A DNA stretch of 64,000 nt, from assembly GCA_030248195.1 (NCBI GenBank), contig JASAND010026155.1, positions 43,155-107,154 of the forward strand. Direction: 5' to 3'. The number at the start of each line of letters is the position of its first letter. Position 1 is the first letter of the stretch. The notes beneath the pieces are model-generated. The model ran no database searches. It was not told the DNA's origin and was given only the letters and a program-made list of their open reading frames with translations. Source of the DNA: Trissonchulus latispiculum (taxonomy: Eukaryota; Nematoda; Enoplea; Enoplida; Ironidae). Of the stretch, positions 1 through 64,000 are shown piece by piece. Position numbers and translations under genes: made by a program.

Positions 1-373
1 GTTTTTAAGTTTGTAAATTAAGTTTTATAGGTGTGCCAAAACAATAAAAATTTCAATTTTACAAAATTTTAACTATAATTCGAAGTCTTCATTTTCCCTT
101 TATTAATCAAATGTGTTCATTTAACGTTGTGCCAATCTTTCACAGAAAAAACATTTTAAATTTAAATTAATTTAGTCACTAGAAGATGACCCATTGTGCG
201 GATTATATAATTTCTGCAGAAGTTTTTAAGAATGCTACACTTATATTTGTCTGACTTTGGCAAAATGTGCACCTCACGTTAAATATAACAGCCTTACCCC
301 CTCCTTTCCATAATGTGTAATGATTGAGTATCAATTGCGATTCTCTTTGTATTTACAAAAGGAGCAATTATAA

Positions 374-393
374 AGTGTGGCGAAGTATCCCAC
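374..393. repeat. MITE terminus, truncated copy
   Basis: The 20 bases here are an inverted, slightly diverged copy of the left end of the complete element at 8795-9351 (AGTGTGGCGAAGTATCCCAC). The element would run leftwards from 393. I do not see its other end, so it is truncated or continues outside the window. Confidence 0.55.
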
Positions 394-691
394 TACCAAA
401 ACCTATCAGTAATTTCTAAGAATCAAAAATTATGCAATTAATATGCACCTTTTGGAAAGGACGTCTGTCTGTCTTCAAAAAGGTCAGGAAACAAACTAGC
501 ATAGGTTCTAATTTGTCGATGTTATCTGTGGCAGCACTTCGATTTCGAAAGTGTGCGAAAAATAAAATTTTCAGCCAAAAAGTTTGCAGTAGATGTTATT
601 TTGCATTTAGGTTGCTGTATCAAAAAACAACTTCCATTTGGAGGATGTTCTGGCTTCAACGTCTGTTTTGGATATTGCTACTGTATAATAG

Positions 692-797
<106 letters not shown>

Positions 798-1347
798 TGT
801 AGCGAATAAAACAAAAGAGCAAAGTTTCAGTGTTTTATCTTTTTTCAGCAGTGTCTCAGCAATTTATCCAATATATATTGCAAATTCTAACAAATTGTAA
901 CATTAAATGTAGAAAAATTTAATCTTCTCAAGTACCGAGTAAGACAGTAAATTTGCTATATTTATAAATACATTTCTTGACAGTTTTGATTTTAATCTCA
1001 AATGACAAATTGCCTGAATGAGAAGTTGTATTAAAACTTTATCGCGTATGTAAAATTAGACAGCTAAATAATTTTATAGAAGTAATTGGCGTTGGATTTT
1101 GTAACTAGTTCAGAATGAAAGACAAATTGATACTCTCATAAAAAAGAATAGGCGTCAAATGAATCAGTCCCCTATGTACGTAATAATACCTACGATGAAT
1201 AGGCGAATTTAAGGTAATTAAATTTGTGAATTTATTCTGAAAGATATAAAAGATCAATCAAAGTTAACTGCATTTCCTTTTATGACAAATTTTACTATAA
1301 AGTTTTAAATGTTACCAGTCCAGGCCATTCTTCACTTGTCTTCACTA

Positions 1348-3176
1348 TTACTGCAGCGCTTCCAGCATGGTGCTAATTGAGGCCAATGGTGCTTTAGCGA
1401 TCGCCGCTTTCAGGGCAGTGTTCCGATTGGCGCCTTCACCTAAAATTAAATTCTCATTTCCTGACAATGAACTTCAAACGCTGCAACTCGAAGGGCTAAA
1501 AGCGTTAACAGGTAATTTTAATTCACCTGCTGTGTTAAACAAGCTGAATTTTTTTAAACTCTACTCTTTCAACACGCACGCAAAATGGGCCCTAAGTGGC
1601 ATGGTAAGACAGGGATCATAACGCATGGTTGTTTTTATTTGCAATTCAGTATATTACCAACTGATTGAATAATATGCAAGCGACAATTTACTAGCACTCT
1701 TGTCAATTATGGTTAATTCGTATGTGTGTTGCCAACAGGGAAATGGAAATAGAAAACAGACCAATAGAGAAAAGTGCTCCCCAATCAAGACAGAGTTCAC
1801 TTTGCAGAGCGAATCTTCATAAGCCACCTCCAACTAGCTGAAGACGCCAGCGCAGTCACCACGGAAAAATACGTTACTGTCTGCTGTACCATACTCCAAA
1901 AGCACTTTGAAAATCTAAAGCGAAAACATTTAAACTTTTAATTTTGAACAACTTCGAAATAAAACAATTATATTTTATAGGAGTTGTCCGTCATTTCTGC
2001 TTAAAAATACCGGCGACCGCCTGAAGTAAAGAATCCTGGAAAATTAATTAATCACTTACCCAAAGTTTATATATGTTATAATAGAAGTATATGTCACTCC
2101 TTACCTCGCATATTGCCTTTCTGGTCCAAGATGGATCAGACAATACATCATCCAACTCTTTGCATAAACGGCTCACAGCGTCCTGCGTGGTAGCCTGTTT
2201 TGAAACGCCAAATCCTGAAAAAATTCTATTGGAGTTAGAACTAAAGCCTTCTCGATTTCATAACAAATGAAACTTTTTTATGGTGCATGCACTAGTTTTC
2301 AGTAGGTCTGTTTAACACAATGAACAAAATTCTGGGTTATCTTTTGTCACATATCTGTAAGCTCTATATTTAACAATGTTTTTCTTACCTGCACATTCGA
2401 ACCAGAACCATTTGGAGATAAAGCCTTAAATCCATAAATTTCTGAATATGACAAAATTGCCGGATATGTCAAAAAGTTGGCAACTGCGCGTTCAAGGCCA
2501 TGTTGACTGCATCGAGTCCCGAAGCTTCAGAATAGGTTTTGTGATTCCTTGCAGATTCAGATGAGTTCTCCAGGGACTATGCTGCAAGGGATAGCAAGAA
2601 CCCATCTATCTCCGACGGGAATTATCCGTTTCATCAGAATACTCCTTCAAAATATTCCCCAATTGCAAATTGACTTCTGAGACTTTATATTACTAAAATC
2701 AACAGTTTGGTCCGATCCTGAAAAGTATTGTCCGTTGCTTTTGTTGCTACTTACTAACCATGTCTTATTACCTCTATTACCTTACGCACGGAGTGCTTGG
2801 CCTAAGGAGAGGGAAATGTCACAATTAGCAACTGTGAGCAACTAGATTTGAAAAATACCGCTGGTACGCTTTCGTTCACGTCAGCTAAAATTAATTAGTG
2901 CAAAATTACATTTCTAAAGCACACCTTACTCCCTGGTGCGTCAATAATTAGCTCATTAATTAGTTCTTTTGTTTTGCTAAAATCCGCTGCACAAACCGCT
3001 GCACAAAGGTGCAACAATTTTGCAAAGTTTTTCATCTCATGCTGAGTGTTTTGGTCCAAACTTATGCCCCCTGCAATGATTATTAATGGCTTCAGTTGAC
3101 TATTTAAAACGTCCGAAAAGTTTCTAGACGCAAACCGTCTTCGAGTTGCCCTGTGTCTGCCTGCGTTTGTTTTCAA
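1348..3176 (-). CDS. Unknown small spliced gene
   Basis: Minus-strand gene assembled from splice signals: exon 1 at 2925-3176 (ATG at 3176, donor GTGTGC), a 16-nt microexon at 2786-2801, exon 3 at 2105-2214, and a likely terminal exon at 1348-1439 ending in TAA. The first three join in phase and give about 126 residues rich in helical Leu/Ala/Lys segments, starting MKTNAGRHRATRRR. Exon 3 ends in phase 0, but the terminal exon needs one leftover base, so a small exon between them is missing from my model or the terminal exon belongs to another transcript. I recognise no family. The start is the first ATG of the open frame; an upstream exon cannot be excluded. Confidence 0.5.
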
Positions 3177-3437
3177 ACTAGATAGTTTCTCCCCAACAGT
3201 ACATCGAAGAAGTTGTGTAGTTACGTCTGACTTTGCCTAAACTACATTTTATTAGAATTTGCCTCTCACCGTAATTACGTTAGAGCTGCAGCTGGCGACC
3301 CTATTTTCGCAACTTAACGTCAAGCATCGGTGAATTCTGCAATTTAATTTTGTCCGACCTTTGCTTAATTTGTTTTGTCCGAAATAATTCTTAATATACT
3401 AACTAAATTTGGATTTACTTCTTATCCGGGCCACACA

Positions 3438-3930
3438 TGATCACAACTTTGAAATAATACTTAAACTTAAAAATTTAGGCATCAATGTTATTCAACTTGG
3501 TAAATCTAATGCAGATAACTTTACTTAGCTTACGCATAATCGCAATCAGCTAAGTTGATTGTTTATCGATTACTGGTCGTTTCTGATTTTAAACTTTGAT
3601 CTCAAATCTGAAATTCAGAAAGGGGATATAAAGGTTTTCAAACATGTTGAATCTTGATAAAGCAACTCTATCAGCAACTCTAGCAACTTAACTAAGATGT
3701 AGTCAACTGATTTATTAATCGATTATCGATTTCTAATCAGTTCGTGATCACAACTTTGAAATAGCGCTTACACTTAAAATTTTTTGATCAATGTTATTAA
3801 ACTTGCTAAATCTAATGCTAATCTTTACTTAGCTTTGCGTAATTGCAATCATGTGAATGATTAATTTGATCAGTTATCGACCAATTTATGATCATAATTT
3901 TGGAATAATGTTCCGAACTTGAACATGTCA
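3438..3930. repeat. Diverged tandem repeat
   Basis: Three diverged copies of a block beginning TGATCACAACTTTGAA start near 3438, 3745 and 3889. They share the following text about acttaaa, caatgttatt and taaatctaatg. The stretch is very AT-rich and shows no coding potential. Confidence 0.6.
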
Positions 3931-4271
3931 ACATACTTCCTTAAAGACGGTTAAGCATGTGAGTAACATGCATTTGTCTATTATGTGAAATGAAATACTG
4001 TCAATCAGTTGTATAAAAATTGGTTCGCACAAACATTATATACTACTTACCCTGAAGATGTAGTTTGGTGAGTAGTATAGACATGGCCACTAAAACGGGA
4101 CGACCAGTTAACACTTAAGATCGTACTATGTTATTAATGCAACAGCTCTCTCAAGTATTAATTCGTCGCCCTTAAGAGGGCGGGTGGGGTAAAATGGCGA
4201 CCGTATGATCCAATTAATCGTAGTCGGGATACGCGGTCTTGATAATCCATTCCTGACCGATCTGCTTCGTA

Positions 4272-5067
4272 ATGGGTCTGTCAATTTAAAAGTGGCAGCA
4301 AAATGGACTCGTTTAATAAAAACGTTTCTGTCTTTCCATAATTTTTAATAAACTTAGCCTAGCCGCGTTGTTGTAAACTGCGATTTTTAATTAAATCCAA
4401 ATAGCTTTAAAGGAAGTTTTAATTAAAATTAGCACCCTTATTATGTGGGCTACTAAAATTCTTGCTAGAAATAACAGGTGCTATTCGCTGTTGATTAAAC
4501 TAGCAGGCGTTTCTCATTAAACGCGAAACCTATGCTAAGAGTTTTTAATTAGAATAGCTTCACTGTTTAAAAGCTACATGTCTTGGTTGACTACTTCTCT
4601 ATAAACTAAGCTTTACCTTGCAGCTGTCAATTTTATTAAGCATATCAAATTACAATGCTATGCTTTGAAGTTTGTAGCACCAGCTACGTTAAACTGCAAA
4701 AATGCTGGCCATTAAATTTAGCACACTTATTGAAGCAATAAAAAATTGTTAATGAGAAATCGCAGTTGTGCAAAAGCAAGGAAGCCATTTTTACGTAGAA
4801 TTCGCAGTTTTGATAAATGTAACATGAATTTCTACTTAAAATTAGTTTTAACAAAAGCACACTAAAGCGAAATCTAATTAAAAATTTAATCGTATTTTCC
4901 AAGAGCTGCGATTTTTAAAAAATGAACATAGTCAACTGGATATTTTTAATGAGAAATAATTTTATTGTTTTGAATGACGTGCGGTTTTTAAAAGAAGTAG
5001 CTTTCACACTATTGAGCTCAATTAAATTGCGTCCATTTTGCTGCCACTTTTAAATTGACAGACCCAT
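4272..5067. mobile_element. Non-autonomous DNA element with perfect 37-bp TIRs
   Basis: The 37 bases at 4272-4308 (starting ATGGGTCTGTCAATTTAAAA) are the exact reverse complement of 5031-5067. The roughly 720-bp interior is AT-rich with no transposase, and ORFs across the right terminus are chance. I see no clear target-site duplication. Perfect arms suggest a young insertion. Confidence 0.75.
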
Positions 5068-5454
5068 AACAACCCGTACTGTATGAGTGAGTTGTCCGGT
5101 TAATCCGAAGGTACCCACAACGTATGGAAAGCGCCGAAAGAAATACTTCCGCTTTTCTTTCTTCCCACGCTCGTCCTTTCCCGTTATCACTCCGGAGTTT
5201 TGCGGTTTGGAATGTTTGCGTAATAGTGTCTACCGCCGTCTGTTTGTCGTTGAAGACAGAAATTTCAGAACCGGGAGGAACGGGAGGGAGGTGTTTCTTA
5301 AATAAATGGGATCCTGTAAATAGCGTTGTCATTATGTATAAGAAGCTTTAAAACGTACTCAGTGTTGTCAAAATTTTAAAACTCCTCTTGATGTATATAT
5401 TGCTCAACTTAAAACAACGAGTCGTTTCCTCTAAGTGTCGCAGCAGGTGTTTAC

Positions 5455-6385
5455 AAATTAACTTAGAGGATGCCCTACTTTTTTCACCTGCTCTATTTTG
5501 CAATCGCACTTTAAATTTTGAATTTAGTTAAAAGCTTTTGAAGTCTACAGACTACAAACAAGGTTACGCAAAGGTGCGCAACTATTTTGTATGTAAAATA
5601 ATTTAGTTCTATTAATGATTTATTAATAAATCGATTATAATCAAGTTGGCTTTGGTTACTAAATTTATTAAATCACTTTACTTTAATTTTTTCTGTCGTT
5701 ACTTAAATAATTCCCACCACTCTGTAACTTTAATTTATGCTAGAAAGGCTTTATGGTTTTAGCAAACACTACAGCAATTTAAATTAAACTCAGCGGATGC
5801 CCTCTCTGTTTTACAATCGTAATTTAAATTTTGAAATTTAATAAGAGCTTTTAAAGTCTAAAGATGCGCGTAAACAAAGTTGCGTAAAGGTGTGTACCTT
5901 ACTTAGTATGTAAGCTTATTGAGCTACATTAGTGATTTATTAATTATTCGATTATAGTACAGTTAATTTTATTTACTAGATCGATTAAATAACTTTTAAT
6001 GTCATTTTTCTGTCATCACTTAAGTAATTCCCACTCATTAATTGCTTATGATCGCAATGCTTTGTTTGCGCAAACACTACAATTAAATTTTACTCAGAGG
6101 ATTCCATACTTTTGCACCTGCTCTTTTTAACAGTCCCAATTTAAATTTTGAACTTTGTATTTTGAATTTACAAACAACTTTACACAAAGGTGTGCAAATT
6201 ACTTTGTATGTAAAAATATTGAGTTCTATTAGAGATTTATTAATCGATTTATTAATTAATCGACTATAACAAAGTTAACTTTATTTACTATTTTCTGGAA
6301 TCATTTAAATAATTCCCACTCGTATTGTAATTGCTCCCACTCCCCAATTGTAATGCTTCATGGTTTTAGCAAACACTTCAATCGC
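5455..6385. repeat. Tandem repeat, about 305-bp period, three copies
   Basis: Three diverged copies share the anchors gcaaacact(a/t)ca (near 5763, 6071 and 6370), a TTTATTAAT/ATCGAT core and an ataattcccac box. The third copy runs into the start of the zinc-finger gene, so the upstream ATG at 6360 lies inside repeat sequence. Confidence 0.65.
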
Positions 6386-6386
6386 C

Positions 6387-7446
6387 ATGGTTTATAGCTG
6401 TACAAAGTGCAGTCGGAAGTTCAAGCACACAAAGAGCTGCGATCGACACAAGCTGTCCCCCGATGATGTGAAGTTCAGCTGTGCTCTATGTGGGAAGCCG
6501 TGTACCCGAGGAGACAACCTGAAACGTCACAAATCTATGATACATGGTGGAGATTCCAACCCAGCAGAGCCCGCACCCATTCCACAGCCACTCCCCCATC
6601 AGGAACCCGACATATATTTTCTCAACTCTACAGTCCTGGCAAGACCCTCTTCGAAATAAATTCCCCGCTGTCCATTCTCAGTTCACCGCCATCACCACAC
6701 AACAGTGAGAGTGAACCGGTACATACAGCTATAATTGTTGCTTCAATGTTATCTGTTTGTTACATGTTTACTTTATTTCTGTAATCACTGCGCATGTAGT
6801 TATACTTATAAGTTTTGATGATTGTTTTAGGACGACGATGGAAGTGGAACAAGAGATAGTGTTCCAAGCCGAACATAAAATATCATTAAATTTGACACTA
6901 AAGGAATGCCAATTTTGTCGGAAATCATTCACACGAAAGGGAAGCTTGGCAAGACACATATGGGAGCGCCATGGATCGGAAGCAAGTATCAAATGTGATC
7001 AATGTTCTGAGACCTCCAACGGGAAGAGATGCTGGAGCGTCTTAAACTCACGAAGCATTCAAGGAAAGTAAGTATACGTTGATTCACCAGCTAATTGCAA
7101 TAATGGTAAGTTGTCATTCATCACGCATCAATTTTGTTAGGGCTCGTAATTTTGTTCATGATTGAAATCCACATGTAGTAGAGCCTCAACAACAGAAGAT
7201 CTAATACCACCAATGTTGCGCGACATATATAATTCAACTTTATAATTTTCACCTTTATTTTAGGCAGTGCTACAGTGCCCGCAGTGCTACAAGCAGTTTA
7301 GCCGCGAGGACGCGCTGGAACGTCATATTCTTGAACACCACAGTGGCATCAAACATGCATGTACTTTCTGCGATCAGGCATTTAACAGTGCCGAAAGTCT
7401 TGTTAATCATATTAACAATGCTCACGGCCCCGAAAGAGAAAAATAG
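6387..7446 (+). pseudogene. C2H2 zinc-finger gene with broken frame
   Basis: Three exon-like blocks encode classical C2H2 fingers. The first is 6387-6718 with fingers CTKC...H and CALC...H, then a Pro-rich linker. The second is 6831-7067 with finger CQFC...H and a further CDQC. The third is 7264-7446 with fingers CPQC...H and CTFC...H, then TAG. Donors and acceptors (cg|gtacat, ttttag|g, aaa|gtaagt, tttag|gca) agree in phase. The frame is interrupted twice: a TAA at 6657 in the linker, and an apparent one-base deletion near 7010, after which the finger continues in the next frame. It is either a decaying nucleic-acid-binding gene or a real gene with sequence errors. The start at 6387 is preferred because 6360 falls in the upstream repeat. 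Confidence 0.7.
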
Positions 7447-7564
7447 ATTTGGCAATCAATCAAACTGCGGAAGATGGCCCAAGATCATATCAAACACCCA
7501 CGGATTCTAGCCGAAGAAAATGCTATAGAAAGCATCTACCGTCAAAACTGGCATCACATCAGTA

Positions 7565-7775
7565 CGCATCACTATCGGACGGTTGGCCTGGCTCTGGAAC
7601 CGGCGGAGGATACAATGGGCCTGGCTGCGGAACGGACGGTGGAAACGGTTAGCCTGGCTGCGAAACGGGCGGTGGAAGCGGTTGGCCTGGCGTGGAACGG
7701 GCGGTGGAAATGGTGGGCCTGGCTAGGGAACCGGCGGCGGAAACGCTGGCCCTGCCTGTGGAAGGAACAATGAAG
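7565..7775 (+). repeat. Minisatellite of about 36 bp encoding Gly-rich repeats
   Basis: Five or six degenerate units of about 36 bp (core cctggctgcggaac, then ggcggtggaa) translate on the plus strand to GPGCGTDGGNG-like peptides, interrupted by a stop at 7650. This resembles a decayed Gly-rich repeat protein. Confidence 0.6.
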
Positions 7776-8124
7776 AAACACGTAAGTTCGACCACAATTA
7801 AGTCCATGGTACATAAACGTACTCCCATGCGGGCGCAAAAAGAATGTAAATATGTAGTGCGACTCGAAATTAAAGGTGATTTCGTATTCCCGTATGTGAT
7901 CTGGCGAGAACTTGGGAGCAACGAACGATATAGAAGGGCTCTTTGGGACTAAATCAAGTGAACCACTCCAACGCAAATATGCGGGTTTACATGGTCCGAT
8001 CGAGAAGAAATATGTAGCTGTTTACGAAGGGGACTTTGCAGAAGAAGTCATAATTGTTATAGACTATCCCCATCCATTGGACCTCGTGTTATCACTTTTT
8101 ATGCCATTAATGAAGAACGCCTAA
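7770..8124 (+). pseudogene. Possible broken ORF, unknown
   Basis: Downstream of the Gly-rich repeat, one frame (from 7770) reads about 60 codons to 7952 and another (from 7912) reads 70 codons to TAA at 8122-8124, with protein-like composition (for example KKYVAVYEGDFAEEVIIVI). The two could be one gene separated by a frameshift near 7910-7950. I recognise no domain. The alternative is chance open frame. Confidence 0.3.
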
Positions 8125-8794
8125 TATCGATGTAATATAACTATGTCGTAAAACATTGTTATTTGTTGGTCTTGTTTACATTATTAGGTATTGTTACGAT
8201 ACTATTTTGTTTACACTATTCACGTAAAGATATTTTAGTTTCAGTTTCTTTATGCCATTAATTGTAGAAATAAATGTTTGCTCAACTACATGGATTGATC
8301 ATTGAATATTGATTTCTAGGAACTGCAAAGATATTTGGTTGCATTGCAGCAAGCGATACTTGTAGCAGAGCCAAAAACAAATTACCTTCTTTCTATAAAT
8401 TCATTGCGATGCGAGAGCACGCTTCTGGCAGTTGACAGATTTTATTGTGATACTCCTTTCCATTGCTTTTCAATTCCTTAATGTCTTTTAATTTTTAATA
8501 TCAATAATAGTAACATTAATAACTTACCACAGTTTAAGTAGATGTCTGCAAGAGTAGGCACAAGTCCAAAATTGAGCGTAGGGTTGATATGTGATTAAGA
8601 TTAAGTTAAAATGAACGCTAAACGTTCCAGTTGAATGAAAAAAGAATCTTCTCAGCTCTGTTTAATATAAACTTGAATACTAAACGCTTTCTCGAACTTC
8701 ACAAAACTCAATAAAAGAAAACAATGTTGAAACCTGTTGATCCCTTCATGCCTGCTGGCTTTCGTTACAGTGTTTTAACAGAAAATTATAGGTA
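8125..8794. other. Intergenic, no feature seen
   Basis: AT-rich sequence with no splice-consistent exons, RNA genes or clear repeats. Confidence 0.5.
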
Positions 8795-9351
8795 GTGAGA
8801 CACTTCGCCACACTTTAATTGCTCTTTTGTAAATGCGAAACGGAATGCCCTTTACAGTCAAATAGAAACGAGAAGGAAAGGGAGGGGGCAGGACAAACTA
8901 CGTATTAAACGTGAGACAATTTTGATAAACTACAGCAATAAAGTGTTGACCAATATGGTTTTCTATTGTATTCCAATACTTATATAGCAATGTCAACTAT
9001 AAAAAGCATAGCCTTATTTTAGCTTAGTTTCAATCCGAAATTATAAATTTTTGCCTGCAAACTCTTTCATATCTTTAAATCAAAACACATTTTGCTTATT
9101 ACGAAATTAAAGAAAATTTTTCAATTTAAATCAGTGCAAATGAAATTTTATTTTTGACTAATATTTAGATACTATTAACATTTTATAAAAACTTTACCAA
9201 AATAAAACCAACAAACAATAAACTCACTAACAAATACTTCACATTTTATAACTGTTGCCCCCTCTTTCATCATTACAGTTAAAACCTTTCCTAATATTTA
9301 AGTCAAAGGTCAAGTACCCAATCAGAATGTTAGTGTGGTAAAGTGTCTCAC
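8795..9351. mobile_element. MITE with 20-bp TIRs
   Basis: The left end GTGAGACACTTCGCCACACT and the reverse complement of the right end (GTGAGACACTTTACCACACT) match at 18 of 20 positions. The interior is about 515 bp, AT-rich and non-coding. A related terminus lies at 374-393. Confidence 0.75.
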
Positions 9352-9540
9352 AATCAAAAATTCCTGCAAACGAAATTCGAAATTGAAAGTTGCATGCTGA
9401 GAATTACCAACAAAGAAATTTTAGACAACTTCAATGAAAGGTGAATACACGTGCAATTATAGTAACCAAACCAACTTCTTTTTATCGGTCCATTGCACAT
9501 GCAGTTAACACTAAGCCGATAAAATGTAATATTCTTAAAC

Positions 9541-9990
9541 TTGACTTTTTAGTCTAAGAATGGGTCAGCGGTGGTTCCAGTTAGGGGTCAGCTGCAGCAC
9601 TGAGCTTACAAAATGGAGAAAAACTAAGCTCATGTTTAAAATCTATGGGGCTGAAAACCCCCAAGATAAAGTTTTCCCATTGAAAATAAATTAGTTTAAA
9701 ATTTAAGCTTGAATCAGCGGTGGTTCTGGTCGATGGTAGAGTACAGCACGGAGCTTAAGTAATAGGGGAAAGCTAAGCTCATTTGAATTCTGCATGCACA
9801 ATAACCTATAGGTTAACTTTTCCCGCTTAAAATAGAGAATTTTCAAATTTCAGCATGGGTCAGCCGCGGTTCCGGTAGAGGGTCAAGTACAGGACGAAGC
9901 TTAGGAGATGGAGGAAAACTGAGTTAATTTTCGAATTCTACATTGTCGAAAACCCTGTACACAAAGTTTTCCCAGCGAAAATTGACATTT
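9541..9990. repeat. Tandem repeat, about 145-150 bp, three copies
   Basis: Three copies, each with gggtcagc-ggttc, a gtacagcac/gagcttaa box, aaaactaagctca and aagttttccc, begin near 9555, 9710 and 9850. There is no coding signal. Confidence 0.7.
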
Positions 9991-10216
9991 TCAACTTAAA
10001 GTCAATTTTACCGTTCTTCCGGACTAGCGCCTCCCGGCCTCTTTTGAATCCCGGCCTCTGCGCCTCTCGGCCTCTTTACACCACCACCACCTCCAAAAAC
10101 TACACATGTGGTGCTGAGTATATAGTACTCATCTCTACTACAATACTGTACCCAACGCGCCCAAAGTGCCGACGAACTGTTGAACCTTGTCCTAAAGCTA
10201 TCACAATCCAAGTAAA

Positions 10217-10252
10217 GGTAAAGTGACCCCTGGAGAGAACTCCAACCTACAG
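10217..10252 (-). repeat. Second SINE 3' end (partial)
   Basis: The block ggtaaagtgacccctggaga plus the following caacctacag is repeated at 10408-10442, where it ends the full SINE. A second, truncated or nested SINE copy is likely here. Confidence 0.5.
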
Positions 10253-10407
10253 TTTTACTTATGTCCATAGGTATCGGAGCATCGGTAAATATTGGGCGGG
10301 TTGACAGATGCAGTGTTTTTAGTTTATAATTTTCGGTTCATATATTTATATACATGATTTCCATGTAGGCAGCTTACTTCTTGTTTCTTTCCAGTATAAA
10401 GGTATGG

Positions 10408-10744
10408 GTAAAGTGACCCCTTGAGAGAACTCCAACCTACAGAAGGTTATAGGGTGCCGGTGCTTATCTACAGATTCACAGCCCGAAGCCAGGAGCGACA
10501 ACTCTAATGTTGACTACATCTGTGGAAGGGGGGCCAGCCCTTCATCAAGCATTATCCCAGAACACAGACTCCTGTTATCTTCCCGCCGCAGTGGTACTCA
10601 TTTACCGACCAGTTAAGTTAAGTTAAGTTAGACAGCTGGGTTGGCTGGAGCCCACGGCGATTTGCGAAAGCCTTGTGGCATCGGGGGTCGAACCTAGGAC
10701 TATAAGATCTTTTGTCAAGCACCTTACCACTCGGCCATCGAGGC
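10408..10744 (-). mobile_element. tRNA-derived SINE
   Basis: Read on the minus strand, the element starts with a tRNA-like head: box A (TGGCCGAGTGGT, 10727-10738) and box B (GGTTCGACCCC, 10684-10694) at normal spacing. The 3' half cannot pair back to the GCCTCGA acceptor, so it is not a tRNA gene. An unrelated body of about 250 bp follows, including a GGTCGGTAAATGAGTACC stretch and a short (TTAAC)n run. RNA polymerase III would transcribe it from the head. Confidence 0.75.
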
Positions 10745-11357
10745 ACACGATCCAAGTGTAAAACGAAATATAATAAATAACTAAATATCCGTATATTCCA
10801 TGAATTTAAATTAAAACTCGTTCAAGTTAAAAAGAGCGTATCTACGCTGATTGGAAGAATTTGAAACAGAGTGAACCAATATCAATAGATCATCTTTACT
10901 ACTGTACAATACTGTATCGAACGTTATGCAACACTATCATTTTTATGTTTAGAACCACTTTATTTATCTTTTCCTTTTCTTCTTTTCTTTTAACTTTATT
11001 TATTTTTAAACGAATGGTTGTTCACATATTATTGAAACTTATGTTTCCAACATACCGGCTTAAAGTTCCCAACATGCATAACTAAATAAAATTAGAAAAA
11101 CAAAATTAAAAGCTGTAAACATTTAAATTGTTACTTCAAATTATTGGATAAAATTGAAAAAGCTTTAAGCGCAATAAGATGCGATCCACCAGCTCATTTT
11201 AGGAAGAACTTGTTACAAACAGTCAGGCCACCTTTCAGTAGTTTACTGAAACTCGCTCAAACTCGTACGGTTTTTTCTTCGACTATCTTGGGCCAAACCA
11301 TGTATTTCCACTGATACAAGCCTATTTTCTATTCCTTTTTCCCATCCATTCTACGAA
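10745..11357. other. Intergenic, upstream of PP1
   Basis: AT-rich sequence holding the presumed PP1 promoter and 5' UTR. I cannot point to a TATA box or initiator with confidence. Confidence 0.4.
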
Positions 11358-14285
11358 ATGGCCAGTCAAGAGTATGACCTTTCGGAGGTTCAGCAGGCTG
11401 CGCAGATCAGCCTCGATTTCGAGGAGATGATCAAACGACTGGTGGCAAATCGCGGATCCCGAGTGACCCGAATGGTCCCGATGACAGAGCAGGAAATTGT
11501 GGAAGTGATCCGACAGGCCCGAGAAGTGTTCCTCTCCCAGCCGATGTTCCTGGAACTGGAGGCGCCCCTGAAGGTCTGCGGGGACACCCACGGCCAGTTT
11601 GGGGATCTGCTCCGACTGTTCAGCTACGGTGGATTCCCGCCCACCTCCAACTACCTTTTCTTGGGTAAAAATTTTGTACAATAAACTTACAAAAATAAAT
11701 ATACTTGTTCCTGTTATAGTGCTTACTTTACCTAGTTATGACATTTCCTAGGAAAATGAAATTTCGTGACAACATTAGGTAAAGTGATCTAACTGGTTTA
11801 ATTAAAAGAATCTATTTCTTTACTTTTGTTGAATTTATCTACTGAAGTAGTAAACTGCTCGGCATATTCTTTCATTTATGGGGGCTACAAATTTGCACAG
11901 TGGGCATGGCAAAAGTGTTCTGCAGTTAAGGGTAGCTGAATAGCTCGCAAATTCGGTTAAACCAACGTTTCCGCTTCCTTAATATTAACTTGTAACATTA
12001 TTGCATAAAAAGATAACATCAAAGCTCTGCCGATTTTTAGATTACCACATCCATTAAAGTTTTGCCTCATTTACTATTCCTTCTGTGTAACACACTGGAT
12101 TGTAGTCTGTTACCTCAAGTATAAAGTTCCATTCAAAGTTGCGGCTTATTCAGATTCCGCTAAATACAGTGTTTCCATTTGCTGTATCTGTTTCAGGTGA
12201 CTACATAGACCGTGGAAAGCAATCTATTGAAACGATCGTTTTACTCTATTGCTACAAAGTGAAATATCCGGAAAACTTTTTCCTTCTTCGAGGCAATCAC
12301 GAATGTGCCGCCATCAATCGCGTTTACGGCTTCTATGACGAATGCCGACGTCGATATTCCATCCGACTCTGGAAACTCTTCCAAGTACACATTTCATGGA
12401 TTGTGGTTTTGATGAGTACATAATAGATAAGAGTATGACAAGCGATGTACAAATAAATGCACACAGAATGCAAAGAATGGCCAAAAACACAAAGTTTCTG
12501 TTTTGTTGTGTTTTGTTCTAGGATTGCTTCAACTGCATGCCAGTAGCAGCACTGATTGAGGAAAAGATTCTGTGCATGCACGGGGGTCTCTCACCCCACC
12601 TGGACGACTGGGATGTCATTAGAAGATCCAACAGACCTACGGATATTCCAGATCACGGAATTCTTTGTGATCTCCTTTGGGCGGATCCGGATAAAGATGC
12701 GAGAGGTTCAGAAATGTTATTTAATAATTTGTAAGTAGTAGCAAGAATCTACAAAAGGAAGAGTGAGAAACTCAGTCCTTCCTAGATAGTGTTTAGCTTG
12801 CGAGATGCTAGACACATTAACGTCGAAATCCGGGAGAATACCACTTACCGTTTATGTTTATGTGCTTAAACTAAAATGCATCTGATTGGCTAATCGCCTA
12901 CCTTGTGTTAAAAATTATGTAAGCTGACCCCCCCCAAGATATGGGGCGGGGGGATTACACGTAGCGTAGCGTAAAAGCGCTTAGTTCTTCGCTGATTGGG
13001 ATTTCTAACTACCGTATATCTACTACCGTAGATTTAGTCATAACCCGTATTTTTACAGGATTTATGCCAAACACGAGAGGAGTGTCCTACACCTTTGGTC
13101 CGGATGTAGTTCAGGATTTCTGTGATAAGAAAGACATCGACTTAATCTGCAGAGCGCATCAGGTAAAACCTAATTGAAACTACTAAATTAGCGTGGCGTA
13201 GACACCAAAGTTTTTATGAGTCGATCAAGCCAATTGTACAGTCGGTCAGTTCGAATCCCAGCAACCACAATATTCTCAAATGTTCTTGACCAAGGAACTA
13301 AGCGACCGTAGATTACTCCGAATCCGAAGATTAGTTTAGTTTGCCCACATAATATGTTAATAATATTATATAATAGTAATATAATGTAATGCAATGTAAT
13401 GTAATGTAATGTAACTATAATAATATCATTCAGATTTATCCTGGTCTATTTTAGGTTGTCGAAGACGGATACGAATTTTTTGCGAATCGCCGCCTGATCA
13501 CCCTCTTCTCAGCTCCAAACTATTGCGGCGAATTTGACAACGCTGGAGGACTAATGACAATTGATTCCAGTCTCATGTGTTCATTCCAAGTAATTTTACT
13601 ATTTAATTTTGACGAAGCAAAAGTCATCGTCATGATACTCCAACGCCAACTTTAAGATAATTTGTCAGTTTTATGGACACTATTTTGGAGCCGCGCGCTT
13701 CTTACAGTAACCGTGGAATGGCACCAGGAACTTTAATAGTAGCAGAATAGCAGAATGTTAACTACTGGATTCCCGTTCAAAAATCAGACCTACAGGCTGC
13801 AACTATTCCTAAACTTTTTTGGTGCAGTCCAGGGTAAGAGTCATCGATTCTGTTCGATAACAGAGTTCAATAAGAGGAAGAGTAAGTTAAGCTTCTATTT
13901 TCCGTTTTGTCACTGTGAAGCTGAGACGCCGATTAAAATATCCAATAGAATCTCGTTGATGAAGGAATATCGTACAAGCAACAGCCACCTACTAAGTCGA
14001 GAATTACGGCAGTTTACGTTTATTTATTCAGAATGGGTTATCTATTCGGAATGAAATAAAAATCATCCTGTTTGGAAGCGGAGCACGCAATAATTTGATT
14101 GGACAGTTTCTAAGCCCAGATAAAGATAAATTTAACTCCGTTATGCAATAATTTGAATACGTTTTAAACTTAGTTAAAAGTTTTTATTTCAGATTATGCG
14201 ACCGTCGGAGAAAAGACGAAGCAAAGCGCGACCGACTCACACCTACCAACCTGTTCCTGTGAACAAAATGGGCGCCATGACTTGA
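11358..14285 (+). CDS. Serine/threonine protein phosphatase PP1, catalytic subunit
   Basis: Six exons joined at GT-AG sites in phase: 11358-11664, 12197-12384, 12522-12705, 13059-13162, 13455-13589 and 14193-14285 (336 aa; PP1 is usually about 330). The PPP metallophosphatase signature is complete: [39 protein letters not shown] and [14 protein letters not shown], which supply the metal ligands and catalytic His. It hydrolyses phospho-Ser/Thr in cytoplasm and nucleus through regulatory partners. The donor at 12706 (AGAG|GTTCAG) is chosen because it keeps the PP1 loop length; reading through gives a stop. Oddities are Thr in GDxHG, a diverged loop before RGVSYTFG and a basic tail (KRRSKARP) without a TPPR site. 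These suggest a divergent paralogue, perhaps tissue-restricted. Confidence 0.95.
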
Positions 14286-14728
14286 CAGTGAAAACTATGT
14301 CAAAAGATTCTTTATGTTAAATTTATTTACATTTATTCTTTATGTGTAAATATTGTCTGACCATTCGAACTTAAAATTCTTACAATTCGTCCACTAGTTC
14401 ACCTGTACATCTGCAATTTTTAAGATTTGGTTACTGCTAGTCTTAGGTTTAATCTTAGTCTCATTAAAACGAAGATTACGTCACGTTTAGGAAAATTTTG
14501 CAGAAGCCAGATATATACGAAAATTTGTCGATTGTTGTAGCCTATAGCCTGTTAGTAGCGTGGACACTTCTCAAGTGGACCCTTTTACAAAACGTGGTGT
14601 TGATCCGCCTTAAACGCTCCCAGACCAAATCTACATATCATTTATTAAAAGTGCTTTAATTTGTTGGCATTCTCATATTTTCTGAAAGAATGTTGGTATT
14701 GAGGTCCTATATATTGTTGGTTATTTGG
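14286..14728. other. Intergenic, no feature seen
   Basis: PP1 3' flank. AT-rich, with no exon or RNA gene recognised. Confidence 0.4.
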
Positions 14729-15120
14729 AGTTAGAAGCGGGTCGCGGGTACCCGTGGGTCGGGTCGAGAACGGGTCGAAACTTTCGACCCGCTTCAACTC
14801 GCGGATGTTGAAATTTTACCTGAAAATTTGTATTTATAGGCAAACATTCCTACACATTTCCAATTGTGGAATAAGAAATTCCATTTGCAAGAACAGAGCT
14901 GTTTTAAATCTCTAAGAACTTTTCCTTAATTTGGTCACTTACTAATCGTAACACTGATTTTCGCTTGAATTTTTGACAAACGTTTAATCAAAAAGCAATT
15001 TATGGCTATTTTGTCAACAACTTTGTCCAGTTTTAGGGCGGGTCAAGTGGGTCTTCCCAGAACGAATGTGGGTCGCGAGTGACAGCGGATCAAAATGTTT
15101 GACCCGCTTCCAACTCTGTA
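14729..15120. mobile_element. MITE-like inverted-repeat element
   Basis: GAGTTAGAAGCGGGTC near 14731 matches, with one mismatch, the reverse complement of GACCCGCTTCCAACTC near 15100-15115. Extra gggtcg/cgaccc blocks sit inside both ends. About 390 bp, no ORF, no convincing target duplication. Confidence 0.6.
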
Positions 15121-15984
15121 GGTTACCTATTGATTTCAGTGTATAAACAATGGTTTTTAATTAACACTAAACTTCCTTGAATTAATATTAATTACCTGCA
15201 ATTTAAGTTGGACTCCACCCATTATGCTGCAAATTTCTGGGTGCTACAAAATCTTTTTCTTGTTTGGCAAATTCTAATACTAAATATTACCATTCTAATG
15301 TTTGATAATCGGAGAACGAGTATATTAAATTATGATTCAACAGTCACCATCATAATCTTAGTAGCAAGTTTACAAAGCTTATAATTCAATTCAACATTAC
15401 TTGTTTTATGCTTTATCCTAAAATATTAATAATTAAAATATTTATTTTTTAAATTTGTATACTTAAATTTAGGTATACTGAAATAAAATAATGAAAAGGT
15501 TTGTTCGATCTTCTGGGGTCGGTCAGTTCTTTGATCTAGTTTCCCGCAAAGCCAAAGCTCGAATTGCTCGATCATTGTGATACTGTCGAATTTCCTAAAA
15601 ATAACAAAAATTTATCAAATTAGCTAGATGGAATTATGACCCGTCACCAGACAACAAATTATCATTTCTTAGCTAAAACAGAAAAATAATGATCAAATAG
15701 CGCCTAAACGCAAAGACTCATTACAGTAGCATGAGCTTAGTGAACTGCTGAACAGGACGTGTTCAAATATTCAGAAATTTTGACTCGAAAAGTTACTAAA
15801 ATACCGATTCGAAATCAAAGTTGGGATAAACGGAATCTCAACTTATGGGATAAAAAGAGGAACTTGTGTACCTGTTTCAGCAATGAATTTTCTAGGCTAA
15901 AAGTCTTGAGTAAGCAACAATCACGATCTTCAGATCTTTTTTAAATAAAATTACAATTTAAGCGTTTATTTTCATTTTTTACAT
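15121..15984. other. Intergenic, no gene supported
   Basis: AT-rich sequence between the MITE and the 3' end of the minus-strand gene. A 61-codon plus-strand frame at 15759-15944 has no supporting motif. Confidence 0.4.
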
Positions 15985-18900
15985 TTATTTTGACATGTAT
16001 AGATCACATACATCTCGTCTTTGAAGCTGTCTTCGAATTTGCTCCTGCCGATATTCCCACAAATCTTGCTTCCGTTGTTCGGCGTCTTCTGCATGCTACA
16101 ACACAAACGACGCACTATGGAAATACAGGGCAATTTTGTGCATAGAAACTGAACTAAAAATTTATCCGAAACAACACAGCCGCAACATCTCGCACATATA
16201 TTATTAATCTTATCGATTATTCATTGAACACATATTTTGAGACTGATCTCACTCCATTCTCAAGCGGCTTCTCTGGATCAGCAATCGATACTGAATCAGC
16301 CAAAGTCGAAAGTCCATCCACATCAACTGATTCTGACGCGCGGCTGACGCTGAAATTTGTTAAAAGTTCGCACCTTTCTCTGACTTGATCAAATGTTATT
16401 TACTCGTGGCCTTTAGTTTAAGGGGGGGCTACGAATTTCACTAAAAGTTCGATGTTGGAAAAGCTAGCTAGTCTTTTGCCACATAATGGTATTAGGTTAA
16501 GTGTAAAATAGTTTAAAGTTTGAAAGAATTCCATACAGCGTAGCGTCCTGTGGAGCCATCAGAAGTTGGTGTTATCGGTCCAAAGCTCGACATGACACGT
16601 ACACAAACTTCGCCTCACCCTGATCGCTATGTGCAAGGCACAGTACCCAAATTTTCAGGAATTAGTTCTGATATATAGTGCTTTGATATCGCGTAAAATA
16701 ATCTCTAGACCATTGCCTACTTTTCTGTGCGATACGATCAAAATGCGAAAAATTGGGTGTTGTAGGTCTATACGGGTGGAGGTTAACTAACTTCTAATGA
16801 GCTGTGGTTTACCAAATGAACCAAACTTTGCGGCAATTAATACTCCAAGTATCTGTCTTAACTTTGGTATAAATGACATGATTTCGTTAATCCCTGTGTT
16901 CGCAGTACTGGATTATATTATCGATATTGTCGCTGTTATTTGGCGCCATTTCGAAGATGTGAGTCAATTACTCCAAAGTACTGTGGCAGAATCGGCTGAA
17001 ACTTTGCACATTACAGGCCAGTGAGTGCACCAAGATGTGCCGAATGCTATGTCACTATACCTCGCTCCAATGTTTATGAATGCTAGATTGATTTCTCGAA
17101 GTATGGATGGCGATCGCTCCAAAAAGCTCTAAGACAGTTGTAAGCACATACTGAACGAAGGAAACGTCATATCGAGAAACGGATTTCATATTCGGATTCA
17201 CCAGGTCAAGTAACCCCTATAACCGCCTTTTCGGCAAAATCGGAGACAAAAAATTTTTGACCCCATTTTTACTGCGCTTAGCTAGCTTTTCAGGCCTAAA
17301 AATAAGGGTTATTTCTTAACGAAAAGTTGGCTAGCACACTAACCAGAAAACCAAAGCCCTTGAAACTCACAGACAGTATGCCCCTATTAGAGCCTAATAA
17401 CTGGTAAAAAGCTGGGGTAGGCTAGGGGCTGCCAATTTTATTAGATCGAAAACGGCGCACGGTCACCTCGCAACTTTTTGCAAAATTCAAACTTTGAGCT
17501 GTTATAACTAAAGAAGGAAGCAACGCTCGAAAGCCGGAATACTTTTAATATTTAGCAGTAGTAACAGTTAACATTTATGGCTGAAAGCTACAGAATCGGT
17601 CGAACCGTTAATTCACCAGAGCTGAAAAACCCTTTTTGAAAAATCCTATTTTTCGCACCAAAATTTCGACTTTGGCGTCTTGCCAAAAACGGTGTATATG
17701 AGATATATTGTTGCCCACCCTAAACTTTTTTACTTTGATATGTTGGCTAACGTTGGGCGGGAAAGTAGCTCTCTCCGACGATGTTGTGCCAACCCGTTCG
17801 TAGCCCCCCTTAACTTGAGAAAATTCCAAAAATGCGGAACTTTCAACTAAAAGATAAAACAACTCTATTAAAAAGGTCAGGATAAGCCAGAATTTTTGGA
17901 TTAGGTTGGTTGATGGCTCACAAACAGCCAAAGCAATTGCAAATAACAAACAAAAACCTTCATGAAATTTTTGGTGTTCACAGATCACAATTGTCTGTGG
18001 TTCAAACGAGAAGAACTTCGAAATTTTAAGGAACTCACCTGTTAAGATTATCTGAACTGGAGTAGTCAGATCTGGGAATGGAGAAGGAATCCCACTTTCG
18101 ATACCAGTGAGCCAAATGTGCTGACTTCCACGGCGTTCTCTCAAGTTCACCTAAAACAAAGCAATACCAATAATGGAATAATAAAACAGGACTTTTACTC
18201 TATTAAGGAAATCTACTTTCATAATTAACGCCGTGATTGTGTAAATTTATGTCAATCTAATTAAGAGGAATATTTAATTGTATGTAAAAATTCGATTGCT
18301 TTACCATGACAGCCAAAACCAAATCCAGCCGGTCGATTTGACATCTGAGAGTTGGAGTTGTGGATTTTATTATTTCGACTCAAATTAGGTGTTGATCGGG
18401 CACGAACCCTAAAATTGGCGTAATTTCCATTTAGGTACATTTACATGCATTTTAAATTTGCTAGCATGTATCCATTCAAAAATACATTAAATTAAATATA
18501 CTTTAAGAATTTAGTTTGAACTAGAAATTTTATGTTCCGCAGTTTACAACCAATACTTTTATATTGTCTACATGGTTCGTATTAAAAACTCGTCCTTGGT
18601 ATTGCCTGCATTGTTTTCATAGACATTATTTTTAATTGGTACATATAAATTGATTCTTCTATTTGTCTTAAAAATTTATTTGCCTTAATTCCATTTATTC
18701 GTCTTATAATTTAACTCACACTTTAATCTCCGTTAAATGAGGGAAGGCAGCTTTCTGTGGCGATGATAGCTTAGAACTTTTCCCATTTTGCTTTCCACCA
18801 GCAGCAGGCTGATCTATCTTCTTTTTTGTGCTGGTAACGGTGATGGTACCACTGCTTGTCCTGCTGGGAGTAACTATACCATTGGCTTTTTCCTTGGTAT

Positions 18901-19106
18901 TGGTCAGAATGACAGTTCGGTTAGATAGAGAGGTTCCGGTCTGTTGTTCCCGGCTTGGCTTTGGACTTCGCCCTTTCTGAATTTCAAATGATTTCTGACT
19001 GGTTCTTGATTTGCTTGAGGTTATTCTTTGACTTCCTCGCAAACTACTGCCAGGAATCGAGCCCTGGGGAGATGTAGCTATCATTTTAATATTAGCTTTG
19101 AATCGT
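15985..19106 (-). CDS. Spliced gene of unknown function, Ser/Thr/Lys-rich
   Basis: Five exons fit in phase on the minus strand: 18720-19106, 18305-18408, 18039-18150, 16253-16349 and 15985-16095 (TAA at 15985-15987). They give about 269 residues. The N-terminal 130 are low-complexity Ser/Thr/Lys/Pro. Then come RARSTPNLSR, FGFGCHGELERTPW, WYRKWDSFS, an acidic stretch, and a C-terminal Gln/Arg-rich helix (QRKQDLWEYRQEQIRRQL) likely to form a coiled coil. The 19106 acceptor implies an upstream exon; translation could also begin at the ATG at 19084. It looks like a disordered adaptor or cytoskeletal protein, but I recognise no family. Intron 3 (16350-18038) carries a TTAA element. Confidence 0.75.
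16418..17813. mobile_element. TTAA-flanked element in intron
   Basis: The ends TTAAGGGGGGGCTACGAA (16418-) and TTCGTAGCCCCCCTTAA (-17813) are inverted and each abuts TTAA, the target duplication typical of piggyBac-type elements. There is no transposase. Near 17225-17265 it carries aatcggagacaaaaaat, also found in the satellite monomers of the 27-60 kb array. It lies in intron 3 of the minus-strand gene. Confidence 0.7.
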
Positions 19107-19849
19107 CTGAAAATGCGTTACAAAAAGTCATTAATGATATAACATAAACACTGCAAAAAACTCCACACTTGAGTGTATTTATTTCTTCGACATTACAATT
19201 AACTTTAAAGTTACACTATCTGACCAGATGCCACTAACCGTTACACATCAATTGTGACTTTGTACAAAATGGAGCCATAGCTTTTTGAAACAAATTTCAT
19301 AATGCTTGAACAAGCAAATTGTCGAACTGCTAAAAGTGCAATTAGAAAGAGCTTTGATTGAATGTGGAAAAATCTCATTTCTACAAACTGTCAAAAATTG
19401 CCAAAGTTTATGGAATACCAACCAACCTATCTGTCAAATTTAAAATATATATGGCTCGTGGATCAGTCATATTAAATTCTCTAACCTGCCTGAAGGTTGC
19501 TAAGTTGATGAATGATATTGCAATATACAATTCTACATTTCCATCTACAGTACCCCAGAAATATTCTAAGGGAGCTTCTAAAAGGAAAGAAAATCATTGG
19601 TTTTCAGATCGTCGAAAGTTAATGGATACCCCTGTACTTTTAGAAAAGGAAAAACCTACTTTTCAGCAAACATTAATTTACCTAAATTTTTAATGATTCA
19701 CATTAGTGCAGTAATGTTTGCGGTGGCGAATGGCGAGTGCAGCAATGTTTGCGGTGGCGAAGTTTTAAACTTCATTTGATAAAACGAGCGTTATCATTGA
19801 AGAAACCAGTGTTTGAAGGCGTCTAACGAAATACTAATTAAAATATCAA
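19107..19849. other. Intergenic, no gene supported
   Basis: AT-rich. A 111-codon plus-strand frame (19358-19693) has no recognisable domain and no splice context. A short duplication (aatgtttgcggtggcga) occurs at about 19714 and 19743. Confidence 0.35.
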
Positions 19850-19922
19850 GGGCCTGTAGCTCAAATGGTAGAGCGCTCGCTTAGCATGCGAGAGGTACGG
19901 GGATCGATACCCCGCAGGTCCA
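19850..19922 (+). tRNA. tRNA-Ala (AGC)
   Basis: A full 73-nt cloverleaf: acceptor GGGCCTG/CAGGTCC with one G-U pair, D arm GCTC-GAGC, anticodon stem CTCGC/GCGAG with loop TTAGCAT (anticodon AGC), T stem CGGGG/CCCCG, discriminator A. A T-run (attttt, about 19925-19930) follows as Pol III terminator. No intron. Confidence 0.97.
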
Positions 19923-20121
19923 AAGATTTTTGGTTACGTGGGTCATGCATATAAGCAAAAAACAACGAATAGGAAACAATCTAAATATTCATATAGGTAT
20001 TGACATAAGGTTTTTACCTCGATTTGTTACCAACTCACATCAGAAATAGCTCAGCCTTACCCTGGTTTGCACCAAATAAGATTAGTATTAACTGCGGAGT
20101 GCGGAATAGCTGAGGAAATTC

Positions 20122-20532
20122 GGATCATATCAAGGAAGTCCCCCCTTAGCAAAATTTGTCAACTTCAACAGCATACTGCTCACGACTGACACAACTTTAG
20201 AGCTTAACCTACAGTCTACACATCGTTCGAAAGCTGACGACGTGCTCTTTCCAGTGCTATAAGCCATTTTGCTGTAGGTTGTCGCTATAAAATTTTATTT
20301 CGGAAAATTTGCCAAAAATAGCCGTTTTGATCGATTTTACATAGGTAAACTTTGACAAGTAAAACTATGTAGGTGTAAGCTACAGCAAAATAGCTTATGC
20401 ATGGTATTGGCAAGAGCACGTCGTCAGCTTTCCAACGATGTGCACCTTAAGCTCTAAAGTTGTGTCAGTCGTCAGCAGTATGCTGTTGAAGTTGACAAAT
20501 TTTGCTTAGGGGGGGCTTCCTTGATATGATCC
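20122..20532. mobile_element. Foldback element with arms of about 155 bp
   Basis: GGATCATATCAAGGAAG at 20122 is the reverse complement of the sequence ending at 20532. Complementarity continues with few mismatches through a CCCCCC/GGGGGG block to about 20278 and 20380. The loop is about 100 bp, with no ORF. The C/G block resembles the ends of the TTAA elements. Confidence 0.8.
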
Positions 20533-20722
20533 CATAATTCTTTATATATTAGAAGATTTCTATATTCTTCTAATACATAATAGAATTATGAACTCTTGCT
20601 TTTTAATTTTAATGAATTTTTAAATGGAAAACCAGTAGACTTCAGCGAATTCACGGCTGACTTTAATCTGAGTTGGTGCGAACCAGGGTCAGTCATGATA
20701 TGTCCTCCATATATATTTGTAC

Positions 20723-20810
20723 TAGCAAGAGTACATAATAGTATTACTATTATGAGTGCATAATACTAGTATCAAGAGTATATACATAATACTATTATGT
20801 ACTCTTGATA
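20723..20810. repeat. AT-rich palindrome
   Basis: CAAGAGTACATAATAGTATT recurs inverted as ATACTATTATGTACTCTTG, with further internal ATAATACTA palindromes, so it could extrude as a cruciform. Confidence 0.65.
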
Positions 20811-21839
20811 ATAATACTAGCTGGAACATCTTTATTATAGAAGCTGTTAATAAAACTGTTCTGTCCAAAATAGCTGTATTTAATGTGTTTGCTCAGCTCT
20901 AGTCGTTAGTTTACATAAAAATTATGTAATGCATCAAATCTCACAAAGTCAGAACAGTTAAATGAAGTCTGACCAACAAATGTAGAAAGCGAATTGGTGG
21001 TCTGGGAAAGGGGATTAATTTATCAATAAAGGCTCTGCAGGAGTGTCAAACTCTTTAACAGATAAGAGGAAAAGGTACACCCTAAAGGTAAAATGCATTA
21101 GTATGATAATAAGGTATAGCAAGGTACTACAAGTCTAGGCCGGACACCATTCACAGCTTATCACGGAGCAGCGGTAAAAGGGCAAAATTGGGGTTGCCAT
21201 AGAAACTACCCAAAATTAGTCTTTTCTTTAAAGGGGGGTTCCAGCTCAAAGAGCATTCTAATATGAAAATCTCTACTCCAAGCTATTCAGAAGATTAGGG
21301 ATTAACTCTGTTTTCATGTCTTGCGTGCGAAAAGTCAAACTTAAGCTTCATTTTGTCATGTCAATTTTTCGGATAACTAAGATCTTCCCCTCTTTAAAAC
21401 TTTATTTACTGTCTGTGTCCTCAACAAAATTACTTGCGAACCCTAGCTGTAAAATTTGGAAATCTTTGGCTAAGACCGAAAACAAAACAAAAACTGCTAT
21501 GAAAGAAGTAGTTTCCCTCCAATTCAATCTAAAGTAGGCACGACATAACGTAGTTTCGATAAAAAAATTGCTCAATTAGGTAGCTTGAATTGTCCCGCTT
21601 TTTGTTGCAAAATAGGTATTTTGAATTTCAACTCACCACGCACAGCACCACATACTGTAATGTCTGTTAATTTTAACAAATTAGAAATAAATTAAGTAAT
21701 AGCTATCAATCTCTACGAAAATCCCATCTGCCCGACACGAAAAATTTCTTAGTGGCACAATCTTACTCCTATAAAGATGAAGAGTGATCCAGTAGAGGGC
21801 TTCTCTTCTTAGCATTGCGTAACGATGCTCCGGCAACAA

Positions 21840-22220
21840 TAGGCGAATGTTCCCAAGTGTGGAGGGATCCACAGACATACCCCATCCCCATGTGATGGGG
21901 GTCGCTCAAAGTGGACCCCTTTGGAGGAGGTCGCCCAAGCAAGCTAAGATTGGCTGTTGGCGATCCCATCCCAAACGCGGACCTCTTTTAGCCAACTCCC
22001 CCCACAACGGGAACCCTTTCTAGAAACAAGCTGAAACTACTGAACCCCTTGCTAGACCCTCTCCCCCAAACGGAGGAGCGGGTTTCTGCTATCTGATTGG
22101 CTGTTGACAATCAATCCCTCAAAAGGGGACTTCTTCCCGGATCCCCGACGGAGGACTCCCAAACGGGGGAACATTCGCGTTTTCTGGGCACAGATCCGTC
22201 ACGCTATGCCAAGAAGGGAA
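21840..22220. other. GC-rich block of unclear nature
   Basis: Much more GC-rich than its surroundings, with C and G runs and the segment gattggctgttg at about 21950 and 22098. No ORF of interest, no RNA fold recognised. It may be a repeat fragment. Confidence 0.4.
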
Positions 22221-22518
22221 GCCGCAATGCCTCTAGTCGCTTACTCTTCTAATATATAGTGCAATTATGAACTCTTGCTCTTACTTAATCTCAGAAGTTG
22301 CTAATATAGCACTACAACTAACTGTGTACCTAGCCTGGTCCCGTCCAGTGTGAGTGACTACTCTTAAACACCAGAACTTTACTTCAGAAATTAAATAAAC
22401 CCTTGCACATTAAATACATACTAGGTATGTACCTGTACGCAAGCATAAACGAATAAACAGACTTTACAAATAAACTCTAATAGTAGATTACATACATAAC
22501 AACTTCCCATAAAAACAA

Positions 22519-23248
22519 GTAAGTTGGGTTCCAAATTTTGGTCATTTTTTCGGCTTTCTCCGATCTCGCTGATTTTTACATATTTTATGGTCCAAACGGT
22601 TTATTTTAATGAGTTTATAAAATTAAAGTTGTAGTCGTACGGTTGTTGCGTAATTTCACCTCAAAGTTGATGTCTCATGTGTTAAACATAGGAAACTTAA
22701 AAAGTTTCACCTTTTTGGAGTAGTGTCAAAAAATCTCGAAACTGGGCAACGCTAACCAGCCATGTCTGGTATCATTAGCAAGGCCTGCATAAGTTCTGTG
22801 ATCTGTTGGAATTAGAATTTTGCTTTAGGCTTCCAAAATTTTTTAATTAATTTTTGAACATTTAAAATTTAAAGCCATTTTAAAAGCGGGTCAAATTTTA
22901 AATATTCAAAAATTTATTAGAAAATTTTAAAGACGTAAATCAAAATTCTAATTCGAACAAATCAGAGACCTTATCCAGGCCTTTCTAATGATACCAGATA
23001 AGGCTGGTTAGCAATGCCCAGTTTCGAGATTTTTTGACATTACCCCAAAAAAGTGAAACTTTTTAAGTTTTCTATGTTTAACACATGAGAATTCAACTTT
23101 GAGGTGAAATTACGCAACAACCGTAAGACATATATACAACTTTAATTTTAAAAACTCATTAAAATATACGGTTTGAACCATAAAATATGTAAAATTCAGC
23201 GAGATCGGAGAAAGTCGGAAAAATGACCAAAATTTGAACCCCCCTTAA
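22519..23248. mobile_element. Large foldback element with a TTAA right end
   Basis: The arms 22526-22805 and about 22930-23243 are inverted copies with scattered mismatches (for example ccgatctcgctg against cagcgagatcgg). The right end reads GAACCCCCCTTAA with TTAA at 23245-23248; the left end is more decayed. No transposase. Confidence 0.8.
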
Positions 23249-25783
23249 ATGACAATAGCGTCTAACTAAAAGAATTTTGAGGAAGTGTTGGATGGGCGAA
23301 GTCTAAAACTGATGGTTATTGGTTGACGATTTTTTTTACAATATCACGCCAGATACTTATCTAGCAACAGAAAGTTTTCAGAAATGGAATTCAGTAGTGA
23401 AGATTTTTAAGAATAGGACTCAACGTTTTGAATCTGTATCCCTCCCATATCAAAAGAAACAAAATTACTAGAATCATAGCATACACAGTTTAATTTTCTT
23501 GGAAACACGAAACTTTCAGCAAACAAAAGCATAAACAAATTAACACTTGGGCTGCAACAAGCGTAGCTTGAACTCTCTCTTGAAATTCTTCAGCTATTTT
23601 ACATCTGTTTATAAGCCTATTTGGTGCAGTCCACGGTAAGACCAAAACATACAATAAAATGACATGAACCATAAAAATCGGCAACAATATGGTTCGTAAG
23701 ATTTGAATTCGACTATCTAGAAGCTTGTTTGCTAACGAAATTATGTAAAACTACACAAATTTTTACATCCAACAAAGACAGCCTTATTCTGTAGTTGGAA
23801 ACGTAGTGAACAAAGCCAGAAACAAGTTCAAAAATAAACAGACAAAGCAAGTTTAACATTATCATTGTCAATCGTAAAACTGCCGTTACAGCAACGTGTA
23901 AACTTTTGTTCTCGCTGATTTTAAATCTTAACTCGTCAGAATTAAAAACCAAAAATTGAAAAAATTCTGTGTACAAGACAAGAATCTAACAGTAACAGCA
24001 TGTTCTACAATTGCTACAAAACAAGAAGAGCTATAAACAGAAATCCAAGCAGATATCGTTCCTTACGACGCGCAAATTACAAAAGAAAAAAGAAGAAAAC
24101 CAGCGCTAATAATCTACAAATAAAACAGGTCAAAACAAGCAAAATGAGACAAAAACTAGTCGGCAAATCATAAGATAATAAAAGAAGAAAAGAATAGTCA
24201 CCCAGAACCCAAACCTTTCATTAAACAACGCAACATCAGGTGGTCCCGTAAAAATTAATTAAATCAATAAAGATTATAGAAAAAATTTAGAAAACTGGAA
24301 TATATATTTTCGGTATATACCTCTTTTGCTCCACGACCAAAGCAACCGAAGACAATCCATTAGATTGCTTCGAACAAAAGCAGAAAAGCAGTCGTAAAAT
24401 GTGCAAACTTGCGGAAAGAAGATGATAATAAATTGTTACAGCTACCTTGCAATTGATGTTAGGCTAGTTTATACCAACAACCAAAGAGTTGCCCTCGCTG
24501 AATTAAGACAAATTTTCAACACAAGTCTTCTTTCAATAATTTCCTCATAAAAATAAGATTTTGCTGCAAAATGGTTCAAAGGTGCAAGTAGAAATTCTAC
24601 CAAACAGATACAAGCACACTCACCTGGAATATTACCACGTATTTTACAAACAACCTAGAATGTCGAAGACGAACAGCCTCCCCCCACAAGGTCTGTCAAA
24701 ATAAATCTGAATGAATTTCAATTCCAAAATTCAATTCAATTATAATTCGACAAAAAATTCAATCCCAACTGAGTAAAAATTGAATATTTCGACTTTAAGA
24801 ACAAAAAAGCTAGCTTGCAGTATAGGTAAAATCATCTTGAAGATAGTTAATCCAAACCCACGTCCCAGCTGAAATTATTCGTTAACACAGCTAACGGAGG
24901 AATAATACAATAAATGCAACACATAACGCACGTAGAGAAACAATCAAGTTTAAAAAAGGAGCAAACACAGCATCTTGCCCATCTTAAATGCCCGATGTAA
25001 AGTTTGGCAAACAAACTGGAAAAAAACAACAAAAAAACGGCTCCAAGGTGAAGTTTTAGGTTTCATTCCGCGAACTGGAAAAAGGCCTGTTTATTCCCTT
25101 TATCAATTTTTCTCATTTCCAATCGCTTTTTATTAAAGACTATTCAGAAGAACTATAAAGAAAGACAAAAGGCAAAACCCCAGCCGTCCAAAAATAACTT
25201 ACTATCGAAGCTAAACCAAGTGACCAAATAAAAATAGACAAAGCTAGAAAAACACAGAATCCTCTGCAAATAACGACATACAAGCTATATACTGTCTAAA
25301 AATGTTTGATTGACCAGTATGTTTAGAAGATTTTAAACTATAAAATGGCACATTCAAAACTTCAGCATTTAAAACGTAAAACGACGCCTTAAAAATTAAA
25401 AGCCAACATCTAAAATTTTTCACCTTATTTATGTCTATTCCAAATTCCAAATCAAAATGGTGCCCCAATTTTTGTGAACATTAGTACTACTATCAGTTTT
25501 AAAGTACTGTGCAGCTCTTAAAAACTTTGTATCACGAAGCTCAAATTTCTGCGAACTTCGGAAAGCTTGCTATTTTCGTCAAATTTAGCTAACATGGCCA
25601 GTTTTTTCCACGAAAGTTCAGCTCAGCTACTCTGCCTTGAATTTTGCATAAATTCAAGGTTTTCGTGAAATTTCTACCCGAAATTAGCCAAATTTGACGA
25701 CAAAATGCATACCTTTCGCGAAGTTCGCAGAAAAGGTGAACTTCGTGGAAAATAAAGAATTTTAGAGCTACACTGCTGCACGT
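23249..25783. other. Intergenic, no gene supported
   Basis: AT-rich sequence 3' of the ERp44 gene. Several 60-90-codon frames are present, but none has a motif, codon bias or splice context. Confidence 0.4.
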
Positions 25784-26219
25784 CTGGCATTTTTTTAGTG
25801 GGGGGGGGGGGGGGGGGGGGGGGGCGGGGCGGCCCCCCCCCCCCCCACTTTTCGGTTCCCCCCTCCACTTTTCGGAGCCCCCCCCCCACTTTCGCCCCCC
25901 CCCCACTTTTCGGCAAGCCCCCACCCACTTTTTTGGTGGTCGCCCAAAAGTGTCAAAAAAGTATGTTTTTGAGGTCAAATTTTCAAAAATTTTCTCAATT
26001 TTTAGCTAATTTATGGTCTTATAAGCTCATTTTAAGCTTAAAAACAGCGATTTTTTGCGTTTTTACCTTAAAAATGCTAATTTTTCGCTAAAAATTTCGG
26101 TATATTTTACTTTTGGCTCGCCCCCCCCCCCACTTTTCGGAAGCCCCCCCCACTTCCCCCTCCCTAGGGGGGGGGGCGAAGCCCCCCCCCCCACTTTCAA
26201 AACCCTAAAAAAATGCTAG
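25784..26219. mobile_element. MITE with poly-G/poly-C subtermini
   Basis: The ends CTGGCATTTTTTTAG and CTAAAAAAATGCTAG are inverted, flanked by a 5-bp direct repeat CACGT (25779-25783 and 26220-26224). Just inside lie long G or C runs with repeated acttttcgg blocks. Same architecture as 56098-56510. Gly- or Pro-rich frames across it are not genes. Confidence 0.75.
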
Positions 26220-26341
26220 CACGTTAGCATAGAAAAGTAGGCAAATAAGAGAAACTGACCGGAAAACAGAAACAGCCGAGAAACTACGTATATATGTAAC
26301 AAAAACAAAACGAAGTTATTTTTTAATTATTATTACGTAGT

Positions 26342-26973
26342 CTATAATTCATCACGTTTCCCGACAACAGTGTATCTAAAGTCTGAAGGCTTGAGCTTTT
26401 TGAAGACAGATTCCGGGGGCGTGGTTTTGGCAGGAGAGGGAGGTTTGATGGCGGGGGGTTGACCGGACCCAACTCCTGTCGGTTTCTGACCTCCACCGGG
26501 GGCGCCCGGATGCGGTTCGGCCTAAAATAGAAAAGAGAAATGACGAGAAACAGAAGTTTCAGAAATGGAGAAAATATACGTACAGAACAGATATGTAAAG
26601 GATCTTCAGATAAAAAAGCATAAAGAAAGGGAAATCTCAAGAATATATAGATGTTTCTCTGGTGCGCATGATTTACGTATATCTTATTATATATCTTTTG
26701 TCTATATTGTACAGGGATAATTTTATTAGTAGCAACAAACTAAATACATAAACTTCGTATAAAGAAATTGTCAGCAGGTCAAAACTTGTAACACATTTTT
26801 AAGGAAATGTCATCGATCACTCTATCAATGAAATTGTACGCACATTTCTTCAAAAACTTACCGGAGGCTGAGGTTGGGTGGGAGTCTCTGTAGGATCTGG
26901 GCCATGGTGAAACTCTCGATGCAATTTCCCAGAATGCAAATCAGTTACAAAGGTTCGCAATTTTCCAGGCACA
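26342..26973 (-). CDS. ERP44: ERp44, last two exons (ER-retrieval C-terminus)
   Basis: The penultimate exon, 26862-26973, encodes VPGKLRTFVTDLHSGKLHRE then FHHGPDPTETP, the end of the ERp44 thioredoxin-like domain b'. The last exon, 26342-26521, encodes a Pro-rich linker, PPESVFKKLKPSDFRYTVV and the terminal GKRDEL before TAG at 26342-26344. The regulatory C-tail and RDEL retrieval signal are diagnostic of ERp44, which cycles between ER and Golgi, retaining Ero1 and unassembled secretory proteins. Acceptors and donor (ttttag|T, CCG|GTAAGT, ttttag|G) are canonical. Phase 2 (AG) from the upstream exon at 61271 plus T here gives Ser, so the two clusters join directly across a 34.3-kb intron. Confidence 0.93.
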
Positions 26974-28705
26974 CTAAAACACTGTCTTAAGGTGGCGATC
27001 CCTTTTGGGCACATATTATTGGTTGACGATTAAAATCAAGATGAAATTTGATGAAACTTTCCAAAATAAGCTCTTTTAGCATTCTAACACCCTCCGCGCC
27101 ATCCCGGTTCAAAAATTCGCCGTCTCCGTTCAGGGCAGTTTTTGCCGATTTTTGACAATTAGATAGTAGCTGCATAGCTATGATTATATTCATTTGAAAG
27201 AACTTGTTGAGCTCTACACTTTTGCTTTTTGAAGCGCCTTCCTAGCTTTTCTCAATAACGAGATATAGCTGATATTCATATTTTGGCGTTGAAAACTTAT
27301 TTTTGCAGAAATCAAATAATCCGCCATTTCTTGAGCTACGCAAGCCGTAAAATTAAACGAAGGGTGTCAATTTGAAGGTATCGTCGAGGTCGATTATTCG
27401 TGGCGTTGTAATCTTCTAAATGCTATCCCGTACGCTGCTATCATAAAAATGTAGTTTTTGCAAAAACATGACCAAATTTTTTCCAGCGATTGTGCAGCAT
27501 TTACTATGCGTGCTAGAGGGTTGCCACTTACTGGACGTGTTTTTCACAAAAATACCCAGGGACCCGTTTTTAGTTGCCCCGATTGCTGATTTCTAGCTAA
27601 AGTGGTCGCTTGCCAAAGTTGGGAAAAGTAGGCAAAATCCAGGTTGCGCCTACATTTTAGCTAATTTCTTTATAACGAAGAGCGGTTTCAAAATAAATAA
27701 ATCCTACCGGCATCAACGGGTTGTCGCAGCCATTTTCCTTTTATCAAAGGGCGCAATTCAAAACGCGTCATTTGTTCCTCTTATATACGGCCAAAACTCA
27801 GTTTGGTACATTTTCACTTTTTGGTTATATTGCAATTTTTTTCTACTCGTTTAGGGCTTTCAAATGAGTACCATATTGACTACTTTTGAGACAATTGTTA
27901 AAAATTCGGGTTTTCCGGGAATTATATACCGGATTTTCAGTTTTTCGGCTATAACTTTCGCTAGAAACATTTCCGGAATATGTCGCAAGAAGGAAAGTTG
28001 TTCAGCTCGACGAGCTCTTTCATTTGAGTACCATATTGACCACATTTGGAGAAATTTTTCAAAATCCGGAATTTTCCGGGTCGAATATCTCGAAATCCGG
28101 AAATTTTCCGGAAATTTCGATTTCAGTTTCGAAATCAGCGTGGCCGACTTACCCTATGACCAACTTTTGAGCGAAATCGGAGACAAAAAGTTTTTAAGTC
28201 CAAAATCCGGGTTTTCGTGATTTCCCGGATTTTCAGTTTTTCGGCTATAACTTTCGCTAGACGCATTTCTGGAAAATGTCGCAAGAAGGAAAGTTGTTCA
28301 GCTCGACGAGCTCTTTCGTTTGAGCACCATATCGACCACTTTTAAAGAAATTTTTAAAAATCCGGTATTTTCCGGGCCAAATATCTCGAAATCCGTAAAT
28401 TTTCCGGAAATTTCGATTTCAGTTTCGAAATCAGCGTGGTCGACTTACCCTATGACCAACTTTTAAGCAAAATCGGAGACAAAAAATTTTTACGTTTCCC
28501 TTGGTCCCCCCCTTACGATTTTTAAATTTCCGGGAGCCGCCATTCCCGGAATCCGGGAGATATCGGGCTGCCCTTACAAACGGGAGCACTTCAGGTCACC
28601 CTACAACTATGGTGAGAATTTCAGCCCGATCGGTCCAGCCAATCTCGAGAAAAAGGGGGGGGGACACAAATGTTGACCGGAATAATAAATAAATAAATAA
28701 ATAAA

Positions 28706-30787
28706 CTAGCGACTGCGAGAGTGTGTTGCCCACCTGCACATTCCATTTAGGTCAGAGCTTTATTTCCTAAGACTTTGATAGCCTCTCGTTCAAGAAATGC
28801 GTGCTTCTGCAATATGCTTGGTTTTATTCGAATACAATAATGACGACACCTTCATCCTAAAATGGTTGCCCTTAAAAGGGCAGTTGGGATAAGTGATTTT
28901 TATATTACACTTTGTTAACACTACTTCATACAAATGGTTGCCCTTAAAAAGGCAGTTGGAATAATTACGAATTACCTTATAACCGACTTTTCAACCAAAT
29001 TGGAGACAAAAAGTTTTTGACCATTTTTGACACCTTTACCTGAACATGGTTGCCCATAAAAGGGCAGTTGGGATAAGCAATTCTCAACTACATATCGCTA
29101 AAAGTTACTTGATATACCATTCTAAGCGTGGCCTAGCAAATACACCGGCTCATCATGACTAACTAGTTCAAAAAACACGGATATTAGGTGTTTCTGGGCA
29201 GTTTGCTCAATTTTGCGGTCTCCAACAGTGTAACTTTTGGCCATATCTCGAGATTTTCAAAAGGTAGAAAAATTTCGATTGCAGATTTGGAATCTGCGTC
29301 CCCGAATTACCTTATAACCGCCTTTTCAACCAAATCAGAGACAAAAAGTTTTTGACCATTTTTAACACCTTTGCCTGAACATGGTTGCCCATAAAAGGGC
29401 AGTTGGGATATGCAATTCTCAACTACATATCGCTAAAAGTTACTTGATAAACCATTCTAAACGTGTCCTAGCAAATACACCGGCTCATCATGACTAACTA
29501 GTTCAAAAAACACAGATATTACGGGTTTCTGGGCAATTTGCTCAATTTTGCGGTCTCCAACAGTGTAACTTTTGGCCATATCTGGATTCTCAAAAGGTAG
29601 AAAAATTTCGATTGCACATTTGGAATCTGCGTCCCCAAATTACCTTATAACGGACTTTTCAACCAAATCGGAGATAAAAGTTTTTGACAATTTTTGACAC
29701 CTCTGCCTGAACATGGTTGCCCATAAAAGGGCAGTTGGGATAAACAATTCTCAACTACATATCGCTAAAAGTTACTTGATATACCATTCTAAGCGTGTCC
29801 TAGCAAATACACCGGCTCATCTTGACTAAGACAAAAAGGTTTAGACCGTCTGGCACTGTGACGACAGTCTGCTCACTTTTGCGGTATCCAACAGTGTAAC
29901 TTTTGGCCACATCTCGAGATTCTCAAAAGTTAGAAAAATTTCGATTGCAGATTTGGAATCTGCGTCCCCGAATTACCTTATAACCGACTTTTCAACCAAA
30001 TCGGAGACAAAAATTTTTTGACCATTTTTGACACCTTTGCCTGAACATGGTTGCCCATAAAAGGACAGTTGGGATAAGCAATTTTCAACTACATATCGCT
30101 AAAAGTTACTTGATATATCATTCTAAGCGTGTCCTAGCAAATACACCGGCTCATCTTGACTAACGAGTTCAAAAAACACAGATATTAGGGGTTTCTGGAC
30201 AGTTTGCTCACTTTTGCGGTCTCCAACAGTGTAACTTTTGCCCATATCTCGAGATTCTCAAAAGGTAGAAAAATTTCGCTTGCAGATTTAGAATCTGCGT
30301 CCCCGAATTACCTTATAACCGCCTTTTCAACCAAATCGGAGACAAAAAGGTTTAGACCGTCCGGCACTGTGGCGACAGTCTGCTCACTTTTGCGGTCTCC
30401 AAAAAAAATTTTTTAAAAATTAAATTCCCTGCCCTGGTCGACTGGGTGGAGATAGAGTGATGAAATTCACGGATGCACACCTTCTTTTCACGCTCTTCAA
30501 AATGAGGTATTAACCAACCCTGTACCCCTTCCCAATCACGAGTTCTAGGGGCGAAAAACAACTGATAATAGGCGTTTCCGGAGAACCAGAACCACCACCT
30601 TCGATTTCTAAAAATTTAAATTTTAAATTCCCTGCCCTGGTCGACTGGGTGGAGATAGAGTGATGAAATTCACGGATGCACACCTTCTTTTCACGCTCTT
30701 CAAAATGAGGTATGAACCAACCCTGTACCCCTTCCCAATCTCGAGTTCTAGGGGGGGGGGACACCCACCTGCTAATAATAATAATAA

Positions 30788-30824
<37 letters not shown>

Positions 30825-33061
30825 CAGACAATAGTAATGGTTGCCCTCTTCCTTTGGAAAGGTGGGCAACACAATAAGCAAATACACCGGCTCATCATGA
30901 CTAACTAGTTCAAAAAACACAGATATTACGGGTTTCTGGGCAATTTGCTCAATTTTGCGGTCTCCAACAGTGTAACTTTTGGCCATATCTGGAGATTCTC
31001 AAAAGGTAGAAAAATTTCGATTGCACATTTGGAATCTGCGTCCCCAAATTACCTTATAACGGACTTTTCAACCAAATCGGAGATAAAAGTTTTTGACAAT
31101 TTTTGACACCTCTGCCTGAACATGGTTGCCCATAAAAGGGCAGTTGGGATAAACAATTCTCAACTACATATCGCTAAAAGTTACTTGATATACCATTCTA
31201 AGCGTGTCCTAGCAAATACACCGGCTCATCTTGACTAAGACAAAAAGGTTTAGACCGTCTGGCACTGTGACGACAGTCTGCTCACTTTTGCGGTATCCAA
31301 CAGTGTAACTTTTGGCCACATCTCGAGATTCTCAAAAGTTAGAAAAATTTCGATTGCAGATTTGGAATCTGCGTCCCCGAATTACCTTATAACCGACTTT
31401 TCAACCAAATCGGAGACAAAAATTTTTTGACCATTTTTGACACCTTTGCCTGAACATGGTTGCCCATAAAAGGACAGTTGGGATAAGCAATTTTCAACTA
31501 CATATCGCTAAAAGTTACTTGATATATCATTCTAAGCGTGTCCTAGCAAATACACCGGCTCATCTTGACTAACGAGTTCAAAAAACACAGATATTAGGGG
31601 TTTCTGGACAGTTTGCTCACTTTTGCGGTCTCCAACAGTGTAACTTTTGCCCATATCTCGAGATTCTCAAAAGGTAGAAAAATTTCGCTTGCAGATTTAG
31701 AATCTGCGTCCCCGAATTACCTTATAACCGCCTTTTCAACCAAATCGGAGACAAAAAGGTTTAGACCGTCCGGCACTGTGGCGACAGTCTGCTCACTTTT
31801 GCGGTCTCCAAAAAAATTTTTTTAAAAATTAAATTCCCTGCCCTGGTCGACTGGGTGGAGATAGAGTGATGAAATTCACGGATGCACACCTTCTTTTCAC
31901 GCTCTTCAAAATGAGGTATGAACCAACCCTGTACCCCTTCCCAATCTCGAGTTCTAGGGGGGGGACACCCACCTGCTAATAATAATAAGAATAATAATAA
32001 TAATAATAATAATAATAAACAGACAATAGTAATGGTTGCCCTCTTCCTTTGGAAAGGTGGGCAACACAATAAGCAAATACACCGGCTCATCATGACTAAC
32101 TAGTTCAAAAAACACAGATATTACGGGTTTCTGGGCAATTTGCTCAATTTTGCGGTCTCCAACAGTGTAACTTTTGGCCATATCTGGAGATTCTCAAAAG
32201 GTAGAAAAATTTCGATTGCACATTTGGAATCTGCGTCCCCAAATTACCTTATAACGGACTTTTCAACCAAATCGGAGATAAAAGTTTTTGACAATTTTTG
32301 ACACCTCTGCCTGAACATGGTTGCCCATAAAAGGGCAGTTGGGATAAACAATTCTCAACTACATATCGCTAAAAGTTACTTGATATACCATTCTAAGCGT
32401 GTCCTAGCAAATACACCGGCTCATCTTGACTAACGAGTTCAAAAAACACAGATATTAGGGGTTTCTGGACAGTTTGCTCACTTTTGCGGTCTCCAACAGT
32501 GTAACTTTTGCCCATATCTCGAGATTCTCAAAAGGTAGAAAAATTTCGCTTGCAGATTTAGAATCTGCGTCCCCGAATTACCTTATAACCGCCTTTTCAA
32601 CCAAATCGGAGACAAAAAGGTTTAGACCTTCCGGCACTGTGGCGACAGTCTGCTCACTTTTGCGGTCTCCAAAAAAAATTTTTTAAAAATTAAATGCCCT
32701 GCCCTGGTCGACTGGGTGGAGATAGAGTGATGAAATTCACGGATGCACACCTTCTTTTCACGCTCTTCAAAATGAGGTATTAACCAACCCTGTACCCCTT
32801 CCCAATCACGAGTTCTAGGGGCGAAAAACAACTGATAATAGGCGTTTCCGGAGAACCAGAACCACCACCTTCGATTTCTAAAAATTTAAATTTTAAATTC
32901 CCTGCCCTGGTCGACTGGGTGGAGATAGAGTGATGAAATTCACGGATGCACACCTTCTTTTCACGCTCTTCAAAATGAGGTATGAACCAACCCTGTACCC
33001 CTTCCCAATCTCGAGTTCTAGGGGGGGGACACCCACCTGCTAATAATAATAATAAGAATAA
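28706..33061 (+). mobile_element. Unit C'1, 5' part with tandem duplications
   Basis: Starts CTAGCGACTGCGAG with 5' box GTGTTGCCCACC (28723-28734). The body has short units around atggttgcccttaaaa and then monomers of about 333 bp. Two complete tails each end in a C' hairpin (30839-30872 and 32034-32067, right arm GGTGGGCAACAC). A third tail stops at its (TAA)n where unit A2 enters. Confidence 0.75.
29471..33057 (+). repeat. Near-identical tandem duplication, three copies of about 1-1.4 kb
   Basis: Segments starting gcaaatacaccggctcatc at 29471, 30878 and 32073 repeat almost base for base. The joints at 30877/30878 and 32072/32073 connect the end of a C' hairpin (ACAATAA) to the middle of the body. 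Copy 2 lacks about 210 bp and copy 3 lacks one monomer. High identity implies recent unequal exchange. Confidence 0.85.
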
Positions 33062-34069
33062 ATCCTACCGGCATCAACGGGTTGTCGCAGCCATTTTCCT
33101 CTTATCTAAAGGGCCAAAACTCAGTTTTGGTAGATTTTCAGAACTTGGTTCTATTGCAACCTTTTTCCTACTCGTTGAGGGCTTTCAAATGAGTACCATA
33201 TCGACTACTTTTGAGACAATTTTTAAAAATTCCGATTTTCCGGGAATTCCCGGATTTTCGGTTTTTCGGACGGAACTTTCGCTAGGCGCATTTTCTAAAA
33301 ATGTCGCAAGAAGCAAAGTTGCTCAGCTCGACGAGTTCTTTCATTTGTGTACCATATCGACCACTTTCCGAAAAATTTTTCAAAATCCGGAATTTTCCGG
33401 GCCTGATATCTCGAAATCCGTGAATTTTCCGGGAATTTCATTTTCAGATTCGAAATCAGCACCACCGACTTACCCTATGACCAACTTTTAAGCAAAATCC
33501 GAGACAAAAAATTTTTAAGTCCAAGATCCGGGTTTTCGTGAATTCCCGGATTTTCAGTTGTCCGGCCATAACTTTCGCTAGACGCATTTCCGGAAAATGT
33601 CGCAAGAAGGAAAGTTGTTCAGCTCGACGAGCTCTTTCATTTGAGTACCATATCGACCACTTTTGGAGAAATTTTTAAAAATCCGAAATTTTCCAGGGCG
33701 AATATCTCGAAATCCGTAAATTTTCGGGAAATTTCGATTTCCGTTTTGAAATCAGCGTGGTCGAGTTACCCTATGACCAACTTTTAAGCAAAATCGGAGA
33801 CAAAAAATTTTTACGTTTCCCTTGGTCCCCCCTTACCATTTTTAAAAATTCCGGGAGCCGCCATTCCCGGAATCCGGGAGGTATCGGGCTACCCCCACTT
33901 CCGGTACCACTTCAGGTCACCCTTCAACTATGGTGATAATTTCAGCCCGATCGGTCCAGCCAATCTCGAGAAAAAGGGGGGGGACAAGATTGTTTACCGA
34001 TATAATAAATAAAGAAACATACCCATAACAAAGGGTTGTCTTTTTTTAAAAAAAATGCGACAACCCAAT
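33062..34069 (+). mobile_element. Unit A2, complete
   Basis: 5' box GGGTTGTCGC at 33079-33088, body of 295-bp-type monomers, tail GGGGGGGGACAAGATTG, (TAAA)n, and hairpin 34033-34066 with right arm GCGACAACCC. Both ends are intact and uninterrupted, so it defines the unit: about 1 kb. Confidence 0.85.
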
Positions 34070-34071
34070 AA

Positions 34072-34891
34072 CTAGCGCTACTGCAAGAATGTGTTGCCCA
34101 CAACAGGTTTTTCTGTTTATTTTTCTGCAATATCTTTCGCTAGACGCATTTTCAGAAAATGTCGCAAGAAGAAAAATTGTTCAGCTCGGCGAGCTCTTTC
34201 ATTTGAATACCATATTGACCACTTTTGGAGAAATTTTTTAAAATCCGGAATTTTCCGGGTCGAATATCTCGAAATCCGTAAAATTTCGGGAAATTTCGGT
34301 TTTAGTTTTGAAATCAGCGTGGTCGAATTACCCTATGACCAGCTTTTAAGCAAAATCGGAGACAAAAAAGTTTTTGGTCCAAAATCCGGGTTTTCGTAAA
34401 TTCCCGGATTTTCAGTTTTTCTGTGATAACTTTCGCTAGACGCATTTTCAGAAAATGTCGCAAGAAGGAAAGTTGCTCAGCTCGACGAGATCTTTCATTT
34501 GAGTACCATATCGACTACTTTTGGAGAAATTTTTCAAAATCCGGAATTTTCCGGGTCGAATATCTCGAAATCCGTAAATTTTCCGGAAATTTCGATTTCA
34601 GTTTTGAAATCAGCGTGGTCGAGTTACCCTATGACCAACTTTTGAGCGAAATCGTAGACAAAAAATTTTTGACCAAATTTTGGATTTTGAAATTTCGCCT
34701 TGGTCCCCCCTTACCAACCGAAAAATTCCGGGATTCGCCATTCCCGGAATCCGGAAGGTATCAAACTGCCCAACTGAGGATCCAACGTCCAAGTGAATAT
34801 CTTCAAAATGAGGTATCAACCACCCCTGTACCCCTTCCCAATCTCGAGATCTAGGGGGGGGACAGACGGATAATAATAATAATAATAATAA
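34072..34891 (+). mobile_element. Unit C2, 5' part
   Basis: Starts CTAGCGCTACTGC, 5' box GTGTTGCCCAC at 34091-34101, two monomers, tail ending GACAGACGG(ATAATA)n. The next unit begins before any hairpin. Its hairpin is taken to be 48816-48849. Confidence 0.75.
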
Positions 34892-35788
34892 CTAGCGCTA
34901 CTGCAAGAATGTGTTGCCCACAACACATTCCTTTGTGGGTATGGGTTTTGCTAGATATATACCTTCTAAGTTATTTCTGTTCAGGAAATCTGCCCCAGGA
35001 CTCAAAGAGCTTTCAATTAAGCACCATATTGCCCATGTTTCAACGAATTTTTGAAAATCCGGTTTTTTCGGAAATTCCGGATTTTTCAATCTACGGCCAT
35101 AACTTTCACTAGAAGCATTTGCGGAAAATGTCGCAAGAAGGAAAGTTGCTCAGCTCGACGAACTCTTTCGTTTGAGTACCATATCGACCACTTTCGGAAA
35201 AATTTTTCAAAATCCGAAATTTTCCGGGGCGAATATCTCGAAATCCGTAAATTTTCGGGAAATTTCGGTTTTAGTTTTGAAATCAGCGTGGTCGAATTAC
35301 CCTATGACCAACTTTTGAGTGAAATCGGCGACAAAAAATTTTTCGACCCAAAATCCGGATTTTCGTGAATTCCCGGATTTTCAGTTTTTCGGACATAACT
35401 TTCGCTAGACGCATTTTCAGAAAATGTCGCAAGAAGGAAAGTTGTTCAGCTCGGCGAGCTCTTTCATTTGAGTACCATATCGACCACTTTTGGAGAAATT
35501 TTTTTAATTTGAAATTTTGGGTGGGGGTATCTAAAAACGCGGAATTTTGGGGATTCTGTATTTTTGTGTTTAAAACGGGGGGGGGGTGTCCTCTGTGGCT
35601 TTTTTGGGGGGAAGGGGAAAAAAAAATTTTTTGAAATTTGGGTTTTTGTTTTGCGGTGCCCTTTAATTTAATTCGGGCCGCGGGGGAGGGGGGGGGTCGC
35701 GGGGGGGGGTGTCGGGGTGGTAAAATAGGCAACCCGTCTCTGGGTGGGGGGGGGGGGGGGACAGACGGAATAATAATAATAAAAGTAA
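34892..35788 (+). mobile_element. Unit C3, 5' part
   Basis: 5' box GTGTTGCCCAC at 34911-34921, then monomers that become strongly G/T-skewed from about 35515, tail G-run plus ACAGACGG and (TAA)n. The hairpin is taken to be 48750-48783. Confidence 0.7.
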
Positions 35789-36105
35789 CTAGCAAAGTGG
35801 CGAGAATGGGTTGCCGCGGCATTTTCCCTCTGGGGTGATGAATTTTTCCAGACGTATACATCTGTTCTTTGCCCATGTATACAATTTCATGCAACAACAA
35901 TTGAACAAAATAGTAATGTGACTGTATATGGAACTAAAAAGAGACACAGCTCAAATTTGTCGAAAAGAAAATTTTCTCATTCTCAAGTATTAGAAAGATG
36001 ACTAGAGGTTTTTACCTATTTGACAGACTACATTAGCACAAAATATTGAAATTAACGATATATCCCACCACATATTCTGAGATGTTTTAGTAACAGATGC
36101 TAATG

Positions 36106-36460
36106 TAGTCCGGCCAGAGCCCCGTCAGCGAAATCCGAACATACCACGAGAAGGTGGGGTTGACTTGATTCGCAAAGTTTTTCCTTTACGAACCCTTATG
36201 CGACCACGGTGTGTGGCCAGGAGTGTATGGAAATCTGCACCTACCAGATAACCACGAACTCCCTCCGTTCTCCTTTACAGTTTTTACATATACAGTCACA
36301 TTACCATTACACAGTGTTATAGAAAGAATACAATATTTCAGGTAGATTAGATGTCTATTCATGCTGTATATTTCGGCACTTTCTCGCCTTCATATTAAAT
36401 TTTCTCAAATCTTTTCAAGTACTTACGTATCAGAGTCACCTCCACTGGATCAGTAAGGGA
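36106..36460 (-). CDS. Possible extra exons 3' of the Helentron gene
   Basis: Two exon-like blocks on the minus strand: about 36425-36460 (acceptor accag, frame CPSLTDPVEVTLI, donor GTAAGT) and about 36125-36285 (acceptor ctgtaaag). Depending on the donor, the second reads to an early stop (REFVVIW) or a longer basic frame ending RGMFGFR. No family recognised. They could be alternative 3' exons of the Helentron gene, a captured fragment, or chance. Confidence 0.25.
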
Positions 36461-37229
36461 TGGACACTGGTACAATTTATGAAAATCTACGTACGTATAT
36501 TATACTAAACAAATTCAAGAAATAAATTCTAGTACAATTTAATGCTACAAAACGTACACACGCATACTTTAGTTAAAAATTGTATTGCGAAAGGAATTGC
36601 TACGTTGAACACCTCATTCAAGCATCGATTCAAATGGCATCGACACAAACTATCAAACATTGTCAGATCATCATATCTGAATACTGAACTTTACACATGT
36701 TCATGAAAGACTGAACTGCATCAGTAACAGTCTAACAGATCATAAACATGTTTAATGACCTCGACAATAGAAAAGATTGATAAGCAATTAGAAATTAGAA
36801 TTTTCCCACGGAAATTGCTATGATGCACAGTATTTTAAGATGCGAAATTAACTCAGAATGCCTAAGATGACATAAATTATGCAGACATAATTTTGACTAT
36901 GCAATTCAACAGCTCCATCGTGGTAACAGTGAACTATCCTTCGATTTTTAAAATTAGTGACATCCTCAAATAAACTGGACAATTATTGAAAGACATTAAT
37001 GATAAGCACAAAATTTGAGCACTAAAATCTTGATAGCTGAACTGTATCAGTAACAGCTTTCAATCTTTCAAATTAGAAATTATGATTTAACAAAGCAGAT
37101 ACATATATATAACAACAGACAGTACACAATACATACACAGTAAGTACAACAATTCCGATTACTAAGTATTCATAGGCAGTAATACAGTCAACATTACAAC
37201 AATACACTTATATACATTTTACAGTTCTA

Positions 37230-37380
37230 CGTACATTTCTTACTTTTCTTTCTTCATTTTTTCGTTTTTTTTTCATTTTTTTCATTTTTTCATTTTTTTT
37301 CATTTTTTTTCATTTTTTTCCATTTTTTTCATTTTTTTCATTTTTTTCATTTTTTCTTTTTTCAATTTTTCTTTTTATCT
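37230..37380. repeat. (CATTTTTTT)n low-complexity tract
   Basis: About 15 units of 8-10 bases, each C or CC followed by A and a T-run, 3' of the Helentron gene. Confidence 0.85.
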
Positions 37381-37693
37381 ACATTTTACTATATACATAT
37401 AAACTACGTACACAGGCATACTACAAAATAAACAACAACAGTACTAACAAAATCAGTATCAGGATTCAAATACAGTACGTATATATATATTACATAATGC
37501 TGATGTGCTATATAACATAAGGAATAGGGGAAACAACTGTTCTCAGAGCGGCAAGAGTCGAATACCTGAAACCTGCACGACATTCGTAACAGGATTCAGA
37601 TATATGGATCAACGAAATGGATGTATAGAGGTTGGTGGCAGTGTGCTATACTGCTAACCTGTTCCAAAGGCACAACCATTAGGGAATGTTTGA

Positions 37694-40600
37694 CTAGTCA
37701 CCGATCTTTTCGAAAAAGACCAGATATGCATTGGCTAGGGTGGGGTCAGGGCGATCAGCGACGGTCTTCACAAGTCCATCGCTAACAAGAAGCCAATTAC
37801 TGCCACGGGGAACCCAGCATTCATAGTGGCCTGAAGAAATCGTCTCTCCGTGGTGATTAACAATGGCAACACACTTGTAGGCAGTATTGCTAATCACCAT
37901 AATGCTATGATGGAAATTGGAAAAGGAAATGTCTTGCCGTTCCAGGACACGACGGCCGTGGCTATCGGTTCCCGTCATCTGAAACAGCATAATCCGGACA
38001 ACCAGAACTTGGGGAAGGTGTTGAATTTCCGACCAGATATAGCTTCGATGTCGACCACCACATCGAGCACAGTCAAGGTCCTGGTCAGAAAGGGTGGGTG
38101 TGCCCTGGCATAAATTGTCCAGGGCTTCAGCAAAGTCAATCTCGCCAGCAGGGACTTTACAATTGATGGTATAATCAGTGATGGGAGCCCCAGCTCTCAC
38201 TGTTTGACAATCGTCACAGCGAATGTATCTACCATTCTGGGACAAGAAAAGCTCCTGCACAGAATTGCTACAGCTGTCAAGCATAGACTGTAGGAATAGC
38301 GAAGCGTCCTGTTGTTGGTTGGCCATATACTCTTCGTCCACAACACGGCGCAATGGAATACTAGATTCGTGGACAGGACCTGGCTTTTTGGCACTGGAAA
38401 AATATTGGCCAAGAACCTTTTCAGTGGGGTTCCTAGAGCGGAGGCTCACCAATCGCTCCAAGGACTTCAGACTAATGAGGGACTGGATAAGAGAATTGGC
38501 ATAGCAACAATTCTCCCCTCTATTGTGTAGAAGCAGTCCAGAATGTCTGAAGATGGCTCTGGGTACCACTGCAGTCGCTTCACCACGAACACCCGTTATT
38601 GATGGCCCCGCAGGTTCAGTGATAGTCCGCTTCTCAGTCTCCTTGCCCCTTCCTTTCCGTGTTGTGGAGGCAGCACGTTTCCCTCTGGGTTTTGGACGGG
38701 TTAAATGCGTTTCCACAGGAACCGTCAGGGGCACACCAGTGGATGTCTCCGGTACAGGCGGGGCCACGGACCGGACATAGGCAGACTTTACATTTCCAGT
38801 CGATCTCTGCCATTCAATCACCTGCTGTCGTGAAACAGCAACAGCACTAGGCCCAGGAGCTTCCTTCTGCTGAGAGCCAACAGCAGCGAAGATAGCTTCA
38901 TGGTCGGAATAGTGAGTGGATACAACACCACCAAAGCAGTGTTCAAAGTTGCACCATATGTGATCCAAAGCGTTCCCCAGATTGGTGGTGACCCTCTGAA
39001 GAACACAATGGAAATGGTGGGCAACCATCCATTGTTCCAACCTCTCCGATTCTCCACTTCGGTGGATGAGATCCACATTGAAGTCGCCCATGATAACAAT
39101 GTCCCCAAGGTCTTGCCGAACTGCGTCCAGCTGATCGAAGAGTTCCGTTAGGGACGTGCTGGGGCTTCTGTAGATGGCCAATAAATGAAAGGATCGGCCA
39201 GAGACTACCTTCACCCGGACAGCCTCAATCTTCAGGTCCCGGTTGCCAAACATCTCCACCGATGTGGCAACATTGCTGTCGTAATAGGCTGCGATAGTTC
39301 TATGTCCCGGTGCCAAAGAACTGATGAGAGGACCCCGTAAGTTCTCTCTCAACGATAGGCGGTATCTGTCTGCGTCCGCAGGGCGCAACCTTGACTCTGC
39401 AAAAGTCAGTACAGATCCCATCTTGAACCGCCTATCTGAATCAATCTGGCCCATGTATTTGGAAAGGCTGGCTACATTTTGGTACAGGACCACCTCACCA
39501 CCTTCCACCAAATCAATTTCCTCAGTTAAGGAAAATTGACAGTCAGGGGATCGCAAACGGGCCATTTCAGCAGCAACAGTTTTGCTGGTCTTGATCTTCT
39601 TCCTGCTGAAATTGATCAGATATAGGCCCTCCAGGGACGTCACACGAGAGAGGGCCACGTAGGTACCATTCGGGAATACTGACCCACCAGAAAAGTCCAC
39701 CACTACGGACTGATAGGTGTTTCCCTGGCTTCGGTGGATGGTTTTCCCTTCGGCTGGACGAAGAGGAAACTGGTACCGACGAATTTCAGTAGACCGAAGA
39801 CTGAATGTTCTCTCGCATCGGTCAATAGGGGTCCAAGAAGGATCGGCAAAGGTGCCATAGTCGTCAATGACACCCTTTCCTGGCAGCACCGACCCAAGGT
39901 AGTCCTTGAAATATAGTTTGTTCTGCACCCTGCATTGGCTGCCGACTCTTGGGTGCAGAAACTTGACCCAGATCACGGTCTTGTTGTTGGAAAAGGCCTG
40001 GATTATGCCACCAGAACCGTTGACCAAGCCATCTTCCACGTCCAAGTTAGCAACTATTTCCACACGCATGCCCAAGCACACGTGCAGAACGGAATAGATG
40101 CCACCGGACTTTTCTGGGCTAAGCAGAGCAGCTATCTCCAATATTCGTGACCTGACTCCTTGTTGGTCTGATGACGCTGCGGCTCGTTTGGCTTTTCGAA
40201 CCTAAAACAAAAATATTATATACTTAATTAGATGAACATACAATAAACATTCAAACAAGCTAGTATTTCATACCTTTGACATGTTTAACATTCAATTTAA
40301 CAAGTATGCATTTCGGTTTAGTAACAGTCACAACTCTTACTGTTAGCTAGAGAGTGTGAGGTGTTACATTAAACCTGACACTGGCTTCACGATGATATTT
40401 ACATCAAACAAATACCACAACTATTTCCAAGATCCATATAGTGGAATCGCATGTACAATGCTTAACTACCAATGAAAATTCACATCACAAACCAGCTTTC
40501 ATATTGAACAAAAATTTTCCATCTCAAAAACTTCTTTTGAGTCAAGTTTTGATCACACAACATTTACCAGTTAACTTTTAGGTTTTCTATAGTCAGCCAA

Positions 40601-43600
40601 ATTCCTATCATACGTAAAACAAACGTATACATATAACGTAATCAATGATCCTCACCATAGTGTCAGAAGCCAGGCTATCAATGGCCTTGTTCTCCAGTTT
40701 CTCCAGCTTCGACTCATCGTACGCCTTCATATTGCATCGCTGGACCTCATCGTTGGTGACAAATAGCTGGACAGGACGGTCTTCAATATCCAGCTTCGCA
40801 ATCATTTGATCTACTTCATCTCTCGTCATGTTTCGAGAGCAAAGGATCTGCTCATCGGATGGAGAGATGTAGTCTGCGCCAAACCGGACCCGATTTAGCA
40901 GTTCGGCAAATTCTCCATCCTTTTGCCGCATGATCTGGTCTAGCTCCACGCATTCCACCTGATCCTTCCAAACGTTGGAAATGAAGGCTGTATATTGAGC
41001 CCTCATATCAACCCAGAGTGGAACGTCCATGACAGGGGGCAACTGATAGGGATCTCCAATGAAAATCATATGGAGACCCCCAAATGGGACACCAATCACC
41101 CCCATGATGGCCTCTAGGCGACGCATGATGTGCGGAAGGAAATTCCCGCCTACCATGGAGAATTCATCGATGATGGCAGCTCTCAGTCCATGATAGGCAT
41201 TGCGCAGAGTCTGCAGGTGTTTCGGATCTAACCCGCGATACTCTCCAGGGCTGTTCCGCTTTGCAGGGATGGCCAATCCATTATGGATGGTGACGCCTTC
41301 TGCCAAAAAGGCAGCCATTCCAGTATAGGCCATAACAAGGACGGGATTGATGTTGGCATCCTTGGACATCTTCCGACAAACGGTGTCTATGCCCTTGCGC
41401 AGGCAACGAGCCAGAACCGTCTTTCCAACGCCGCCAGGGCCAACGATTGCAACACAGACCCTCTCATTCTTCTTTACTCGCATTAGAATGTTTTCGAAGA
41501 TGGCACGCTGCTTCTGGTTCAGCGTTGGAACAGTTTTCAAATACTCGTCTTCTGTCATTCCTCCATGGACAGCATCAGTTGTCACCTGTTCCAGTTCCCT
41601 GAAACCACCATCTATGCCAATATCATATTCCAAGGATTCGGTTTCCCATCCTTGCGATGACGCCAACTGACGCTCCCGTTCAGCGTCAATGCGGTCCTGG
41701 TCTGCTTCCTGTTGCATGGTCCCTCCGATATCCATCCGGACGAAGTCTTCGTTCTCCAGATTTTGAGCGTGCTCAATTGCAGCGTCAAATTGAGCATCGT
41801 CTAGTCTGTACAGATCCATGATATCTTGGATCTGTTCCTGAATGGCCTTGAAATGATCTTCATAGGAATCATACAGACCAATTAGATCGTTGTCTTCGTC
41901 ACGGAATGGAAGGAACAACATCAACCGCTCTCGATAGTACAGTTCACGATCGATTTCCTCCTTGAATCGGACGCATCTCAGAATTTTGGGCTTGCGTCGT
42001 CGTTTCATGATGCCCAGCCGAGGAATCTCAAATTCGTCAGGGAATTCCTCGTGAGAGGGGACACCATCATCAACCTGTTCTTCCAGTGGCTCATCTTCCA
42101 CATCTTCATCCTCATTGATTTGCAGCTGTTCCCTTTCTGTTGGTGCTCCTCTCTTCCGCTTTGTGAACGGCTCATATTCGTATTCGGTGGCAAATATGGC
42201 AAGGCACATATGCTCAACCTGTCGGGAGCGTAGACTGTACCGCTTCACCATATTCATCACTTCAATGTCTGTTGAAGTTGGATTTTTCTGCATCAACTGA
42301 AGCAATTCTTCCGGATCCTTGAGCATTACGGTTCGCCGTTCTGGAGGGGACGTGTTGACGAAAATGACATCCCGACTGCAATCCACCAGCTTCAGCTGAA
42401 GAACGAGGTAGCCACTTTCCATTTTGCAGATCTCCGATGACTTCAAGAACGCATTTCCCAACAGCTGCATTTGCCGCTTCAAATCCACATTCCCATCGTG
42501 AATTTCTCTTCGAACGGACGACAACAGTTGGCTGACAGCATAATTGTACTTCATGATGTAGCTGATGATGTACTCTGCTACGGCAAATTCGTCCAGTGGA
42601 ATTTGGATGTCCATATTGGCCCTCCAATGTTTCCCAATTTTCGGATTATACGCATTGATGCGTATATCACAAAGGTCTCGTCTGAGGAAATACTTCCGTG
42701 AATTGAAGCTTGACCGAACGCACATGATGTATCGGTCCAAATCAATTTCCAAATATTGGAGAAGATCATCGAATGACTTCAGCTTCTGGATCTCAGCTAC
42801 TTCATCTGGATCTGTCTGTCTGATTTCACGCCGTTCCCCGGCATGGATACGGAGAATTCTCTTCAATTCGGAATGAAGAGTTCGAAGTTCCTTGAGATCG
42901 GCCTTGGGAACGGACTTCGGATGATACGTAGAAAGAGGGTGTCTGCTCTGCTGCTGGCTAGCTCTATCAGGATCTTCCTGTGACGCAGACCGGACTAGAC
43001 TGTCAATGGTCTGCTCACACAGGTCATCAGCTTCAGCCTGTTCAGAAACACTAGCAGCGCAGAGTGGTTCCAATATGAAGGTGGACGGCATCGGTTCGAT
43101 GGGATAACCAAACCGGCAGGTTGAGCCCTTCTCACCGTATTTTTCACACGTGGCCTTGTGAGTGTGAACCTGAACAGTAACGTCAAAATCGGGATCGCAA
43201 TGACTGTCGCAGGCACAGGAGATGTTCTGATCAATGTAGTCTGCAATTTCGTCGACGGTAGCGCAATCGAAATCAGGGGCTCCTTCACACCAGAAAAGTC
43301 CATGCGTGTGCACTTGACCCCTGGTCTGAAACTCGTTTCGAATGAAAAAGTCCTTCAACTGGCCGATTGGACTGTCCGGATGCCTCAGCGTTTTTTTGAT
43401 GAAGGTCTGCAGTAAGCGGTCATAGTAGCGAGCAATGAACACGCTGCCTTCATTCTGCAGTCGACACATCTCTTCGAAGGGAATCCTGGACACATCATCT
43501 TCCTGGATAGTTTCATTGTCCAACTCCGCCTTCAGCATCACTATGAGCTCTGTCCACCGACTCTCTGCAACAGACAGAGTCATGAACAACGAAGGTCCAC

Positions 43601-45929
43601 GAAGCTGTCTGATCATGGCAAACAGATCTTTCTTCTTGGCGTCCTGCCAACCTGGACTACCGCGGACATTTCTGGTGAAGTTGAAAGCTTCGTTTTTCCT
43701 TGCCAGTTCCTCCACCACTCTTCCTTGAATGATGTCGCTTACTGTATATTTCACTGCAGCCTCCCCTTTCCGTTGCGTCTTCATCCAAATCGACATGCCA
43801 CTATGGAGGCGTTCCACCTGCAGTTTCTTACACAGTAAAAAGATATAGTCATCGCAAAGAATGCAGCGTGGATCTTCCATTCGCATTGAATACTTAGCAC
43901 GATCAGCAGTTGTCATGCTGGTTTCTGGCACGTCTTCGCCACCAAATACGTGTGGAAAACAAAGGGCTTCAACCTCCGTCGACAACAGAAGCGGTACTGG
44001 ACGATTGCCCTCGCCCGGATTGACAATGACCTTCTTATCGCTGAGGTCATACATTTCAGCCATGATCATCTGATTTTCTTCATCTGGATCGTTTGGGGCA
44101 AGCATGGTTGGTTGATTGATAGCATTGACTGAACCATCAACCGGCTCTTCTTCCCATTCAATATCACCGTCGTTGTCATCGACAGTGGGATCTGTCGTAG
44201 CCTCTGCGTCGTCGTCTCCACCAACAGCAGTGCAGCGACCAGTTGCGTCACAGCAACAGGCGCTGGTTCCACTAGCAGGACAAACGCCTGTATCAAATCC
44301 CTCGACCACTCCTTCTGGCTCAATCATCATATTCAGCTGATCGTTGTCACGCAAGGACTGAAGGAAGCGATCAACGTCGAAGTCAACGTTTCTTCGATAG
44401 AGCTGGGCATTGTCGTATAGCCAACGACAGGCTTGCAGAACTTTCGTAACTCGGATTCGTTCCCGGCGATGAGCACCCAGCTTCTTCATCCGTTTCAGTT
44501 CCACGACGACGGTACTGCAGTCAGCCAGGTTTCTCGGCAACTGACCAATAGATCGCTCCAATTTGCACGGCACACAAACAACATTACCGTAGAGTCGTTG
44601 TTGTTTGCACACCGGCATTTGACGGATTCGCATAAAGGGAATCATAGCGGCTATAACATTGACTTCCAGAGGACGCAAGTCTTGCAGTTCCGGAACGATA
44701 ACTGGAAGCCGATAATTTCCGGGTCGAAGACGAGGGACTTCACCAGCATCCAGCTTGGAACGGCAGTACCTGCAGATCATCTTCACGAGGGCGCCACGAG
44801 ATTCCTTCTCCAGACAAATCTGACAATTCGCTTCGATATACAATTCGTTGATTTTGCTGACAAGTCCTCTGTTTCTGATCTTATCCACAACCGCCAAACA
44901 GTCCCGGTACAGCTTTTGATGGCAGACACAACACACATGCATAGGACCTTGCATGCGCATTGCCTCAAATGGTTCCCAAGCACCTCCTTCAGCTCTCAAT
45001 CGTTTCTTCCGTTGCCGATCGCGTTCTCTTTCAGATTCCAACTGAACAGGATCAGATCTTCTAGACTTCCGCAATGCCTGAGTTTGTTGACGACGGGCTT
45101 CACCACTTTCAGGGTCTTGATAGTATTCGCGCATCCGTTGACGATGGGATTCGCCAGTCTCGGGGTCTCGATAGTATTCGCGCATCTGTTGACGATGGGA
45201 TTCGCCAGTCTCGGGGTCTCGATAGTATTCGCGCATCTGTTGACGATGGGATTCGCCAGTCTCGGGGTCTCGATAGTATTCGCGCATCTGTTGACGATGG
45301 GATTCGCCAGTCTCGGGGTCTCGATAGTATTCGCGCATCTGTTGACGATGAAATTCGCCAGTCTCGGTGTCTCGATAGTATTCGCGCATCTGTTGACGAT
45401 GGGATTCGCCAGTCTCGGGGTCTCGATAGTATTCGCGCATCTGTTGACGATGGGATTCGCCAGTCTCGGGGTCTCGATAGTATTCTCGGACCTGTTTACG
45501 CCTCTTCTCGGCCACGGATTCGATGGCGTACCGCTCCCGGCTGTATAAAGCTTCTCTTTGTCTAAACTCAGGATCTTCACGTCTTCGACGCATTAGTTCA
45601 GCTTTTCGAGAACGCCGAGTAGCTTCTGCATCAGTAAGCTTCTCGTGCGTGCCCGGTTCAGGTTCATCAGCACCCAAATTATCATTGTCTGATTCCGCAC
45701 CAGACGGTCCACCGACCCTAATATGATCGGCGCCAACGTCAAACATTTCCGCAACTCCGTCTTCACGCCGCGATATCTCTGAATCAGTAGATATAACAAC
45801 CTCATTGAGTCCACTGCCAGTTTTCGCCTTATTCTCAACTGCTTTCTTCGCCCTTTGTCGCCGCTTCTTTTCCTTTTCTTTCAGTCTTTTTGCCTCCAAC
45901 GCCTTCTTTTCACTTTTCCGCTTCCCCAT
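37694..45929 (-). CDS. Helentron Rep-helicase fused to EEP nuclease and ubiquitin-specific protease
   Basis: Exon 1 45929-40656 and exon 2 40201-37694 join in phase 0 (ATG|gtgagg ... ttttag|GTTCGA), about 2593 aa. Start is the MGKRKSEKK Met. In order: basic coiled N-terminus; eight 17-aa repeats REYYRDPETGESHRQQM (about 145-280); Cys-rich domain with CxxC pairs (about 330-510); Rep with HUH motif QVHTHGLFW (about 873) and YIMKY tyrosine motif (about 1123); PIF1-type helicase with Walker A GPGGVGKT (about 1496), Walker B IIDEFSM (about 1586), HRSQGNTY (about 1913) and YVALSR (about 1942); EEP nuclease with MGDFNVD (about 2128) and SDHEAI (about 2187); C19 protease with Cys box GENCCYANSLIQ (about 2323), CxxC zinc pairs, His box SSGHYECW (about 2548) and SDGLVKTV. 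All key residues appear present, so the gene looks functional. It would nick and unwind the element for rolling-circle transposition; the protease role is unknown. Confidence 0.9.
45090..45500 (-). repeat. 51-bp coding minisatellite
   Basis: Eight in-frame 51-bp units encode the 17-aa array near the N-terminus of the Helentron protein. The central units are nearly identical in DNA as well as protein, implying recent homogenisation. Long plus-strand frames here are antisense to it. Confidence 0.95.
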
Positions 45930-46029
45930 GATCAATACTAATTTCGAATACAGCAAATATTATAAAAATCAATAAGATTAATCAACTCTAAACAGCACAA
46001 AAATAAGATGAAACAAAATACATTAGCAA

Positions 46030-46805
46030 CAGTTATTCATGCGGTTCCCCCTCATATGAAAAAATGGACTTTTCAAACTACAAATAGCCCTCCTCAACCC
46101 CCAACCTAATAAGCTATATACCCCTTTGACTATATTTTTGTTCAGTACAAGAATCATAGTCATTGTATAACTTAAACAATCAACCAAACATAATTTCATG
46201 TACTGAAATAATTTAAGGTGCAGCATCATGCATAACACATAATATCTTGAATGTGTATGCACAACTAAGAGCTACAACACCTACACAATTTATTCATGCG
46301 GTTCACATCATAACGCATTTTTCTAAATCCTACGGTCCTTCCATGGGCGTATCCAGGGGAGGGTTTTGGGGGTTGAAACCCCCTCCTTTTATGTTAACTT
46401 TTATGAATACCCATTATAAGAAGTGCAAATTTTTGTCAAAACCCTCTCCTTTTCAGTAAATTTTAGTAAAAACCCCCTCCTTTTCAAAATCCTGGATACG
46501 CCCCTGGGCCCCCCCGACCGCCAACCTAATAAGGATTCCCCCTCATATGAAAATCGCAAACGAATTTTCAAACTAATAACGCTCCTCCCTAGCCCCCAAC
46601 TTAAAACATGTCTTGTATACCCCCAACTAGAAAGGTAACCCTTCCACTACATTTCTGTTCAGTACAAGAATCATATTTCATCCTGAATCTCAAAGAATCA
46701 ACTATACATAGTATCCTGTACTCAAATAATTTAAGGTGCAACACTATACATAACACATAATATCTTAAATGTGTATGCATCACCAACAGTGCTACACCTA
46801 AACAG
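46030..46805. repeat. Duplicated segment upstream of the Helentron gene
   Basis: Two diverged copies (about 46050-46290 and 46530-46800) share ccccctcatatgaaaa, ttcagtacaagaatcata, ataatttaaggtgca and cataacacataatatctt. The second copy is separated from the first by a MITE. Being just upstream of the start codon, they may include the promoter. Confidence 0.7.
46342..46506. mobile_element. Small MITE with GGGCGTATCCAGG ends
   Basis: GGGCGTATCCAGG (46345-46357) is matched by its reverse complement CCTGGATACGCCC (46491-46503). The interior is about 130 bp of ccccctcctttt blocks. Ends of the CAGGGGCG type are common in animal hAT-like MITEs. The flanks ggtccttc and ggcccccc are at best a decayed 8-bp duplication. 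Confidence 0.7.
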
Positions 46806-46809
46806 CTTA

Positions 46810-47800
46810 CATATTATCATCTTGTCAAATTTCATTTGACCATTTTTGACCTTTTTGAAGCTCCGTAACTCAATTTTCGTACACTTTGGCGGCTTGGCCC
46901 TATTACAACTTTTTATCTACCCAACGAGAGCTTTCGAATGATACCCATATTAGGTGAATTCCGCTATTTTCAATTTTGAGCCATTTTGGCCGATTTTGAC
47001 CATTCTTTACCCCTTTGAAGCTCCGTAACTCAATTTTCGTACATTTTGGCGGCTTGGCCCTATTACAACTTTTTATCTACCCAACGAGAACTTTCGAATG
47101 AGCCCCATATTGGACAGTTTCCGATAATTTCAATTTTGAGCCATTTTGGCCGATTTTGACCATTTTTGACCTGTTTGAAGCTCCGTAACTCAAATTTCGT
47201 ACATTTTGGCGACTTGGCTCTATTACAGCTTTTTATCTACTCAACGAGAGCTTTCGAATGATACCCATATTAGGTGATTTCCGCTACTTTAAATTTTGAG
47301 CCATTTTGGCCGATTTTGACCATTTTTGACCTCTTCGAAGTCCCGTAACTCAAATTTCGTACATTTTGACGACTCGGCCCTATTACAACTTTTAATCCAC
47401 TCAACGAGAGCTTTCGAATGAGTCCCATATTGGGCGGTTTCCGATACTTTCAATTTTGAGCCATTTTGGCCGATTTTGACCATTTTTGACCTCTTCGAAG
47501 TCCCGTATCTCAATTTTCGTGCACTTTGACGACTCGGCCCTATTACAACTTTTAATCCGCTCACCAAGAGCTTTCGAATGATACCCATATTGGGCGGTTT
47601 CCGATACTTTCAATTTTGAGCCATTTTGGCCGATTTTGACCATTTTTGACCCCTTTGAAGCTCCGTAACTCAATTTTCGTACATTTTGGCGGCTTGGCCC
47701 TATTACAACTTTTCATCTACTCAACGAGAGCTATCGAATGAGTCCCATATTGGGCGGTTTCCGATACTTTCAATTTTGACCATATGCAGCATCACCGTAT
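46810..47800 (+). repeat. 160-bp satellite array in unit D1
   Basis: The anchor cgagagctttcgaatga recurs at 46924, 47084, 47244, 47404, 47564 and 47724, exactly 160 bp apart. Each monomer has gattttgaccatttttgacc, a cgtaactcaa box and cctattacaactttt. Related monomers form the bodies of the B and D units. Confidence 0.9.
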
Positions 47801-47961
47801 CGAGTACTTTCGCATACCGCAAGGGGGGGAACCCCCCGCACTTCAGTCAACACTTCACCCCACCCCCTAACCCCCGTGAAAATTTCAGCCCAATCGGTCC
47901 ATCCTAGCAAAAGTTAGAGGGGGGGGACAGGGGGTGGTCACGAGAATAATAATAATAATAA

Positions 47962-48664
47962 CTAGCGCTACTGCAAGAATGTGTTGCCCACAACACGTTC
48001 CTTTGTGGTATAGATTTTGCTAGATACCTGTTAAGCTGTTTCTTTTCAGGAAATCTGTCCCACGACTCAAAGAGCTTTCAATTAAGTACCATATTGTCCA
48101 TGTTTCAACGAATTTTTGAAAATCCGGTTTTTTCCGGAAATTCTGGATTTTCCGATCTGCGGCCATAACTTTCGCTAGAAGCATTTCCGGAAAATATGGT
48201 AATGATAAAAATTACTCAGCTCGACGAGCTCTTTCATTTGAGTACCATATCGACCACTTTTGGAAAAATTTTTCAAAATCCGGAATTTTCCGGATAGAAT
48301 ATCTCGAAATCCGTAAATTTTCCGGAAATTTCGATTTCAGTTTCGAAATCAGCGTGGTCGAGTTACCCTATGACCGACTTTTGAGCCAAATCGGAGACAA
48401 AAAATTTTTGATCAAGTTTTGGATTTTTGAAATTTCGCCTTGGTCCCCCCTTACCATCCGAAAAAATCCGAATTTTCAAAACCCGGAATTTCGGAACCAT
48501 CTTGCTTCCGGGAGATGTCCTGGTCAAGGGCTTCAAAATAAGGTATCAACCATCCCTGTATCCCTTCCCAATCTCGAGATCTATGGGGGGGACAGACGGA
48601 TAATAATAATAAGCACAGACCAATAACAAGGTGTTGCCCATTCCTTTGGAAAAGTGGGCAACAC
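47962..48664 (+). mobile_element. Unit C4, complete
   Basis: 5' box GTGTTGCCCAC at 47981-47991, monomer body, tail GGGGGGGACAGACGGATAAT, then a C hairpin 48631-48664 with right arm GTGGGCAACAC. It sits between the D1 tail and the D1 hairpin. Confidence 0.85.
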
Positions 48665-48694
48665 AATAATAAAAACGGACATACCCAGATGAAA

Positions 48695-48849
48695 GGGTTG
48701 CCTTTTTGTGTAAAAAGCGGCAACCCAATAAGCACAGACCAATAACAAGGTGTTGCCATTTCCTTTGGAAAAGTGGGCAACACAATAATAATAATAAGCA
48801 CAGACCAATAACAAGGTGTTGCCCATTCCTTTGGAAAAGTGGGCAACAC
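48695..48849 (+). repeat. Stack of three orphaned hairpins (D, C, C)
   Basis: Right after C4 come a D hairpin (48695-48726) and two C hairpins (48750-48783; 48816-48849), each with its class lead (ACGGACATACCC for D, GCACAGACCAATAACA for C) and separated only by AATAA-type bases. Their order closes units D1, C3 and C2, the reverse of their opening order. Confidence 0.8.
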
Positions 48850-48851
48850 AA

Positions 48852-50455
48852 CTAGCGACTGCGAGAGTGTGTTGCCCACCTGCATATTCCATTTGTGTCA
48901 GAGCTTTATTTCCTAAGACTTTGATAGCCTCTCGTTCAAGAAGTGCGTGCTTCTGCAATATGCTTGGTTTTATTCGAATACAATAATGACGACACCTTCA
49001 TCCTAAAATGGTTGCCCTTAAAAGGGCAGTTGGGATAGGTGATTTTTATATTACACTTTGTTAATACTTCTTCATACAAATGGTTGCCCTTAAAAAGGCA
49101 GTTGGGATAAGCGATTTTCCCATTACACTTTGTTAGTACTGCTTCATTCAAATGGTTGCCCTTAAAAAGGCAGTTGGGATAAGCGATTTTTCCATTATAC
49201 TTTGTTAATATATACTACTTCATACAAATGGTTGCCCCTAAGAAGGCAGTTGGGATAAGCGATTTTCCCATTACACTTTGTTTACACTACTTCATACAAA
49301 TGGTTGCCCTTAAAAAGGCAGTTGGGATAAGTGACTTTCCCATTACACTTTGTTAACACTACTTCATACAAATGGTTGCCTTTAAGAAGAAAGTTGGGAT
49401 AAGTGATTTTTCAAGTACACCTTGAATATATACTACGTTATACAAATGGTTGCCCTTAAGAAGGCAGTTGGGATAAGTGATATTTTCTGCGTTCCCGGGT
49501 TATCCTAGAAACAACTTTTCAACCAAATCGGAGACAAAAAGTTTTTGACCATTTTTGGCACCTTCGCCTGAAAATGGTTGCCCATAAAAGGGCAGTTGGG
49601 ATAAGCAGTTTTCGACTAAATATCGTTGAAAAATAATTGACACTGCTTTCTAAAGGGTATCCTAGCAAATCCACCGGCTAAACTTGACTAACGAGTTAAA
49701 AAAGCACATATATTAGGTGTTTCTGGGCAGTTTGCTCACTTTTGCGGTCTGCAACAGTGTAACATTTGGCCATATCTAGAGATTCTCAAAAGGTTGAAAA
49801 ATTTCGATTGCAGATTTGGAATCTGCGTCCCCGAATTACCTTATAACCGACTTTTCAACCAAATCGGAGACAAAAAGTTTTTGACCATTTTTGACACCTT
49901 CGCCTGAACATGGTTGCCCATAAAAGGGCAGCTGGGATAAGCAATTTTCAACTACATGTCGCTAAAAGTTACGTGATATACCACTCTAGGCGTGTCCTAG
50001 CAAATACGCCGGCTCATCTTGACTAACTAGTTCAAAAAACACGGATATTAGGTGTTTCTGGGCAGTTTGCTCACTTTTGCGGTCTCCAACAGTGTAACTT
50101 TTGGCCATATCTCGAGATTCTCATTAGGTAGAAAAATTTCGATTGCAGATTTGGAATCTGCGTCCCCGAATTACCTTATAACCGCCTTTTCAACCAAATC
50201 GGAGACAAAAAGGTTTAGACCTTCTGGCACTGTGACGACAGTCTGCTCACTTTTGCGGTCTCCAACATCAATTTTTAAAAATTAAATTCCCTGCCCTGGT
50301 CGACTGGGTGGGAGTAGAGCGATGAAATTCACGGATGCACACCTTCTTTTCACGCTCTTCAAAATGAGGTATGAACCAACCCTGTACCCCTTCCCAATCT
50401 CGAGATCTAGGGGGGGACACCCACCTGCTAATAATAAGAATAATAATAATAATAA
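48852..50455 (+). mobile_element. Unit C'5, 5' part
   Basis: Starts CTAGCGACTGCGAG, 5' box GTGTTGCCCACC at 48869-48880. Seven or so units of about 65-70 bp around atggttgcccttaa follow, then 333-bp monomers and tail GGGGGGGACACCCACCTGC(TAATAA)n. Its hairpin is probably 60549-60583. Confidence 0.7.
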
Positions 50456-51253
50456 CTAGCGCTACTGCAAGAATGTGTTGCCCACAGCAGGTTTTTCTGT
50501 TTATTTTTCTGCCATAATCTTAGCTAGACGCATTTTCACAAAATGTCGCAAGAAGGAAAGTTGCTCAGCTCGACGAACTCTTTCGTTTGAGCACCATATC
50601 GACCACTTTCAGAGAAATTTTTCAAAATCCGGAAGTTTCCGGGTCGAATATCTCGAAATCCGTAAAGTTTCGGGAAATTTCGGTTTTAGTTTCGAAATCA
50701 GCGTGGTCGAATTACCCTATGACCAACTTTTGAGTGAAATCGGAGACAAAAATTTTTTCGACCCAAAATCCGGATTTTCGTGAATTCCCGGATTTGCAGT
50801 TATTCGGACATAACTTTCGCTAGACGCATTTTCGGAAAGTATGGTAATGATAAAAATTACTCAGCTCGACGAGCTCTTTCATTTGAGTACCATATCGACC
50901 ACTTTTGGAGAAATTTTTCAAAATCCGGAATTTTCCGGGTCGAATATCTCGAAATCCGGAAATTTTCCGAAAATTTCGATTTCAGTTTCGAAATCAGCGT
51001 GGTCGAGTTACCCTATGACCAACTTTTGAGCGAAATCGGAGACAAAAAATTTTTGACCAAATTTTGAATTTTGAAATTTCGCCTTGGTCCCCCCTTACCA
51101 ACCGAAAAATTCCGGGATTCGCCATTCCCGGAATACGGAAGGTATCGGACTGCCCAACTGAGGATCCAACGTCCAAGTGAATATCTTCAAAATGATGTAT
51201 CAACCACCCCTGTACCCCTTCCCAATCTCGAGATCTAGGGGGGGGACAGACGG

Positions 51254-51284
<31 letters not shown>
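50456..51284 (+). mobile_element. Unit C6, 5' part
   Basis: 5' box GTGTTGCCCAC at 50475-50485, two 295-bp-type monomers, tail with ACAGACGG(ATAATA)n. The matching hairpin is 55937-55970. Confidence 0.75.
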
Positions 51285-51286
<2 letters not shown>

Positions 51287-52240
51287 CCTACCGGCATCAA
51301 CGGGTTGTCGCGCATTTTCCTCTTATTCTTCCTCTGTGCTTATATTGGCTCGGGCTAAAACTCAGTTTTGAAACATTTTCAGACTTTGGCCCTATCACAA
51401 CTTTTTCCTACTCGCTGAGAGCTTTCGAATAAGTACCATAAAGTCTACTTTTGTGAAATTCTTAGAAATCCGGGTTTTCGTGAATTTCCGGATTTTCAGT
51501 TTTTTGGCTATAACTTTCGCTAGACGCATTTCCGGAAAATGTCGCAGGAAGGAAAGTTGTTCAGCTCGGCGAGCTCTTTCATTTGAGTACCATATCGACC
51601 TTTTGGAGAAATTTTTCAAAATCCGGAATTTTCCGGGTCGAATATCTCGAAATCCAGAAATTTTCCGGAAATTTCGATTTCAGTTTCGAAATCAGCGTGG
51701 TCGACTTACCCTATGACCAACTTTTAAGCAAAATCGGAAACAAAAAATTTTTAAGTCCAAAATCCGGGTCTTCGTGAATTCCCGGATTTTCAGTTTTTCG
51801 GCTATAACTTTCGCTAGACGCATTTCCGGAAAATGTCGCAGGAAGGAAAGTTGTTCAGCTCGGCGAGCTCTTTCATTTGAGTACCATATCGACCACTTTT
51901 GGAGAAATTTTTCAAAATCCGGAATTTTTCGGGTCGAATATCTCGAAATCCAGAAATTTTCCGGAAATTTCGATTTCAGTTTCGAAATCAGCGTGGTCGA
52001 CTTACCCTATGACCAGCTTTTAAGCAAAATCGGAGACAAAAAATTTTTACGTTTCCCTTGGTCCCCCCTTACGATTTTTAAAATTCCGGGATCCGCCATT
52101 CCCGGAATCCGGGAGATATCGGGATGCCCTTACAAACGGGAGCACTTCAGGTCACCCTACAACTATGGTGAGAATTTCAACCCGATCGGTCCAGCCAATC
52201 TCGAGAAAAAGGGGGGGGACACAAATGTTGACCGGAATAA

Positions 52241-52271
<31 letters not shown>

Positions 52272-52329
52272 AGAAACTTAGCCATATCAAAGGGTTGTCT
52301 TTTTTTAAAAAAATGCGACAACCCAATAA
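51285..52329 (+). mobile_element. Unit A3, complete
   Basis: 5' box GGGTTGTCGC at 51302-51311, monomers, tail ACACAAATGTTGACCGG, (TAAA)n, lead GAAACTTAGCCATATC and hairpin 52292-52324. Confidence 0.85.
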
Positions 52330-52333
52330 ATAA

Positions 52334-53659
52334 GTCAAAAGGCATCAAGTGGTTCCCGCCCGACATTTTTCCGTTTATAGAATGAGTTTATAATATTCGG
52401 GGTCCCATAACTCATTTGTCCTATATTTTGACGCGTTAACCCTATTACGACTATTTATCTACGTAACGAGAGCTTTCGAATGATACCCATATTGTTGGGT
52501 TTCCGTTACTTTCAATTTTGACCCATTTTGACCGGTTTTGGCCATTTTTGATCTCCTTGAGGCTCCGTATCTCATTTTCCCCACATTTTGGTGCGTTGGC
52601 TCTATTACAACTTTTTATCTACGTAATGAGAGCTTTCGAATGATACCAATATTAGGCAGTTTCCGTTACTTTCAATTTTTACCCATTTTGACCGTTTTTG
52701 GTCATTTTTGACCATTTTGCGGCCTCGTATCTCATTTTTCCCACATTTTGGTGCGTGGGCACTATTGCAACTTTTTATCCACAAATCGATAGCTTTCGAA
52801 TGGTATCCCTATTGGGGGTTTCCGACAACTTTTAATTTTGGCCATTTTGACCGTTTCTGGCCATTTTTGACCCCTTTGGAACCACGTAACTCATTTTTCC
52901 TACATTTTGACGCTTTGGCCCTATTACAACTTTTTATCCACGCAACGAGAGCGTTCGAATGACACCGGTATCAGCCGTATCCGACAATTTTCAATTTTGA
53001 CCCATTTTGACCGTTTCTGGCCATTTTTGACCCCTTTGGAGCCCCGTAACTCATTTTTCCTACATTTTGACGCTTTACCCCTATTACAACTTTTTACCTA
53101 CGCAACGAGAGCTTTCGAATGATACCCATATTGGGGGGTTTCCGTCACTTTCAATTTTGACCATTTGCATCATCACCGTATCGAGTAATTGCTAATTGCC
53201 TGACACTATGGAACCCAGGTGCCCGGAGGGTCTTATCGCATCGGGTGCCACCCTACATGCCAAATTTCAGGCCAACTAGTTGACTCTAGCTCGAGATAAA
53301 GGCGGAAAGCCCCTTCAAACGGCCGTTTTGGCCGTTTTTGGCCATTTTTGACCCTTTTTCGCCTCATAACTAAAAATGGGTGCATTTTCAGGCCTTGACC
53401 TAATTACAACTTTTTCATTACTCGCCGAGAGCTTTCGAATGATACCAAAATTAGCTCATTTGGACAACTTTTTTATTTTACTCATTTTTACTCACGGGGC
53501 TGCTCCGGGAGCACCTCTGCTCCCCCGGGGCTCCCCGCGCTTCCGGGAGCAGTTCAAGTCAAGACCTTCAAAATGAGGTATCAACCACCTCTCTACCCCT
53601 TCCCAATCTCGAGATAGACATGGGGGACACGAAATTGTGGACAATAATAATAAGAATAA
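52334..53659 (+). mobile_element. Unit B1, hairpin missing
   Basis: Starts GTCAAAAGGCATCAAG, 5' box GGTTCCCGCC at 52351-52360. The body is 160-bp-type satellite, then a block with gctccgggagcacctctg and a tail GGGGGACACGAAATTG. Unit B2 enters at its (TAA)n, and no second B hairpin follows. Confidence 0.7.
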
Positions 53660-54877
53660 GTCAAAAGGCATCAAGTGGTTCCCGCCCGACATTTTTCCGT
53701 TTATAGAAAGGGCTCATTTCCTGGAAAAGTATTCGGTTTCATGCTTTGCGCCTATTATAGCAGTTTCCCAGCTCAACAAGAGCTTTCGATTTATACCACT
53801 AATAGCTCGATTGGACAAAGTTCAATTTTCACTCATTTTGACCAATTTGGCGATATTTGCCCCATTCGAAGGCTCGTAGCTCATTTTTCTCACACTTTGA
53901 CGCGATGAGCCTATTACAACTTTTTATCTAAGCGACAAGAGCTTTCAAATGATATAGATATCAACCGAATTGAACAACTTTCAATTTTGGCCCATTTTGA
54001 CCGTTTCTCGCCATTTTTGACCCCTTTGGAGCCCCGTAACTCATTTTTCCTACATTTTGACGCTTTATCCCTATTACAACTTTTTACCTACGCAACGAGA
54101 GCTTTCGAATGGTATCCATATTGGGGGGTTTCCGACAATTTTCAATTTTGGGCCATTTTGACCGTTTCTGGCCATTTTTGACCCCTTTGGAGCCCCGTAA
54201 CTCATTTTTCCTATATTTTGACGCTTTACCCCTATTACAACTTTTTACCTACGCAACGAGAGCTTTCGAATGATATCCACATTGTGGGGTTTCTATCACT
54301 TTCAATTTTGACCATTTGCAGCATCACCGTATTGAGTAATTGCGAATTGCCTGACACTATATTGGAGGTGCCCGGAAGATCTACCCGCATCCGGGTGCCA
54401 CCCTACATGCAAAATTTCAGGTCAACTAGTTGACTCTAGCTCGAGATAAAGGCGGAAAACCCCTTCAAACGGCCGTTTTGGCCGTTTTTGGCCATTTTTG
54501 ACCCTTTTTCGCCTCATAACTAAAAATGGGTGCATTTTCAGGCCTTGACCCTATTACAACTTTTTCATGGCTCGACGAGAGCTTTCGAATGATACCAAAA
54601 TTAGCTCATTTGGACAACTTTTTTATTTTACTCATTTTTACTCACGGGGGTGCTCCGGGAGCACCTCTGCTCCCCCGGGGCTCCCCGCGCTTCCGGGAGC
54701 AGTTAAGGTCCATGCGCAGATCCCCTGCAAATTTCAGCCCGATTGGCCCACCCAATCTCGAGATAGAGGGGGGGACACGAAAATGTGAACAATAATAATA
54801 AGAAGAAGAATAAGAAAAATAAACATGTCCAGAACATAGGGTTCCAAACCCTTTGGAAAAGGGCGGGAACCCAATAA
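53660..54877 (+). mobile_element. Unit B2, complete
   Basis: 5' box GGTTCCCGCC at 53677-53686, satellite body, tail GGGGACACGAAAATGTG, A/TAA-rich linker, lead AACATGTCCAGAACAT and hairpin 54839-54872 (right arm GGGCGGGAACCC). Confidence 0.85.
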
Positions 54878-55915
54878 ATCCTACCGGCATCAACGGGTTG
54901 TCGCGCATTTTCCTCTTATTCCTCTGTGCTTATATTGGCTCGGGCTCAAACTCAGTTTTGGAACATTTTCCGACTGGCCCTATCACAACTTTTTCCCTAC
55001 TCGCTGAGAGCTTTCGAATAAGTACTATTTTGACAACTTTTAGGACAATTTTTAAAATTCCGGTTTTTCCGAGATTTCCCGGATTTTCAGTTTTTCGGCC
55101 GTAATTTTCGCTGGACGCATTTCCAGAAAATGCCGCAAGAAGGAAAGTTGCTCAGCTCGACGAGTTCTTTCATTTGAGTACCATATCGACCACTTTCGGA
55201 AAAATTTTTCAAAATCCGGAATTTTCCGGGCCGAATATCTCGAAATCCGTGAATTTTCCAGGAATTTCAATTTCGGATTCGAAATCAGCGCCACCGATTT
55301 ACCCTATGACCAAGTTTTAAGCAAAATCCGAGACAAAAAATTTTTAAGTCCAAAATCCGGGTTTTCGTGAATTCCCGGATTTTCAGTTTTTCGGCTATAA
55401 CTTTCGCTAGACGCATTTCCGGAAAATGTCGCAAGAAGGAAAGTTGTTCAGCTCGGCGAGCTCTTTCATTTGAGTACCATATCGACCACTTTTGGAGAAA
55501 TTTTTCAAAATCCGGAATTTTCCGGGTCGAATATCTCGAAATCCGGAAATTTTCCGGAAATTTCGATTTCAGTTTCGAAATCAGCGTGGTCGACTTACCC
55601 TATGACCAACTTTCAAGCAAAATCGGAGACAAAAAATTTTTACGTTTCCCTTGGTCCCCCCTTACGATTTTTAAATTTCCGGGAGCCGCCATTCCCGGAA
55701 TCCGGGAGATATCGGGATGCCCTTACAAACGGGAGCACTTCAGGTCACCCTCCAACTATGGTGAGAATTTCAGCCCGATCGGTCCAGCCAATCTCGAGAA
55801 AAAGGGGGGGGACACAAATGTTGACCGGAATAATAAATAAATAAATAAATAAATAAAGAAACTTAGCCATATCAAAGGGTTGTCTTTTTTTTAAAAAAAT
55901 GCGACAACCCAATAA
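54878..55915 (+). mobile_element. Unit A4, complete
   Basis: 5' box GGGTTGTCGC at 54895-54904, monomers, tail ACACAAATGTTGACCGG, (TAAA)n, hairpin 55877-55910. Same subtype as A1 and A3. Confidence 0.85.
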
Positions 55916-55936
55916 TAAGCACAGACCAATAACAAA

Positions 55937-55970
55937 GTGTTGCCCATTCCTTTGGAAAAGTGGGCAACAC
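55937..55970 (+). repeat. C-class hairpin closing unit C6
   Basis: GTGTTGCCCA (55937-55946) and GTGGGCAACAC (55960-55970) with the C lead just upstream. It stands alone after A4, away from any C 5' box. C6 is the nearest unclosed C unit. Confidence 0.75.
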
Positions 55971-55972
55971 AA

Positions 55973-57215
55973 CAAGCAAAGTGGCATGAACGGGTTGCCG
56001 CTGCATTTTTCCTCTTATAAATAAGATAAGTCAATTATCCTACGATATTACCCCTTGTCCCTCTGACAGCTTTTTATATACTCAGAGATCATTCAATCAG
56101 GGTATTTTTTAGGGATTTTTTTTCGGGGGGGGGCTTCCCGGGGGGGGGCCCCCCGCGGAGCAGGGGGGGGTAAGAAATTTTCGGGGGGGGGCGGAAGATT
56201 TTTTTGCAAAAATGAGCCAAAAAATGGTATTTTTTGGCGTATTTCGCATGGTGAAACGCAAAAAGTTCTCAAAAATGCCAGGATTTAAGCTAAAAATAGC
56301 TATTTTTACAAAAAAATCTCCGGAAAATTTTTGAAAATTGGCCTATTTTTGGCAAAAATTTGGGCCTCCAAAAAATCCCGGGGGGGGGAAGCAAAAATCC
56401 CGGGAGGGGGCGATTTCGGGGGGGGAAGGCATTTTCGGGGGGGGGGGGAAGGTCAATTTCGGGGGGGGGGCCCCCGGGGCCCCCCCCCCCCCCCTGTAAA
56501 AAATACCCTGTTCAATTGATACCCATATTGTCGTTTTCCATAACTTTTGATTTTGACCCATTTTGGCCGGCTTTGGCCATATTTGACCCCTTTGAGGCCC
56601 CGTAACTCATTTTCTGTACATTTTGGTACTTTGTCCCTATTACAACATTTTATCTACGCAACGAGAGCTTTCGAATGATATCCATATTGGGCGGTTTCGG
56701 TTACTTTCAATTTTGACCCATTTTGACCGATTTTGTCCATTTTTGACCCATTTGAGGCTCCGTAACTCATTTCTCCTCCACTTTGGTGCGTTGGCCCTAT
56801 TACAACTTTTCATCTACATAACGAGAGCTTTCGAATGATACCGATATGAGCTTGATCCGAGAACTTTCAATTTTGAGCCATTTTGACCGTTTTTGGTCAT
56901 TTTTGACCATTTTCGGCCTCGTAACTCAAAATGAGTGCATTTTCAGGCCTTGACCCAATTACAACTTTTTCATTACTCGCCGAGAGCTTTCGAATGATAC
57001 CAAAATTAGCTCATTTGGACAACTTTTTCATTTTACTCATTTTTACTCACGGGGGTGCTCCGGGAGCACCTCTGCTCCCCCGAGGCTCCCCGCGCTTCCG
57101 GGAGCAGTTCAAGTCAAGACCTTCAAAATGAGGTATCAACCACCTCTGTACCCCTTTCCAATCTCGAGATAGAGGGGGGGGACAAGAATCCGGAGAATAA
57201 TAATAATAATAATAA
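55973..57215 (+). mobile_element. Unit D2, variant, hairpin missing
   Basis: Starts CAAGCAAAGTGGCATG, 5' box GGGTTGCCGC at 55992-56001. The satellite body is split by a MITE. Its tail is ACAAGAATCCGGAGAATAAT rather than the GTCACGAG of D1 and D3, so it is a separate subtype. No D hairpin remains to close it. Confidence 0.65.
56098..56510. mobile_element. MITE with poly-G/poly-C subtermini
   Basis: Perfect 14-bp TIRs CAGGGTATTTTTTA / TAAAAAATACCCTG, flanked by the direct repeat TTCAAT (56092-56097 and 56511-56516). Long G runs alternate with cttcccggg-type blocks inside both ends. It interrupts a satellite monomer of unit D2, so it is younger than that unit. Confidence 0.85.
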
Positions 57216-58698
57216 GTCAAAAGGCATCAAGTGGTTCCCGCCCGACATTTTTCCGTTTATAGAACGAGTTTATGTATATACTTTCTGGAAAAATATGCAG
57301 TTACTAGTTTTCGTCTATTATAACTGGTTCCCACTCCCAGCTCACCAAAAGCTTTCGATTTATACCACTATCAGACCAATCCGACAAAGTTCGATTTTGA
57401 CCGTTTTTGCTCATTTTTGCTCCATTTGAAGTTCTGTAGCTCATTTTTCGTACACGTTGACGCTTCGGTCTTATTACAACTTTTTATCTACTCAACGAGA
57501 GCTTTCGAATGACGTCGGTATCGACCGGATCCGACAATTTTCACTTTTGACCCATTTTGACCTGTTTTTGGCCATTTTTGACCCCTTTGAGGCCCCGTAA
57601 CCCCTAATTTTTTACATTTTGACAGCGGCTTGGCCATATTACAACTTTTTATCCACGCAACGAGACCTGTCGAATGGTATCCATATTGGGGGGTTTCCGA
57701 CAACTTTTAATTTTGGCCCATTTTGACCGTTTCTGGCCATTTTTGACCCCTATGGAACCACGTAACTCATTTTTCCTACATTTTGACGGCTTGGCCCTAT
57801 TACAACTTTTTATCCACGCAACGAGACCTGTCGAATGGTATCCATATTGGGGGGTTTCCGACAACTTTTAATTTTGGCCCATTTTGACCGTTTCTGGCCA
57901 TTTTTGACCCCTATGGAACCACGTAACTCATTTCTCCTACATTTTGGTGGTTTACCCTTATTACAACTTTTTACCTACGCAACGAGAGCTTTCGAATGAT
58001 ACCCATATTGGGGGTTTCCGTCCCTTTCAATTTTGACCCATTTTGACCGGTTTTGGTCATTTTTTGTCCCCCTTTGAGGCCCCGTAACTCATTTCTCCTA
58101 CATTTTGGTGCTACCCCTATTACAACTTTTTACCTACGCAACGAGAGCTTTCGAATGATACCCATTTTGGGGGGTTTCCGTCACTTTCAATTTTGACCAT
58201 TTGCAGCATCACCGTATCGAGTAATTACGAATTGTGTGACACTATGGAACCCAGGTGCCCGGAGGGTCTTCCCGCATCGGGTGCCATCCTACATGCAAAA
58301 TTTCAGGCCAACTAGTTGACTCTAGCTCGAGATAAAGGCGGAAAACCCCTTCAAACGGCCGTTTTGGCCGTTTTTGGCCATTTTTGACCCTTTTTCGCCT
58401 CATAACTAAAAATGGGTGCATTTTCAGGCCTTGACCCAATTACAACTTTTTCATGGCTCGACGAGAGCTTTCGAATGATACCAAAATTAGCTCATTTGGA
58501 CAACTTTTTTATTTTACTCATTTTTACTCACGGGGGTGCTCCGGGAGCACCTCTGCTCCCCCGGGGCTCCCCGCGCTTCCGGGAGCAGTTCAAGTCAAGA
58601 CCTTCAAAATGAGGTATCAACCACCTCTCTACCTTTTCCCAATCTCGAGATAGAGGGGGGGGACACGAAAATGTGAACAATAATAAGAATAAGAAGAA
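57216..58698 (+). mobile_element. Unit B3, 5' part
   Basis: 5' box GGTTCCCGCC at 57232-57241, satellite body, tail GGGGACACGAAAATGTG(AACAATAAT). Unit D3 enters here, and the B hairpin 59461-59494 follows D3. Confidence 0.8.
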
Positions 58699-59350
58699 CT
58701 AGCGAAGTAGCGAGAATGGGTTGCCGCGGCATTTTCCGTTTATAGATGGCCATATCTCCCAAAAGAGGCACCGTTGTGACCCAGTATAGTCTGATTCGTA
58801 TAGTCCGTATCGAGAGCTCTCAATAGAGTACCATATTGACCATATTTAGAGTTGTTTAAATTTTTGGTCATTTTGGTCGATTTTGACCATTTTTGACCCA
58901 TTTGCGGCTCTGTAACTCAATTTTCGTACACTTTGGCGTTTTGGCCCTATTACAACTTTTTATATACTCAATGAGAGCTTTCGAATGACACCGATATGAG
59001 CCCGATCCGAGAACTTTCAATTTTGAGCCATTTTGGCCGTTTTTGGGCATTTTTTGACCATTTTTCGCCTCATAACTCAAAATGAGTGCATTTTCAGGCC
59101 TCGACCCAATTACAACTTTTTCATTACTCGCCGAGAGCTTTCGAATGATACCAAAATTAGCTCATTTGGACAACTTTTTTATTTTACTCATTTTTACTCA
59201 CGGGGCTGCTCCTGGAGAACCCCAACCTGCTCCCCCGAGGCTCCCCGCGCTTCAGTCAACACTTCAAGTCAAGACCTTCAAAATGAGGTATCAACCACCT
59301 CTCTACCCCTTCCCAAACTCAAGATAGAGAGGGGGACAGGGAGTCACGAG

Positions 59351-59382
<32 letters not shown>

Positions 59383-59436
59383 CGGACATACCCAGATGAA
59401 AGGGTTGCCTTTTTGTGTAAAAAGCGGCAACCCAAT
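58699..59436 (+). mobile_element. Unit D3, complete
   Basis: Starts CTAGCGAAGTAGCGAG, 5' box GGGTTGCCGC at 58718-58727, three satellite monomers, tail GGGACAGGGAGTCACGAG, (TAA)n, lead ACGGACATACCCAGATG, hairpin 59402-59433. This short complete unit shows which tail and hairpin belong to class D. Confidence 0.85.
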
Positions 59437-59460
59437 AATAATAAACATGTCCAGAACATA

Positions 59461-59494
59461 GGGTTCCAAACCCTTTGGAAAAGGGCGGGAACCC
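59461..59494 (+). repeat. B-class hairpin closing unit B3
   Basis: GGGTTCC (59461-59467) and GGGCGGGAACCC (59483-59494) with the B lead AACATGTCCAGAACAT, directly after D3. Confidence 0.8.
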
Positions 59495-59499
59495 AATAA

Positions 59500-60519
59500 A
59501 TCCTACCGGCATCAACGGGTTGTCGCGCATTTTCCTCTTATTCCTCTGTGCTTATATTGGCTCGGGCTCAAACTCAGTTTCGGAACATTTTCAGACTTTG
59601 GCCCTATCACAACTTTTTCCCTACTCGCTGAGATCTTTCGAATAAGTACCATATTGACAACTTTTAGGACAATTTTTAAAATTCCGGTTTTTCCGGGAAT
59701 TCCCGGATTTTCAGTTTTTCCGCTGTAATTTTCGCTGTACGCATTTCCGGAACATGTCGCAAGAAGGAAAGTTGCTCAGCTCGACGAGTTCTTTCATTTG
59801 TGTACCATATCGACCACTTTCCGAAAAATGTTTCAAAATCCGGAATTTTCCGGGCCTAATATCTCGAAATCCGCGAATTTTCCGGGAATTTCATTTTCAG
59901 ATTCGAAATCAGCACCACCGACTTACCCTATGACCAACTTTTAAGCAAAATCCGAGACAAAAAATTTTTAAGTCCAAAATCCGGGTTTTCGTGAATTCCC
60001 GGATTTTCAGTTTTTCGGCCATAACTTTTACTAGACTCATTTCCGGAAAATGTCGCAAGAAGGAAAGTTGTTCAGCTCGACGAGCTCTTTCATTTGAGTA
60101 TCATATCGACCACTTTTGGAGAAATTTTTAAAAATCCGAAATTTTCCGGGGCGAATATCTCGAAATCCGTAAATTTTCCGGAATTTTCGATTTCAGTTTC
60201 GAAATCAGCGTGGTCGACTTACCCTATGACCAACTTTTAAGCAAAATCGGAGACAAAAAATTTTTACGTTTCCCTTGGTCCCCCCTTACCATTTTTAAAA
60301 ATTCCGGGAGCCGCCATTCCCGGAATCCGGGAGGTATCGGGCTACCCCCACTTCCGGTACCACTTCAGGTCACCCTTCAACTATGGTGATAATTTCAGCC
60401 CGATCGGTCCAGCCAGTCTCGAGAAAAAGGGGGGGGACAAGATTGTTTACCGATATAATAAATAAAGAAACATACCCATAACAAAGGGTTGTCTTTTTTT
60501 GAAAAAAATGCGACAACCC
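59500..60519 (+). mobile_element. Unit A5, complete
   Basis: 5' box GGGTTGTCGC at 59517-59526, monomers, tail ACAAGATTGTTTACCG, (TAAA)n, lead GAAACATACCCATAAC, hairpin 60486-60519. Same subtype as A2. Confidence 0.85.
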
Positions 60520-60548
60520 AATAATAATAATAAACAGACAATAGTAAT

Positions 60549-60651
60549 GGTTGCCCTTTTTCCTTTGGAAAGGTGGGCAACACAATAAATAAATAAAGAA
60601 ACTTAGCCATATCAAAGGGTTGTCTTTTTTTAAAAAAAAATGCGACAACCC
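60549..60651 (+). repeat. Terminal hairpins C' and A closing C' and A1
   Basis: A C' hairpin (60549-60583, right arm GGTGGGCAACAC) is followed by (TAAA)n and an A hairpin (60617-60651). No 5' box lies between them and A5, so they close outer units. All repeat-array sequence ends at about 60656. Confidence 0.8.
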
Positions 60652-61270
60652 AATAAAAAAGGGTCCCCCAGCTATTTGATAGTGGAATCGAATGATGTGG
60701 CTGATGCCTGATGGAAAAAATTTACTCTAGTGTGCAAAAAATCTGGAAAAATAAATTACTTCGAAAATGCAGTAAAATAATTTCCGAGAACTAAAGTTAG
60801 TTTCACTGCATTCATTAGAAGGAGAAAATGTTAAGCTTCATTTCGATATAAGAATGGCTTTTTAACTGCAAGGAATGAATGAGTAATAAGGGTTCAAAGT
60901 TGACGTCTCCAAAAGGAATCACCACCTTAAAACAGTAGAGGTAATAAAAGAAATTGTTAATCTGGGTCTCATGACACATTCATTACATTTCTTTTCATAG
61001 AAAAGAAGTAGGCTCCCTGCATCATACATACGGACGTACATACACTACGAAAATGTCCAAAAGATTTTAATATAGACCTAAGACCACGGCTAAGTGTACG
61101 ATACAAACAGATATAGACCCCCAGCGTTACGAACACAATCATTAACAGTGGAAACACAACTTATACGTAGGTATCGAAGTTGAACGTTTTCTTAAAAGCA
61201 GCAATAATGCTGTTTCGAGATAAGCAACAGGATATAATGGATGGAAGGTCTTTAAGCAACTAATGTCTAC

Positions 61271-63876
61271 CTTAGGTCTTTAATGTCCGGAAACATGTAC
61301 ATGTGACGGAAACTGTCGATAGCCAGTAGGGGGAGATCACGCTCCGTTTTACCCAAATGGTGCAAAGGATGGGCAAATTTGACGCCATCTGCCACCAGAA
61401 AGTTCACTGCCGCTGAAAATAAACAAACAAAAGCAAGAAATCAAAAACTTTATCACCAGTTGGCAGTTGCTAAAAAGGGATTGTTCCCCCCCCCCCCCAC
61501 TACATGGAAAATAAAGGCAAGTCGTACTTCTGCTCAGTCATCAGAATTTATATAGACCGTACTTCTAGAGGGCTGGGCCGACAAGCGAGCAGATTATATG
61601 CGATGCGATCACATGATACGTATACGTAGCTTAAAACTGCATTTTTTCGTTAAAAATGATCTCTGAATTCCGAAAAACGGAATATTTTTCAACCAACTTT
61701 TCTGATCAAGCAACTGCGCAGCAACTTCCTTCTGAAATGATTCCAGGATGGCCGCATCATCCGGATGCCGGAACAGAATTAAAAATGGAAGGCCTTCCTC
61801 GGTTAGCTCCTAAAAATAAACAAAAGACAAAAGTTTGAAGGAGAGTTGTGCAGGCTTATTGCAAGAATTGAAAGAAATAATTGCCACTGAAGCACGCCCC
61901 ACCCGAAAAATTGGGGATGGGGGGGATCGAAATCACAACTTTTGGCAATCTAGAACAATGCTCTATCAGTTGAGACTTCCATGCAGGATCGAACTAAGCT
62001 TTAAAGTTGGAATATTCGTCCCCAAACTGCAGTGACATTTTTTAGAAATACGCATCAGCGTACGCACAAGTTTCTCAGTTGTAGACAATACACACAGAAA
62101 ATTCAAAGTTTCTAACATTACATAATTATAAAAGCAGCATTTTCATTCTTTCATTCAAAGTTTCTGACTGACTAAAAAACCAAACGGTTCACCAGAAAAA
62201 ATTATTCAGCCGTAGACACAAAGAAAATGGAATTAAATCTTACATTTTGAAAATTTGCAGTGTTGAATAATAAAACTACGTCTGTATCACAAACAAAACA
62301 ATGAAATCTAAGATAAAATTTAGATAGTTATAACGGCACTTCCATACATCCCAAAAAATTTTCAAAGCAGTAAATTACAAGGTGTAATACTCTAAACATT
62401 GCTTTTGCATATTTACTTAATGAAAACAACGAGACAGAAAAGATTCGTTGGAAACCATCCCTATTTTCCCCAAACCGATTTTTGTGCCAATTTCGACGAC
62501 AACGATCATATTTAGTTCAGAACAGAAAACAATAGAAACTGCTTTGTCACAAACAGGTTGGAAAAACAACAACCGTAGGCAAGAAAATTATAAAAACTGC
62601 TCAAAAGTAACAACAACATCCAGAAGAGAGACCTTCCATGAAATTTTGCTCATTCAGAAACCAAAAAAACAAATTTAAACTTTGAAAACTCTGCAAAATA
62701 CTATATTAAACAAAGTGCACTGAAGAAGTTTCGAAGGTTTTCCAGAAAATTTTCCACTTCAATACACATAGGTATTGGCAGCACGTATACGTACACAACG
62801 TATAGCACGTACTAAAAATTGCCTATGCAAAACCTACGTTGAAAACTCAGAAACTACAGTTATGCTTTCCTAATAACCCACGTTTTTTAAAAATAAAATT
62901 ATGTCAAAACTACTCTCAATTCATGATTGACAGTTGCGAACTGACCCACATTACACCCAAAATGGAGTCAAATACAAAAGCTAGCAGAATAAAAACAAGT
63001 GCTACAAATAAACTAAGCAAAAGTAATTGTCTTTTATGCAGCAACAAATAAGAATTATAAAAAACAAACAGCAAAGATTTAACCAAAACTAAGAACAAAA
63101 TATCGAAAAAATGCATCAACAAGGACTTCAAGTTTATACTAACTTCAGCATTTTCGAAGGTGATTTCTCGAACAAGTGGGATGCACTTATCGGTAAGCCA
63201 CTGTCGTAAATATTCTTCCTCACCAAGACTGCCAGAAAACACCTGTTCCTCATCTGATTCCTAGAAAAGATAAAAAATTAAAAAAAACAAAAACAACAAC
63301 AACAAATAAACAGGCAGAGTTAAGGAAGTCGTGTCAGACAGAGCAAATTTATGGCAAACAAATTAAACAGTCAAAGAGCTGTGGTGCTATGTAGAACAGG
63401 TTACAAAACAAAAAGTTGAAATAAATTATTTCTTACAGCTGCCCTGAATGAGACACTGCTTCCACCAATCAAATGATCCTTAACATTTGGTCTGGAAAAA
63501 GAAAAAAGTTTAAAATTATTTGATGTTTCGTTTACGTCTGTATGAATAGACAGTGTGCCTCTACTGTTCGAGGCAACGAATACGAGGAAATTAGATGCTT
63601 CGCGAACTACTGTTATTTGAGCCATCTACAACGAGAAGGTAGCATTTCAAAAAATTTTCGCTTTCAACAAAATCCAAAAATTTGGCATCCTTTACAGTTC
63701 CATCATGTATAGACAATTTCAATCAGAAATATAAACCAAACCTACTACTGTTATACTTACCCAGTTCCAACCCAAAACTGGCAATCCTCTCTCAGATTAG
63801 CCGCCACTCGCATCAGATTATTCCACTCCGGACCAGCCTTCTCAGTGAAATAAGCTATCACATTTCGCCTCTTATT
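61271..63876 (-). CDS. ERP44: ERp44, five internal exons (gene continues past window end)
   Basis: Exons 63761-63876, 63437-63491, 63144-63260, 61698-61809 and 61271-61412 join in phase. They encode in order NKRRNVIAYFTEKAGPEW..., PNVKDHLIGG..., YLRQWLTDKCIPLVREITFE, ELTEEGLPFLILF... and AIDSFRHMYMFPDIKDL. These are the b and b' thioredoxin-like domains of ERp44; CIPLVREITFENAE, EEGLPFLILF and IDSFRHMY are close to family consensus. The signal peptide and first thioredoxin domain with the active-site Cys (about 130 residues) lie beyond 64000. With the two 3' exons the window holds 277 codons of about 406. Donor AAAA|GTTGGT at 61697 is weak but gives the only in-phase join. Confidence 0.93.
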
Positions 63877-64000
63877 CTGAAATAGAAAAAACTAACAACA
63901 TTTTTTACAGTTTTCAAAACTTTAACCAATCAGCCCGGGTATAAATATCCAGTCAAAGTTGACCTAGGAATGTATATAGTCGAGTGGTGGGCACAGCAAG

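Follow-up and report, generated by a model that had tools for sequence, protein, structure and literature searches.

Host intron and layout of the nest

Within the window (the whole stretch of DNA that was analysed, 64 kb in length), 17 transposable-element units lie between two minus-strand exons, at 61,273-61,440 and 26,853-27,029, which match residues 269-315 and 316-348, respectively, of the ERp44 chain 5gu6_A. A GT is present near 61,270 and an AG near 26,974. As the residues matched by the two exons follow directly on one another in a single ERp44 chain, the whole nest lies in one intron, as an earlier sequence-only reading of this DNA had stated. The intron is about 34.3 kb long, and the units of the nest run in the sense direction of the gene. 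An Rfam scan of the window returned one tRNA. The features are collected in Table 1.

Table 1. The host intron and the units of the nest, with positions in the window
Feature	Position	Strand	Remarks
ERp44 intron holding the nest	26974..61270	-	splice ends placed by eye
A1, outermost unit, split	27701..60651	-	3' end at 27,701; 5' hairpin arm at 60,642-60,651
C'1, split, in the TTTA microsatellite of A1	28706..60583	-	contains the duplicated 1,195-bp unit
A2, uninterrupted	33062..34066	-	
C2, split by C3	34072..48849	-	
C3, split by D1	34892..48783	-	body beside the microsatellite G-rich and scrambled
D1, predicted protein-coding Helentron, split by C4	35789..48726	-	
D1 ORF: Helitron_like_N (Rep), DUF6570, PIF1 helicase	40608..45959	-	
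D1 ORF: helicase C-terminal part, AP-type endonuclease, USP/UCH domain	37694..40201	-	
C4, uninterrupted	47962..48664	-	sixth level
C'5, 3' end and body as far as the microsatellite	48852..50451	-	5' end not found
C6, split; contains A3, B1, B2 and A4	50456..55970	-	
A3, uninterrupted	51285..52324	-	
B1, 3' end and body	52334..53658	-	own 5' end not found
B2, uninterrupted	53660..54872	-	
A4, uninterrupted	54878..55910	-	
D2, divergent 3' end, body as far as the microsatellite	55973..57213	-	5' end not found
B3, split by D3	57216..59494	-	
D3, uninterrupted, apparent short derivative with the 5' end of D1	58699..59433	-	
A5, uninterrupted	59500..60519	-	

Inventory and direction of the termini

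An exact scan of the whole window found 17 box ends and 16 hairpin ends, which fall into four arm classes: A is GGGTTGTCGC, B is GGTTCCCGCC, C is GTGTTGCCCAC (common to C and C') and D is GGGTTGCCGC. The boxes number five for A, three for B, six for C and C' together and three for D, while the hairpins, which carry the reverse-complement arms, number five, two, seven and two. All 17 units have the same orientation (minus strand). The flanks of 27,701-60,651 in the window contain no arm of any class, and in 100 dinucleotide-shuffled versions of the array the mean was 0.09 arms in total and the maximum 2. The sequence-only reading had already listed 17 units with class-specific boxes and reverse-complement hairpins, and the exact scan reproduced its string and all of its boxes; what it had left uncounted were two C' hairpins, with arms at 30,862 and 32,057, and it had not noticed the coding element in D1.

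The two extra C' 5' hairpins lie in the interior of C'1, on a 1,195-bp unit that is present twice, and they are the product of a local tandem duplication: the two copies are 99.3% identical over 1,094 columns, and a third copy has 94.0% and 95.4% identity to the other two. A rolling-circle origin for this repeat was set aside because the repeated unit seems, by eye, to span 4 bp of the host microsatellite. Used as a DNA pattern, the C-class 5' end had no match in viral contigs.

The units are read on the minus strand, with the hairpin as the 5' end and the box as the 3' subTIR, which exchanges the ends as the sequence-only reading had assigned them (box 5', hairpin 3'). We orient them in this way because at the hairpin end the arm follows directly on TT and at the box end TT comes 17-19 nt after the arm, because the inverted repeat and microsatellite adjoin the hairpin, and because the Rep-helicase gene of D1 runs in that sense. 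In the available text of the papers on DINE-1 and HINE, the 5' subTIR lies 2-4 nt from the end with an adjoining inverted repeat and a microsatellite, and the 3' subTIR lies further inside (PMC4067079, PMC7492417).

On the minus strand, a closed unit consists of TT, the 5' subTIR with its inverted repeat (the hairpin), a tail, a TTA or TTTA microsatellite, tandem repeats, the 3' subTIR and TT; D1 alone adds a gene to this layout. TT precedes the 5' end in 16 of 16 cases, with the arm following immediately and pairing with a second, nearby arm to make the hairpin. A microsatellite and central tandem repeats are common, though not universal, in Helentrons and HINEs. The subTIR arms are 10-11 nt long and match exactly class by class, so that the family rule published for HINEs, a subTIR match of at least 11 bp (PMC4067079), is reached by some classes only. 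The 5' hairpins fold better than shuffled sequences (five tested, z -2.5 to -4.3). For seven 3' ends, folding was not better than that of shuffled sequences (z -0.3 to 0.9), so that folding does not support a 3' palindrome of the HINE type here. By eye, a CT-N-GC/GC-T-AG pattern near the 3' end is seen only in C, C' and D, with CA..TG in D2, and CTAG stands at the 3' end only in C, C', D1 and D3. A canonical Helitron1 assignment (insertion between A and T, 5' TC, 3' CTRR) was rejected, as the insertions here are at TT and the 5' ends read GGGTT or GTGTTG. The insertion at TT, the subTIRs, the 5' hairpin and the Rep-helicase gene of D1 all agree with the Helentron type that had been proposed from the letters alone.

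A protein-coding Helentron within the nest

D1 is a Helentron with predicted Rep, PIF1 helicase, C-terminal AP endonuclease and USP-type domains. Its first ORF, in the sense direction, has Pfam matches to Helitron_like_N (3.2e-17) and PIF1 (7.8e-22), and the second contains the C-terminal part of the helicase, an AP-type endonuclease and a C-terminal UCH/USP domain (4.5e-20). The gap of 406 bp between the ORFs starts and ends like a GT-AG intron and, by eye, seems to be one that keeps the frame. The endonuclease scored 26.0 bits against Exo_endo_phos_2 within the whole ORF, below the Pfam cut-off of 27.4, and 28.9 bits, above that cut-off, when the region (226 residues) was scanned alone; among solved structures it matched only DNase I, at E 0.1-0.15. 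An alignment-free structure model of this region had a mean pLDDT of 32.7 and was not used. We take QVHTHGLFW to be the Rep motif and the tyrosines to be those of YIISYIMKY, and putative USP Cys and His boxes are likewise visible. D3, whose 5' end is 96% like that of D1, looks like a short derivative sharing nearly the same 5' end.

In NCBIfam, the first ORF had no more than weak matches to helicases, kinases and ATPases, all far below cut-off, and the second ORF had none. A search for relatives of the Rep-helicase ORF found none in viral contigs and four pattern matches in bacterial and archaeal contigs, none of which was confirmed. Deubiquitinases of the OTU and VTD types are known in Helentrons, according to the part of the source that was available (PMC9741609), and a limited literature search found no USP-type deubiquitinase in this group.

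Pairing of the ends and depth of nesting

The ends were paired with a dynamic program that maximises class-consistent, non-crossing matches between boxes and hairpins, with shuffled tail labels as the null. When the two duplicated C' hairpins are left out, 14 of 14 tails find a partner, against a mean of 8.4 and a maximum of 12 for the shuffles; this shuffling of hairpin order had been set beforehand as a check, and the real order beat 5,000 of 5,000 shuffles, none of which reached 14. With the duplicated hairpins included, 15 of 16 tails are paired (shuffles: mean 8.6, maximum 13; 0 of 5,000 reach 15). The matching does not cross, and the openings of A (5/5) and C (4/4) are all closed, as had been claimed; for the other classes the closed units are 2/3 in B, 2/3 in D and 1/2 in C', leaving the boxes of B1, C'5 and D2 with no partner hairpin (3 of 17 units without a 5' end), three open units that the string of the sequence-only reading already contained. 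The deepest branch is A1 > C'1 > C2 > C3 > D1 > C4, which confirms the six levels of the sequence-only reading, each of them closed.

Much of the pairing score is contributed by the seven uninterrupted copies (A2, C4, A3, B2, A4, D3 and A5). With these removed, the long-range pairs alone match 7/7, and since 6 of the 840 distinct tail orders (0.7%) are equally good, the order of the labels by itself supports the long-range pairs only moderately. The non-crossing brackets had also been presented as something special in themselves, which was overstated, because any series of clean insertions yields them; they are not a new principle.

Subtypes also bear on the long-range pairs. The body of A1 beside its microsatellite is 97-98% like those of A3 and A4 and 82-88% like those of A2 and A5. 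For the tail assigned to A1, which lies 32 kb away, the similarity is 97% to the tails of A3 and A4 and 93-94% to those of A2 and A5; the slices compared were cut by eye, a few being some bases out of register, and the figure for A2 is lowered because its slice is one of these. Judged by these identities, the A1 body and the tail whose arm is at 60,642 are both of the A3/A4 subtype, which bears out the earlier claim that the far end carries the tail subtype of A1, and A2 and A5 share another subtype. Agreement of subtype was also found for C2, C6, C'1 and B3, each compared with its nearest uninterrupted or duplicated copy. For C3 and D1 the 60-bp bodies beside the microsatellite do not single out a class, leaving a short class motif only, and in C3 the body next to the microsatellite has been replaced by G-rich sequence. 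The repeat type of A1, (TTTA)n, flanks both the C' tail whose arm is at 60,573 and the 3' end of C'1; the tail therefore most likely closes C'1, and C'5 is left open.

Ten units were removed in silico by script and the host junctions inspected. After excision of C4 from D1, D1 from C3, C3 from C2, C'1 from A1 and D3 from B3, the host's tail, microsatellite and body rejoin as in uninterrupted copies, in keeping with the proposal that units insert into the microsatellite beside the hairpin. The five healed junctions contain about two additional T and lack any longer duplication. The excision test says less for the other five units, because their 5' side abuts another unit rather than their own host. 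Private substitutions, counted over 931 columns, number 23 in A1, 19 in A2, 23 in A3, 10 in A4 and 11 in A5, and among these five copies they do not make the outer units clearly older.

Insertion sites and growth of the array

The 3' end is followed by TT in all 17 units and by TTAT in 12 of them, and most 3' ends lie either inside another unit's microsatellite or 2-9 nt from another unit's 5' end (the latter in six: C2, C'5, B1, A4, D2 and A5). All 17 matches in the whole window to at least four AAT/AATA units fall within the array, some of them inside one repeat. In the seven uninterrupted copies, the microsatellite accounts for 78 of the 722 occurrences of AA (TT on the minus strand) and for 40 of the 62 occurrences of ATAA. 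Since ATAA is already this concentrated there, targeting beyond a TTAT-like motif is not proved, and a simple TTAT preference alone could account for most of the insertion pattern.

Based on the termini, the pairing and the junctions, it is very probable that the array is a nest of Helentrons and HINEs, of four arm classes and in one orientation, which grew within the ERp44 intron by insertion at TT in the microsatellites of earlier units. The transposase would insert copies at TT, most commonly at TTAT, and the microsatellite of each unit would be a run of such sites. As the insertion site is TT and each unit brings along a TT-rich microsatellite in a fixed orientation, the units would serve as landing sites for one another, and as only one strand of the AAT/AATA repeats shows TT, the orientation of a guest would be set by its host. 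A later copy would split its host between the 5' hairpin and the body, and repeated landing would produce nested brackets. The three missing 5' ends may most simply be recombination losses between neighbouring microsatellites or like tails: those of C'5 and D2 may have been lost together, in one deletion between TTA repeats beside the C' tail, and B1 may have lost its own when two like tails collapsed. In C2 and C3, two like tails stand side by side and both survive.

A more speculative reading, to which we would give only a small chance, is that the 5' microsatellite is a landing pad that is kept because it draws later copies, including those of other classes, into the parent in one set orientation, and that the class-specific subTIR pairs act as matching brackets, with a transposase that starts at one 5' hairpin reading through foreign inner units to its own 3' end. 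If this were so, nests would store elements safely while leaving them mobilisable, and would give rise to composite elements.

The brackets might also be partly imported, if composite units such as D1 with C4 or B1 with B2 were copied whole, from an outer 5' end to the matching 3' end. Movement of this kind has been proposed for Helitrons with multiple termini in the available accounts from Fusarium (PMC5148889) and maize (PMC3288121); here, B1 and B2 together have two 3' ends and one 5' end, and one B-A junction is present twice. In the Fusarium pattern, however, a single 3' end goes with several 5' ends, the reverse of what B1/B2, C'5 and D2 show, and A4 and A5, the pair at the repeated junction, share 94.0% identity, which does not set them apart from A3 and A4 (93.4%) or A2 and A5 (93.3%). 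We consider composite copying unlikely as the source of part of the brackets.

It is still less probable that unequal exchange and duplication between similar repeats or microsatellites, rather than separate insertions, account for most of the growth of the array. The 1,195-bp repeat in C'1 is just such a tandem duplication (99.3% over 1,094 columns), all units share a single orientation, and the missing tails suggest deletions between like repeats. Growth of this kind sits poorly, however, with 14 tails that pair without crossing and with concordant subtypes, with unit ends that on both sides stand at TT beside class-specific termini, and with same-class copies that are mostly 6-30% apart, unlike fresh duplications. 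That the order of the units is an assembly artefact of a repeat-rich region, as the near-identity of the two C'1 units (99.3%) and other highly similar repeats and the G-rich scrambled stretches near 35,500-35,770 and 56,100-56,500 might suggest, is very improbable, since the array lies between two consecutive ERp44 exons whose order and strand are correct, and random joins would not let 14 of 14 tails pair without crossing and with agreeing subtypes.

The array is thus real and largely parseable, of a known class, and has a protein-coding member inside. A parseable nest records the order of events in relative terms, each host preceding its guest, and it allows tests of Helentron insertion sites, of class-specific recognition of 5' and 3' end pairs, and of how introns rich in tandem repeats grow. 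Should the microsatellite be a target of the elements' own making, this would help to explain its presence in many DINE-1-like elements.

Comparison with known systems

We found no comparable array in the literature consulted on nested Helitrons and on microsatellite targeting, which is no proof of absence. A 2010 study by Coates, to go by its title, reportedly deals with a Helitron-like element disrupting (GAAA)n microsatellites in Lepidoptera. The comparisons below draw on those portions of the cited papers that were available.

In anatomy, the units resemble DINE-1 and HINE elements (PMC4067079, PMC2374699), which have subTIRs, an inverted repeat beside the 5' subTIR, a microsatellite and central tandem repeats, and which insert at TT with no target duplication and with an extra T at the ends. 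The units here differ from published HINEs in the 3' subTIR, which lies 17-19 nt from the 3' end rather than the 38-60 nt seen in the mite, in a TTA/TTTA microsatellite rather than GTCY, and in the published 3' palindrome, which folding does not support (PMC4067079, PMC2374699). In the 2014 paper, the plus orientation is stated to be that of the majority (PMC4067079), and the DINE-1 and HINE literature mentions that Helitrons can be clustered or stand in tandem arrays (PMC4067079, PMC2374699). Cg_HINE of the Pacific oyster has a left flank with 5' subTIR, inverted repeat and microsatellite, satellite-like repeats and a right flank with the 3' subTIR; integration into other repeats is mentioned for it, but nesting via the microsatellite was not found in the available text (PMC7492417). 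Shuffled Helitron loci are reported in the oyster, according to a review (PMC12628747).

With respect to nesting, the Helitron2-like FoHelis of Fusarium oxysporum share asymmetric terminal inverted repeats and a 5' hairpin with our units, and their self-insertion gives nested, multi-terminus elements, one copy lying 2 bp upstream of the 5' end of another; the available portion holds one nested example, however, and a microsatellite target was not found in it (PMC5148889). Maize also has Helitrons within Helitrons with multiple termini, but the case described comprises three elements, and a shared landing site was not found in what was available of that paper (PMC3288121). In Calliphora, 11 of 322 repeats were nested, three of those being Helitrons (PMC3630058). 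MuTAnT of Medicago does use a TA microsatellite as its target, but it is a Mutator-like DNA transposon rather than a rolling-circle element (PMC4486113). Self-insertion, nesting and multiple termini are thus already known, and what is unusual in this nematode intron is the depth of the nest, the number of classes in it and the landing site that they share.

Irregular stretches, junctions and ends in the array

The 1,195-bp unit found at 29,470-33,038 in C'1, the split element lodged in the microsatellite of A1, includes the 5' hairpin and is present as two tandem copies that are 99.3% identical; the unit also seems to contain 4 bp of host microsatellite. The 72-bp central repeats of the C' units (28,865-28,960 and 49,011-49,480) contain GGTTGCCCTTAAAAGGGCAGTTGGGATAA, which is similar to the left-hand portion of the C' hairpin, and these repeats may have originated from the 5' end of the unit.

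Where the neighbouring units B2/A4 and B3/A5 meet, the same junction, consisting of a B 5' end, a short spacer and an A 3' end, is found twice, at 54,862-54,880 and 59,484-59,502. Scrambled G-rich sequence occupies 35,490-35,770 in C3, the unit split by D1, and 56,100-56,500 in D2, and represents either genuine decay or low-quality sequence. The 3' end of D2 (55,973-56,010) is divergent, with CA..TG in place of CT..AG, possibly a compensatory change.

Other genes in the window

Genes and gene-like features elsewhere in the window
Feature	Position	Strand	Remarks
C2H2 zinc-finger-like ORFs	6,354-7,443	+	Weak Pfam matches in a scan of the ORFs before the last
Serine/threonine protein phosphatase exons	11,250-13,652	+	PP1-like by eye
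tRNA gene	19,850-19,922	+	Rfam scan of window

Deubiquitinase domain of D1

The protein-coding Helentron D1 encodes a USP/UCH deubiquitinase domain after the endonuclease (37,694-38,650, minus strand; E = 3.5e-21). The literature searches brought up no USP-type domain in Helentrons; Helentron deubiquitinases of the OTU and VTD types have been described (PMC9741609).
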